In this document: in pieces, positions 1-64,000 of the stretch
Layout of the letters: every line of letters begins with the position of its first letter
Position numbering within the stretch: position 1 is the first letter of the stretch
Source of the DNA: Tribonema minus
Taxonomy: Eukaryota > Sar > Xanthophyceae > Tribonematales > Tribonemataceae
NCBI GenBank assembly: GCA_017506865.1
Contig: JAFCMP010000113.1
Span: 496,001-560,000, forward strand
Direction: 5' to 3'
DNA: 64,000 nucleotides
Made by a program: the position numbers and the translations under genes
The notes under the pieces: generated by a model
What the model was told of the DNA's origin: nothing
What the model saw: only the letters and a program-made list of their open reading frames with translations
The model's database searches: none

Positions 1-112
1 CTAGGATTGATGATTGGCGGCGCGAGTTTCAATGCGTTTGACCAGTCGGCGGTCACCACCGCCAACAACTCACTTGTCTGGAGCGTACCTGATCCTGCAG
101 CTCTTCAGCATG
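1..112 (+). CDS. Possible internal exon at the left window edge
   Basis: An open frame reads from base 1 to a good donor (CATG|GTGAGT, exon end 112, phase 1). The peptide contains GGASFNAFDQSAVTTANN followed by LVWSVPDP. I do not recognise the family. Support comes mainly from the donor and from three degraded downstream copies of the same stretch, a pattern seen beside proven exons elsewhere in this window. The left end lies outside the window or at an unresolved acceptor. It may belong to the same gene as the terminal exon at 2779-3265, but no exons linking them were found. Confidence 0.3.
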
Positions 113-197
113 GTGAGTGTGCACAATTCTGAAGCTGTTTTGAATGAGCCAACCTGCACTTCGGGGCTAACCCTAATCATAGGGCTAAGTAACCCTT

Positions 198-670
198 ACC
201 TTAGGGTTGATGATCGGCGCCGCGAGTTTCCAGCGCTTTTAATTGGTCCAGGGTGACAACTGCCGACATCCTGTATCTGATCCTGCATCTCTTCTGTGTG
301 GTGCGTGTGCGAGAAAAATTGATAACAGCGGGTGACATAACATGAGTACTATTAGTAGTCCCCAAATTCAGGGCTCATGATTGGCAACGCGCACTTAAAG
401 GCACTTAATCAGTCGATTGGCACCACATCCAACCTAAGCCCTAAACTGACCCAAGGTTTTTGAAATCTTGACCCTAAGCTTTTCAGTAATTCCTTGAGTT
501 GAAATCGCCGAGGAACTTACTGTACTTCGAAGTGCGTTGCGTGAGCCTACATGTAGCCCTAACCTTATGATTTGCGGCGCAAGGTTGAACGCGTTTGACC
601 AGTCGGGGATTACCGTGGCTGATGACCTCAACCTTTTTCAGCTACCTCCAGCTCTTGAGCATGGTGAGCT
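198..670 (+). repeat. Degraded tandem copies of the exon edge at 1-112
   Basis: Three decayed copies of the preceding exon edge lie at about 200-305, 375-432 and 564-668. Each resembles the core TTGATGATTGGCGGCGCGAG followed by a GACCAGTCGG-like block. The third ends in a copy of the donor context (GAGCATGGTGAGCTC). The copies have diverged and are not open throughout. Confidence 0.5.
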
Positions 671-2778
671 CAGGAGATGTACTTCGAAGTATACAAGTAG
701 GAGCAGGGCTACAATATGCTTATGCGGACGCTGGTCTCATTGCTTGTAACCCAGGAACCAGTCCTAGCCTCTGTCCCCAACCCCCACCCTATTTCTGCCT
801 ACTTCTGCCGTTGTGTCATCCCATGCAGATGGTGCTGGTGCTTGCCCCCACAACCCTGCTCCGACCCCCGCCCTACTTGGGTCTCATCAATTGAGTACTA
901 CAGTTGTTGCTGGCCGACTCGTGCTTGCCCTTGCCTTACCCTTGAAGTTTTTCCTTCCGCCGCTATCTCTTTTTACTGCGCTGCACATGGTTGTGTCCTC
1001 CCTGTCTGCATACTTCGACACTACTCGACGCTAGGTGCCTTGTCGAATGAGCACAGCGATTCCATTGGTTCTTGCGCTCCCTGACCTACCCCCGCCCCCA
1101 CTCCTTGCTACAGTCGTGCAAACCGTGCTCTCGCTTGCCCGCGTCTCACTCTCCTCCCTGAAGCTGCCGCTGTACCACCATGCTGAACGCTTGCCTGCGT
1201 TTTAGTCTTCACCGAACTGCTGCGCTGTCCCATCTTGCTGAGCGCTGCAGATTGTGCTGGTTCTCCCCGTCTACCTCGACTCTATCCTGGTGCTCATCGG
1301 GCGCATGAACAACAAAAGGCGCAAGACGTTCCGCGCGTCGGCTTCAGGATTAGGGTTAGGGATAGGGCTATGGTCAGGGTTAGGGTTAGCCTAATCCTAA
1401 CCTCACACAACATACATGCAGTTCTGTCGTTGCGACGCCCGCCGCTACTGGGGTAGTATGATCTGGTGAGGGCTGCCACATCTGCATATTTGCCCATTTG
1501 CGTCGTGGCATGGTCGTTGTCAGCACAGCTTGAGGTGGTGGGCCGGCAATGAGCCTGACCCTGATTCAACCCTAACCCTAGGATTGCTAACTAACCCTAA
1601 CCCTAATCCTAAGTGCTGCAGCGAGCTAGGTACATGTGGTGCGCGCATCTCACTTAGTGTAAGAGCCGGGATGGTGCCTCATTTGTTCATGCGCATGAAC
1701 GCATACCCAGTGACATGCATAACCCACTTGAGTACAGCCGTCAGCGTCAGTGCCTCCAAGGTGACCAGCACTGATGATTGGTGGCAGTGGTGCTGCAGTG
1801 AGCACAACACGCGCAGACCGGCCTCTCGCGAATGCTGACGTGATTTCTACCATACATAATCCTGGGTAGGGTTAGATGTAGGGTCAGGGTTTTGTCGCGT
1901 GCACGTCCGTTTCTTCAAATGCCGTCTGCGACCTGGGGCGTTTTTATCAGGTGATTGCTGACATGCACAGCGTTGCTGAGCGCTGCTGCTCATTGTGTCG
2001 CACAGGTATGCCGCACAAAAGTGCAAGCGCGCACGCTTGCACTGCGAAACGTGCTGTGCCTAGATCAGGCGTATGTTTACGCTTATGAGTACCCTAACCC
2101 TAACCCTAACCCTAACCCTAAGAGATGTCCGGCCCTAATCGTAACCCTAACCCAACCTTACTCTCACTCTAACACTTAATGGCAGTGAGGCTTCCTGCTC
2201 GCCATGCGTCGAGAGGCGCTTCTGCTGCACTTGAGTCCCTGATCAAATTGGAGTTGGGGTTTAGGGTTAGGGATAGGCTAACCCTAGCCCAACCCTGCTC
2301 AAAAGCCTTGCAGCGTGGGGATCGTGGCTGTATTTGCAGTCAACGGCACGTGAACATTGCTCAGGGCTAGGGTTAGGGTTAACGTTGAACAGCCCGCCGT
2401 GCCCATCTCTGCGCCCAACTCCGTGGTTTAGGGTTAGGGTTGGGGTTAGGTCACTTTTTTTTGCAGCCTACTGATTCCGGCGATTGCAGTTATGATGGGC
2501 GTGAAGCTTCAGCGCAACATCAGATGGCACCGCATTGCTAGAGAGCTGGCAATGAGCACAGCCACTGCCGCGCTGCACGCCTTCGCCGCCTGACTGCGGT
2601 GACGCACGGCGGCATTGGCAGGACATCACCCATCAGTCCGCTGGTTGCGGCGCTCGCGCACAGCCCTCCCGCGCGCTCTGCGGGCTGCTGCTGAACCCTA
2701 TCCCTAACCCTAATGAACTGACGCTAACCCTAACCTCAATGACCCCGCCCCCCCCCCCTTCCCACCATGCGCGCACAG
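671..2778. other. Unassigned stretch, probably intron
   Basis: No coding segment could be supported. The stretch holds scattered telomere-like runs (about 1345-1395, 1567-1610, 2092-2122, 2262-2290, 2370-2385, 2430-2450) and several short near-repeats such as a GCAGATGGTGCTGGTGCTTG-like element (about 827 and again near 1247). It probably lies within a plus-strand gene ending at 3265. Confidence 0.4.
2092..2122. repeat. Interstitial telomere-like tract (CCCTAA)5
   Basis: About five perfect CCCTAA units in a row, the longest clean run seen in the window. It lies in non-coding DNA far from either end of the window, so it is interstitial here. Confidence 0.85.
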
Positions 2779-3265
2779 GTTCAAAACGGTGGCCATGATC
2801 ACCTCGCTGCACGTCGGCATCAAAGCGGCGGCGGCGGCAGCGGCGGAGCGCAAGGCCGTCGTCGCCGCGCGCCACCACCCCGGCGGCGGCGGCGGCGGCA
2901 GCGCGCTGCCGAGCCCCGCGCCCTTCGCACGCGGCGGCGGCGGCGGCGGCGGGGGGAGCGTCGCCCTCGGCAGCAAGCGCGCTTCCGTGGCAGCGCTGCT
3001 CAGCGGCAACCCCGTGCGCGAGGCGGGGCCGCGGCGTCGCGACCGCTCCGTCGCCGCGTTTGTCACCGGCGGCGGCGGCGGCGGCGGCGGCGCCGGCGCC
3101 AGCGAGAGGGCGCTGGTGCGCGAGCCGTCAATGTCATTTGGCAGCGGCGGCAGCGACATGGGCGGCGGTGGCGGCGACCTGTTACGGGAGCCCTCAGACT
3201 TTGCGCCGCCGGCGCCTGGCGGCGGCGGCAGCAGCGGCGGCGCGCGCAGCTGGTTTGCGCCTTGA
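2779..3265 (+). CDS. Terminal exon of an unknown Gly/Ala-rich protein
   Basis: A clear acceptor (GCGCGCACAG|G) opens a frame that begins FKTVAMITSLHVGIK and runs to a TGA at 3263-3265, ending ARSWFAP. The exon carries long Ala and Gly runs interrupted by SVALGSKRASVAALL, DRSVAAFVT and EPSMSFG. I do not recognise a domain. The short hydrophobic start (VAMITSLHVGI) could be part of a membrane helix shared with a previous exon. The opposite strand is also open because of the GGC repeats, but its frames have no plausible splice signals. The start of the gene lies upstream and is not resolved. Confidence 0.5.
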
Positions 3266-3573
3266 GCGTAGGAGGGCAAGGTTGCACTTCTCGCTCAGGA
3301 TACTAGTACAGCGAGCGAAGGCTGTGCTCTCGGTGTCCCTGCGGCGCCAACCGACAGTTCAAGTTGGAAGGGGGGCGCGCTTCCGCTGCCACCAATGGTG
3401 GTGCTGCTGCTGCTGCTGCTGCTGCTGAGCATTGCTGTCAGCCTTTGCGGCTGCGATGCGGGCGACGGCAGGCACGCGCACTGCAGCAGCAGCAGTAGCC
3501 GCCACCGCCGCAGAAATGACGACGGGCTCTCTTGACAGCCACGTCTCGAGTTCAATGAACACCCAGCAGTGGC

Positions 3574-3604
<31 letters not shown>

Positions 3605-4687
3605 TGCTCGACGGCAGCGCAAGCGCGTGAGGCACCGCAAGTAGAAAGCGGGGCGAAGATGCTGCTGCGGCCATTGAAATATGTTGGCATGCGCCCTGTG
3701 TAGCCGCGTCCTGCTTTGGCAGCGTGCGGGCATGCAGCGGATGTAGAGACGAAGCAGCGCTCAACAGGCGGTGCCAGTACTACAAGAAGTGTGATGGCTT
3801 GCAGTTTAGGGCGTTAGCGATGACATGAGTCCCTTTGTTCCCAGGCGTATGACCTTTGTTTGTGGCGTCCTGTAGGCAGATAGCACGCTCACCGCTCCTT
3901 TCCTCGTCTTCCTTTGTGACACAACATACGGACCCGGGCAGGTTGCGTTCTTGGACGCGGCAACTTGAACTTCACTGAAGCAGCAATCCCGCTGCCACCT
4001 CAGAGCGTCAAAATCACATTGTCTTTTCTACCAGCAACACTGTCGTATGGTGTAACTGCCCGTTTTTGTCTGCAATCTGTGCACTGCTGCATTACTCCAC
4101 AACCGAATGTCAAAAGCCTCGTTGCGTTTTCCATGAGCATGGCCACAACCCATTTTCTTCTATGCATGCACGACATGCGTCACCATCGCTGCAAGTATGG
4201 TCCTTGTGGGCTTTCACTTGAAGTGACAAGAGGCAAACATGCATTGCATCTGCAACAGCAACATGCACCAACGTTGCGAAAACGCAAGGGGGCCGCCACA
4301 GTGTGCAGCAGGGTATAGTAGGTATACATGGTCTTGTTTCAGTTATGCAAAAGTGGAGGACCAGTGCACTGAGGGCAGTCTGACGGCAGGTCACTGAGCG
4401 CCAGCAGTAGTTGCACTATACCTACCCCATATGGCATATGCCTATACCTCTATATCATCTCCACAGATCAGCTGTGCGCAGCACGCACACGCGCAGAGGG
4501 ACCTACAGCTAAAATCAGCCTCGTCAAAACCTTCAAAGACACAAGTAATAATTTTCTGTGGCCAGGTAACTTTTGGTTATTGGGCCACAGATGGCTGGCG
4601 GGACTTCCGCGTGGCCTTGTTCAAGTCCTTTGAAGTTGGGGCGATGGCGGAGCGCGCTGCCTTTCTTGCCGAGCTACATAATTTTTC
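3266..4687. other. Intergenic spacer with CTG/CAG microsatellites
   Basis: It lies between a plus-strand gene end and a minus-strand gene end (convergent). It contains a CTG run at about 3402-3428 and a CAG run at about 3578-3604, about 150 bases apart and in opposite orientation, so they could pair in single-stranded DNA. The 3295-3690 region is open in several frames only because of these triplet repeats. Nothing else was supported. Confidence 0.6.
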
Positions 4688-7600
4688 TCACGCAGGCATG
4701 GCCTGCCGCTTCATGGGCGCCCCCGAGTCGTCCGCCGCGGCCGGCACGCTCTTCAAGTTGACGTTCAGCGGAGCGTCCATGCAGAACGCGGCGCGCAGCG
4801 CGAGGTAGTGCTCCCACGCGAGTGCCATGCCGACCCTCCTGTCGATGTGCGCGCCCTGGTCGCTGCGGAAGAACTGCTCGCGCTGCGCGAACGTCTCGCG
4901 CGTAAAGCGCAGCGCGGCGATCGTGTACAGCTTGCCCATGAGCGCGCCGGACTTCTCGGCGAGTCGCCACTTGAGGTCGAAGTCGGCGTGCCCGCGCGCG
5001 CGCAGCGCGTCCGCCATGCCCTTGTACGTCAGGTTTTCGTGCGTGTACAGCGCAACTTGTGCCATGATGACGAGGCACACGCCCAGTACGAAGGTCACAA
5101 ACGCCGTGGGGATCGGCAGCCTGGTGTCGTTGAAGCACACGTAGAACGTCTTGTCTTTGGCGCTGCCACCACCGCCGGTGGCGCCGCCGCTGGCGCTGCT
5201 GCCGCCGCTGCTGCCGCCAGTGGCTGAAGTCGCGGTGGCAGAAGCTGAACTTGACGAATACGAGGTGAAGAAGTCGGAAAAGCTGCTCTGGGCCGCGTCA
5301 GTGAGAGTTATCTGAGGGCTTTCGTAGTCGCACGACATACCCTTCAGCTGCTTCTGGTTCTTGGCTACTTTGGCCACGATTGTCTCCTTGTCAACAATGA
5401 GGACGATCGTGGCCACGAAGAAGGCCAGCAGGATGCTGGGAGGGGGCAGGCGGAGTCGAGGATGCGCGCGTCAGTTACACGTCAGTGACAGGAGGGGGGA
5501 TGGGGAGCCTTGCTGCGCCAGTGTGGCAGGCATGCAAGACAGCATCGTCGTGATGACGATCCGCAGCCATGAAGTCGAAACCATGGTGAAAATAAATGAT
5601 TCATTTGCATTAAGCAAGGGCATCCGCCTTACTTTGCTGAGCGCTGGAGCGCCCCCCAATCACCGCCTCACACACATGCAATTCCAGCTCCTTCTGTGAA
5701 GTATCTCTGACTGTCATGACACAGGCGATGTCTAGCCCTAGGGGGTGGTACTGCGCTGCCGTGTGATGTAACATTCCTCAGTGCCAGCGTGGTGCTTGGA
5801 AACTCATCTTGAAGTTCATGCAACGCAGGCCGCGACCCTGACTTGACTCTCACCCTTCCCTGACTTTGAGGTTCCACTTGCGGCTGTGACCCTGACCCTA
5901 ACCCTAACCCAAAACCTGAGCCCGTGCATGAAAGAAGACGAAAGGGTGTGTGGGTGCCAGATGCCTACATGTGTCTGCGGTAAACTTGTACTCAGCACCC
6001 CGATGTGTTCATTGACAACATGGGTCTGACCTTGTAACTTAACGCTACTAGTAACCCGGATCTTGAACCTAGCTGTCAGAGTTGACGCGTACGTGAATGT
6101 TGCCGTGATGATAATGTCACCCGTCGTGTCTTCTTACTGTGCGCCTCATTAGGTTTAGGGCTAGGGTTAAGAGTCCAGCACCATCAGCACATCAGAGCTA
6201 GCTCTACATGCGCCATGTCAACGTGGAATCGACACATTTACATGAGCTTGGGATTAAATTGCATACCTCAGAGCTCAAGGCATACTTCTGAGGTTGAAGT
6301 GCAAAGCAAAGGCAGCCCTTTTTGCGCTGCAAAGGGTGCTGTCATCCAATCAGCAACTGCAGCAGAGTACAGCAAATACGAGCCAGAGTGTATTCGAGCA
6401 GATGAAATATACAACATACACCCACGCGCAATGCTGACTAGACATGAACAGGTATTACTATAGTCCAAGTACGAAGCGCTTGAGCAAACTTACATGCCTC
6501 AACTCTCGAGGCCTACTGCAAGCATATATAAAATATTGCTCCATTAGCGTGATGCCGTGTGATACGTACATGAGCTTCGTCACAACGATGAATTTCACAC
6601 GCCGTGTCTCTCTGTGCGCCTCCACCGCCACCAGGGAGGTGAAGGTCAGCTTGCCGCCCGGAACCGACGGTATCATGGCAGCATCGATCAGCGCCAGTGC
6701 TCCGATGATGGCGAAAATGGCCAAGATGTATACCAACTCATCTGATTCAGAAGAGCGAAACAGAGGGGACGCAGCACATTTACGTTAAATAATCGTATCA
6801 GGACAAATTACTGTACAGAACACGGCAAACTGGGACAGTACAATGGTTTGGTTCTGAGTTTTTTTCTGAAGCGGCATATGCACCAGCTGATCTGTGATAG
6901 CCACACCGCGTAGCGTCAACTTGAGGTAGGCCCTCTAGGCTCAGACAAAATGTTCAGGACAGGCATTCAACCAGCCAAAACCGTCATGAAAGCGTTGCCT
7001 TCTCTTGAGACCTCAAGCTCGTGAGTCAGCTTGGACGCCTTTAAAAGCTTTGAAGTGACTACTAGTCTAGTCGTAGTATGTTCACCTGGCAACGGCCTGA
7101 ATATACATATACTGAAAAGCGATGACAGAGACGCAGACATATGCTCAGGAGCAGACACCAGAGGCATGTCAAAGCGGTGCCAGTCTGTCCAGACTCAGCA
7201 TCTAGATTGAACGTCCAACTTCTTGAAGGATTCTCTTAAGAGGCTCAGACAAGTGATCATAAAACTTGAGAGTTTATGACCTTCTAACAAGCTGCACGTT
7301 GAGATTGCCTAAAGGTACTGCCGTTGACAAGTAAACTTGAAACCATTCACGACTCTTGCGAAAAAGGATACATTGCACTTGCAGAAACTTGGGAAGTTCT
7401 GAGCCGCTACTATGACAGCGGTTGTCTTGTCGATGAAACAATGGCACAAGCGCATCATCTGAAGACGTCATTTGGCGTTAGCTTCAGTTCTGGAAGCTAG
7501 TATTGTAACTTACATACTTGGCTTTGTCGCGCTCAATGCAATCAGCGAGGATCAATAGAAAGTACCGTGTTGTTGGCACCGTGACTCAGCCTGTAGCACG

Positions 7601-8258
7601 CGTACGCAGCGGAAGTGCTGACAATTTTAAAGTAGCAATCCACTGCGAAGATGATTACAACGGTGGTCGCGGTCATGCAGCCTCCAGCAAACTGTCAGTG
7701 ATTGAGTGAGACCAGGAATTTGCTGAGTATATCTTGACGGCAGGCAGACACCAGACTTGCGGCCTCTCCTCTAGAAATCAACGTAGAAGTACTCCTACTG
7801 GATGTCCTGTCTACAAAAGAAGTTCCTGCATGAGTGCTCCTGGGGTACAACTTATTGAACGTCAGTGACGGTTGTGAGGCTCTTTTGCAAGACTCAGTGT
7901 TCTGCATTGTTGCAGTATTGCTTCATGAATCCTCAAGGTTCAGTGCCGTTATTGTTTACCAAAAAAAAATTATTTATGTGTTTACGCCAATTCAGTGATG
8001 ACATATGGTACATCTGAGAATGGCTTGGCTCAGTGTTGCGCTGCAAGATCAGCAGTTCCACCCCGAAGGTCAGTACACACCGGTGGATTGTGACTCACTT
8101 TCGACGGTCTTGGCCTCGCTGAAGCCCCCGATGTTGGCGGCAGCCATGCCTGCAGTGATCAGCGAGACCGCGGACACGTAGGTTTGCAGGGAATCGCGCA
8201 TGAGCATCAGGCCCAGCACCTTTCCCTTCAGCATCTGCCACAAGCTGAAGCTCCCCAT
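4688..8258 (-). CDS. Multi-pass membrane protein, about 359 residues, three exons
   Basis: Exons: 8258-8099 (ATG, MGSFSLWQMLKG), 6741-6570 and 5435-4688 (TGA). The phases fit throughout (160 nt ending in phase 1, 172 nt ending in phase 2, 748 nt to the stop). About four hydrophobic segments are visible: VSAVSLITAGMAAANIGG, VYILAIFAIIGALALI, one built across the exon 2/3 junction (FIVVTKLI joined to ILLAFFVATIVLIV), and FVLGVCLVIMAQVALY. Between segments 3 and 4 lies a Ser/Gly-rich loop of about 80 residues. The C-terminal part is soluble and basic to neutral. The first half recalls the DUF599 membrane family, but this is tentative; the function is unknown. The start is the first in-frame ATG after an in-frame TAA. 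The exon 2 donor (CAT|GTACGT) was chosen over a later GTAAGT because only it keeps the frame. Confidence 0.65.
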
Positions 8259-10346
8259 CTTCAATTACACGCGCCGTTGATGTCGTTGTCCACCTCGTAT
8301 CAGCTCCCGTCGCCGTTGTGCGAGCTCCGCCGATGACACGGTAGCGTCTGGGCGTCTGATGCAGCGACGAGGCTGATGCAATCTGCTTGTTGTTGCTGTG
8401 AATGAAGGGATCCACCGATGAAGGATGCACCCGATAGCGCGATGGCCCCACCAAAGAGGGTTTGTCCATTTTCTGGCCAATTCCAGCAGGTTATGCCGAC
8501 GCGCGCCTCCTATGATTTGCATTCCGGAGGTATTGCAGATATAGATCTCTGCAGATATAGATCTCTGCATCGTAAAAAGTACTTCACGTCTTGCAAGTTG
8601 TTGGATCAATTTTGAGGCTTTTCAAACTTCAGTTGAAGTTGCACCTCGGAAATTCACAGTTGAGGTTGATGTTCAAGTCCAGTCAACAGGAGTTGTCAAA
8701 AAGATCTGATGTAGAAGATTCCTGTTCAATACATATGTATAGGCACGGCTAGCACTGCATCAAATGTTAAGTTCTCACCACCATTCTCCCCCCCTACGAT
8801 GGCTCTCTGCCATGACGTGCTCCTCCTCGTTGGTGCCAAGTGCGGCGGCCACGCAGCTGCTGCATCAGTGTCGCCATGGTGCCAGTAGTCGAAGCCAGTG
8901 CGCCTGCGCCATCAACTGCTGCTCCGTGCCCCTGTGACCCGCCCGAGGCGCGCGTACCGTACGAATACGAACCGGGTGGTGCATATCGCTGCTAGATCCA
9001 CCCGCTTCGCCACCGCCCTTGCTGCCCGTCGGCATCGTGCTGAACAGCTCTATTCTGCTGTCGGCGTGGGCTGTGCGATAGAGATCTCGCGTTGTGTCGT
9101 TTGGCTCAAGCCGCTCCTGCAGAAGCAGCCCAAAACCCGCTAGAGAGCTAGCACAGGAGTGACTGTGCGCAACCTTTTGAGATACAGTTGGAAGTGCCCC
9201 TGTCTTTTAAGACAGTTGGAGGAGTCGGGTTCGATACCCCCACCAAAGTCTTCTTCGGATTTTTCAGCATCAGCCTTCCCCCCCCGGGTGCTGGCGAAAA
9301 AGAAACCACCGGCAATGCGACTTGGGGACCAAGTCAAACAAAGAGTAGGGGAGATTGTGAGGTAGGGGTGCATGTGAGGCAACTGGCTATCTGGTTCAAA
9401 AAGAAAGTCTGACCAGATAGTGCGCAACCTTTTGTGGTACAGTTGGAAGTGCCTGTCTTGACAGCAGCCTTGTCAAAATTGGACACAAGCTCAGGTGCTG
9501 CTGCTCCCGCCACTACCATGGGCTTTATTCGCCGTAGTCAACACCAGCATTTGCTGCCACGCGTGGCTCAGCGCTGCTCACGGTGAAGCAAGGGCTGTTG
9601 CTGCACCTCACTCGGCACCTGCTCTCGCGCGCTGCGTTAGGTTAGGTGCGTGCTCGGCTCCGCTGTATTGCCACAGACCATTCTCCGCGAGCTGTCCGCA
9701 CGGGGGCTGCTCCTTCTCGTTGCACGCGTCTATTCTTTGAGCTAGGCTCACCACTTGCTACAGGCTCACAAGGCCTCCAGCGTGATTCACGATCGTGATT
9801 CGTGATCATGAATACCGGCGATGAGTATCGGGTTTTCGGTGCACACAGAAACTGTTTTAATCCGAATAAACTTGATTTTTGAGGCTTTGTAATTACCCAC
9901 AGCATCACACAATTGGTCTGCTGCAGATCTGTTGCATCATTATTATACCTAACAGTATGGTCTGTACCATGCACCAAACAGGATGAGAAACAGGCTTCTA
10001 GTCCCGAAGTTGTTGCGATTTTGGGTCTTTTGCACAATGTGCAAACGGAGGAGACCTAGTGACTTTGTCCCTAGGAACATGGCGTGTCCAGCATCAAACA
10101 GTCCACTGGCCCGCACGTTGCTGTCAGCATGTTGTTGCATCAGGAGCACTTCAAGGGTGCACGTCCATCGCTCATCAGCGCATGGGGCGTCATTGTCAAT
10201 CGCACGACATGCATCAAAGCATCGCTCAGCATCAATGCACACGACTGAAAAAACAGACAGAACAGGGGCCACTGAACTGCACCGCCTCTACCCACCGAAA
10301 CAACGGATGGTGCGCATTCACGGACGCCGCCAGGCATCGCCGGGGA
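8259..10346. other. Spacer between the membrane-protein gene and POLK
   Basis: No gene was supported. The stretch holds the probable promoter of the minus-strand membrane-protein gene and the 3' flank of POLK. A direct repeat of about 45 bases (TGTGCGCAACCTTTTG then ACAGTTGGAAGTGCC) occurs at about 9166-9210 and 9418-9462. A short duplicated word (ATATAGATCTCTGC) lies at about 8539-8570. Confidence 0.55.
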
Positions 10347-13300
10347 TCAGAAAAAGTCTTCAATCCTCCGCCGCTTGCGCGACGCACCGATGTCCGACGC
10401 ACTGGCCTCCCTCACCGCCCCCCTTACAGCTGCCGAATTGAGACACAGATCTACGTGCATGTTCAGCTCAAAGTTCAAGCCTGCGACAGCCCTGCCGCAT
10501 ATCGGGCACTGCTGCTGCTGCTGCTGCTGCTGCATCGCGCCTCCCGCCGCGGCGCTGTCATGATTCACTCTCGCTGCATCGACAGAGCTGCTGTCGTGTT
10601 GACCGTCGCTTGTGCTGCCGCAGCCGCCGCCGCCAACAGCACTGATGCGTCGCATGGCAGCTTCGCTGCCGCCGCCGCCATCACTGCTGCCGCTGGCCTC
10701 GCCGCCGCCGCCGCCGCTGCCGCCGCGACCGTCATCAATGCCGCTAGCCGCAGCGGCACTGGGGCCACGGAACTCGTCGCCATCGTCATCATCGTCGCTC
10801 AGATCTGAATCGTCAAACTGCACAAAGTCGTCGTCGCCGCTGCCCTCTGCGCTCTCGTCGAGATCCGCCGCCGCTGCCGCCGGCGCGCCCGCCTCCGCGC
10901 GCCCCGCGTCTCCTGAGCACTGCTGCTGCTGCGCAACAGTGCTCATACTGCCGTCGGCGCTGCCGCCACTGGCGCTGCTGCCACCGGCACTGGCGCCGCC
11001 CGCGTGTGGAGCGCTGCTGCTGCCGCCGCTGCCGTCCGCTGGCTTCCGCAGAAAGGAGTTGAGCAGAGGCTGTCGGGGGTCCGGCGGCTCGTTCACCTGT
11101 GGAGTGTCAGATACGCAGTTCCCCCCCTTTATGAGCATCATCGACAAATGGTGCCGCACACCAGGGGCGCCTCAGGCATTTCAAAATTGCGACGACAGGG
11201 TCACAGAAGGTTGGGCTTTGAGCTGCGCGTCCTGTTGATCAGCTGCAGCGAGTGCACTGTATGGGAGGTGTGGGTGCATACACGCGGGCCACCGCACTTC
11301 AGAACACATTGTTGAAGGATACTTGTGAACGTAGGCGCCACAAGGTTTGGTCATGCGGTCTGAGCAATGTGCACCCACGGCTCAAATTATATATCATAGA
11401 GGAACCCAAATACTTCAAAGTTAAAACGTAGAGCTACCCAAAACTCAAATTTTGCAGCTGGCGCATTCCTTGAGGGCTGTTGTCATGACCAAGAAGACGT
11501 CATGAAACCTGCAGTTGTTTTGATGGACGACCATCGTGACGTAGCAGTGAGTTTATGCGCGAATCCCCTGCTCTTGGCACGTCTCCTTCTGAGGTATGAA
11601 GTTGAAGTTCATACTGCGTGATGTTGAATTGCTGGCAGCAACAAGAAACAAGACTCCCACTGCCTTCTGATCAGGGACAATGTCTCCACTGACAGCTTGA
11701 GCTCGCCGCATTGTACCTCAAGCTTGGCTGGCTACAGCATCAGACACACTTCCTTGAAAGCAGGCAGGCAGGCAACAAGTGCGCGTACATCAACACGCTC
11801 GTGCACACAAATTGCATGCACTACGCTGAAAAACTGATGCCAGGCGCAATTCCACACTGGACACCTACCTACTGGCAGGATGTGGCAGCGCTCACCTGCC
11901 CCCAAAATTAGTTCATCTTGCGCCCAGCAGTTGAGACGACAAAGTAACATGAACCGCGTGAACGCTGTTGCCGAACAAAAACCCGCTTTGCCTGAGGTAC
12001 CTCCCTACTGGCAAGATGCGGCAGCGCTCACCTGCCCCCAAAACTAGTCAAAGCTTGTGCTCATCAGCCCAGACGCCAGAGTTACATGAACCGCGTGAAC
12101 GCTGCTGCCCAACCCCCCCCCCCCTTCCCCTTTACCTTATGTACCTAGGATGCGGCAGCGCTCACCTGCCCGCGGAACTGGCTCACGCGCACGCCCATGA
12201 GCCGCAGGCGCAGCGGCAGCTGCGCGCGCAGCAGCTTAGATGTGATGGCGTAGATCTGGTCGAGCGTGGAGACCCAGACGTTGCTCGTGTGCGCGCGCGT
12301 CAGAACGTCGAACTCCACCGTCTTCAGCTGAGCAGTGGCGACGGCAGTGCGCGCGCGCAAGAAAAGCGGGGGCGCAGCGGCGCTGAGCGCGAGATAGTGG
12401 GAGTGGTAGTAGCTGTGCGGAGGTAGACGTACGAGCAGTGCTGCTGCGGAGGTACTTGCGGCTACATGCCTACGTCTACCAGAAGTGCTGCTAGATACCC
12501 ACATGGCGGGGCCGTACGCGCCCGCAATACTCAAACATGCATACAAGAGGTGAGCTGTGCAATCAGTGGCATCTGCTGCAAGGGGCAAGCGCCCCATGTT
12601 GGGGCGTCTCTACCCAGTGCGCACCCGCAGCTTGAAGTAGCCACCCCGTGGTGGCACACGCGCAGATGACGGCCATCATTAGCGTCAGGACGCGCCCCTC
12701 GAGGTGACGCTCCACCATGTGCTCGTAAGATGTCGCGCGTTCAACTCCCTACTTCAAGTGCTTTAAAGCGATGTGTGTGCACAGCTCATGGCATAACAAG
12801 TACATGATGCTCACCTTCCACGTCACAAAGCGCCCCAGATGGTGCTGTTCCGCAATGTGTTTGTGCACGGATTGTGCACCTCCCTGTTTCCGACTTCAAC
12901 ATGACAAGTGTACGACACCCACTTTCAACGTGCCGACCCAGCCCTGAAGGCGAATGTCCTGGTGCCCACAGCTTGTCGTCAAAGCTTCGTACCTCAAGTA
13001 TCTAATAACGATGCACACAACTTCAACATGAACAAGCAGATGACGCTCACTTGCAACGTCATGACTCGCATCTAAAAATAGCGCCCCGCTATGTAGCACA
13101 CTCGCATAACCATGCCGTGGAGTGCGGCACACTACGAAATCAACATGACAACTGCAAAGGTATCATGCTCACCTTCAACGTCACGACGCGCCCCTGCAGG
13201 TGACGCTCCGCCATGTCCTCCGCCAGCTTGGTGCAAATTTCGCGCAGCTTGGCGTCCAGGTCCTCCGGAGCGGACAGCTCTCGGAACGTGCGCTCCTTGC

Positions 13301-16300
13301 TGATGCCCTGACAGTGCTCAGCGGCAGTTTTTCACCCATCAAGAACTGTTGGTGGACGCCGGCGAGTATCGTTTGAAGTATTGTAAAATTGTGGGCGCGC
13401 AGAGAGCGAGGAGAGCAGCCATGCATGACCGCCGGCAGGCGCCTCAAGCTGGGATAAGAACAAGTGATATGATCGCTGACACCAAACCAGCCTTACGGCC
13501 AGCGGGAACCTTCCGTTCCGTTGGGGCACCAGAACCTTCAAGAACTTGCCAGAACTTCCTAGTGAAACCCTTAGAACTGGACCGTGCCCTACCCACGAAG
13601 TATTGGACCATCTCATATTCCAACAGAAGTGGAGCGCTGGTGCTGTGTATGAGTGAAGCAGTCCTCGGAGGGCTGGGCTAGGGTTTGGGGTTACGGTTAG
13701 GCACTCAACAACAGCTTGCGAAAGGGGCTGCTGATGGACACTCGCTGATTGCGGTGTGCGCATCGAGGTGACGCTTTGTCGCTGCTGTTGAAAGCCGGCA
13801 TGCAGCATGTGAAGTGAAGCGATGGTGCTGCGTATGAGTGAAGCGGTGCTTGGAGGGCTGAGCTAAGGTTGGGGTTAGGGTTAGGCACTCAACGACAGCT
13901 TTCGAGAGGGGCTGCTGATTGACGCTCGCTAATTGCGGTATGCGCCTTGAGGTGGCGCCTTGTCGGCGGCAGTAATGTGGGCAGTGCCCAGCAGCCGTTG
14001 GTGAGCGCTGTCGCGCAGCGCGCAGACAAGGGCGCCTGCACAATACACTTGAGCGGCAGTGCTCAGGGCGAGGTGTAGACCGATCTCAACAGCACAAGCG
14101 ATCAGGAGAGGCCAGGGGTAGGGGAACGTGACTTCACCTGTAGCCTTAACTAGGCTTGACGTGAATGTAAATAGGTGCGGTGTCACGCGGTCTGAAATGC
14201 GCTGCAATGGTGGACATCACTCGCCGACACGCCAGCCCTGCTTTGATGCTGCTTTGTGGTTGCTAGACAGTTACAAACAGACAGAGGCGTTGAGCAATGC
14301 GGCAGTGTTTCTCATGCCTGCGAGAATCCCAAATCACCATTTTTCTTCATCAGTAACATCGACAACATTCAGTAGGGTCTCACAATATATGTATATGTAT
14401 ACCAACACTTCAAAAATCATACTTCTATGTGCATTGGAAGTCAACTTTACCTGGCGTGTCACAGCTCCGTTCGACAGCACGTCCGCCGTGGCGGTCTCAC
14501 AATAAATAAATCATGACATATCGATACTTCGAAGTATGCGCATTGGAGAGTCAACTTCACCTTGCACGTCACGGCTCCGTCGGGCAGCGCATCCACCGCA
14601 ATATATTTCAGGCCATACTTCAATATATGTGCATTGTAACGTCAACTTCACCTTGCGCGTCACGGCTCCATCGGGTAGCGCGTCCGCCGCAATACACTTC
14701 AAGTATATGAGTCAATACTTCAGAGTAAAGCATGGAAATGGAAAGTCAACTTCACCTTGCGCGTCACGGCTCCGTCGGGCAGCGCGTCCGCCGCAGCGGC
14801 GTCGTGGTCGGGGCTGCCCACGCCTGCTGCCACACGCAGCAGCCACTCGCTGCGGCGGGCACAGTCACAAGGGAAATGCAGGGCACGCTGAGCTGAGCGT
14901 TGTGCGCCGATGCGCTGATGTGTACCTACATACACATATGCACGCGCAGCAGCCACTTGCTGCGGTCACGCGGGGCACTCAAGTGAGGTGAGCTGAGCAT
15001 TGCGCGCCGATACTTCAACACCTACATACATGTGTGTACACGCAGCCACTCGCTGCGATCACACGGGGCATGTGAGCAAGCAGAAAAATGCCTGTCATCT
15101 GAGCTGAACAGCGCCGATATTTGGCTGTGTGCGGCGGGGGTCTTAGGATTAGGGTTAGGGTTAGGGCTAACCCTTACCCTGCAACTGCGCTATTGAGGCA
15201 TGCAGAACGAATGCGCTGGCGCAAAAAGCTTGGGTTTGATCAGATAACACCATGCTCACAGGCTTTCGTGGATGACAGTGGACGGTAAAAAACATACCCA
15301 CCATTGTGGCGCGACATGCGCAGGGCACAGCGAGCGATGCAACGTGGCGCATACTTCAACGACATCACTCTCACCACCTACATGCTTCAGGTGCTGTGCA
15401 TCACTGCTTCGAAGGACGACGCTTCCGAAGTTTGTACACACGCTGCGCTGGCCACCTACGCGCACGAGGTCAACGCCTCGAAGTGTGTCACGCGCTGCAC
15501 TGGCTGCCTACGCACCTCGTGCGCTGCGTCAAGACGTGCCACGCGGCGGCCAAGCTGGCCAGCAGCTTGAACGCGAGAGAGATGATTATGTCCAATAACC
15601 TGCCAAGTTTATTTCAAGTACTTCTAGTAAACAACTTGAAGCAATAAATGACGTCTAGGCGTAAACATTGGCCATAGATGGTCACACATAGTTCAAAATT
15701 CAACCAGACCTTTAAGATTACAGACATCTTGTGTAACAGCCCTCGCGTAGAAGTACCTCGTGCGCGGCGTGAACACGTGCCACGCTGCGGCCTGCTGTCC
15801 AGCAACTTCAAATACATCACTTCAACTGTGCGTAACCATTTCAACGAGTGTGTGCACGCTTCATCTACATCACTTCAACTACCTGAAAACTGTGTGTACA
15901 AACAATTTCAACAAGTGTGTGCATGCTGTGCTAGCTACCTACACACCCACCTCGTGCGCGGCGTGAAGACGTGCCACACGGCGGCCATGCTGTCCAGCAG
16001 CTCGCCGCACGTGCGCACGCCCACCAGCGACAGCGTCTTCTCCATCACCTTGCCGATGCCGCCAATCTGAGCAGGGCAATAGCGAACCGCATGTGTGAGT
16101 GCATGCGCACACGCGGTGTGCACGCAGGGGCGTTTCTACAGCAACGCTCAGAAGCGACAGCGGCTTCTCCATCAGCTTGCCGATGCCGCCAATATGCAGT
16201 GCGGCAGTGACAGACGCGTGCATGATTGATTGCACGACGCGCAGGCAAACACGTACGGGTCGCTCCTGCAGCAACGCTCAGAAGTAACCATCCATCTTCT

Positions 16301-19300
16301 CCTGATGATGATCACATTGCCGATGCCGCCAATCTGCACCGCTGCAACGACAGTCCGGGCGGTGGTGTGGGTGCGCACGTACACGCGGGGCGTGCACTGG
16401 CAGCAACTTTCACTGAACCTAACCCTAGTTTTATCCTTGCGGACCAGCAGGTCCCTGAGGATGTCGGCCGCCGCACCTGATCCTGATCGTGACCCCCTAC
16501 CTCCTGGACCTGACCCAACCCAAACCCCACTTCTGACCTTTTGGAGTCCCTGAGGAAGGCGGCCACCTTGCCTGACCCTACCTGTTGGACCCAACTGCAA
16601 CCCTGACCCTAGTTCTGACCTTGCGCACGGGCAGGCCCCTGAAGAAGTCGTCACTTCGCCTGACCCTACCTGACCATAACCCTAACCCTGGTTCTGACCT
16701 TGCGCACGGGCAGGTCCCTGAGAAAGTCGGCCACCTCGCCGGCGCCCGAGCCCAGGCAGAACTGTCCGTCCGGCTTGCGCTTGTCGGCGCAGACCTTGGC
16801 CAGCATGAAGTTGCAGGCGATGCCGGCGCTGGCCGTCAGGCGCGTCACCTCCTGCGCGTCACACGTGAAGTTGCATCACACGTGAAGTTTGCTTGTTTAG
16901 GGCGCGCGATGAGCAGAACTTCAAGGTGGGGCGCGTCAGCTCCTGCGCGTCACACGACTGGCATCAGTGTACCCCATTCTGCCAACGCTATATGCCTGCA
17001 ATAGTCCCGATGTAGGAGATGCACTTGTCGAGCAACATACCTACCTGAGATGTGCGGGCGGTCGGGAGGGGTATCAGAGGCAGTGGGGGCATTTACTAAA
17101 CACGTGACGTGCACAGTCGACGCCCAAAGAAGCGTACTAGACATTCAAGTCCCTACTGCAAATTGAAGTACGAGGCATGTGACTCGCCTTGATGCGCGCC
17201 CGCATCTCCTCCACCGCCGCCGCCGCCTCCTCAAACAGCTCTGCAGCGTCGTACGACACTGCAGGCCCAGCCGGCGAGCCGCTGCCAGTGCCCTTGCTGC
17301 GCCCGTCACTTGACGATCGGCCTTCAGCAATGGGGGTATGAGGGCCACGGGCAGCGGCGGCGTCTGCATGGGGAGTGGTGGGGGCGTCCAGGGGGGGGGG
17401 GGGGGGGGGGGGGGCAGTTGGCAGGGGGTTGAGGGGGGGGGGGTGCAGGCATGGACATCGCCGTGTGGTATCATATTGCATGCCCATCCGCAGCACGTCG
17501 TGTACGCATGCAACGCAGCAGCGCTCCGCACGTGATCGCAAAGAGTCACCTGCACGAGCGCGCGGGTGCAATGCAGGGGGCCAGGGGTGCAATTACCAGG
17601 GGTGCATCTGGCCGCCGAGTGCTGTCAAGCATGACATAGGTACTTGTGCGCCTTGGCATTTGCATTTGACATTGCGTTTCGCTGCGGGGGGGCAGGAATA
17701 GGGGCCTAGCGATCCGCTGAGCGCTGTCAAGCTTATCGAAGGGACGTGGGGTGTCTGTGCCTTGGGATGATGTTTGAAAGGGGCAGATACCAGCTTCGGC
17801 AGCGCCGGCACCTGAGCAAATGTACACAGCATGGGGATGGGATGGGGGGGCGGGGGGGGGGGGGGGGGGGGCTACATTGAGGGGGCTACCAGCAACCTGA
17901 TCCCGCCAGTAACATGCTCATGCGTCTTGCAAGAGGGAAGGCAGGCGCGCACGCAAACCTGCATCGGCTCATCAGACCTGCGGGTACATGACATGTGTGC
18001 ACGGCTGCAATAACGTCTCCAAAAATACACCTTTCTGTAACAAAAAGTCATCTGTTGACCCTGTACCTGCTTCTTGTCCGGTCGCGGCCGCCGCTGCAGC
18101 TGCTGCTGCTGCTGCTGCCACCGCCAGCGGCGGCGTTACTGGTTCACAAGCTCCGCCCCCGTGCGGCTGCTGCTGCTGCTGCCGCTGGCGCCTGCGCCGG
18201 ATGCGCTCCTTGACACAGTTCGTCATGTCCAGATATGCCTCGTCCAGGCTGTACGCTCGGCAATGCGGGTCATATTCTGCAAACACTGCCTGAATCTGGT
18301 CTGCGGCATCAAAGCATTTATGAAGCAATTGCCATTAGAATCCTCGCTCCCATGCAGGTTGAGCACGATGCACACCGCTATGTATGCATATGCCTGGGGC
18401 AGAGGCAACGCGCATGGCGATCGCTTCCGAAGCATCATGAGACTGGTGCACACGGACACCGCGCGAAAGTTGTCGACCGCGTCTGCCCCCCCCAAGCGGA
18501 GCTGTATGACAGGGAGGGACTGCACGTTGGACACGGAAACGACGGGACGCTGCGGCGCCCACAGGATATGGAGACCGAGCTTCGCAAGTATACAGAGGTC
18601 TGCGGCGTCAAATCAGGATGGGCAATTGCCATCAAAATCCTCTATTCCATGCCCGCTGAGCACGACGCGCCCAACGCTGCGGATCGCATGCCGCGGTACA
18701 TGGTTAGGGTTAGGGTCAGGCATGGTTGGGACGGGACATGCTGCTGTCGCATGCAGGTACATATAGGTATGCACAGGTATGTCTAGAAGTACGTTGGAGG
18801 CGACGTATATGATGGTCGCTGTGGAGCATCATGGCTGCGACATGCCTTCTCAAAGCTAGCGTGGCAGCACGACTTGTATTGTGGCCGTGCAGGATGGGCG
18901 TTGCGCACACACCGCTGAGCATCACCGCATACGGGCATGTACATACATTGTGGGTGTGCGCGGGTTCGAGACACCATGCGCGTTTGGCGGCGACACGCAT
19001 GGTAGCAACGCGCATTGCATTGGAGCATCATGCTGCCACTGAGCATCACGGGCGGCACATGCGTACGTGCAGGTTGGGACACACAGCACGCTGTCGACTT
19101 CATGCCTGATTCTTTTGAGGGACGCAAGCCTCGCGAACGGGCATGCACATCATGGTATGCCGTTGCCACATCATGCGCCTTTGACGGCGACGCGCATGAT
19201 GATCGCTGTGGAGCTTCGTGCTGCTATGAGACATCGAGCGCCGCAAATGGGTATGTGCAAGCCTAGAGCCAGAGCACACTGTCGTCTTTGTGCCTTAACC

Positions 19301-22300
19301 CTAACCCTAACCCAAGCCCTTCGGCGCGACTTTGACCCTGCAAGGCTGTGCAGGTATGTATGTATTCATCTCACCTGCGGCAGCCTTGTATTTGGTGAAG
19401 TTGGGAGGCACAAAAACCTGCATGCGCAAAGAGGAAGGGTGGGAGAGCACCGGTGTGCAAGCTGTAACCGAAATTCGGCGCCCATTGCAGCAAGCTATGG
19501 CGCTGAGGACGTCATCGCTCCTTCGGTTTGGTGGTAGCACCAACTCACCAACACATGCTGTTGGAATGCTGACAAGACCTGAATACTATGGAGACACCAA
19601 GGAATGCACATGAAGGCGCCCGCATTTGGCTTCCTGCTGGTGCAACCTCCGGCCACTTACGGTCATACTTGACTGTAGACTCCACCCTGAAAGGTGTCGC
19701 CCCCAGTCGCGCCCTGACCGCTGTGCTGGGGCCACCAATGCATGCGCTCTGCCATCGGAAAGTGACTAATTGCTCGACACACGCCCTGAGTCACGGCTGC
19801 CCATTCAACGATGCTCACCAGCAGCATGGGCACGAGGCAATGCAAGTCCCAGCGCTAGGGCGGGTCGAGCCTCGCCGCTTGCCGCGACGCACGGCACTGA
19901 ACGCTGCTGAGAAGCCTCAGGGCTGAACGCAATGCGCAGCGTACGATGCTGGTCACCAGCCTCGCGGCGCGACGCGACGCGCAGCGCACGATGCTGCTCA
20001 CCAGCCTCGTGGCAGGATGCGGGTATAGTAGGCATTGACCTTTGAGCAGCATGTGCAGAGATACGGGTAGGTTTGAGGAGGGAACTGCTACCGAAAAACA
20101 GTGCTCAACAGCGTCACGGCTCAACGCAAATGCGCAGCGATGCTCAGCGGCCTCACGCGATACGCAGCGCGGCGCTCACCAGCTCGGGGCAGAGCTGCTT
20201 GCCGATGAAGCCGGGCATGGCGCTGCGCACGCCGAACCTGCCCGCACGAACGAACGAATTGCATGGAGGCAGCGGCAGTCAGCGTCGGTTACAAGTGCAA
20301 GCAGACTTCGCACTGCAGGCAGACACCGACTGTCAGTGTGAAATTTGAAGACGTATGACGCAGCGGTACCGATGCGCTGACTGCGCAGCAAGCATGCCTG
20401 GCAGTGCGTTGGCGCGCACTGGCGATACAAGTAGCGCTGATGCGCGCCTCCGGTGCCCCGGCTGCACACGAGCGTCATGAGGGTTTTGGCGCTGGGGTCA
20501 GCGCTCGGCACATGTGGCAGATGAGAAGCTGGTGCCATTGGTGGGGGACGGTGGCGCCGGGTGTCGGCAAACGGAGGTGTCAAGCAAAGGCGGCTGCGAA
20601 TCGCCAGGGTGGTGGTGTGAGTGCCAGGACCCCGAGCGGGGAGCAGATGGCGGGCCTGATGCAACGGCGACAGAGCAGAAGCGGACGTCGCCGCAGACAC
20701 ATTGAGCGCGCGCACGTAAATCCAAAGTCGGTACGCTCGCTTGCGGCGGCCCTTGAACGCCCTGCTGCCAAATGACAGCGCGCCCTGCTGCCAATTGACA
20801 GCAGAGGCTCGTGGATCGAGTGCTGGAGAGCGCGTGGCTCATGCTGCGTCAGGACGCCGCTCTCGCCGCATCCATCGCATAGGCCACGCCCGCACATGCG
20901 TGTGCAGCTCCGGAAGCGCATGCACCCCAATACTGCGGGTTAGGGTTAGGCTAGGAGATCCGCCGCTCGCTGCCAGCGCAGCACCCTGATGCCATGCAGC
21001 GGCGCATACCTGCGCTGCCCGTCACCACCCAGCGCTCAGCGCTCTGCGCACCTGCGCGCCGCGTCACCCATACCTACATACCTACTACTCACCACCCAGC
21101 GCTCAGCGCCCCCACGCACCTGCGCGCGTCGCCCCGGCGCCACGCAGCAGGCTCACCTTCAGCAGCGCCGTGCAGCAGTACCTACCTACTGCACGCCAGT
21201 AGTGCACGACTACAGGGCCCGACGCCTCCAAGCGCCTGCGCATGCGGAGCAGCGTACCTGCCTACTGCCAGTAGTGCAGCGCTCAACTACAGTAGGTGTA
21301 GGTATATACATGTACCTGCCTACCAGATCCACGCACCTGCGCGCTGCGTAGTTGGCGGTGCAGATCATGCCCTCGCCGCCCACCGCCATGGGCTTGTCGG
21401 CGAGAGCGGGGTCGTCGCGCATCTCCACCGCTGCGATGGCGGCGGCGGCGGCGGCGCGAGCGGCGGAGCATTGGTCAGCAGAGCTCCATACGCGGCGGCA
21501 CGCATGCGGCGGCTGCGATGCCATCGATATCGTAGCATCAGCTGTGGTCCTAAACCTAGCCCTAGAGCAGGGTCGTCGCGCATCTCCACCGCTGCGACGG
21601 CGGCGGCCACAGAGCAGCAGTCAGCAGTGCTGAGCACGCAGCTCCGCGATGCGGATTCAGCGCCGCCATCAGCAGTTTAATAGCGCTGCAGCCCTAAAGC
21701 TAGCCTTAGCGCGGGGTCATCGCGCGTTGCCACCACTGGCGATGGCGGCGGCAGCGCAAGCGGCGGAGAAGCGATCAGCAGCGCTCAACGCATGGCGGCA
21801 CGCATGCGGCGGCCGCAACGCCATGATTATCGTAGCGCTGGCTGTGGTTCCAAGGGAGTGTGGGGTCGTCATCGCGCATCTCCACCGCTGCAGCGGCGGC
21901 GGCGGCCACAGAGTGGCAGTCAGCAGGGCTATAGCACACTCAACTGAGGATAAATGCACAATACAGCACGCCGATCTTACATGAAACACACAGACAAGTA
22001 CGCTGCTACAACAGACACTGTTCTGCTGCACATGAGTGGTCAACGGGCAGCAGCGCGCAGCGGCGCTATGCGGAGCTGAAGCCCTAAACCTAGCCATAGC
22101 CGGGATCGCCGCGCATTGCCACCGCTGGGAAGCTGTGGCGGCGGCGGCAGCACGAGCGGCGCAGCGCCGGTCAGCAGCGCTCGATGCGCGGAGGCACGGG
22201 TGCGGCGGCCACAATGCCGCCAAACCTAGTGCTGGAGCGAGGTCGTCGTCACGCATCTCCATCGCTGCGACGGTGGCGGCCACAGAGCAGCAGTCAGCAG

Positions 22301-24593
22301 CTCTGCAAGACTGCCAACTTGACGGCTGCCGATTCGCCGATTTGTGTGACATAAAGGCCTGCTGGGGGCAGGGGTAAGTATGTAGGGGCCTCTCTCACCT
22401 GCGTAGAACTGGTCCATGTCGCAGACGACGCAAACTGCGCAGGCAGAGGGAGGCAGACACAGGCAGCAGCGCTCAGATTTGCAGTGCGCGTGCACGCGTT
22501 GCGCAACGAAGCGCTGCAGCGTTTCCGAGTGCGCGAGCGCGCTCGCATGACGCCCCGCAACCGCCTTGTGCAGTGGCAGTCAAGGCAGCGCTTGGCCCTA
22601 GCGCGCCCTTCCAGCGCTGTGCTGTGCTGCGGCGCCTGTGAGACCATACCCCTCGCACTGGCCCCAATGCAGGGGGATGCGTTGAAGCGCGCTGCTTCAT
22701 GTCCGCACGGCCAGTGGCGAATGCGTCAAGGCGCAGTAAGCATGCACAACCCAAGCGGACCGTACACAGAGCCTCCGGCGGCCAACGCACTATTGTCTGT
22801 GCGCAGCGCGGTCGACGTCCCCTGCCACCTAGGGTTAGGGTTAGGCGTCATCTTGCCTCCAGCGGCTGCTCAGTGCGACTGCCGTGCGCGCATTGAATGC
22901 GGCTGCCCGCGGAAGCCGCACAACAATAGATCTACTACACGTAATATGTACCCTGTCCGCACTCCTAATCCTGCCTCTTACCCAAACCCCATCCGCTCGC
23001 TGCATGCGACTTCATAGGGCCCACGTTTGTCTGTTTGTCCTGCGTTAACCCCAACTAAGTCTGCACGCTGCATGGTCCCTGGCAATGGGTCAGCAAGGTT
23101 CGAGCTGACCTCTGGCTGCTTCCCTGGTGCTTGCCTGGTGCTACACCCTGGGGCCTCGTCGCTGTATGTAACCAGGGTCCACTTGTGTCTGCTTGTCTGA
23201 TCTTGATCTTGTCCTTCTCAGCACGCTGCATGGGACTACATTTTACACTGACGTTCATGGCAAGGCTCATCTCTGTCCGCTGCGTGGCGCTCACCTTGTC
23301 GTGATCTGCCCCCTGCATGGACTACAGCTCACCTCTGTCTGGACGCCTGGTGCTAAGCTTGTGCAAGTTTGCTGAATGCTAACCCTGTTACCAACATCAG
23401 CCTGAACGCCTCATGCCAGGCTTGTGCAGCTTATGGTCAGCATCAACCCTATTTCCAACCTGACCCTGCCTGCTCCTGCTCCCTGCTCGCAACTAAGGCT
23501 CACCTCTGTCCGCCTACAACTAGGGCTCACCTCTGTCCGCTTGCCTGGCGCGCTCGGCGCTCAGCTCCAGCGCCGCCTGCTCGATCCTGCGCTCCAGCCG
23601 CCGCCTGGTAGCGTCATCGAACGTGCGCATCTTGCGCTTCATGTCCTGTTTGCGCACGTGCGCGGGCAGCAAATGCATGCGTGTCGCCGTTGCTGAGAGG
23701 CGTGGTGGTGAAGGTGGCATGCGTGTGCTTCACAGCGTGGATGATTGCTGCAACAGAGTCGAGCGTCCATAGGCGTGACCATGGCGGTTGTTTGCTGTTT
23801 CATGGAGGAAGCAGCGAATAAGCGGTTCTGATGATTATGCAGCCGCACAAAATGTCGACGTCTGCGTGGCTGTGCCCTCTGTGCCACTTGCAGCAACGGC
23901 AACCCCAATGATTGTTGTTGAAAGTAGACTTTGAGCACTGCACACAGGGAAACACTCGCGTCAACAGCGGTGCTGCTTGACAGCTTGGTTCCCAAGACAG
24001 GTGTGCCAGTGCAACGCTATTCGTTGGTTGACGCATGCGCCATATGACAACAGCATTGGGGTAAGCCGACATGCTGGTCGTAAGTGCCACCAACATGAGC
24101 ATCCTTTGTCGCTGTGAACAATTTGGGGTCCTCGAAGTACTTCAACTTGTTGTCGAGGTCCCAGCTCAGCTCAGCTCACCTCCAGCTTCTGATCCACCTT
24201 GCTGTCCTGCTTCTCCGCATGCTTGAAGAAACGGCTCTTCTTAGACATCTGCGCAGCAGACAGCACATGCGCGATGAGCGTGGCATGCCTCCGCAACAAC
24301 AACACCGCAAAAACATTTTGGCGCCAATCGCGTCCTGTGATGCTTACCTCGTAGATGACCTGATTGACATGATGCTTGTCTACGCCCCTCATGCCAGCCT
24401 TGTCATTGGTGAAAACAAACAAGTGGGATTTGTCATCCCCCGTCGTGGCGTCGGGAGCTGCTCCAGCAGCACCAACTTCATGACTTGCAGCAGCAGCAGC
24501 AGGTGTTGTGTCCTGTTGCTTCGCGGGCTGTTGCTGCTGTTGCTCCTGCTGCGGCTGCCGCTGCCGCTGCTTATAGGGATTCAGCTTCTCCAT
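10347..24593 (-). CDS. POLK: DNA polymerase kappa (Y-family translesion polymerase), 15 exons, about 826 residues
   Basis: This error-prone polymerase copies past bulky minor-groove lesions in the nucleus. Exons: 24593-24348, 24248-24180, 23645-23531, 22434-22399, 21430-21337, 20237-20180, 19417-19375, 18300-18067, 17363-17188, 16851-16699, 16066-15951, 14849-14756, 13307-13173, 12327-12166, 11096-10347. Every phase matches. N-clasp: NDKAGMRGVDKHHV. Palm: CDMDQFYA (metal-binding Asp, steric-gate Tyr), AAVEMRDDPALADKPMAVGG, RFGVRSAMPGFIGKQLCPEL, then FAEYDP and SLDEAYLD with the catalytic Asp-Glu. Exons 8-9 carry a low-complexity insert where the human enzyme also has one. Thumb and fingers follow with LTASAGIACNFMLAK and IGGIGKVMEK. 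The little finger has ISKERTF, LKTVEFDVLTRA and LRLRLMGVRVSQF. The last exon has a polyglutamine run, one UBZ finger (CPICG...HVDLC; human has two) and a C-terminal IEDFF, a PIP-box-like tail. The exon 9 donor is GC (AAG|GCGAGT). Confidence 0.95.
10488..10535 (-). CDS. POLK: UBZ-type zinc finger and polyglutamine run inside the last POLK exon
   Basis: On the minus strand a run of eight CAG codons (10509-10532 region) directly precedes the ubiquitin-binding finger CPICG. Its second half, NMHVDLCLN, follows toward lower coordinates (to about 10435). In known Pol kappa this finger binds monoubiquitinated PCNA. A polyglutamine tract abutting the finger is unusual. Confidence 0.8.
11880..12046 (-). 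repeat. Echo copies of the POLK exon 14 donor edge
   Basis: The true edge is at 12150-12190 (GGGCAG|GTGAGCGCTGCCGC). Two copies lie downstream in the intron at about 11880-11915 and 12010-12046. Each keeps GGGGGCAGGTGAGCGCTGCC and the following intron bases, including a CAGTAGG(T/G)AGGT-like block. Confidence 0.75.
12690..13078 (-). repeat. Echo copies of the POLK exon 13 donor edge
   Basis: The true edge (GGGCGCGTCGTGACGTTGAAG|GTGAG, read on the minus strand) is at 13165-13215. Four degraded copies lie downstream at about 13043-13078, 12905-12955, 12808-12845 and 12690-12730. Three keep a donor-like GTGAG or GTGGG after the ACGTTG(A/C)AA core. Confidence 0.7.
14440..14700 (-). repeat. Echo copies of the POLK exon 12 donor edge
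   Basis: The true edge encodes ADALPDGAVTRK and ends AAG|GTGAAGTTGAC near 14756. Three copies follow at about 14640-14697, 14552-14612 and 14440-14495. The first is almost perfect (ADALPDGAVTRK again), and the others are progressively changed. Their spacing is about 85-110 bp. Confidence 0.85.
15500..15812 (-). repeat. Echo copies of the POLK exon 11 donor edge
   Basis: The true edge is at 15945-16000 (GCCGTGTGGCACGTCTTCACGC on the minus strand, split here as GCCGTGTGGCACG and TCTTCACGC). Two copies are at about 15750-15812 and 15500-15572. Both keep the GGACAGC / GTGGCACGT core and the CGCACGAGGT donor context. Confidence 0.8.
16140..16342 (-). repeat. Echo copies of the POLK exon 11 acceptor edge
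   Basis: The true exon starts at 16066 with ATTGGCGGCATCGGCAAGG. Two copies lie upstream in the intron at about 16143-16200 and 16285-16342. Both begin with the same IGGIG-coding bases and then drift. Confidence 0.85.
16430..16662 (-). repeat. Echo copies of the POLK exon 10 donor edge
   Basis: The true exon ends FLRDLPVRK at 16699. Downstream copies at about 16618-16662, 16540-16568 and 16430-16472 would read FFRGLPVRK, FLRDSKR and ILRDLLVRK. Runs of CCCTAA/CCTGAC-like sequence separate them. Confidence 0.85.
17394..17443. repeat. Poly-G tracts
   Basis: Long G runs occur at 17389-17413 and 17431-17441 (broken by a few other bases), just upstream (in gene orientation) of the POLK exon 9 acceptor. 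On the transcribed minus strand they form a poly-C, pyrimidine-rich tract. A similar run is at 17846-17871. Confidence 0.8.
18590..18670 (-). repeat. Echo copy of the POLK exon 8 acceptor edge
   Basis: The bases around the exon 8 acceptor (18295-18365) recur here. They include TCTGCGGC(A/G)TCAAA and GCAATTGCCAT(T/C)A(G/A)AATCCTC. The copy lies upstream of the exon, as for other acceptor-edge copies. Confidence 0.65.
19885..20015 (-). repeat. Echo copies of the POLK exon 6 donor edge
   Basis: The true edge (GAGCTG|GTGAGCGCCGCGCTGCG on the minus strand) ends at 20180. Copies at about 19985-20015, 19940-19970 and, weaker, 19885-19920 keep GAGGCTGGTGA(G/C)CAGCATCG. Confidence 0.65.
21571..22287 (-). 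repeat. Echo copies of the POLK exon 5 acceptor edge
   Basis: The true exon starts at 21430 (CGCAG|CGGTGGAGATGCGCGAC). Five copies lie upstream at about 21571-21615, 21713-21757, 21860-21911, 22102-22145 and 22239-22287. Each has the Ala-coding GCCGCC lead-in, an acceptor-like CAG in at least three, and the VEMRDD-coding core. The copies break off after about 30 exon bases and pass into CTAAACCTAGC-like sequence. Confidence 0.9.
23016..23523 (-). repeat. Echo copies of the POLK exon 3 donor edge
   Basis: The true edge at 23524-23550 (plus-strand view GGGCTCACCTCTGTCCGCTTG) recurs at about 23498-23523, 23318-23345, 23258-23287, 23172-23198, 23098-23125 and 23016-23042. Identity falls roughly with distance from the exon. 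Confidence 0.75.
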
Positions 24594-24726
24594 GCCGCTG
24601 CCCGCCTTTGCGGTTGAACGAGGGGCTCAAGCCGCTCAACTTTTCCTTTGATTTGCAACATCGATCAGAACTTCACCATCAACTTGACGTTATATATTCC
24701 TGAGCCAACATCTAGGCATAATAGCC
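24594..24726. promoter_or_regulatory. Compact divergent promoter between POLK and the dioxygenase gene
   Basis: Only 133 bp separate the two start codons, which point away from each other. The spacer contains GTTATATATTCC near 24690, an AT-rich element readable as a TATA-like box on either strand, and a TTTCCTTTGATTTGCAAC segment. Any 5' untranslated regions must be very short or overlap. Confidence 0.55.
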
Positions 24727-27700
24727 ATGGATCCTGTTGGGGAGGGAGCAGCAGAAAATGGCGGTGCCGTGGCGGTACAGCCCGCGGTGGCAGTTGGCGA
24801 GAATGGCGCGGCGCCACCAGGACCAGCTCGAACGGCGTCCAGAGGGGCTCTTGGAGTCGTGTTGCGATTGGTAATGCAATGCATGGTGCTAGGGTTTTCG
24901 TGGCTGATGCTGCCCAGGCGCGGCCCGAGGCTGCTCAACAGCACCGTGCCGGGGCCGTCGCCTCTGACGCCAGCTCACATCAAGACCTACAACAAGGACG
25001 GTGTGGTGCTGGTGAGTCTGCAAGCACACACATATGGCGCAGACTGCAATGTGCTGCATGCCAATGCCCTGACTGCTGGCAGCTTTCTCAAATCTCAGAG
25101 CGTAGCGAGCAGAGTTTGGGTCTAGTGCATTTGCGAGCTGCTGTTGCATTCACAGTCTTCCATTCCCTCTCCTTTTGCACCTTCGAGTTACATCGCGATG
25201 CTTTCATCGCTACGTTGCCAGGGTGCCTGCATGCTTGTTGTGACGATAAACGACCCAGCAACATCCTGAAGCCTGCTCCACGATACCAAAGGACCAGAGA
25301 TAAGGCAGGCGTCACAACATGCAGTGCTGCACTTGGCAAATGAAGCTTTAATGTGAATATGAGGTTCGGCGGAGTGCATATTGTGTGAACGTGAAAGTCC
25401 GCAGACCTTGTCTGCCACTCTGTTAACCGTCGAGGCATCTGGGCATCAACATATTGATGTCGCGCCACAATGTGGCGCTGTTGAGCACTGACATAGATCT
25501 AGGCACCCTCCGCCAGCAACTTCGTCGATGCCACGGCAGCCGAAGCGCCGGCATGTTGTGCAGATCTCATACTTGGCAGATCTCGTTACTTCAACAAGTC
25601 AAGTAGTATGGAGCGTTTCAATGCGTGTTACTTGACGCCGCCGCAGACCTCGGCCCCAGATGCAGCAGCTGTTTTCTGATGACCAGCTAAATTGATCTGA
25701 GAGCAGAGGCAGAGGCGGCAGCCGAGCAGCTGGCGTTGGCAGATTGTAGTGCAAATGGACTTCTCAACACTGAGCACTGCTGCACGCAGGAATTGAGCTG
25801 CACAGCGAGGTGGCTGCTATACCAGTCATTTGGCGGTGCGCAGCTGGACACGCACTGTGGCAGGCCAGGCGTGGGCAATCAACTGCTTGCTTTTCATGAA
25901 TGAGCGCTGCTGCATTTCAGCAGCTGGTGCCACTGCGTGCACAGTGCCACAGGCACACAGAGCAGTCGCCAGTGGACACGCGGCTGCCATAATGGTGGGA
26001 CGGTGACAGCGCTACCACACCAGCCAGCCTTATGGCATAATCAGCGTGCCTGCGATGCTGGAGCGCTGCCGCAATTCATGAACTCATGGACTCATGAACG
26101 CTGTGCCGCAACGCGACGCCCCGAATTCTCAGGTGAAGGGCCTCTTTGCCGGCGAGCAGCTGAACGCCATGGTGAAGGAGGGGGAAGCGGCTGCCAAGGG
26201 GCGCGCGCTTCTGGATCTAGTGGTGTCGAGCTACAAGAAGCTGGAGTTCAGCGCGTGGAGCACGCGCGACGCGTTCGCGCAGGCGGCCTTCAACTCGTCG
26301 CTGCCGTCGGTCGCGCAGCAGCTGCTGGGCGAGAGGACGAGCGTGCGGCTGCTCAAGGTGGGCGCGGGCGGCAGCTACAACACCTAAATACTGCGACGGA
26401 GTTTGAGCGATGCCTTGCAGTAAGGGTTTGAAGTAAGCGCAGGCGGCCTTCAACTCGTCGCTGACGTCGATCGCACAGCAGCTGCTGGGCGAGAAGATGA
26501 GCGTGCGGCTGCTCAAGGTGGGCGCTGCAAGACATACATACATATTTGTGACAGATGTTGAGCGATGCCTTGCAGCAATTTTGAGCGCAGGCGGCCTTCA
26601 ACTCGTCGCTGCCGTCGGTCGCGCAGCAGCTGCTGGGCGAGAAGACGATCGTGCGGCTGCTCAAGGTGGGCGCTGCAAAACAAACACGTTGTGACGGATT
26701 TTGAGCGATGCCTTGCAGTAATGGTCTTGAGCGCAGGCGGCCTTCAACTCGTCGCTGGCGTCGATCGCGCAGCAGCTGCTGGGCGAGAGGACGAGCGTGC
26801 GGCTGCTCAAGGCGGGCGCGAGCGGCATCTGCAATAGTCACATACTGTCGCAGAGCTTGAAGTAAGGAATTTGAAGTAGGCGCAGGCGGCGTTCAGCTCG
26901 TCGCTGCCGTCGCTCGCGCAGCAGCCGCTGGGCGAAGGGAGCAGCATGCGGTCGCTCAAGGTTGGAGTGAGCGCAATGGCCACAATACCTATATGCGCCG
27001 GCGCCTTTCAGTATGACGCCTTGCAGGACCAGACGCCTGCAAGCCGGATCGAGCCCCCTGGCTTCCGCGTATGCGCGGCGCCGACAGTTGAAGTTTGCCG
27101 CGGCCTGCTCAGCTGAGGACGCAGTCGGCGCTGGCGAGCTCCGCCGCTGACAACGCTCCGCAGCACGCTTCAGCAAGCACAGCGCTTCCTGTTACGGAGC
27201 GTGTATGACTGAATAATCTGCTGACGGTCGGTCATCTCGCGTGCGCACGACAGTAATCGCAGGTTCCACCCTAGGAGAATCGCATTGTGGACTTCCATGA
27301 CGTTTTACGCCTGCTGGCCGTCGCATTCTGCGGCAACCGGCGTGCGCACTGCAACGATGATTATGGCCTGTTCTCTGCGCCATGCAGGTCCAGGTCTGAT
27401 TGCCGACGTAGCAGTGGCGATGGCCTGATCCTGACTACAAGGCGATGACCGCCGCCCTCCTAATCACGCGCAACTCTCCGTTCCAGTACTCCGACCCTCT
27501 CCTTAACGTGGCAAAGGTTCCGCCCCAACCTTGATGCCGGCCTGATTGCTGCTGCCCCAATGCATGTGGCGACAGCGACAGCTCGATTTGAACTTCAAGA
27601 TGATGACTGCCGCCTTCTCTCTGACGTGCAGGGCGCTAACCCTAACCCTAACCCTTCCAGACTCAGACCGTGCCCTTGCTGTGCCGCGACGGTGGCCTGA

Positions 27701-30700
27701 TGTTACCCTGAACACACGACTGTTGCTCACTGCGCACGCAGGGCGCGCCGCTCCACCCCCCTTGATTCCGTCAATTGCGCCAAGGCGGCCTAGCCCTGTA
27801 AGACGATCCCTAACTCCAAGGCTGCTGCCCGCACTGCAGCACAGGGCGCGCTGTTTCAGCACGCACGCTACAGTAAACAGTTGTGGCCCAACGCTGAGAC
27901 TGAGATGATGGATGGCTGTTGTCGCGACGTGGCGATGGCGATGGCCCCGTTCTCACCCCAGGATGCTGGCCGCTGCTCTTGCCGCCACGACAGGTCGCGC
28001 TGTTCCAGCACCCAAACCGTATCCTCACCATGCAGCAACGGTGGCCTGATAGCAACCTTGAATACATGGCTGCTGCTGCTCACTGTGCACACAAGGGCGC
28101 GCTGTTTCAACCCCCTTCAATAACCCCCTTGGACTCCTCTCATGGCGCTGATGACCTAACCCGATGAGATGATCACTAACTCCAAGGCTGCTGCCCTGTG
28201 CGCCGTGCAGGACGCGCGGTCCGATGCTATTCCTGAGATGACGGCTGCTGTCCTGACAGCCATGGCGATGGCCTCATCCTCACCCTGAGATGCCTGCTGC
28301 TGCCCTGTGCGCTGCGCAGGACGCGCTGTTTCAGTACGCGAGCGGCAGGCCGGGCTGCGGCTGGCACGTCGACGACTTTGGCTTCTGGCCCGCGGAGGAG
28401 GACACCACGGGCGTCACGGTGTGGGTGAGCTCTAACCCTAATCCTAGCCTGACCATACCACGCCAACCTCGTAAACAATCATCTTGTACAGAACCTATCA
28501 TGCGACCGCGAAGAGCGATGAACACTATCGTGACCACAAGCACCACACCCCGCGGAGGAGGACACCACGGGGGGCGTGACGCTGTGGGTGCGCCCTAATC
28601 CTCATCAATCTACTTGGCCCTAAATCTAGCCTGGACCCCTCAGACCCCTCAGGTATCCTTCAAGGGGAACGCTTTGAATATGACCACAACGAAGCGAGAA
28701 CCACGCTTTGGGTTCTGGTTCGCGGACGAGGACACCACGGGCGTCACGCTGTGGGTGCGCCCTAGCCCTAACCCTAGCCCTAACCGTGGCCCTGACCGTA
28801 ACATCCTTTTTCTCAGAAGCAGTTTTTCAAGCATCGCCGCAGTGGAGGGAGATCGCAACTGCTCATCTTGTGTTGTGGGTTGCATTTTACTCCCAACTGC
28901 TGCTTTTCTCAACAAGTACGAAGAGAAGTGACACAACCAACTCTCGCGGAGGGCAATACCAGAAGCATCACGCCGCGCGCGTCGTGTGGTTCAGATGACA
29001 GTAGCACAACTCTGCACATTTGCAAGCGGCTGGCTGGCTTCTTGTGCGTGGGTTAAGGTTAGGGTTAGGGTCAGGGTCAGGGTTAGGGTTAGGGTTACCG
29101 TTGCGCATCCTCAAGGGAGTTTCTGGTCGCTGCAATGCGTCGCGCAGTGCGCACTGCCGCACAGCCACCACCGGCACGTCAGCAGGTCTGAGCGCTGCTC
29201 CGCACCAGCGCGCCTGATCCTCTACGCGAACCCACACGCCGTGCGGGCCTTGTAAAGTCAATTCTTGGTCCCACTTTGACGATGATGCCTCAGGACACGA
29301 ACCCGGACCTGTATGTTACTCCGCTGCTGCCGCGCAGAGCACGCGAGCTGTGGACAGGTGCGGTGCTGTTGCCGATGCGCGTGAACCGCACTCAAATCGT
29401 ACCCTGCAGCACGTACTGCACTGCACAGCGAGTGCCATCCTTAGGGTTAGGGTTACGCCTCGGTTCGTCACGCTGGGCCCGCCGCGCGCGCCTAGGCGGC
29501 GCTGTCCATGCTGCGCGCGAAGGACGGCGGCGGCATTTTGTAGCAGTAAAGAGAGTGCGCGTCGCTCCGCAGGGCGTCCAAGGTCAACCTTGACGTCGAT
29601 ACCTCTGCGCTCGCATTGAGGGCCTGACAGTTACTTCCGCAACTGCCGCGCGGAGCCAGGTGGCGCTGCCGCCGCTGCGTGCGAAGGAGGGCGCCGGCAT
29701 CATGGTGGCGTACTGCCCGCCTGTCGATAGTCAACATTGAAGTTGGTTCCTCTGTATACGGACTGAGGGCCTGACTGTCACTCCGCAACCGCCGTGCTGT
29801 GCGGCGCGCCCCCTGCGCAGGTGGCGCTGTCGCCGATGCGCGTGAAGGAGGGCGGCGGCATCATGGTCGCCAAGGGCACGCATCACACAGACGGCAGGGC
29901 GCCCGCGTGGGTGCGCGGCTGCCGCGACGCCATCCGGAAGGGGTCCGGGCAAACGTGCAGGTTAGTTGTCGAGCGCTGCTGCTAAGCATCGCGTTGCTGC
30001 CCCGTAGGCGGCAGCTAGCTCGAGAGACTTGGGTAGTTCAGGATTGTGCAAGAATGTGGCAGATGCGTGCTGCGCAGTGCGGAGCGGGTGATGTAGGGAC
30101 GCGATCCGGAAGGAACCGGGGCACACGTGCAGGTCAGTGGTCGAGCGCTGCTGCATGCAATTGAGCATCGTGTGCACTGCCATGACAATGCAAGCTCGGA
30201 ATTCGTTCGCACACTTGTTCATGCTGCGAGCGATGCAAGGACGCCATCACACGTGCAGGTTAGTAGCGCGCTGCTGCTACTTATTGCGTTGCTGCCCCGC
30301 TGGCGGTAGCTCTAGAGCCATAGTTCCCTGAAAGGGGAGCAGCATGCAAAAAAATACTCCGAATGCGCCAAGCAGCGGTCCAGTGGATGCTAACTGCATT
30401 TGAAACTCTCGGCAGACACCAGGAACTTGCACGAACTGGCACGGGTCCACCGCCTGTCAAAAATATACGAGAGACACTGCGACTGTGATCCTGCATCTAC
30501 CTTGGAAACACCTCAAAACTTTGCGCTTTGGGGCATGGAGAGATTGACGTGCATGCCCTGAAGCAGCAGTGGCATGTGCGGCAGCTGTGCAGGTTGAGCA
30601 TCGTTGTCCTTTGAGGCGCTTTTGCCGCTTAGGATTAGGGTTCGCCCACGGCAGCAGTCGCCGTCAGGTCTGTGTCGCGGCGCCCTACCTAACCCTAAGA

Positions 30701-33700
30701 GCGTACACGCGCTTCTCGTCGCAGGCAGACCCGCCCATTGACATGCAGAAAATGAACAGTCATCACCCTTAGTACCGGCAGCCGGCATCTGAAGCCCCGT
30801 CTGCTCTGTGTTTGCATGCTGGCGCCTCTGCTGCGCACGCAGGATGGCGGAGCTAGCACCAGAGTGCGTCCCCAAGCTTGATGCCGTAGGGGCGTCGTGG
30901 GACATGGAGCCTGGCGACGCCGTCATCTGGGACAGGTGCGCCGCCTGTTAGGGTTAGGGTTGGGGATAGGGTTAGCGTGCTGAGTTGGGGTTAAGGTTAG
31001 GGTGAAACCGCCAGAAACCCCCACGGCATCGTTTTGTGTAGGCGCGGCGACGCCGTCATCTGGGACAGGTGCGCTGCCTGTCAGGGTTAGGGTTAGAGTC
31101 AGGGCCAGGGTAGCCCCCCCCCCCCCCCCCCAGCATTTTTAAGCGTCACGACGGCGTTGTTGGAGCACATGCGTCGCTTCTTAGGGTTGGCGTCAGGGTC
31201 AGGGTCAGGATCAGGGTAAGGGTAGGACCCCCCCCCCCCCCCTTCCCCCCCCCCCCGGCATCATTCTAAGCGTGGCGACGCCGTCATCTGGGACAGGTGC
31301 GCCTCTTCTAGGGTTAGGGTTGGGGACAGGGTGAGGGTTAGGGTTGGGGTTATCAGGGTTAGGGTAGGACCGTTCGGCTGGACGCATGCGTCGCTATTTA
31401 GGTTTAGGGTGTGGGGGTAGGGTCGAGGTCAGGGATCGGGGTAGAGATAGGGTTAGGGTAGGGTAGACCACCGGGCACTACGACTTTAATGAGACTACTC
31501 ATGACATTGATAAAATGAGCTCACCACAAGCACCAAGTGTTCGGCATGCTTTCTCCACGAGAGCAGTGTCGCCGTTCCTGCACTTATGCAGCAGTTTTGG
31601 ATCATGCGTAGGTTGGGGCGAATATGAGGGTGGAGATTAGCATCTCCTGCTCATCGATGCGTGGCCATAGTCAAACCATTGACTTAACTTCAGGGCGGCA
31701 GCGACAATCAGTCTGCCCACTCTTACTGTCACCATTCAACATCCGCATCAGCGGCGACGACATCATGTGACGCACGTCACTGCTCGGGCGTCATCCCGCG
31801 ACTTGCACAAACCCCCCCTCCCCCCTCCTCTCACACACACAGCTACGACCTTCACCATCCCGACCCGTGTAGCAGACGCCATCCGACATACGCAGCATGC
31901 GCATTGTAGGCGTGTCAGTGCATCACACAAAACAGACGCTTGTCCGATATACGCAACATGCACATCAGAGACGTGTCAGTGCTCACCCGCAGCGCGCGCC
32001 TCCGATTATCCGACAGAGCGACATGCGCATCATAGGTGTGTCAGTGCAACAGACGCTCATCCGACATACACGACATGCGCATTGTAAGCATGTCAGCGCT
32101 CAACCGCAGACTGCGCCTCCGCTTCGAAGCAAGCCGCTTTCCGCCCTCTTCGCTTCACGATGTCAGCTGCCATGGCAGTCGCAAACACCCAACAACCGTG
32201 CTTTGGCTGCGCAGGCAACCCTCTTCCTGAGTGCCAACATAAGTTTGCTCACCCGCGGTGTGCGCCCCCCGCCATGCAGGTGGTCCTTCCACCGCTCGAT
32301 GCCCTTCGCGGACGCCAGCGGCGCAGCCAAGCTGCGCTACAGCGTACGCTACATACCCTCTGACGCGAAGGCGGCGGGGTACGTGCACGCCAGCGTCCCC
32401 CTCGGCCAGCCCTTCAACAGCTCGTATCACCCGCAGGTGCGCGCTCTGATGAGCCATGGCCCTATTTCAGCTGCGCCCTAAACCTACTTCAAATGTTAAT
32501 AACCCTACTTCACGTTCACAATCTTTTATAGAGTATGATAACCCTAGCCTGTGTGACCCTAGCCCTCTACTCCTACCACCCGCAGGTGCGCGCCCTGCTG
32601 CGCCCTAACCCTACTTCAGCGCCCCAACCCTATTTCAGTGTGATAACCCTAGCCAATGCTCCTATTCCACCAAATGATGACCTCATGTACCTCCTACAGC
32701 AGCCTCTACTCCCGCACCCTGAGACCCGCCCCCTTTCACGGGGACACGCACATTGTGGGGAGTGTTGCATCTGCGCTTTCGCTGCGCGGCCCGCGCGTGC
32801 GCTGCATTCGGCGTGCGGCACCTCGTGACCTAGCATGAGGGTTCAAGCACCGTGGTCGCAGGCGAGACGTGGAGGAATACGAGCGCTGCTGCCTGGGTAT
32901 ACCGCCTGTCACTTGAATGTGCCTCCCAACCTTACATGGAAAAAACGCGCCGGCGCCGCTGACACACGAGGTGCGCGACGTCCACGGCGGCAAACCGCGA
33001 CAACAAACGTGAAATACATCGTTGAAACCACATAGTTGATCCTAGAGCTGCTTCCGTTACGACCCTGGCAGCAGGTGTTGAAGCCTCGTGGGCTACTGCA
33101 CCCCCCCCCCCCCTCCCCCCGTGGGTGTGGCCAGTGCCGCTGAAGCACGAGCTGCGCGACATGCGCGGCGGCAAGCTAAACAATGAGCGTCAAGCACATC
33201 GCTGAAGCCGAGCAGCCGATCTCAATGCTGCTTCCGTTATAATTCTGGCAGCACGTTGGAATGTTGAGCGCCGCTGCGACGTCTGCCCCCCCGCCCAGGT
33301 GTGGCCGGCGCCGCTGAAGCACGAGCTGCGCGACATTTACGGCAGCAAAGCTCGACTATAAACGTGAGCTACATCGTTGAAACCGCGTAGCGGATCTGCT
33401 TTTCCCCTGCGGCTGCTTTTTTATTCAACTTCAAAGACTCTGGCAGCAGGCCTAAGCTCTGCACGCCACTGCGATGTCCGCCCCCCGCAGGTGTGGCCAG
33501 CGCCGCTGAAGCACGAGCTGCGCGACATCCGCGGCGGCAAGCTGAACAATGAACTTCAAGTACATCGTTGATACCGCGCAGCCCATCTATTTTTTCCTTG
33601 GAGCTGCTTCCGCCACACTCCGGCAGCATGTTGAAATGTTGAGCGGCGCTGCTTCCCCCCCTCTGTAGGTGTGGCCGGCGCCGCTGAAGCACGAGCTGCG

Positions 33701-34013
33701 CGACATCCGCATCAACAATAAACTTGAAGTACTTCGAAGTACATAGTCTTGAATATCGCGAGGCCAAGCTTTCCATTCCGAGGCGCTTCCGTCGCAGCAT
33801 GTTGAAGCCTTGTGCGTCGTTGCATGATCCGCCGCTCCGCAGGTGTGGCCGGCGCCGCTGAAGCACGAGCTGCGCGACATTCGCCGCGGCAAGCTGGACG
33901 CGTGGCACATGTCCTACCGCCAGAAGGCGCGCCTCCTGTACATGATGGCCAAGCTTACGTCGCAGCGGGGCTACGACGCGGCGCTGCGCAAGATCGGCAT
34001 GAGATCGGTGTGA
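24727..34013 (+). CDS. Phytanoyl-CoA dioxygenase (PhyH) family protein, seven exons, 391 residues
   Basis: Predicted Fe(II)/2-oxoglutarate-dependent oxygenase. The substrate is unknown; the family hydroxylates acyl-CoAs and other small molecules. Exons: 24727-25011, 26133-26357, 28320-28424, 29821-29960, 30843-30935, 32280-32436, 33843-34013. All phases fit. The N-terminus has an acidic/Ala stretch and then a hydrophobic segment (LVMQCMVLGFSWLML), suggesting a single-pass anchor. The domain begins KTYNKDGVVLVKGLF. Exon 3 carries the H-x-D metal motif in GWHVDDFGFW and ends GVTVW; exon 4 continues VALSPMRVKEGGGIMVAKGTHH. Exon 5 has EPGDAVIWD. Exon 6 supplies the distal His (WSFHRSMPF) and the probable 2-oxoglutarate-binding Arg (RYSVRYIP). 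The basic C-terminal tail ends KIGMRSV. It shares a 133-bp spacer with POLK. Confidence 0.92.
26439..26960 (+). repeat. Four echo copies of PhyH exon 2 end, each like a 75-nt mini-exon
   Basis: The last 75 bases of exon 2 (AAFNSSLPSVAQQLLG...RLLK) recur at about 26444-26518, 26594-26668, 26737-26811 and 26886-26960. Each is preceded by GCGCAG and has no stop. The first two end AAG|GTGGGC, the third AAG|GCGGGC, the fourth AAG|GTTGGA. All are phase 0 at both ends. Confidence 0.92.
27725..28230 (+). repeat. Echo copies of the PhyH exon 3 acceptor edge
   Basis: The true exon starts at 28320 (GCGCAG|GACGCGCTGTTTCAG). Copies at about 27730-27752, 27838-27868, 27983-28010, 28088-28115 and 28203-28228 keep CA(C)AG/AAG then G(G/T/A)CGCGC(T/C)G(T/C)T. 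Two of them continue through TTTCAGCACGC or TTTCAACCC. Confidence 0.75.
28548..28765 (+). repeat. Echo copies of the PhyH exon 3 donor edge
   Basis: The block coding EEDTTGVTVW plus its donor recurs at 28548-28592 (with an extra GGG) and 28712-28763 (DEDTTGVTLW). Both are followed by GTGCGCCCTA and then telomere-like CCCTAA runs. Confidence 0.9.
29050..29100. repeat. Interstitial TTAGGG-like tract
   Basis: A run of GGGTTA and GGGTCA units lies within a PhyH intron. It is degenerate but clearly built from hexamers. Confidence 0.8.
29350..29715 (+). repeat. Echo copies of the PhyH exon 4 acceptor edge
   Basis: The true exon starts at 29821 (GCGCAG|GTGGCGCTGTCGCCGATGCG). Copies lie at about 29352-29390, 29487-29545 and 29652-29715. 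The last keeps AAGGAGGGCGCCGGCATCAT, corresponding to KEGGGIM. Confidence 0.9.
30090..30265 (+). repeat. Echo copies of the PhyH exon 4 donor edge
   Basis: The block GACGCCATCCGGAAGGGG...ACGTGCAG|GTTAGT at the exon end (29960) recurs at about 30098-30142 and, shortened, at 30228-30265. Both keep ACGTGCAGGT. Confidence 0.85.
30945..31480. repeat. Degenerate telomere-like repeat field with poly-C tracts and exon 5 echo copies
   Basis: The field is mostly GGGTTAGGG/GGGTCAGGG units. Two copies of the PhyH exon 5 donor edge (GGCGACGCCGTCATCTGGGA then CAG|GTGCGC) are embedded at 31042-31074 and 31268-31300. Poly-C runs lie at 31115-31131 and 31228-31257. Confidence 0.85.
31481..32279 (+). other. 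Rest of PhyH intron 5
   Basis: No exon was supported. Three spaced copies of a short unit (GCATGCGCATTGTAGGCGTG and relatives, with GTCAGTGC and CGACATA) lie at about 31885-31920, 31940-31985 and 32020-32095. Confidence 0.5.
32568..32600 (+). repeat. Echo copy of the PhyH exon 6 donor edge
   Basis: TAC/TATCACCCGCAG|GTGCGCGC at the exon end (32436) recurs as TCCTACCACCCGCAGGTGCG, again followed by CCCTAACCC. Confidence 0.8.
32940..33725 (+). repeat. Five echo copies of the PhyH exon 7 acceptor edge
   Basis: The true exon starts at 33843 and codes VWPAPLKHELRDIRRGKL. Copies at about 32945-33000, 33119-33178, 33298-33355, 33491-33548 and 33669-33722 code close variants (for example VWPAPLKHELRDI) after CAG or TAG acceptors. 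The spacing is regular (about 172-193 bp). The most distant copy is the most degraded. Confidence 0.95.
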
Positions 34014-35356
34014 TGAATGAGTCACAACTCCGAGTCACTCTTCGCGGGATTGAGTCACTCTGTTACCCGGCGGCCGCGGGTCGCGACCTGTGGCGAAGCG
34101 TAACGGCGGCGGCGCAACTGACGCGCCTGGGCGTGAGGCATGCACGACTGCGCCGCGCATGCGGCAGCAGCGCTCAGCGGCACCCCCCCGCCTGAGGTGT
34201 GTCACACTTGAAGTGAAGTGCGCATCACCTGCCAAGCGAGATGGCCATCTTGCATGACTGCATCGCGGACAACTTCGTGTGATCCTTTGCTGCCAGCGGC
34301 GACATGTAGCAGCCGCCGCAGCCGAGCGCGTGTACGTTGATCAACGCCATCACCATCAGCATCATATGCGCTGTTTGTGAGCCCTGACCATTCTAATAAT
34401 TGCCCCCCCGGGCGTATCCTTGGTGGCGTCTAATCGGCGTGCCGCGGGTGAGCGCTGCCGCCACGGCTTTGCCGGGTGCGCCGCGCGCGTTGTCCGCTGA
34501 CCAGCAGCATAATAATGGAGGTCTTGTACGTTCTCGACTACCCGCAATGTCTAGAGTTGCTCTGTGACCAATGTAATACAACCGCGATGAGCTGGCTTCA
34601 CAGCGTATTCTGTCGCCTGCCGCGTGTGCTCTGTTGCCTTCAGAACATGGCTTTCATGCCGCGGATCACCCGGCAGACCCATTTGTGGTGTCGTGACCCG
34701 CTGCTTGCCTCATTGCTTTACGACCCTTGTGATGCTGAGTACGACAGTTATCAGACCTGGTGATGCTGAGTACGACTGATATCAGACGTCCCCATGGCAC
34801 GCCTGCTCAGAACGGCTAAAATACTAAAACGACGTTGGCGTGCAAAGTCTGAGTCTGCGCTGCAGCGCACTGGATTTGTGACCGAGCGCATGCTGCCGCC
34901 AAGTAATAGAGTGCATGCAATGGGCAGGGCAGAACACATCGCTGCCGCCAAGCAATAGATTGCATGCAACGGGCAAGGCAGAACACATTTCTGCAGTGCA
35001 AATGACAATCATTGTGCCAGCCTGACGGGCGTAAGAGTGCATTGCACTTCATTCTTGCCAAGTGTGGCAGGCCGCGCTGTGACGAGTGCAGGCGACTGAC
35101 ACTGCGCACGGCATACAGGAACAGCTCGTACTCTCATGACATCTGTGCAGCATACATGTACACAGCAGCGCTCAAGCACCCCCCCCCCCCTCCCCCCCCC
35201 CCCCAAGCGCCCCCAAAACCTTCTCCAAGGTGACATTTGATCCCCGAAAGTACAAGAAAAGGGACAGCTTAAGGCTTGGTGTCACAAACACGAGCTACCG
35301 GCTGAAACCGTACGCACACCGCATCGGCAGCGCCCCCCCCCCCCCCCCCCCCCCAC
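34014..35356. other. Convergent intergenic spacer
   Basis: It lies between the ends of the dioxygenase gene (+) and the CHRD gene (-). It holds poly-C tracts at 35179-35208 and 35334-35354, and a repeated GCTGCCGCCAAG(T/C)AATAGA block at about 34893-34960. No gene was supported. Confidence 0.6.
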
Positions 35357-38127
35357 TCAGTTGGCGGCGAAAAGCTGCCCCCGCGCCGCCCCCCCCGGGT
35401 ACTCCTTGGAGTGCACGTTGACGTAGTACGAGCGCGTGTCTGCGGCGAGCTCTGTGCTGACGTCGTCCTTGTCCTCGGCGCACCCGCTGAAGGTGAGGGT
35501 GCCGTCGGGGGCGGTGGACGGGAGCGTGGGGGGGGAGAAGAGCTCGACGACGACGGGGCCGGACTGACCCTCGGGGGCCTTGTGGATGTGGCCGTCGGTG
35601 ATCGCGCCGACGCCCTTGGAGGTGAAGTCGCCTGACAGGGGCACGCGCAAAACAGCACGAAACTTTAACCTGAAGCTCTACCAATCTACCATTTCAACTC
35701 AAGGTCTCGCTTCGTAGGCCATGCGCTACACACTGGACCATATCGTATTTAAACACTAACGTAGGGCGCTACAGTGGAGAGCCCATATGGATTGGTATTT
35801 GACCGAGCAGCCAAGCGTGTACACTCTTTCGAGGTATACACGCATACCGATGTGTAGCTGCGCATACATGCGTGCATGCGGTTTGCAGCCAGTGCGCGCA
35901 CATTCTTGCAATGATTGTGGTATTGCCGGATAAGTAAACAGGGGGGTTGGTAATTCTAGTGTCAGTACCACATGGGCACTTTGGTAGTCAGGCAACACTG
36001 TCAAGATGGTGGGGTAGCTGAGTGATGTGTAGTATTTGCGCGTTGAAGTACATTGATGTGCGAGTTCTGCTCGTGGTTCCACAGCAAATGCATGCTCGGT
36101 CCTGTAAATACTGTTACATTGGGCATCACACACGTAATCTGCATGCGCAATACAGACTCTCATCAGGGTTCTGCAGACTGCAGAGGTATGAAAGTACACA
36201 ACGGCAGGCACATTGATGCCCTGAGGCGCCGTATGGCGCATTCAACGAGGCAGGCATGCTGGGTTATGTTTACTTCAAGTATATGCGCCATCCTCGGGGA
36301 CAAAAGCGCAAAATATAGTCTAGAGTTGGAGTCTGTGTGTACCTCACACCAAATGCTTTACCAGCAGTGCCCCAATGGCAAACGTGCCGCAAAGCCACGG
36401 AGATTTGCAATATGGTCTACCAGCAGCACTCCGTTTCTGGCATCACCCCATGCGCTACTGACCAGTCCTGGCAATGAGATTGGTGTTTCGTTCGCACTGA
36501 CTGCCAGTACTGTCAAATATAGGCACCACAACCTGAGTATTTCCCTCATACGCCAAGTCAACATATTGACACCTGTGCTGAGGCACTGCGCCAGGTGACT
36601 GCGTGACTGCATTCAAGATGACCGACAGGCTTATCGTTGTATCCTGCTGTGGTCTACAGCGCAGTAAACCACTCATTTTGCTCCTGACGTGCCTAGCCTG
36701 CAACTCAGGGAAGCACTGACCTGTGAGCGTGATGTCGCAGCAGATCTTGCCTTTGAAGTCCGCTTACCCTAATCCTAAACCTTATCCCCCAACACTAAGT
36801 CTACCCTGGATTACTATCATGCTACTGTTCTTACGGCATTAAGTTGGCGCCCAAATGGCAATTTACGGGAGCACTGACCTGTCAGCATGACGTCGTACTG
36901 CAGCAGATCTTGCTTTTGACGTCAACTAACCCTCATACCAACCCTAACTCCGACTCTAACCCTGACTGCGAACCAATATCATGCTACTGTCATTTTGGCA
37001 TTGGTTTGGCTCTAAACCACTACCACGCTACTGTCACTCTGGCTTTGGTTTGGCGCCCAGCCGCGGCAGTTTACGGGAGAACTGACCTGTGAGCATGATG
37101 TCGTAGCAGATCTTGCCCTTGAAGTCCACAGTGATTCGCGCCGAGCCGTTGATGTCAAAGGCGTTGTCGCCGTTGTTTACAGGCAGGTCGGGTGACGCTG
37201 CAACGCGCAACGGCGGGACCCATGTCATTAATTGTGTAGGCATGGACAGTGGGCTATGAAATGCGTGTGAAGTGAACGAACAAGTGTGAGGTCAGCTTGA
37301 CCAGTCCTCAAGGGCTGATGACACAGCCACTATTTGAATGATGGCGCCGCTTGGCATGTGCATGCGTTAATGATCAGAGAAGCACTGAATAGGTGTTGGA
37401 CTCAAATGATGGACTCAACTGGAGGGCAAAATCCAAGGTGACTGGTTACTGATGATCACCAAGCTGCTGGGTGACTTTGATACAGTATCATGCGCTGCAG
37501 GCGATGGGCACCGTCATACAACATGTGCTCTGCTACATCAACGCAAAGGCATGTGGCCATGCTTGGGACACGGTGTATGTGAAAGGTGCGGCCAACATGC
37601 GAATGTGCCTCAGTAGTGCCATCTCTGAGTGACAGAGCGGGCAAGGTGCTTCAAAGTCAAAGGGGCATCGCGCCGTGGCATGCAAGCGCCTCTACACGTG
37701 CTTCTACATTAACAAGTAAAAGTGAGCGATGTTGCTGAAGGCGGGCCAGTAAATGCTCACCGAGCATGGTGCCACTTGTAACACTTGTCGGGTTTCGACA
37801 TTAGTACTGGCAGTTTCACCGTAGGCAGGCACATGGCACAGCGGCGCATGCGCACGTGAAGGCCCATCGAACGTGGTTCGCATGTACATGCATGTTGACA
37901 TGTGTCAGCAGCGGGAACACATGCGGCACGCACGCTGTGGCGCCAGTGCCCTTATATTGGCTCTTACCTGGGTCCGCAACCTCACTCGATCCACTGAGGT
38001 TCGTCACGAAGGCCAGAGCCCCATCGTCGCCCATGGACGCCGTGCTCTCCGTGGTGCCAGTATCTTGGCCATCAGCTGTACACCACCATGCTGCAAGAAC
38101 GATCAGACCATATGCCAACGTCTTCAT
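35357..38127 (-). CDS. Secreted single-CHRD-domain protein, three exons, about 181 residues
   Basis: Exons: 38127-37968, 37197-37087, 35631-35357; all are joined in phase 1. The ATG opens a signal peptide (MKTLAYGLIVLAAWWCTADG), so the product should enter the secretory pathway. One CHRD domain spans the rest: ALAFVTNLSGSSEV, then ITVDFKGKICYDIMLTG, GHIHKAPEGQSGPVVVELF and a C-terminal YVNVHSKEYPGGAARGQL. These are the conserved blocks of the chordin-type CHRD fold, known from chordin and from bacterial and algal secreted proteins. The role is unknown. The second CHRD gene at 40900-42318 has the same exon boundaries and is a tandem paralogue. Confidence 0.88.
35716..36711. other. Second intron of the CHRD gene
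   Basis: This lower-GC stretch has no supported exon. A 161-codon open frame at 35756-36241 on the minus strand has no recognisable domain or splice signals and reads like chance. Confidence 0.5.
36712..36925 (-). repeat. Echo copies of the CHRD-gene exon 2 donor edge
   Basis: The true edge (37080-37125, CTGACCTGTGAGCATGATGTCG in plus view, GTAGCAGATCTTGCC following) recurs at about 36880-36928 and 36712-36765. Each copy starts with (G/A)AGCACTGACCTGT and ends near (T/G)GAAGTC or TGACGTC. Confidence 0.9.
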
Positions 38128-40667
38128 GTTGCTGCGATTCTATGTAGTCGTAATGCGCGCAGATGACTTGCGGTCAACAGCTGTTGCGTGCAGGTCTTGC
38201 TGTGTCAGTGTGACCTTGGTAGGTGGCGCGTCATGGTGCTCTGGAGGTTGCCGCTGGCGGTTCACATGTGCTCTCTGCCTACTCTCCGTTCTTCTTGCCT
38301 CGGCCAAATTCCTTTGCTGTTACTTCTTGAATAATTTGCTACAGTCGTTCGGCGTCAAGCTCAACACGCGGCCTCACGTGGCGTGCTCCCACACACACAC
38401 ACGGGGCGCGTGTGTTCGAGGGCACGTTGGGGGGGAGGGGGGGGGGGGCTGGTCATCCTTGCTCAGCAGACATCAACTTTTTTGTGAGGCCGTCTGGACC
38501 GCACAGAGAGCTTATCACGCAGAGTGCATGCGCATAAGCTTCACGTTCGTATACGCTGTGCTCTCGCAAGCCAACACACAATTTAACATGCTGCTGCTGC
38601 TGGTTGTTTCACCATTACGTCCAGCAGATTCTGCCACTGCCTCCAACGCTGTCAAACCCATGTACCAGTGCTAGAATGGCTTACTGCACTCATACGTGGG
38701 TTGCGTGAAAAGGTTCCACAGGCTGGTGGCTGGGCGGTTATGTGCATCTGAGTTGCACGCAAGAACTCAAGGTTCCAGTACTTTTATTATATTCCACTTG
38801 TGGCTGTGGAAATGCCATGTTGTAGGTGTGTCGCCTTGTTCTCACTCTTGGATGTAGCATGCAAAGCTTGCACGCCACACCCCACCCCCCACATCACCCC
38901 CAACAAAGCACCCGCAAGCGACTGTCCCCCACATACTAGCAGGGATACCAAACAAAGCTACAAGACTCTCCCCCCACAGTACCTCAACTTCACGTACCCA
39001 ACTTCACGTACAACCATCTGTGGCGGCGTTGAAAAGTAGTCGTAAATGCGCATCGAGACCCTCTTGAGTGTTCACAAGGTACATGTAGAATCACTAGCAA
39101 GCTTGACATCCACCACCTACCTAGGCGTGTCCGCGCCCTAAGCGCAAAATTCAACAATAAGCACAGCCAGTAGCGCAACACCACCAGCATCTATATCCTT
39201 TTGGAAACAGCCGTGTAGCAGCAGTGGCATTTAAGACACACGACCAGCGCAATGTTGTGAATAAATGCCGAGACTATACCTAGTGGCCTGTGTGGATGTG
39301 GGGCGCTGACTCATATCATACATGGAACACGAGGCACAGGGTGATGGTGCCAGCACACTTTTGGGAATGCGAGCGCAAGCCAGGGCAACAACTACACACG
39401 TGCACACACGAACACACTTGGACGCACATTCTGAGATGAACCGTTGTCGTATTTACATGGGATGTCATGCTTTGTGACGTATGTACTTGCAAATGTCAGC
39501 AAGGCGCTTGAGCCTCGCATGCCGCTTACGGCGCAGCTGTCTGTTGTGGTCTGCTTGGAGTAAGAAGAGCTCAAGCCTAAATGCTAATCCATAGAAGATG
39601 CCGCGCCAGCGGTGGTGCCTCTACCAGACACAGGGCTCAAATAAAGAAGGGGGAAGGGGGGGTGGTTGCGAGCCATAAGCGCCGTTGAATCCCCACACAC
39701 GTGGGCGCGGGCCAGTGCCTTTGCTAGGTGACGTGCCGCAGTGGCAGTTTTCCTCCTGCTGTGCGCACTGCTCAGTAGCTGGGTTAATACAGCTGGCCCC
39801 GTGCAGCCTGCGCATTAAACCAGCACAAATGTCACGCAAGGCATACCATTGAGACTTGCAGTGCGAGGCGTGGTGACGCTCATCATGGGGGTCAGGTGCT
39901 GTGCAGCTGGGGCAGAGAAACGCCGCTGCGCAACATTGTTGCTCGACGCTGTTGCGGTGTTGGCCACGCCTGCAGCCGTCCTGCACACTCATACTCAAGT
40001 AGGGCGCATGCAATACAAACCTCAAGATTCGTCTTGCCGTCACCCACAGCAATGTGAGATGTGCTCTTTGGGGAGGAATGCAGCACGGGTGCTCGAGCGT
40101 TGAAGATTGATACCTCGAGAGTGTCACTGCTGATGCGTCAATGGGATTTGCATATCTGCCAGTACAAAATGTCTGCTATGGCAACGGACATTGTGCGTCT
40201 GAGGTTTTCCGTTGGTATGAGTCCCAAGCGCAGCCTAAGGTGAGCCACAGACGAGTCACAGTGCATGCGGTGTTCTGCAGACCAATACTCTGCAACGAAT
40301 TACTTAGAAAAGAGGCTGCAAATGTCGCATGTTTGGGGGGTGAAAGACATGACTGGACATTTTTGAGTACTGATGGCTTCATCGCTGAAACAATGGGTCT
40401 GAGACGGCCGGCGCGGCCATTGCTGGCCTTTGAAGTTCGTTGTGCAACTCCTCAGAGGGGGCAGCGAGGCGTTGGCGTGCTGCTCTCAATGTGCTGCACC
40501 TCACACCAGGTAGCGGCGATGGGAGCGTCTGTGACCAACGAGGGCCTGCCGCCCTGCAAACGTGATGCTCACCAGCGCATCATCCCATCCGTGACTTTCT
40601 AGCCCGTGTTGGCATATCATACAAAACTTCAACTTGACAGAACAACAAAGTCGCAGAGTGCAAGCGG
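38128..40667. other. Stretch between the two CHRD genes
   Basis: It contains the promoter of the CHRD gene at 35357-38127 and the missing 3' end of the upstream paralogue, if that gene is intact. It also has a (CA)n run at 38389-38400 and a poly-G run at 38429-38449. No open frame shows family features. A possible minus-strand segment at about 40500-40556 with an acceptor was considered as the last paralogue exon but lacks the expected RGQL block. Confidence 0.5.
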
Positions 40668-40835
40668 CGACTCACCCCGCCGGGTACAGCGTGGAGTGCA
40701 CGTTGACGTAGAACCGATCTGGCATATCTTACGAAACATCAACTTGACGGATAAAGAAAATCCGCAGAGTGCAAGCGGCGACTCACACCGCCCGGGTACC
40801 GCGTGGAGTGCACGTTGACGTACAACTGATCTGGC
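40668..40835 (-). repeat. Echo copies of the second CHRD gene's exon edge
   Basis: The true exon end at 40900 (NVHSTRYPGG, then GTGAGTCGCCGC) recurs at about 40782-40835 and 40670-40722. Intervening sequence is shared too (GGCATATC(T/A)(C/T)ACGAAACATCA). Confidence 0.92.
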
Positions 40836-40899
40836 ATATCTCACGAAACATCAGCTTGACAGAAAAAGAAAATTCCGCGGACTGCAAGCGGCGACTCAC

Positions 40900-42318
40900 C
40901 CCGCCCGGGTACCGCGTGGAGTGCACGTTGACGTAGAACTGGTCCGGCGCCGCGGCGATGGCGCCGCTGACCCCGTTGGCGTCCGGCACGCATCCGGTGA
41001 ACTCGACGGTGCCGTCGCTCTGGAACGTCGGCCCCGCAGGGGGTTCAAACAGCGCCACGGCAATCGGGCCCGCAACGCCCTGGGGACCCTGGTGGATGTG
41101 CCCCCTGGTGATGGGGCCGACGCCGTTGCTCTCGGAGAGGTCGCCTGGCGGCGTGAGGAGGGCGTTGTTGAAGTTGTGGATGAGTAAAGTTCAACAGTGC
41201 GTGGGCGGGATGCGCGGCGGGCATGAGGGTGGCTGGGTGCGCCTAGGGGGGTTGATGTGTGGCCTCTTGGGCGTATACAGTGCTGCAGGTTGATCATTGA
41301 AGAATGGATCTGTGCGTGGCGCGTGGCCGCTGCTTGAGGCGCTACTGTTTTGTTCTGGTAGTGAACAACCGTGTGGCTCTGTTGGGATGGCGTTGGATGC
41401 TGTCAGTCAGAGTACGCAACAGAAGTGCTGCAAAGCACGAAACGGACTGGAGAAGAATCGTTCCTTCAACTCGAGCTTCATGCACACCAACAAGCTTGCT
41501 GGGCGGCAACAGAAAGATGTGGTGCAACTAGTTTCTTTGCATCTTGCAGGCAGCGTCATTGCCCGGGGTAGAAATAGTTTGCAACAAACTACCCCTCCCA
41601 AGGTCATTGTGCATACTTCTGCTGTGATATAGCAGCCCCCCCCCTCACCTGTGACGGTGATGTCGTAGCAGACCTGCCCCATCATGTCGAGCGTAATATG
41701 CGCCGTTGAGGAGATGTCATTGGCATCGGGACCGTTGTTGACAGCCGCTGCAGGGTCTGAGCAGGCAGGACAACCGCGTCAAAATGAACATGACAGAAAG
41801 CTCGAGGGTTGGCCGAATCACTTTAGTCCTGCAAGATCACCTTGTGTTTAACGCGCCAAGCAGCGAACGCACCTGACACTTCGTTCGAGCCACGTAGGTC
41901 GGCCTCAAGCATGACGCTCGAGGCGTGAGAGTGTGACGAGCCCACCGACTGCCGCCAGCATGTAGCAGCAACACGCCGCACGCCTGACGTCGAAGTACAT
42001 CTCCTTGTTGCTGTCGTTAAATGTAAATATCGCTGACTGCTGCAGAGTGAGTGCTGTGAAATACGCCGCATCGCCAACCAAAACGCAAAGGGTCGCGAGC
42101 CTGAGCCAGTGTCTCCGCGCGTAGTCACAACGGGCACTTACCTCGGTTGCTGCTGGTGATTCTGTCCTGGATACTGCTTGTGATTGCTGCTCGTTGCTGC
42201 TGTTGCTGCTCTGCTGATGCGATCTGCGATCTGCTTCCTGCTGCTTGCTACTGATGTAGTTCACGAACTGCCGAAAATCGCAAAGTTCAACATCAACTTG
42301 AATAGACATGGGTGCCAT
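40900..42318 (-). CDS. Second CHRD-domain gene, ends unresolved
   Basis: Supported exons: 41948-41873 (MLEADLRGSNEVSG), 41747-41649 (ITLDMMGQVCYDITVTG) and 41144-40900 (GHIHQGPQGVAGPIAVALF through YVNVHSTRYPGG). Phases match the paralogue at 35357-38127. A more upstream segment with a good GTAAGT donor (ends 42142) joins in frame and could start at the ATG at 42318, giving a Gln/Ser-rich N-terminus without a signal peptide. That first exon is doubtful. The last exon, expected to carry an RGQL-like block, was not found, so the gene may be longer than shown or no longer functional. Confidence 0.6.
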
Positions 42319-42646
42319 TCATAGATCCGGATCGTGCCCATTCTAAACGATGCACATTGCATGTTGCAATTGAGCGAGCCAGCGAAGACAGCTGGGAACC
42401 ACTGACAGATGGGCAAACGAGGGCCGTCAAACGCGATACATGACTCTACATGATGCCAGCATCATCACCTTGAACAGGCAGTTAGGGGCACACATGTTGT
42501 GTGCTTCCATACAACATCATTGCAGAAACAGCTCTGCCAGTATTCAACATATCAACAACATTTCAGATGACGGTAACAGCCATGTCATGATTGTTTTCTG
42601 ATAAATACCAACATGGCATTGTCATGACAGCGAACAGCAGCACGCC
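42319..42646. other. Short spacer between the nucleoporin end and the second CHRD gene
   Basis: Both neighbours are on the minus strand. The spacer is AT-richer than the coding DNA around it and should hold the nucleoporin 3' end signal and the CHRD promoter. No specific signal was recognised. Confidence 0.5.
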
Positions 42647-42899
42647 TCAGCTGTGCCGGGCGCTGGCGGCTGCCCTGAGCGCATGGCACCCCACGCACGT
42701 CGCCCCGCTGATCTGGTTGTCGACCAAGCAGTTGTCGCAGCGCCACTGCCCAGGAGCGGGCCCAAACATGTCTGCCACCCCATTGCCAGCCGGGCTTGCG
42801 CCGGTGCTGCCAAGACCTCTCCCCGCTCGCTCTGCTGTCTGTCTAATTGCCATGTGCAAACGATGAGCTCGCTGCGCTGCTGCAGAGGGCGCTGAACTC
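42647..42899 (-). CDS. Nucleoporin exon 13: terminal finger
   Basis: The last exon has VADMFGPAPGQWRCDNCLVD, completing a twelfth finger (second Cys pair CVGC), and ends ASARHS before a TGA. The acceptor at 42900/42899 is chosen because it keeps phase 2; other acceptors upstream remain possible. Confidence 0.7.
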
Positions 42900-43238
42900 C
42901 TGGTTGTTGGCGCTACTGCCCCACGGGTCAGGTCTGTGAACACGGCGGGGTGACCCCCATGTGCCGTGCGAAGCAGCACCAGTGCTATCAGCAATATGTG
43001 CAGCGCCAGCTCATCTACTTGTGGCGGTGCCGAATTCGCGCACGCCTGGTGCTCACGTGTCGCTGCCATCAGCTGCGCCTCCCGCGCCAGCTACTGATGC
43101 CGCAGCAGCAGTCGGCGGCAGCCCTTCCGACGCGCCGCTGCCTGCCGGCGCAGCGCGCTCCTCATCATTCCGCTCCGCTTCCCACGCCGCAGGCGGCGCC
43201 GACCTCGGTTCCAGCGACGGCGGACGCACAGCCGGCCC

Positions 43239-43271
<33 letters not shown>

Positions 43272-46200
43272 AGCGGACCCGCTCAGCGTGTGCGCGCTGC
43301 CGTCCGACTCCAAGGCGGCCTCGCTGCTGTGCACCGACAGGTTGAAGAAGTCGCTGAGCTCGCCGGAGATCTTGTTGACGTGCTTGGGGGGGCTCGCGGC
43401 GTCGCTGCCGGCAGCAGCGGCGGGCGCCGACGCGCGCTGCGCGGCGGTGCGCACGTCGCCGCTGCCGCCGCGCGAGCCGCCGCTGCCGCCGCCGCCGCCA
43501 AACAGCGACCAGCGCTTGTGCGTGCCGGGGGAGCCTCCGCCAGCGCCTGCCGCCGCCGCCGCCGCTGCTGCTGCGCCTGCCACAGCAGCAGACTCGGCGC
43601 GCGCCTCTGCGCCGCTGGTGTTGGTGCTGGAGCGCCGAGCCGTGCTGACGGCGAGCACTGACCCCACCCCCGCCACGCCCCCCAGCCCCGCTGCCGGCAT
43701 CGCGGCCGCCTTGCTGCCGCTGTGCCGAGGAGGCAGCGCGCTTGCGGGCACTGCCACCGGCACCGCCGCCATCTGGAAGACAGAAGCGGCGGCGGGAGGG
43801 CGCGTGCCCAGGTGGAAGCCAAAGGGCCCTGCGCGCAACTTCGGCCGGTCTGCTGTTGCGGCCGGCGCTGGAGCTGCGCGGACGAAACGGGGTTTAAGTT
43901 GCGGCTGTTGTTAATGACGGCGTGACGGTGCGGCAGCGTATCACGTGCTGACGACAGGCGTTGCAGTGACATTGCAGTTTGATCTCTCGCTGGTCCCTGG
44001 CATGTGCACACGAGTGCTGCCATGCTCTGATGCCAAGTGGCAAAGTTATGCAGTAGGCACCGACCGTAATGACTGAGCTGCAAGTAGGCATATAACATGC
44101 AGGCATGTTGTCACGTTCGCAGTCATATGATGAAGCCACCTGCGCAGGTGCATTGCTACACAATATCGCAGGCGCTGTTGTAGAGCAGCCAAGCGTGACT
44201 GCCAAGGTGGTCCGTCTTGGTGCGATAATGAGATCACAGCGCAGGCGGAGCGCAGAGGCAGGAGCAGAAGCGTGATGCAATGTACTGACCCATAAATACT
44301 TGTGTTCCACCGTCAACTTAGCCTTCGCTGCTCTTGAGTTGCACCTACTCTGCGCGCCCGCCAATGTGTTACTGTTTGTGCTGGCAAAAACGCATTTGAC
44401 GGAGGCAATAGTTGAAGACAACGATATGAACATGCTTGAGAGTGACCTTGTGGGAAGCAGCAGTACAAAGGCCATCACCTGCAGCAGGCTTTTGCAAAGA
44501 CAACTCGACTCTCAGCCTGCCGGCTGCACCGTTTGCAGTCGTGCTTACAACTGGCTGCCAGCTGCGAACGAGCGCGTTCAAACTGCAAGTCACTCGCCAC
44601 GAGGCGCTGCCGCACCTGCGTGAGCAGCGCCAGCGCCGAAGCTGAACCCAGAGCGGCCAATGGACCCCGTCGCTTCCGGTTGAGCGCTGCTGCTGCTATG
44701 ATGCCCCCCGCCCGTCGCCGCCGCCTCACTTGCGGCAGCAGCCGCCGGCGCCACTGCCGTGGGCGCAGCAAAGCTGAACCCGCCTAAACCCATTGATCCC
44801 GCAGCGGATGCGGCACCCGTGGCTGCAGCAGCGCTCGTCGTCGTCGGCGCAGCAGCAGCGGCGCCTGCCGCCGGCGTCTCGCAGGATGCGCATCTGGTCG
44901 CGCTCTGCGGGGTGCGCACCAGGCACGCCTCGCACTTCCACTCCCCCGCCGCCGCCTTGAACAAGCCCCTAAACCCCTCGATGGCCGCAGCGCGGCCGCT
45001 GCTGCCGCTGCTGCTGCCGCCAACGTCATCGACAGCCACGCTGCCGCCGCCGTCGCTGCTGGCATCGTCGTCTCCGTCGAGCAGCCACTCCAGGTACCAC
45101 TCCACGAACGCGTCGCGCGGCACCCTGCCGCCGCCGTCCTGTAACCGCTGCAGCGTGCGGGCGTGCGCCTCCTCGTTGTACGTGGTGCCCAGCTGCTCAA
45201 ACAGCTCCGGGAACTGCGCCGCCGCAATGCTGCTGCCGCCCGTGGCATTGTCCAGCGCCGCGAACGCCTCTCTGACCTTCGCCCTCTCCTCCTCCCGCTC
45301 TGCCTCCTCGTTGTCGGAGCCGCCGTCATCGGCCTCCGCGGAAAACTCCTCCGTAACCGGCACCGCGTCAGCGCTGCCGTCGCTACCGCCGTCGCCACCG
45401 TCATCCACTACCGCAGTGCCGCTGGCGGCGCCGGTGCCGCTGCTCGCTGCTGAGATGGTCGCGCTGAAGGAGAAGCCTCTGTGCGTAGCCAGCGGCCGTG
45501 GTGCGGCAGCGAAGCCGCCCTGAACGGCAGGCTGCTGCTCGGCCGCGCGCGCAGCGGCGGCGCCGTTGCTTGCTGCGGCAGCGCTCTTCGGCGGCGCGAA
45601 TGAGAAGCTGCTGCTTCTGGCAGCTGCGGCGTCACCTGCAATGCGAAGTCAAACATGATGCGACAATTGTAGGCCAAGCGGCTCTGTATGCATTTGTGGC
45701 GCCGCGTGTTTACATGCAGAGTCTTCAGCTGGCGACTGTCAATGCTGATTGCAGGCACGCCGGCGGGAAAATGCGACACAGCATGCAACAAGCTACCACA
45801 AATGGCATTTGCAAACGGTTGTGGGCTGGTCAATGAGCCTTCATTGCATACCGAGTATAGTCTACATATTCCATATTCAGGTGGTACTGGATTGTAACTG
45901 GAAAAGAACCAAAAATGTGTGCAGGAAGAGTAACAGTGGCCATGCTGACGCAAGTGCAGTCATGACTGTTCGCACATGCAGCATATCATGTCATATGCGC
46001 AAGCTCTGCTTCAACACAACGTACGCGTATGCAATCCTTACCCTAGTTCTGAGGACCCCTGAGGCTAACCCTAACATACCAAACTTGTTGAAACCCTCCC
46101 CCTAACAGATGCGAGCATCATGAAACACAAGAGCTTGCCTCAGCCGCGCCGTGCACTTTTTACTTAACACCCTAAATAAATCAGACCGTGACGCCACTTG

Positions 46201-49200
46201 CGCTCGCTTCAAGAGTCCTCCCTCACAACCCTGACGTTCTGGCAATAGCGCGCAAGTGCGGCATCAACCGTCGCGCGCACCTGCAGCTGCCGTCGCCGCC
46301 GGCGCGCGAAAGCTGAACCCGGCTGCCGCCGCCGCCGGCGCACCAAAGCTGAACCCGGCTGCCGCCGAAACCGGAGCGCCAAAGCTGAACCCGGATGGAC
46401 CGATTCCACTTCCTGCTGCAGATGCAGTCCTGGCAGCCCCTGCCCCTGACGCTGCCCCTGCCGCTGCTGCAGCCTTACCCCCCGCAGCTGGCGTCTCACA
46501 CGAAGCGCACTTGGCAGCGCCCGGTGCGTTGCGCACGAGGCACGCCTCGCACTTCCACTCCCCCGCCGCCGCTTTGAACATGTCCCCAAACCCTGCTCCC
46601 GCCGCGGCTGCAGCGCCGCCGCTGCTGCCGCCGGTGTCGCCTGCAGTCGTGCTGCCGCCATCGCTGCTGGCGTCGTCGTCGCCGCCGAGCAGCCACTCCA
46701 CGTACCACTCCATAAACGCATCGCGCGGCACCCTGCCGCTGCCGTCCTGCAGCCGCAGCAGCGTCTTGGTATGCGCCTCCTCATTGTACGTGGTGCCCAG
46801 CTGCTCAAACAGCTCCGGAAACTGCGCCGCCGCGATGCTGCTGCCGCTTGTGGCATCGTCCAGCGCGGCAAACGCCTCTCTGACCTTGGCCCTCTCCTCC
46901 TCCCGCTCCGCCTCCTCGTCGTCAGAGCCGCCGTCATCGGCTTCAGGAGAGAACTCTTCCGTAACGTCCAGCCCACCGCTGCCAGCGCCGCCGTCGCCGC
47001 CGCTGGCTGTAGTGCCACTGCCAGCGGCGGCGCTGCCGTCCGCCGCTGAAGCCGCTGCGCCGAAGGAGAAGCCTCCGCGCGCGGCAGCCTGCTGCGGAGC
47101 AAAAGTTAACCCGCCCTGTACTGCGGGCTGCTGCGTGGCTGCCTGCGCTCCGGGGCTGTTGCTCGCTGCCGCAGTGCTCATCGCTGCACCAAATGAGAAG
47201 CCGCGGTTGCCGGATGCCGCGGAGGTACCTGCAAGGCAGCAGTCAAAGCGCACATTGAGTGCGGCATCGAGAAAGCAGCGCGCGCGCTTGTGCGTAGCTT
47301 CAACATTGAAGTTGAACTTGGCAGCGTGAGCGCCGCGCGTGCGCAAGTCCTCGCGCTGGAGATGCACTTCACCGCGGTGACGAAATCACTGTACTGACAG
47401 GACGCATGTAACAAAAATGTAGATGAGCGCTGCCGCCATTTAGTGATGCTGCATGTTGTACACACAGCGTAGCTTTTCTGTTTGATGCGACAATACCTAT
47501 TGCAATAGGTGGCAGACCATCAGGATGCACGGATTTTGAATTAGGGTGCTGCTGACTCACACCCAGGCGGTCAAAGTGTCTGCATCTGATATATCATCGT
47601 GTAGTTTAGGGCTTTCAACACTGTATACTCCCATTTACTGGTGCATTCCCCCACCAGGATTGAAGACAGGGCTCAACCATATAACCGCAGTTGCATGCCG
47701 CAATGTTATTGAAGTTCACCATGCCATCAATGCCTTCGCAATGGACTCTTGTGCAGAGCACTCTGTTACAGATCAACGCTTTACCATGACCATGCTGGTG
47801 ACAGCCACGTTGCTCAAAGGCGACAGTCTCCATGTAAGCGCGCATGCCCGCGCTGCGATCAATGCAACTGTCAAGGCCATCGTGGCCGCTTGTGCCGCTG
47901 CGCTGCTTGCTCTTGAACCCATCTACACACAGGCAAAGAAGACCAAGGCACCGTTACATACCACAGTGGGCTGTATGTACTAGTCCCACCCCCCAAAATT
48001 CACCCAATCACATTCATGCGATCACCATCAATGCTAAGCAAACATGCAAACTACCGACAGTCCCACCTGCCGCAGCAGGCGCCGCCGGCGCGCCGAAGCT
48101 GAATCCCGACGGGCCTATGCTCCCTGCAGCTGCAGCAGCATCTGCTGGCCGCGCACCCTCCCCTGCCGCAGTTGCAGCCTCAGCCCCTGGCGCAAGCGTC
48201 TCACACGAAGCACACTTGGCAGCGCCCGGCGCGTTGCGCACGAGGCACGCCCCACACTTCCACTCCCCCGCTGCCGCTTTGAACATGTCCCCAAACCCTG
48301 CTCCCGCTGCGGCCGCGCTGCCGCCGCCGCCACCGCCACCGCCACCGCCGCTGCCGACCTCGCTCTCGCCATCGCTGCTCGCGTCGTCGTCGCCGCCGAG
48401 TAGCCATTCCACGTACCACTCCATGAAGGCGTCGCGCGGCACCCTGCCGCCGCCGTCCTGCAGCTGCAGCAGCGTCTTGGTATGCGCCTCCTCATTGTAC
48501 GTGGTGCCCAGCTGCTCAAACAGCTCCGGGAACCGCGCCGCCGCGATGCTGCTACCGCCCGTGGCATCGTCCAGCGCTGCAAATGCCTCCCTGACTTTGG
48601 CCCTCTCCTCCTCCCGCTCTGCCTCCTCATCGTCAGAGCCGCCGTCATCGGCCTCAGGGGAAAACTCTTCCGTAATATCCGGCCCGCCGCCGCCGCTGCC
48701 GCTGCCGCTGTCGCCGCCGTTGGCGGCAGTGCCACTGCCGGCGGCGGTGCTGCCGTCCGCCGCCGCAGCCGCTGCGCCGAAGAAGAAGCCTCCGCGCGCA
48801 GCAGCCTTCTGCGGAGCAAAAGTGAACCCGCCCTGTACTGCGGGCTGCTGCGTGGCTGCCTGCGCTCCGGGGCTGCTGCTCGCTGCCGCAGTGCTCATCG
48901 CTGCACCAAATGAGAAGCCGCGGTTGCCGGATGCCGCGGAGGTACCTGCAAAGCAGCAGTCAAAGCGCACATTGAGTGCGGCATCGAGAAAGCAGCGCGC
49001 GCGCTTGTGCGTAGCTTCAAGATTGAAGTTGAACTTGGCAGCGTGAGCGCCGCGCGTGCGCAAGTCCTCGCGCTGGAAATGCACTTCACCGCAGTGATGA
49101 AATCACTGTACTGACAGGACGCATGTAACAAAAATGTAGATGAGCGCTGCCGCCATTTAGTGATGCTGCAAGTTGTACACACAGGTAGCTTTTCTGTTTG

Positions 49201-52200
49201 ATGCGACGATACCTATTGCAATAGATGGCATACCATTAGGATGCACGGATTTTAAAATAGGGTGCTGCTGACTCACACCCAGGCGGTCAAAGTGTCTGCA
49301 TCTGATGTATCATTGTATAGTTTAGGGCTTTCAACACTAAATACTCCCATTTACTGATGCATTCCCCCACCAGGATTGAAGACAGTGCTCTGCCATATAA
49401 CCGCAGTTGCATTCTGCATGTTATTGAAGTTCACCATGCCATCAATGCCTTCGCAATGGACTCTTGTGCAGAGCACTCTGTTACAGATGAACGCTTTACC
49501 ATGACCATGCTTGACAGCCACGTTGCTCAAAGGCGACAGTCTCCATGTAAGCGCGCATGCCCGCGCTGCGATCAATGCAACTGCCAAGGCCATCGCGGCC
49601 GCTTGTGCCGCTGCGCTGCTTGCTCTTGAACCCATCTACACACAGGCAAAGAAGACCAAGGCACCGTTACATACCACAGTGAACTGTATACCCTAGTCCC
49701 ACCCCCCAAATTCACCCAATCACATTCATGCGATCACCATCAATGCTAAGCAAACATGCAAACTACCGACAGTCCCACCTGCCGCAGCAGGCGCCGCCGG
49801 CGCGCCAAAGCTGAAACCCGACGGGCCTATGCTCCCTGCAGCTGCAGCAGCATCTGCTGGCCGCGCACCCTCCCCTGCCGCAGGTGCAGCCTCAGCCCCT
49901 GGCGCAAGCGTCTCACACGAAGCACACTTGGCAGCGCCCGGCGCGTTGCGCACGAGGCACACCCCGCACTTCCACTCCCCCGCCGCCGCTTTGAACATGT
50001 CCCCAAACCCTGCTCCCGCTGCAGCCGCGCTGCCGCCGCCGCCACCGCCACCGCCGCTGCCGACCTCGCTCTCGCCATCGCTGCTCGCGTCGTCGTCGCC
50101 GCCGAGTAGCCATTCCACGTACCACTCCATGAAGGCGTCGCGCGGCACCCTGCCGCCGCCGTCCTGCAGCCGTTGCAGCGTCTTGGTGTGCGCCTCCTCG
50201 TTGTACGTGGTGCCCAGCTGCTCGAACAGCTCCGGGAACCGCGCCGCTGCGATGCTGCTGCCGCCGCCGGCATCGTCCAAAGCCTCGAATGCCTCCCTGA
50301 CTTTGGCTCTCTCCTCCTCCCTCTCCGCCTCCTCATCGTCAGAGCCGCCGTCATCGGCCTCAGGGGAAAACTCTTCCGTAATATCCAACCCACCGCTGCC
50401 GCTGCCGCCGTTGCCGCCGCTGGCTGCAGTGCCACTGCCAGCGGCGGCGGCGCTGCCGTTCGCCGCCGCAGCCGCTGCGCCGAAGGAGAAGCCTCCGCGC
50501 GTGGCAGCCTGCTGCGGAGCGAAAGTGAATACGCCCTGTACTGCGGGCTGCTGCTCGGCTGCCTGCGCTCCGGGGCTGTTGCTCGCTGCCGCATTGCTCA
50601 TAGCTGCGCCAAATGAGAAGCCGCGATTGCCGGATGCCGCAGAGGTACCTGCAAGGCAGCAGTCAAAGCGCGCATTGAGTGCGGCATCGAGAAAGCAGCG
50701 CGTGCGCTTGTGCGTGGCTTCAGCATTCTTGCGAAGACGGCAACATTGAAGTTGAACTTGGCCTAGAGTGAGCGCCGTGCTTGTGCAAGGCCCCTGTGCA
50801 GGAGCGCTGGAGGTGCACTTCGCGCCAGCAATGAAATCAGTCTATTGACAGGATGCATGCAGCGACAGTGGTGATGAGCGCTGCCGCCCTTTATTGACAT
50901 TGCTTATTGTACACACATGGTATCTCTTCCGTTTGATGCGACAATGCCTATGGCAAATGATGGCATACCATTCCACAATGTCTGCTGTGGGTGGTAGACT
51001 CTGGCCCTACTCCCCAGAATCCACCCCATCACATTCACGCGATCACAAGCAATGCAAAACCAACATGCACACTGCCGACAGCCCCACCTGCCGCAGCAGG
51101 CGCCGCCGGCGCGCCGAAGCTGAATCCCGACGGGCCTATGCTCCCTGCAGCTGCAGCAGCATCCGCCGGCCCCCCCCCCCCCTCTGCCGCCGTCGCCGCA
51201 GCAGCCCCTGGCGCAGGCGGCGTCTCACACGATGCGCATCTGACCGCGCCCGGCGCGTTGCGCACGAGGCACGCCCCGCATTTCCACTCCCCCGCCGCCG
51301 CCTTGAACATGTCGCCGAACCCCTGCCCGGGCGCATGCCCGCCGCCGCCGCCGCCGCCGCCGCTGCCGCCGCCGCTGCCGCTGGCGATGCTGCCGCCGTC
51401 GCTGGCCTCGTCGTCGCCGCCGAGCAGCCACTCCAGGTACCACTCTGTGAAGGCTGCGCGCGGCACCCTGCCCGCGCCGTCCTGCAGCCACTGCAGCGTG
51501 CTGGTGTGCGCCTCCTCGTTGTACGTCGTGCCGAGCCGTTCGAAGAGCTCTGCGAACTGCGCCGCGGCGATACTGTTGCCGCCGCCGAGCTCCGCAAATG
51601 CCTCCGTGACCTTGGCCCTCTCCTCCTCGCGCTCTGCCTCCTCATCGTCTGAGCCGCCGTCATCGGCCTCTGGAGAGAACTCTTCTGTGATCGCCAGTGC
51701 GGCCGTGCCATCGTCGCCGCCGCCAACGTCTGCGTCATCGCCGCTGCCGCCGTCCGCTGTGGAAATTGCAGCAGATGAGAGGAGGGGTTGTGAGGCAGGA
51801 AGCTGCTGCAGCTGCGGCAGCGGTGTTTGTAGCTGACTAGATGAGATTACTGCGGCGTGATGGGTCCTGCCACGATGCTCCCTGTTCCGCCGTAGCGGTA
51901 GCGATGGCGGTGGCAGCGCTCACCAACGTGCTGTTGTCACGATGATTACGCTCTGCAGGCAAGACACCTCATCAACTGGTCCTGTTGAGCATCACATAAA
52001 GCTCATCTTCAACCTTGTTGATGCTATGCAGGTACACACCAGATGCACGGATCATGAGACATGCCCAGTCACATGATGTATTTAGAAAAGCTCACAGGTA
52101 TGCGAGTTGGGCAAATGCATCAGCAAATGTCAGCCCACACCTGCACGTAGAGCTGCATCTGGCCCTGGCCCTAATGCTGTTGCCTGGACAAGTACAGTTT

Positions 52201-55200
52201 CACAATACCACTATATGAGCACTGCCCCCATCCCACATGCCAGTTTCCCTGGCATGCACTGCGCGCGCCCCCCCTCTCGCTCACCTGGAGAAGCAAAGCT
52301 GAAACCAGATGGACCAATTGACCCTGACAGCGCTGCGGCACCCGCGCCGCCGTCCGCTGCTGCTGCTGCTGCTGCTGCGCCCGGCGCTGGTGCTGCCGCT
52401 GCTGCTCTGGGCGCCGCCGTCTCGCACGACAGGCACTTCACCGCAGCGCGCGGGTTGCGCACGAGGCACGCCACGCACTTCCACTCCCCCGCCGCCGCCT
52501 TGAACATGTCCCCAAACCCTGCTCCTGCTGCGGCTGCACCGCCGCCGCCGCCGCTGCCGGTGTCGCTCGCACTTGTGCTGCCGTCATCGCTGCTGGCGTC
52601 GTCATCGCCGCCGAGCAGCCACTGCACGTACCACTCCATGAAAGCATCGCACGGCACCCTGCCGCCATCGTTCTGCAGGCGCTGCAGCGTCTTGGTGTGC
52701 GCCTCCTCGTTGTACATGGTGCCGAGCGCCTCAAAGAGCTCCGGGAACTGCGCTGCTGCGATGCTGCTGCCGCCTGTGACATCGTCCAGCGCCGCGAATG
52801 CCTCCCTGACCTTGGCCCTCTCCTCCTCCCTCTCCGCTTCCTCGTCGTCAGAGCCGCCGTCATCGGCATCAGGAGAGAACTCTTCCGTAACTGCCAGTGC
52901 AGCATCGGCGGTGGCGGCATGCGCCTCCTCTGCTGCACCGCTGCCAGCGCCGCCACTGCCGGCGGCTGCAGGGGGCGCACAGAAAGAGAAGCCCCCCTGC
53001 ACGGCAGGTTGCTGCGGAGGGAATGTGAAGCCTCCACCCGCAGCAGGCGTCTGCGCTAGCTGTTGCACGCTAGATTCGTTGCTCGCCCCTGCAGTGGTGC
53101 TGCTCGATGCCCCAAAAGAGAATCTGCCGCTGATGGCAGCTGGCGTGGCACCTGCAAGTGCGTAAAGTAACAGATTTACTGAACTTCAACTTCAAGCATG
53201 ATATGACCCACCAGACATGCACACGGCGCTTCGCATCAGATTGCAGTGGTCAAGAGTAAATACATCACCGGGATAACAGCAGCACGTGAGTCATGGCAGC
53301 AGCAGCCATTGCACAGAATTGAAGACCATCTGCAGAGCTGCTGCAGTGGACAAGTACGGCGCGCCTATCAGCACGTGTTATCACACGTTGTACTAACGCT
53401 GTAACAGATGCCACAGATGTATGCAGAGCAACATGCAACATGGCAGGTGAGGACTACATTCCTACTGCTACCTTTGTTATTGACCCTGTAGTGAGGGATA
53501 CTCAGGCGCCATGACGATGCTCTGCTTTCAGAACAACCAGGTGTCTGCAGCGAGGAAGGCAATTGTGGTTAGAGAAACGTGGGTCCAGCACTTTTCAGTA
53601 CTGCTGGCAGCCCTCACCTGGAGCAGCAAAGCTGAACCCAGATGGGCCGATGGATCCGCCAGCTGTGCTCACATGTGCGGCAGCTGCTGCATCTGCCGCC
53701 ACCGCGGGAGCCGCCGCTGCGGCAGCAGCTGCGCCCGCTGCCGGCGTCTCACACGATGCGCATTTGGTGGCGCCCGGCGCGTTGCGCACGAGGCATGCCT
53801 CGCACTTCCACTCCCCCGCCGCTGCCTTAAACATGTCCCCGAATCCCGCTCCGGCTGCGGCCGCGCCGCCGCTGCCGCCGCTGCCGCCGCCGCCGCTGCC
53901 GACCTCGCTGTCGCCATCGCTGCTGGCGTCGTCGTCGCCGCCGAGCAGCCACTCTACGTACCAGTCTTGAAACGCGTCCAGGTGGACGCGGCCCGCGGCG
54001 TCCTGCAGCCGCTGCAGCGTCCTGGTGTGCGCCTCCTCGTTGTACGTCGTGCCCAGCTGCTCGAACAGCTCCGGGAACCGCGCCGCTGCGATGCTGCTGC
54101 CGCCTGTGGCATCGTCCAGCGCGGCAAATGCCTCTCTGACCTTGGCCCTCTCCTCCTCCCGCTCCGCCTCCTCATCATCGGAACCCCCGTCATCGGCTTC
54201 AGGAGAGAACTCTTCCGTGACTGCCAGCGCAGCATCGGCGGCGGCGGCGTGCGCCTCCTCTGCTGCGACGCTGCCAGCGCTGCCACTGCCGGCGGCTGCG
54301 GGGGGCGCACGGAAGGAAAAGCCCCCCTGTGCAGCAGGTTGCTGCGGAGTGAATGTGAAGCCTCCGCGCGCGGCAGGCGTCTGCGCTGGCTTCTGCACGC
54401 TGGGTTCGTCGCTCGCCCCTGCAGCGGTGCTGCTCGATGCTGCCCCAAAAGAGAATTTGCCGCTGACGGCAGCTGGCGTGGCACCTGCAAGCGGGCAAGG
54501 GTCACAGAGACCAAACTCCAACTTCAAGCACGGAATGGCCAACCATATAGGCACACGGCTCTTATCACCAGATTGCTGTGGTCGAGAGCGACTGCATTGC
54601 CAGCACAACAGCAGCACGTGAGTCGTGGCTGCAACAGCCATTGCAAGTAGTCAAACACAACTTGCGGAGCTGCTAGAGTTGACAAGTACAATGCGCCAGT
54701 CAGGATGTGTTATCACACGTTGTACTGATGCTGTAACATGCACTGTCAGACGCCGCAGGTGTTGCAGTGCCAGATGCAATATGGCAGATGTGGGCTACAA
54801 TTACACTGCCACGTCTGTCATTAACCGTGTACTTAGTGAGGGGTACTAAGGCGCGACGAAGAGGCTCTGCTTTGAGGCCAACCAGCCATATGCAGCGTGT
54901 AGGGCGATTATGGCTAGAGCGACATTAGTCCAGCACTTTCAGCACTGCTGGCAGCCCTCACCTGGAGCAGCAAAGCTGAACCCAGATGGGCTGATGGATC
55001 CGCCAGCTGTGCTCGCGTGTCCGGCAGCTGCTGCATCTGCCGTCACAGCGGGAGCCGCCGCTGCGGCAGCGACTGCGCCCGCCGCCGGCGTCTCACACGA
55101 CGCGCATTTGGTGGCGCCCGGCGCATTGCGCACGAGGCACGCGTCGCACTTCCACTCCCCCGCCGCCGCCTTGAACATGTCCCCAAACCCCGCTCCCGCT

Positions 55201-58200
55201 GCTGCGCCGCCGCCGCTGCCGCCGCCGCTGCTGCTGCCGTCCTCGCTCTCGCCATCGCTGCTCGCCTCATCGTCGCCGCCGAGCAGCCACTCTACGTACC
55301 AGTCCGTGAACGCGTCCAGGTGGACGCGGCCTGCGGCGTCCTGCAGCCGCTGCAGCGTCTTGGTGTGCGCCTCCTCGTTGTACGTCGTGCCGAGCCGCTC
55401 AAAGAGCTCTGCGAACTGTGCCGCGGCGATGCTGCCGCCGCCGCCGCCGCCGCCGCTGCCGAGCTCGCCGAACGCCTCCCTGACCTTGGCCCTCTCCTCC
55501 TCCCGCTCCACTTCCTCGTCATCAGAGCCTCCGTCGTCAGCCTCCGGAGAGAACTCCTCCGTGACGGCCGGCGCCGCACTGGCAGTGGCGGCGCTGCTGC
55601 CGCCGCCGCCGCCGCCGCCGTCAGCACCGCCGCCGCTGGTCCCCTCAGCGCTTGCACCGAAAGAGAAACCTCCTGGTGCGGGAGGTTGTTGCGAGGCAAA
55701 TGAGAAGCCCCCGCTGGAAGACGCTTGCGGCGGTTGTACGCTAGGTGCGTCACCGGTTCCTGCAGCTGCGCCGCTTGGTGCTCCGAAAGAGAAGCCGCCC
55801 CCGGCGACTGCCGGTGTGCCACCTGCGTAAGCGCCAGCATCAGAGCGAGCCGACTTCTAGTAAAGCCACAATGGGAGCAAAGACAGGCAATGTTACAACA
55901 CGGCATATGCTGTAAAAGTCAGTACCAATATGGGAGCAAAGACAGGCAGTGTTACAACACGGCATACGCTGTAAAAGGCAGCACCAATATGACAGTTGCG
56001 CAGCATGCGCACTGCAGACACTGAGCTGCATCTCAAAGTAGCTCAGGGAGGGACAGAGCGTACAACGGATGTGTGTCACTTCAGCAGTGCAATAGTTGAA
56101 GTTGGCTACCTCAACTTCAGCTCTTGCTGCGCGAAATAGATCCTCCTTTGCCACAAAATGAGTGATGGCAGCATCGCTGCCATTTGCACGACACTGACGT
56201 AAAAGCTGCCATGCGCTGTTGTCTACAGCTGCAAAGAGATTTCACAGATGCGTGCATCGGTTCATTAAGGAAATAGTACATTTGGCACTGCACTGCTGCA
56301 AATTGATCATGGTGACGCACCTGCATCGTATGTAAGCGGATACCAGAACGCAGAGGACCCACTTGCCAGTGCTCAGCACGCTCAACGTACGTTCTGACAG
56401 TGGTGCTCAGCAGCATAAATTCGAAGTATCAAGTTTTTCACACCTCGATGACGTTTCTGCGCACTCTACAGCAGCTGGCAGTGCTCACCATATGGTCAGA
56501 TTGCACGGTGCTATTGAAGTGCGCCGCTTGCGCACAGCTTGACCGACATGATGGCTAAAAGAGGCATACGCCTGTAATGGTGGGCTCCACAACACAAGTG
56601 ACATCTTGACAAACGCAGGAAGTAGTGACTCACATCCTGCCACATTCGCACCTGCAGCAGCGAAGCTGAAACCAGTTGGACCGATGGTCCCTCCCGTAGC
56701 AGCAGCTGAGCTCATGCGCGCCGAAGCTCCCGCTCCCGCTCCCGCAGCAGCCGCGTCCGCCGCCGGCGTTTCGCACGACTGGCACTTTGACGCACCATCG
56801 CGATTGTACACGCAGCACACCTTGCACTTCCAGTGCCCCGCGGGTGGCTTGAAAGCGCCCCATACCCCGCCCCCTGCTGCGCCGCTGCTGCCGCCGCCGC
56901 CGCCGCCGCCGCCGCTGCTGCCCGTACCGCCGCTGCTGCTGGCGCCGCCGTCGCCGCCACTGCCTGCGTCGCTGCGCGTCGCAGCTGGCATGGGCGGAGT
57001 CAAAGCGGGCGGCGATGGGCGGAATGCGAAGCCGCCCTTGTGCTCAGCTGATGGCTGAGCATTGCTGGCGGCAGGAGTGGCGCCGCCAAACAGGAACCCC
57101 CCTTGCTGAGCGGTGCTGCTCATCGAAGGTACTTGTGTTTCCGTGGACACAGGTGGCCGTAGAGGCGTAGTGCTGCTGACGGTGGTCGCGGAGAAGGAGA
57201 ATCCGCCGCCGCCGCTGGCAACAGGTGCGCTTCCTGCAGGAGGCAATTTTGAAGTACGGCAGCTCATGAACTTCAACAAGCGTGTCTCCTAATGCGGTAG
57301 AAGAAAAGTCTGATGTGGGCAGTGCTCAACTGCAAGGGTTGCCTCAAAATGACAGCAGGGCAGTGTGTGCCAGGATGAATACCTTGAACTTGTTGCTCTT
57401 GTGAGCAGCATGTGAGCACACCTGTTCTGTGAATGCACAGTCAGTAATCAAAGCCTGGTCTGCAGCCGACTGCACATTCTGCTTTGAACACAACGTACTG
57501 CACTTGGCGGCGCTGCTTTCAAGTTGCCAATGTCGTGACACCATACTACTTCAAAGTACAAGAATGAATGGGACCAGAAGGTCTACTATCCCGGACAGCA
57601 CTCTTGACAACCCATGTCGGCTGACGAGTAACCCTATGTCCATCATGCAAGATTATGCGTGTGCAGCCATTACGTGTAGCAGCAGTGTGGACAAAGCTGC
57701 TTCTGCGCCTCTCAGGCCTCCGTAACATGTTTGATTGCTGGAGACGCCAGACTCTGCCAGATGCTAAGGCCGCTCATGTACCACACACTTCAAGTATGCG
57801 ACAGGGACGCCATTGAATGACTCGAGTGCCTCCAGTGGAGACCACCACAATTCACCGCGGCGACTCACCAAAGTGGAACCCAGATGGCCCGATACCGCCT
57901 CCTGCTGCTGCAGTCTCCCTGCCGCCAGCCCGCGCTGCGCCCGGCGGTGCTGCTGCCGCCGGCGCCGCCTCTGCTGCCGCCCCGGGCCCTGGTGTCTCGC
58001 ATGACACGCACTTCACTGCGGTGGGCGGATTGCGCACCAGGCACGCCTCGCACTTCCACTCCCCAGCAACGGCCTTGAACATGTCCCCGAACCCCTGCGT
58101 CGCTGCAGCTCCGCTGCCGCCGCCGCCGCCGCTGCCGCTGCCGCCATCGTCCGCCGCCGCCGCGCTGCCGTCATCACTGGCGTCGTCATCATCGCCGAGC

Positions 58201-60421
58201 AGCCACTCAATGTACCAGTCCAAGAAGGCGTCAAGCGGCACCCTGCCTGCACCGTCCTGCAGGCGCCGCAGCGTCTTGGTGTGCGCCTCCTCGTTGTACG
58301 TGGTGCCGAGCGCCTCGAAGAGCTCCGCGAACTGCGCTGCTGCGATGCTGCCGCCGCCGCCGCCCTCATTTAGCGCGGCAAACGCGCCCCTGACTTTGGC
58401 CCTCTCCTCCTCCCGCTCAGCCTCCACGTCGTCAGAGCCGCCGTCATCGGCTTCAGGAGAGAACTCCTCTGTAACTGCCAGCGCGCCCTCATCGCCGCCG
58501 CTGCTCGCTGCCGCGGCGTGGCCGCTGCCGCCGTCGCCAGTTGAAGCAGCGCTCAGGGACAGGCTGCCGAATGCAACGGGCTCCTTGTGCGCAAACACAA
58601 AGCCAGCGCCAGAAGACGGCTGCTCCTCGGGTGCATCAGCGCCACCAGTTGGTGCAGCAGTTGCAGCGCTGAGCGTTGCAAAAGTGAAACCGCCGCCGCT
58701 TGCGGGTGCGCCGCCTGCAACGTCGAGCAGCAAAGCAGACTTCAAATTCTGGGCGCTCGTTGAAGCACGGCCTCTTGCGTACAGCAACAGCAGTGAAGCC
58801 ATGACGCCATCGCCTAAACGAGCATCACACACGCCTAGCAAGCGACAGCTTTTCCTATATAATAGCACCACATACAATGCACTGATGCCATGTCACGACG
58901 ACAACGCACCAGAACAAGCCGAGCCTCTATTGTGCATTCATTACATCAGAGTACTGGGTTGTCAATGACTCGCGCTGTTGACCAACAACAGAAACTACCC
59001 GATCAGCTACCTCATGTGCTCTTTCATCAATCAACGTTCGCTAGGGCGCAACCTGAGAGACAGCGCATATGAGCGGAGACAACTCTACGCTGGCACGGCA
59101 GCGCTGGTTAAAACTACATAGTTCAAGTACTCTTGTTGGACTTACAGACTTGCTGACACAACTGCAACACCAGCTCATTGTCTGGCAACGCCGCCGCCGA
59201 CAAAGTAATTCAGCAAATGCGCAGGACTCCATACTACCACTCGGTTGCTAAGTTGACATGCAGCCTTCACCAGCAAAAATTCGAGCTGCAGGCGCCAAGC
59301 GCAGCGGCGCGCCGCGCTGCTGCCGCCGCAGACGGTCTGTGCCCTGACCGCGACTGAGCAATGCAACCGCACAATTGCGCCAGGGCCACAACTGCGCACC
59401 CATGCCATAGCAGAGCGTATGAGAACGCCAGTGCTGCCCCACCTGCAGTGCCGGCAGCGCTAGGACCACCAAAGCTGAATCCGGAAGCACCGCCCGCCGC
59501 TGCAGTTGGCGCCGCCCCTGCGTGTCTGCCACTCTCTGCTCCTGCCGCTGCACGCGGCGCCGGCGTTTCGCACGCCGCGCACGCACCCGCCGCTGACGCG
59601 TTGAGATGTCGACACGCATCGCACGCCCAGCCGCCCGGCGACAGGTTCGCAGCGCCGCCGCTGCTGCCGGCGCCGAGCGCTGCTGCCGCTGCCGGCGCCC
59701 CGCCGTCCCTGCCGGACACCCACCCCAGGTACCAGCGCATGAAGCGCTCGCGCGTGATGTGGCCGGCGGCGTTCCGCAGCTGCAGCTGAGCCGCACTGCA
59801 CGCGCGCTCGCCGCACGCAGCGCCGAGCCGCTCCAGCAGCGCGGGGAGCCGCCACGCCTCCACGGCGCCGCCGCTGCCGCCGTCGGCGCGGCTCAGCTCC
59901 TCGAAGATGCGCGCGACGTCGCTGCGCTCCGCCGCCGCCGCCTCGCGCTCGGCAGCCGCCGCGCGCTCGGCATCCGACGCGAAGAGGCTGTCGGCGGGCG
60001 CGCCGGCGCAGGCGTCGAATCCGCTGGTGGCAGCGCTCAGGACTGGAGGCTCCGCACCCCCTGCAGCATGTTCCTGCGCTGCTGCCGAGCGCCCGCCATC
60101 GGAGGACGGGGAAGGGGCGGCAGCAGCGCCTGCTGTCGCGGCGTCGCGTGACCGGGCGGTGTCCGTCACCAGGGCGATGAAGTCGGGAGGTGGGGGCGGA
60201 CGATCGCTGGCTGCGGCATGTCTGGGGTCAGCGCTCACGGGCTTGTCGCTGATGCGTGTTTCGCCCGGTTCTCTGCCGAAGAGCCGTCGCCGGTCCGCCT
60301 CACGCCGCGCTGCAGTCGAGTTCCACCGGTTCGCTAGGTCCTGGAAGTAGCTCTGCTGAGCCTTCAAGGGAGGGACTGGTCTTTGATCGCCCGGCTGCGA
60401 TGCAGAGGAGGCAGCAGCATG
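42647..60421 (-). CDS. Giant NUP153-like FG nucleoporin with 12 RanBP2-type zinc fingers
   Basis: Thirteen visible exons join in one frame, about 3,500 codons: 60421-59443, 58714-57869, 57233-56652, 55822-54962, 54484-53618, 53151-52285, 51849-51088, 50648-49779, 48945-48067, 47228-46281, 45635-44616, 43873-43057, 42899-42647. Twelve exons carry one finger W-x-C-x2-C-x3-N-x6-C-x2-C, introduced by GFGDMFKAAAGEWKC. That lead-in and the finger closely recall vertebrate Nup153, whose fingers bind Ran. FxF[G/A] motifs such as GPSGFSFGAP recur dozens of times, as expected for the nuclear-pore permeability barrier. Ten exons also carry an acidic, EF-hand-like block. Exons 2-11 are phase 1 at both ends. 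The first visible exon needs an upstream exon for its start codon, which was not found. The joins of exons 12 and 13 are less certain than the rest. Confidence 0.85.
43057..43873 (-). CDS. Nucleoporin exon 12: linker exon without finger
   Basis: A low-complexity Ala/Gly/Ser exon with a weak FG-like motif (GPFGFHLG), KRWSLFGG, and one conserved-looking segment (KHVNKISGELSDFFNLSVHS). No zinc finger or EF-like block. It ends at GACAC|GTGAGC, phase 2. Confidence 0.7.
44616..45635 (-). CDS. Nucleoporin exon 11: last full module
   Basis: 340 codons. It begins with AARSSSFSFAPP, followed by the acidic/EF-like block and a finger with core TPQSATRCASC. Two FG motifs (GGFSFAAP and SGFSFGAG) lie after the finger, separated by a His/Ser linker. 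Confidence 0.88.
46281..47228 (-). CDS. Nucleoporin exon 10: full module with extra FG repeats
   Basis: 316 codons. The first two thirds match exon 9. The end has three FSF motifs in a row (GFSFGAPVSAAAGFSFGAP, then GFSFRAP), so local slippage expanded the FG part. Confidence 0.9.
48067..48945 (-). CDS. Nucleoporin exon 9: full module
   Basis: 293 codons, nearly identical to exon 8 along most of its length, including the last 60 codons. Confidence 0.9.
49779..50648 (-). CDS. Nucleoporin exon 8: full module
   Basis: 290 codons. It begins TSASGNRGFSFGAAM and contains GVFTFAPQ and GGFSFGAA motifs, the acidic/EF-like block (with D-D-A-G-G-G), a finger and GPSGFSFGAPAAP. It is part of the recent three-copy tandem with exons 9 and 10. 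Confidence 0.9.
51088..51849 (-). CDS. Nucleoporin exon 7: module without N-terminal FG motifs
   Basis: 254 codons using an acceptor at CCGCAG|TA. A Gln/Leu/Pro stretch (SQLQTPLPQLQQLPASQPLL) stands where other modules have FG motifs. The acidic/EF-like block, finger and GPSGFSFGAP are intact. The acceptor is the least certain among the module exons. Confidence 0.75.
52285..53151 (-). CDS. Nucleoporin exon 6: full module
   Basis: 289 codons, the same length as exon 5. The finger has the variant NPRAAVKCLSC; GPSGFSFASP ends the exon. The first codons repeat those of exon 5 (ATPAAISG). Confidence 0.9.
53618..54484 (-). CDS. Nucleoporin exon 5: full module
   Basis: 289 codons. It starts at TTGCAG|GTGCC, with GKFSFGAA, GGFTFTP and GGFSFRAP motifs, then the acidic/EF-like block, finger and GPSGFSFAAP. 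It is close in sequence to exons 4 and 6, and its flanking introns are also related to theirs. Confidence 0.9.
54962..55822 (-). CDS. Nucleoporin exon 4: full module
   Basis: 287 codons. Three FSF motifs (GGGFSFGAP, GGFSFASQ, GGFSFGAS) precede the acidic block. A long Gly run replaces the usual D-A-T-G loop in the first EF-like half. The finger and SPSGFSFAAP follow. Confidence 0.88.
56652..57233 (-). CDS. Nucleoporin exon 3: module lacking the EF-like block
   Basis: 194 codons. FG motifs (GGGGFSFSA, GGFLFGGA, GGFAFRP) run straight through a Gly/Ser linker to a finger with core WKCKVCCVYNRDG and GPTGFSFAA. The acidic EF-like block is absent, which suggests it was lost or never gained here. 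Confidence 0.85.
57869..58714 (-). CDS. Nucleoporin exon 2: full module
   Basis: 282 codons. It has GGGFTFAT and GAGFVFAH motifs, the acidic/EF-like block (AKVRGAFAALNEG... to FLDWYIEWLLG), a finger with CETPGPG after it, and SGFHFG at the donor. Confidence 0.85.
59443..60421 (-). CDS. Nucleoporin exon 1 (first visible): divergent module
   Basis: It opens at an acceptor (TTGACAG|CAT) after an in-frame stop and has no early ATG. A basic segment (NSTAARREADRRRLFGREPG) is followed by a diverged EF-hand-like block (ARIFEELSRADG...LPALLERLG...RFMRWYLGWV), a finger with core WACDACRHLNAS and one FG motif (SGFSFGGP). It is the least similar to the other copies, so it is likely the oldest. Confidence 0.8.
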
Positions 60422-61735
60422 CTGTCAACCTAAAGTAAGTGAGCTCCACACACGGGAGATGGCTTTGGCGCCAAAGTTGATGACATGGGGGCATTTTGGT
60501 GTACATGACCGCAAGTGCATGCACAAGAAAGCGTAGATGCAAGGTAGCAGAATGCTGCCTCGGAACAAGTCAAGCACTTCTCGAAGCAAAGCAAAGGCAC
60601 AGGCGGCGCAGGCCGCAAATTTGAATCCTGGCTACAGTAAGAAGTTCCTGATGGATCACCTGAGTTTTGCTCATCGCATGCAAGTGGAAGTGGGACCGGT
60701 CTTATCGTCTTGGCAATGCTGATTCGCTGCTGGACGCCTGCCTTCCTTCGTGTGCTCTGCTTCGCCACGGCACCCCCAAACCCAGCTGTGAGACCCCGAG
60801 CAGGCGCTCAGAGGAGGAGAGTTGAAGTTGTCAAGTTGTCAACTTCAAATGTTCGCGTTGTTCACAAGCAGTACACTAAACCGAACAGCCGACGTTGTGG
60901 AGCCCAGTGCAGCCGTCCCTTTGATGTGCTGTCAATCAATGTTGCTGGAGGCAGATGATATTGCATCCACTAAAGCCAAAACGTCGAGGCTTGTGGGTGT
61001 GCCTCGCCTTAAAACAGGCATGACATTTGGTAGTTTTCCCGTTGGAAACAACGGTTTCAAGGTGCATGATGACGTGTGTGTGTGCTTGCTGCAATGACAA
61101 TGAATTCACCATTGGAAGAATATATCATGAAGCCACTGGAAGATACATCAGCCATGCTTGCTTGAGGAAGCCAGTTGGCACCATGAGTGAGGTGCTGAAT
61201 ACACACCTTCAATGCACGGTGAATGGTACCTGACTTTTTTTTCGTAGCTCAACGACTGTCTACATAGTTTCACAGCAGCTGCAGGTTGGGTACATGTGCA
61301 CTGCCGGTTATCAGGAGCTGCTTGTTGCTGTACAAAGCCAGGTGCATGCTGGGGAGTGCCACGCAGCGTCGCAGACACTGGCCTCGCGCACAGCACGTAG
61401 ATCTGCGTTGTGGGCGGCATGTTCTATTGGATGCGATGGTACTTGTGGTCTTCTGAAAGCCAACATGTGATACTTCTTGAAGTACTATACACGCGCGCGC
61501 CCATTGTTGTGCAGTAGCCATAGCGTCACCTTTTCAGAGCGCAAGCATCACCTGGCAGCCACAACATGAACCGCATGAACAAACCACATTGTCCATTTAT
61601 GAAAAGAAGCAAGCGACTGCGTACATCACTCTGACGGCCTTCTCTACACAACAGATGCTCACGCATCAGCGCTCCACCACAACACACGCAACACGTTCGC
61701 AAAGGCAACGGCAATCACGCTACACACACAAACAA
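60422..61735. other. Spacer upstream of the visible nucleoporin exons
   Basis: It should contain the nucleoporin start exon and promoter as well as the 3' flank of the coiled-coil gene. I could not identify a start exon with a matching phase. A minus-strand open frame at 60430-60768 has no ATG at its start and no family features. Confidence 0.45.
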
Positions 61736-64000
61736 TCAGAACCAGTCGTTGCTCGCCCCCGACAAGCTCTCCATAGCGACCTCCTCCTCCTCCTCGCCGC
61801 CGCCGCCGCGGTCTGATGCCCCCGCGCCACTAGACCCCCGTGCCGATAGCGTGTCAAAGCTCTCGCCCCCCTCCCCCTCCCCCTGCTCCGCCGCCTCCAC
61901 GAGCACGGCGGAATGCGCCAGGGACGACGCCATCGACGCGTGGCTCGCGCTGCGGTGAGCGCTGCTGCGCCGCGCATCTGCTGCCGCCGCTGCTGCCGCT
62001 GCCGCCTCCTCCGCACGGCGCCGCTCCCGCACCTTGGCCCTGTAGTCATCCATTTCGTTGACGATCGGCGGCTCCTGCTCCTGCGGCTGTGCTTGTGCGT
62101 CGTGTTCCAGCGTACTGGCTACGCTGTCTGCATTTGCGTGTGCGCTAGGTTGAGCATCAGCACGCGCGGGCTCTTCAGGAGTGTGCTCTGTGGAGTGCGG
62201 CTCGGCGTCCGCTGCTGCCGATGTCGCTGCCGCTGCGAGTTCAACAGAACGCATGAAAGGTTGTGCAACATCACCGTAGAGCTGCCGCTCCCCCGCAGCC
62301 GCGGATGATTCAGCACCAGCGGAGGATGTTGGTGATCCCGCAGCGTCTGGCGATGCAGCGGTCATGAAGGTGCCGCCTATTTCCGGCAGCCATGCATCAC
62401 CGCTGACCGACGCTGCCCTCGCAGTCACCGCCGCTGGCATCGCGTCCCCATCGCCTTTGCCAGCATCAGCACCGTCATACACCGCAGTGCTCGGCAACGG
62501 CACAGCGTCCTCTGCGCGAGGCGCCGCAGCCGCAGCGGCAGCGCCCGCGGCAGCAGCGTCGGCGGCAGCAGCGTCGGCGCCATCCGCAGCATCAGAGTAC
62601 AGCGCGCGCGCGGAACTGCGGCGCTGCTCGGGCGACGGCGTCCAGCCGCCGGCAGCGAACACGCGCTCATCCGGCAGCGGCAGGCTGGGCGCGCGCGCGG
62701 ACTCCGGCGTGCGGAGCGCTGCTGCCGGCTGCGTCGCCACAGGCAACCACAACGCCGTGGCGTGCAAAGCTGCTGCGCTCGCAGCTGATTCAGCTCGGCG
62801 GTCACGTGACGCTGCCGGTGCGGGTTCTGCCGCTGCCGCTGGCTCCGCTGCTGCTTCCGCCAGGCGAGCGACACGGCCACGTTCTGCTGCCGCCGCCTCC
62901 GCTGCCGCGGCCGCTTCGCGTTGCAGGCGCAAGCTCCTCTCTTCTTGCACTTTTGCTGCTGCCGCAACCTCAGATGCTGCTGCTGTAGCTGCAGCTTCGT
63001 GCCGCAGGCGCATGCTCCTCTCCTCCTCCAGTTCCGCGGCAAGCCTGGCGGCGCGCTCGGCGCGCAGTTGAAGTTCCAGCTGCGCGGCGCGCTGCTCTTC
63101 GTGCTCTGCAACTTTGCGGCGATCCATGTCGTCTCTGCGCAGCATGTGAGCGTGCACACATGACAGAAGAGCGTCAAACATCTGTGAGGCAACTGCTTGC
63201 TTCATCTGCGTTGCCATCTGGGCGGAGTCAATCGCGTCACTCTACATGCATCCTTGGCAATGTGAGCGCAGTGCGTTTTACAAACTTCATGGAGCATGCG
63301 CAGCAATGCCAGCAGTTTCATATGCCATCATGAGGGCGCACGCCGAAGCTACGCACTGCTAGGCTGGCCGGGGTGACCATCACCAGGCACACCTTGCAAG
63401 GCGCCATCCTGTGCGTACTTCAACAAGGTGTACATGGCCCACCCCACACAGCGAAACGTCATCCACAATCATCGGCGCCGCACCTGAGCCGCCGCTCGCG
63501 GTCCGCGCGCTCCGCGTCCTCGCGCAGCTGCCGCCGCGCCGCCTCCACCTTGTCGCGCTCGCGCTGCCACCGCGCCGCCTCCTCCGCCTCGCGGCGCCAC
63601 CGCTCCTGCTCACGCGCCGCTGCCTCGCGCGCCGCGCGCGCCTGGTCCTCCTCCAGCGCCGCGCGCTGCGCCGCCAGCTGCGCGGCCGCCGCCGCCGCCG
63701 CCGCTGCTGCCGCGGCCTCCGAGGCGGCGGCTTCCTCGGCGGCGGCGGCGCTGCGCTGCTGCTGCTGCTTGCGCCGCCGGCTGCTGTCGGCACGCCGCCG
63801 GCGGTCGGTGCCGCTGCTGTCTGGTGATGCCGAGCCGCTGCCGCTGCTGCTGCGGTGCCTGCGGCGCGGGCGATGCCTCCTGCCACCGTCGCTGCCGACG
63901 CCACCTTCCGGCTGCATCCACCAGGGGGGTGCGCCCGCCCCGCCCAGCAGCAGCGCCGCCGCCGCTGCGGGGGCTATGGCAGGCGGCGGCGGCGGCGGTG
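61736..64000 (-). CDS. C-terminal part of a coiled-coil protein, truncated by the window edge
   Basis: Two coding blocks: 64000-63484 (open to the edge; RRRHRSSSGSGS, then a Glu/Arg/Ala coiled coil such as ERWRREAEEAARWQRERDKV) and 63217-61736 (more coiled coil, LRAERAARLAAELEEERSMR, then a long Ala-rich disordered region with acidic patches, ending SLSGASNDWF and TGA). Direct splicing would break the frame; a 16-nt exon at 63408-63393, flanked by AG and GT, restores it. Alternatively the ATG at 63217 starts a separate gene. I do not recognise the family; the charged heptads suggest a structural role. Confidence 0.6.

Follow-up and report, generated by a model that had tools for sequence, protein, structure and literature searches.

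Direct tandem copies of exon edges in adjacent introns of Tribonema minus: probable intron lengthening by junction-straddling duplication

Results

Exon-edge copies in a 64-kb window

Spliceosomal introns already present in Tribonema minus are probably lengthened by tandem duplications straddling the exon-intron junction, an explanation to which we assign a probability of about 0.8. In the sample analysed, copies of exon edges form tandem direct arrays, lie on a fixed side of the exon and are confined to the intron adjacent to it; intron sequence is copied beside the exon edge, decay is largely unconstrained, and several gene families are affected.

The window is the whole stretch of 64,000 nucleotides in which an initial annotation had described exon-edge copies with their splice site at about twenty junctions of four genes. 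Such copies are real, both here and, beyond the window, in a sample of kinesin genes. The minus-strand POLK gene was confirmed by phmmer comparison with PDB, which gave exon-by-exon matches to DNA polymerase kappa, and the two CHRD genes by Pfam; the label 'dioxygenase' for the plus-strand gene did not hold, as 0 Pfam families and no credible PDB match were found. A script evaluated 31 exon edges (POLK 22, plus-strand gene 1, CHRD1 4, CHRD2 4) and for 9 of them the adjacent intron contains copies in the same orientation, a rough count, since for POLK several edges were wrongly picked and the gene model lacks some exons. The script looked only on the side predicted by the annotation, and its result is therefore no test of sidedness. 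A tenth junction was recognized by eye and other arrays exist (Table 1), so that the proposed total of about twenty is plausible only; the maximum found at any junction is five copies, rather than six. Local repeats also occur outside the reported arrays, in window bins 1-4000 and 44001-64000.

Table 1. Genes, exon edges and repeat arrays located in the window. Positions are those of the window.
Feature	Position	Strand	Basis
POLK-like gene (DNA polymerase kappa), exons about 24.4-10.4 kb	10347..24626	-	phmmer vs PDB
POLK exon VEMRDDPALADKP..., acceptor at 21430	21337..21430	-	
POLK acceptor 21430: five copies upstream, 28-48 exon nt each	21562..22280	-	script + sequence read
Individual copies of acceptor 21430	22280-22217, 22148-22093, 21906-21843, 21756-21708, 21607-21562	-	
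POLK acceptor 16851: one copy, weak; edge perhaps mis-picked		-	script
POLK donor 16699: three copies downstream, 48-53 exon nt + 20 intron nt	16416..16666	-	script
POLK acceptor 16066: two copies upstream	16144..16347	-	script
POLK donor 15951: two copies downstream	15500..15807	-	script
POLK gene, further local arrays, exon edge unassigned (13626-13965, 14418-14799, 14831-15070)	13626..15070	-	
POLK donor 13173: three copies downstream	12666..13094	-	script
POLK donor 12166: two copies downstream	11877..12076	-	script + tandem repeat
Plus-strand gene (identity unconfirmed), exon with donor CTCAAG|GTGGGC	26082..26357	+	
Plus-strand donor 26357: four copies downstream, 82-96% identity	26458..26973	+	
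Plus-strand gene, further local arrays, exon edge unassigned (27655-28337, 28376-28779, 29476-29870, 29926-30311, 30908-31371, 31867-32124, 32421-32651)	27655..32651	+	
Plus-strand acceptor 33843: five copies upstream, AG|GTGTGG kept in three	32949..33710	+	by eye
CHRD1 gene: local direct-repeat array; 0/4 modelled CHRD1 edges with copies	36700..37129	-	
CHRD2 donor 40900: two copies downstream, 49 exon + 20 intron nt, 93% identity	40656..40835	-	

Frequency in kinesin genes and controls

Introns were modelled in kinesin genes of the same 158-Mb genome, using 123 of 132 kinesin matches. Fragments of psaA point to a photosynthetic alga with a red-type plastid. The 53 introns provided with adjacent exon cores were reduced to 42 by dropping 11 with a splice-model score under 10; protein kinase matches, with 123 of 905 candidates scored, could not yield introns because of their incompleteness. 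Repeats of low trimer diversity were removed from the array searches.

Of the 42 donors, 12 have copies in the adjacent intron (30 in all), and so have 12 of the 42 acceptors (26 in all); this corresponds to 0.714 and 0.619 copies per junction, against 0.007 and 0.002 in introns of other genes (420 trials). Scores of at least 130 were reached at 26 of the 106 edges of the 53 introns, compared to 0.8% of other-intron trials and 0/106 reverse-complement ones. When further control comparisons were made within the kinesin sample, adjacent introns matched in 17/84 cases and reverse complements in 0/84; exon edges were copied into non-adjacent introns in 0/32 cases and exon middles into introns in 0/32. 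The copies are thus far more frequent than chance would give. The annotated sidedness, with copies of 3' edges downstream and of 5' edges upstream of the exon, was borne out, copies on the wrong side numbering 0/16 and 0/16.

Arrays are present in 20 of the 42 introns, the remaining 22 being array-free by the criteria used; 22 arrays were counted when exons were included, and an exon-exon match 1000 nt apart (L044:2171) was excluded from the 20/42 tally. In agreement with the suggestion that introns grow in this way, arrays make up 34% of the sampled intron sequence, and introns containing them are longer (median 802 nt vs 592 nt, P=0.016). The heptamer GGGTTAG occurs in 10/20 array introns and 4/22 others (P=0.049), TTGAAGT in 11/20 and 7/22 (P=0.21); both were rejected as array markers, the association being too weak.

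Other gene families

Profile match lists revealed that dynein and chaperonin genes, too, have exon copies nested in their introns. The lists contain 8 nested copies and one copy-of-copy pair. In 7 of the 8 the predicted edge is shared to within 2 model positions and the side is the predicted one; one dynein copy, labelled unexpected by the script, shares neither edge clearly. Two chaperonin loci were read base by base. A nested copy was absent from the E1-E2 ATPase match list, and a clean one was not seen by eye in that of SNF2. A systematic process, as had been proposed, is thus supported in the genes of the window, in kinesin and chaperonin genes, and in dynein genes by one clear case and an ambiguous one.

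Structure and decay of the copies

Arrays are composed of head-to-tail, same-orientation units spanning exon and intron bases of a single junction. The copies break off within the exon and include a single splice site each, as seen from the listed breakpoints and the two chaperonin loci; exon breakpoints vary, and no shared motif was seen at the joints among those listed. Copies reaching far enough run on into the intron, with 83% identity at +6..+19; that intron bases were copied along with the exon edge indicates that the intron predates the duplication.

Divergence from the exon ranges between 2 and 30%. Third codon positions show more mismatches than the others (155/891 vs 231/1790, P=0.0024), the pattern to be expected if changes in the exon are themselves mainly silent. 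The increase of decay with distance noted in the window is a tendency only, since among the 15 arrays with more than one copy the nearest surpasses the farthest in 11, which is not significant. The gradient of identity is imperfect, and certain distant copies are almost identical to the exon (L047), indicating that arrays also exchange or duplicate internally.

The GT dinucleotide is kept in 51/58 copies vs 445/508 for nearby exon sites, with no sign of selection on decoy donors in this comparison. AG is kept in 47/52 copies vs 397/456 in the exon, and better than the preceding tract (242/313), so that a slight constraint on acceptor decoys is possible. On paper the decoys look usable: 16 of 27 donors and 15 of 21 acceptors fall inside the score range of real sites, by matrices trained on these same kinesin introns and employed both for edge picking and for decoy scoring. 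Introns now carry many such look-alike sites, weaker than the real ones. Their use would cause a frameshift or a stop for 22/27 donors and 20/21 acceptors.

Placement of arrays relative to junctions

Masking exons removes the visibility bonus given by conserved exon copies. With exons masked, 16 of 19 arrays touch a junction vs 8.4 expected under uniform placement (P=6e-5), or 13 of 19 at 8-nt tolerance (P=0.014); with exons, 21 of 22 do so vs 12.0 expected (P=8e-7). This excess is conditional, as it hinges on the assumed length of ancestral introns: it persists for halved lengths (P=0.033) or 300 nt (P=0.012), while at about 200 nt uniform placement expects 14.4/19 (P=0.27).

Discussion

According to the proposed mechanism, a unit of about 80-230 nt, straddling the exon-intron junction of a pre-existing intron, would be duplicated in tandem, probably by replication slippage or unequal exchange, so that the pre-mRNA would hold two copies of the splice site. 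The spliceosome would stay with the exon-proximal copy, leaving the mRNA unaltered; protein homology and frame point to this site as the one in use. The other copy, made of exon edge, splice site and flanking intron, would be trapped in the intron and drift, and repeated rounds would add between one and five copies, those of the 3' edge lying downstream of the exon and those of the 5' edge upstream. A choice of sites resembling exon definition would make the decoys tolerable.

Where the duplications start is a separate matter. Ordinary tandem duplication could occur at random along genes, exonic events being purged and junction copies representing the visible survivors; this is compatible with junction-straddling duplication as the route of lengthening, and we give it somewhat less than even odds. 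Variable breakpoints and a purely intronic array (L040:1009-2082) agree with it, and in short ancestral introns most tolerated duplications would touch a junction; however, purely intronic arrays, 3/19 with exons masked at 20-nt tolerance or 1/22 with exons, are rarer than present intron lengths predict. Duplication might instead be targeted to junctions by a feature of the border, such as transcription pausing, R-loops or splicing-coupled breaks, introns growing from their ends. This is a tentative proposal, favored by the excess of arrays at junctions, both with and without masking, and by the equal involvement of donor and acceptor sides, but the excess is no longer significant if ancestral introns measured about 200 nt, the variable exon breakpoints show no common joint motif, and exon-biased duplication followed by purging of wholly exonic events would mimic targeting. 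An extension of the same idea, rather more doubtful than plausible, is that intron ends act as a growth zone, in which junction-targeted units push older, decaying ones inward and in the long run make up a large part of the intron, while a spliceosome operating by something like exon definition ignores intact decoys.

The copies could also be leftovers of intron birth by tandem duplication of a coding AGGT, as in the Rogers/Hellsten model. The repeat enters both exons in 3 HSPs (L051:4327-5813, L057, L068), and in a join test 11 of the 42 introns were marked as alignable over the join between the two exons; yet the join adds no more than 14-57 score units over the better single edge, a gain probably near that given by unrelated introns, both edges are close solely in L068 (about 25 nt between them), and donor-edge copies run on into intron sequence. 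Moreover, among introns with a compared paralogue, positions are common to paralogues with and without arrays: several array introns lie within about 4 model positions of array-free paralogue introns, and these positions are not novel. Arrays are found in 3/6 kinesin introns near model position 96, 3/4 near 288, 2/3 near 272, 1/2 near 256 and 2/2 near 152, and in 0/4 near 84, 0/3 near 124 and 0/2 near 232. Intron birth is accordingly considered improbable. Still less likely is that the copies represent alternative or mutually exclusive tandem exons maintained for a function. The often good decoy scores and the retention of AG relative to the preceding tract might speak for this; the copies are truncated within the exon with one splice site each, and are not whole exons (the CHRD1 array apart), GT is kept no better than neighbouring bases, and use would result in frameshift or stop in 42/48 cases. 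An assembly artefact, or insertion of introners or transposons, has very little credibility: TTAGGG-like stretches do recur across introns, but introns of different genes match in only 5/861 pairs with the low-complexity filter, 7 unfiltered, solely through TTAGGG-like and poly-C/G sequences, and the divergence of the copies from the exon makes assembly error unlikely.

Introner elements are another systematic process shaping introns; unlike them, no element common to different introns was present in the 42-intron sample. Human introns, too, reportedly originated from tandem arrays in work by Zhuo et al. of 2007. For duplicated human genes, PMC2812944 describes internal tandem repeats located at exon-intron boundaries; in both human cases border repeats alter introns, as here, but they concern recent paralogues and alternative transcripts, reported as novel introns. 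The closest precedent, in PMC4974935, is a tandem duplication crossing an intron-exon boundary of the potato RdRp gene (Ma, Lan, Niu 2016), whose duplicated segment likewise carries acceptor, tract and exon start. The annotation's remark that no standard name exists is thus nearly right, this single event having been published. That paper treats one event in one gene, interpreted as a new intron with a cryptic donor, whereas in the present genome multi-copy arrays, at donors as well as acceptors in many genes, make existing introns longer. In the Rogers model and in Hellsten et al. 2011, as cited in the same paper, duplication of an exonic AGGT gives rise to a new intron position, and PMC2891723 mentions Drosophila cases of tandem duplications placing splice signals inside a gene. 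Common to these and to our arrays is that splice signals are placed in the gene with the protein unaltered; in contrast to the Rogers/Hellsten scheme, the unit described here already contains the junction, at positions common to paralogues. In the literature consulted only isolated junction-crossing duplications were found, and the phenomenon was not found at the present scale.

Transposons and small indels are the usual explanation for the lengthening of introns. In the present case the origin of the added sequence is directly readable, because the exon provides a conserved reference for each copy, and it becomes possible to measure how fast, in which direction and up to what limits introns grow. 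With many similar sites per intron, the arrays also let the choice between splice sites be followed in a natural experiment: should exons be what defines splice sites, the site adjoining the full exon is expected to win.

Genes and junction copies in the window

The genome comprises 158 Mb in 554 contigs, and the window lies on a contig of 1.3 Mb. A POLK-like gene and two CHRD-domain genes were recovered where the initial annotation had named POLK and CHRD genes, while its label 'dioxygenase' for a plus-strand gene found neither Pfam nor credible PDB support. The window also holds a tandem gene family (see table).

The proposal that introns carry copies of the adjoining exon edge together with its splice site holds in the window: copies were detected by script in the adjacent intron at 9 of 31 exon edges, a count restricted to the predicted side and including several mis-picked edges. 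Series of such copies, decaying and in tandem, are here called arrays, and the splice sites within them decoys.

In the genome at large, short psaA/psaB fragments on nuclear contigs are likely plastid DNA insertions; from their presence, the genome is probably that of a photosynthesising alga whose plastid is of the red type. Near-identical single-hit long ORFs, with kinase and SNF2 matches equal or nearly so in score and length, occur on contigs C21, C90, C179, C359, C223, C144 and C278 of the assembly, which points either to a mobile or virus-like element present in several copies or to haplotypes left uncollapsed.

Location of the features described (G000, genome; C, contig; L, gene stretch or locus of the same genome)
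Feature	Location	Strand	Remarks
POLK-like gene	window	minus	
Tandem gene family with SGFSFGAP-like motifs	window 44800-58500	minus	copies ~68-90% identical; one member with RanBP2-type zinc finger (Pfam)
Many local direct repeats	window 11.8-41 kb		self-comparison
Local repeats	other window bins, e.g. 1-4000 and 44001-64000		
POLK exon	window, starting 21430		five copies upstream, each with 28-48 exon bases
Acceptor	window 33843		five copies upstream; AG|GTGTGG kept in three (read by eye)
TTAGGG-like (telomere-like) intron stretches	window 28763-31352; L040, L044, L048, L053, L055		
505-nt intron, nearly all array	L068:7889-8394 (gene orientation)		donor-edge and acceptor-edge copies meet mid-intron
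psaA/psaB short fragments	G000:C168:558775-558942 (L072)		also in ten other places, on several contigs

Exon-edge copies in kinesin introns

The kinesin family was searched across the whole genome and 40 gene stretches were fetched. Borders fitting both frame and model position defined 53 introns, of which the 42 with a splice-model score of at least 10 were used; their median length is 690 nt, and their consensus is (C/A)AG|GTGAG at the donor and GCAG|G at the acceptor. Donor-edge copies number 30, at 12/42 junctions, and acceptor-edge copies 26, also at 12/42, against 0.007 and 0.002 copies per junction, respectively, in introns of other genes (420 trials). With all 53 introns, a score of at least 130 was reached at 26/106 edges (one intron copy in stretch L037 being taken as exon), compared with 0.8% in other introns and 0/106 for the reverse complement.

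When 60-nt edges were used, 17/84 were matched in the adjacent intron, none of 84 in reverse complement and none of 32 in non-adjacent introns of the same gene. Wrong-side matches were absent (0/16 and 0/16), in agreement with the one-sidedness initially described. Exon middles gave 0/32, so that in the kinesin sample the copies are exon edges and not random exon pieces, the outcome that had initially been named as refuting the observation.

Other gene families

Profile match lists were compared, at the level of matches and not of bases, for kinesin (123 matches), dynein (59), chaperonin (56) and P-type ATPase (40). Eight nested exon copies (kinesin 2, dynein 2, chaperonin 4) and one copy-of-copy pair were found, none being in the P-type ATPase list. 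In seven of the eight the shared edge is the predicted one, to within 2 model positions, and the copy is on the side expected; one dynein copy has neither edge clearly in common with the exon and was flagged by the script as unexpected. No clean nested case was seen by eye among 75 SNF2 matches. At base level, chaperonin locus L073 has two extra CTGCAG|GACAA copies upstream of an exon, and locus L074 four GAG|GTACGGTGC copies downstream of one.

Structure and origin of the arrays

The repeated unit measures about 80-230 nt and consists of exon bases, in most cases 20-160 of them, together with adjoining intron. Arrays occur in 20/42 kinesin introns and make up 11,077 of 32,720 intron bases, a coverage that leaves out one exon-exon match and includes some weak arrays (58-59% identity). 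Introns with an array are longer (median 802 versus 592 nt, P=0.016). Introns at a common kinesin model position vary in array presence: 3/6 near 96, 3/4 near 288, 2/3 near 272, 1/2 near 256 and 2/2 near 152, with 0/4 near 84, 0/3 near 124 and 0/2 near 232.

Birth of introns from duplicated coding sequence was evaluated by a join test, which flagged 11/42 introns with small, uncontrolled gains. The intron part is copied too, with 83% identity at +6 to +19 among copies extending there; since flanking intron accompanies the exon edge, the intron predates the duplication. A common mobile element was not seen: matches involved 5 of 861 cross-gene intron pairs with the low-complexity filter and 7 without, and were limited to TTAGGG-like and poly-C/G stretches. 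The former are the main sequence common to introns of different genes, GGGTTAG/CTAACCC occurring in 14/42 kinesin introns. The 7-mer TTGAAGT/ACTTCAA, which together with its flanks often has a palindromic look, is highly abundant: it occurs 44 times in 32.7 kb of introns and 65 times in the window, as well as 11 times in 31.3 kb of exons, while two control 7-mers were each found twice in introns and twice in the window.

If duplications were spread evenly, contact with a junction would be expected for about 8.4 of the 19 arrays found with exons masked, and is observed for 16 (20-nt tolerance, P=6e-5), or for 13 with 8-nt tolerance (P=0.014). With exons left in, 21/22 touch one versus 12.0 expected (P=8e-7), and by hand count the with-exon alignment reaches the exon for 17 of the 19 masked arrays, two weakly. 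The excess of 16/19 shrinks when shorter ancestral introns are assumed (half length, P=0.033; 300 nt, P=0.012; 200 nt, P=0.27), so that targeting of duplication to junctions is suggested by these sequences, not proven; duplication biased towards exons, with the exonic events later purged, would give the same picture. The reported increase of decay with distance is seen in 11/15 multi-copy arrays, where the copy closest to the exon matches it better than the farthest one does, but is not significant, and gives a weak sign of growth of introns from their ends.

Tandem duplications crossing an exon-intron boundary, the elementary event, are already known. One has been described in a single potato gene (PMC4974935), and there are accounts of tandem repeats at exon-intron borders in human paralogues (PMC2812944) and of intron gain by duplication in Drosophila (PMC2891723). 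No report of genome-wide, one-sided, decaying series was recognised in the literature searched, which included parts of a review (PMC3488318) and left most subscription journals outside, and an earlier description may exist. It is their scale, and their role in lengthening existing introns, that were not found in print there.

Decay of copies and decoy splice sites

Third codon positions mismatch more often than the others (155/891 versus 231/1790, P=0.0024), as expected if the copy drifts while purifying selection acts on the exon that serves as its reference. GT is retained in copies (51/58 bases) like the neighbouring exon (445/508), and donor decoys thus give no sign of protection or purging. 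AG retention (47/52) compares with 397/456 in the exon and exceeds that of the preceding tract (242/313), which makes a slight constraint on acceptor decoys possible.

Mean splice scores of decoy and real sites are 7.3 versus 10.5 for donors and 6.4 versus 8.2 for acceptors. Many decoys are left behind, as initially noted: 16/27 donor and 15/21 acceptor decoys score within the range of real sites, compared with 3.6% and 15%, respectively, of the GT and AG dinucleotides in introns. Their use would be predicted to cause a frameshift or a stop in 22/27 donor and 20/21 acceptor cases. Judging from sequence, most of these usable-looking sites are presumably ignored by the cell, and the natural reading, in line with exon definition, is that the site chosen would be the one next to the complete exon.
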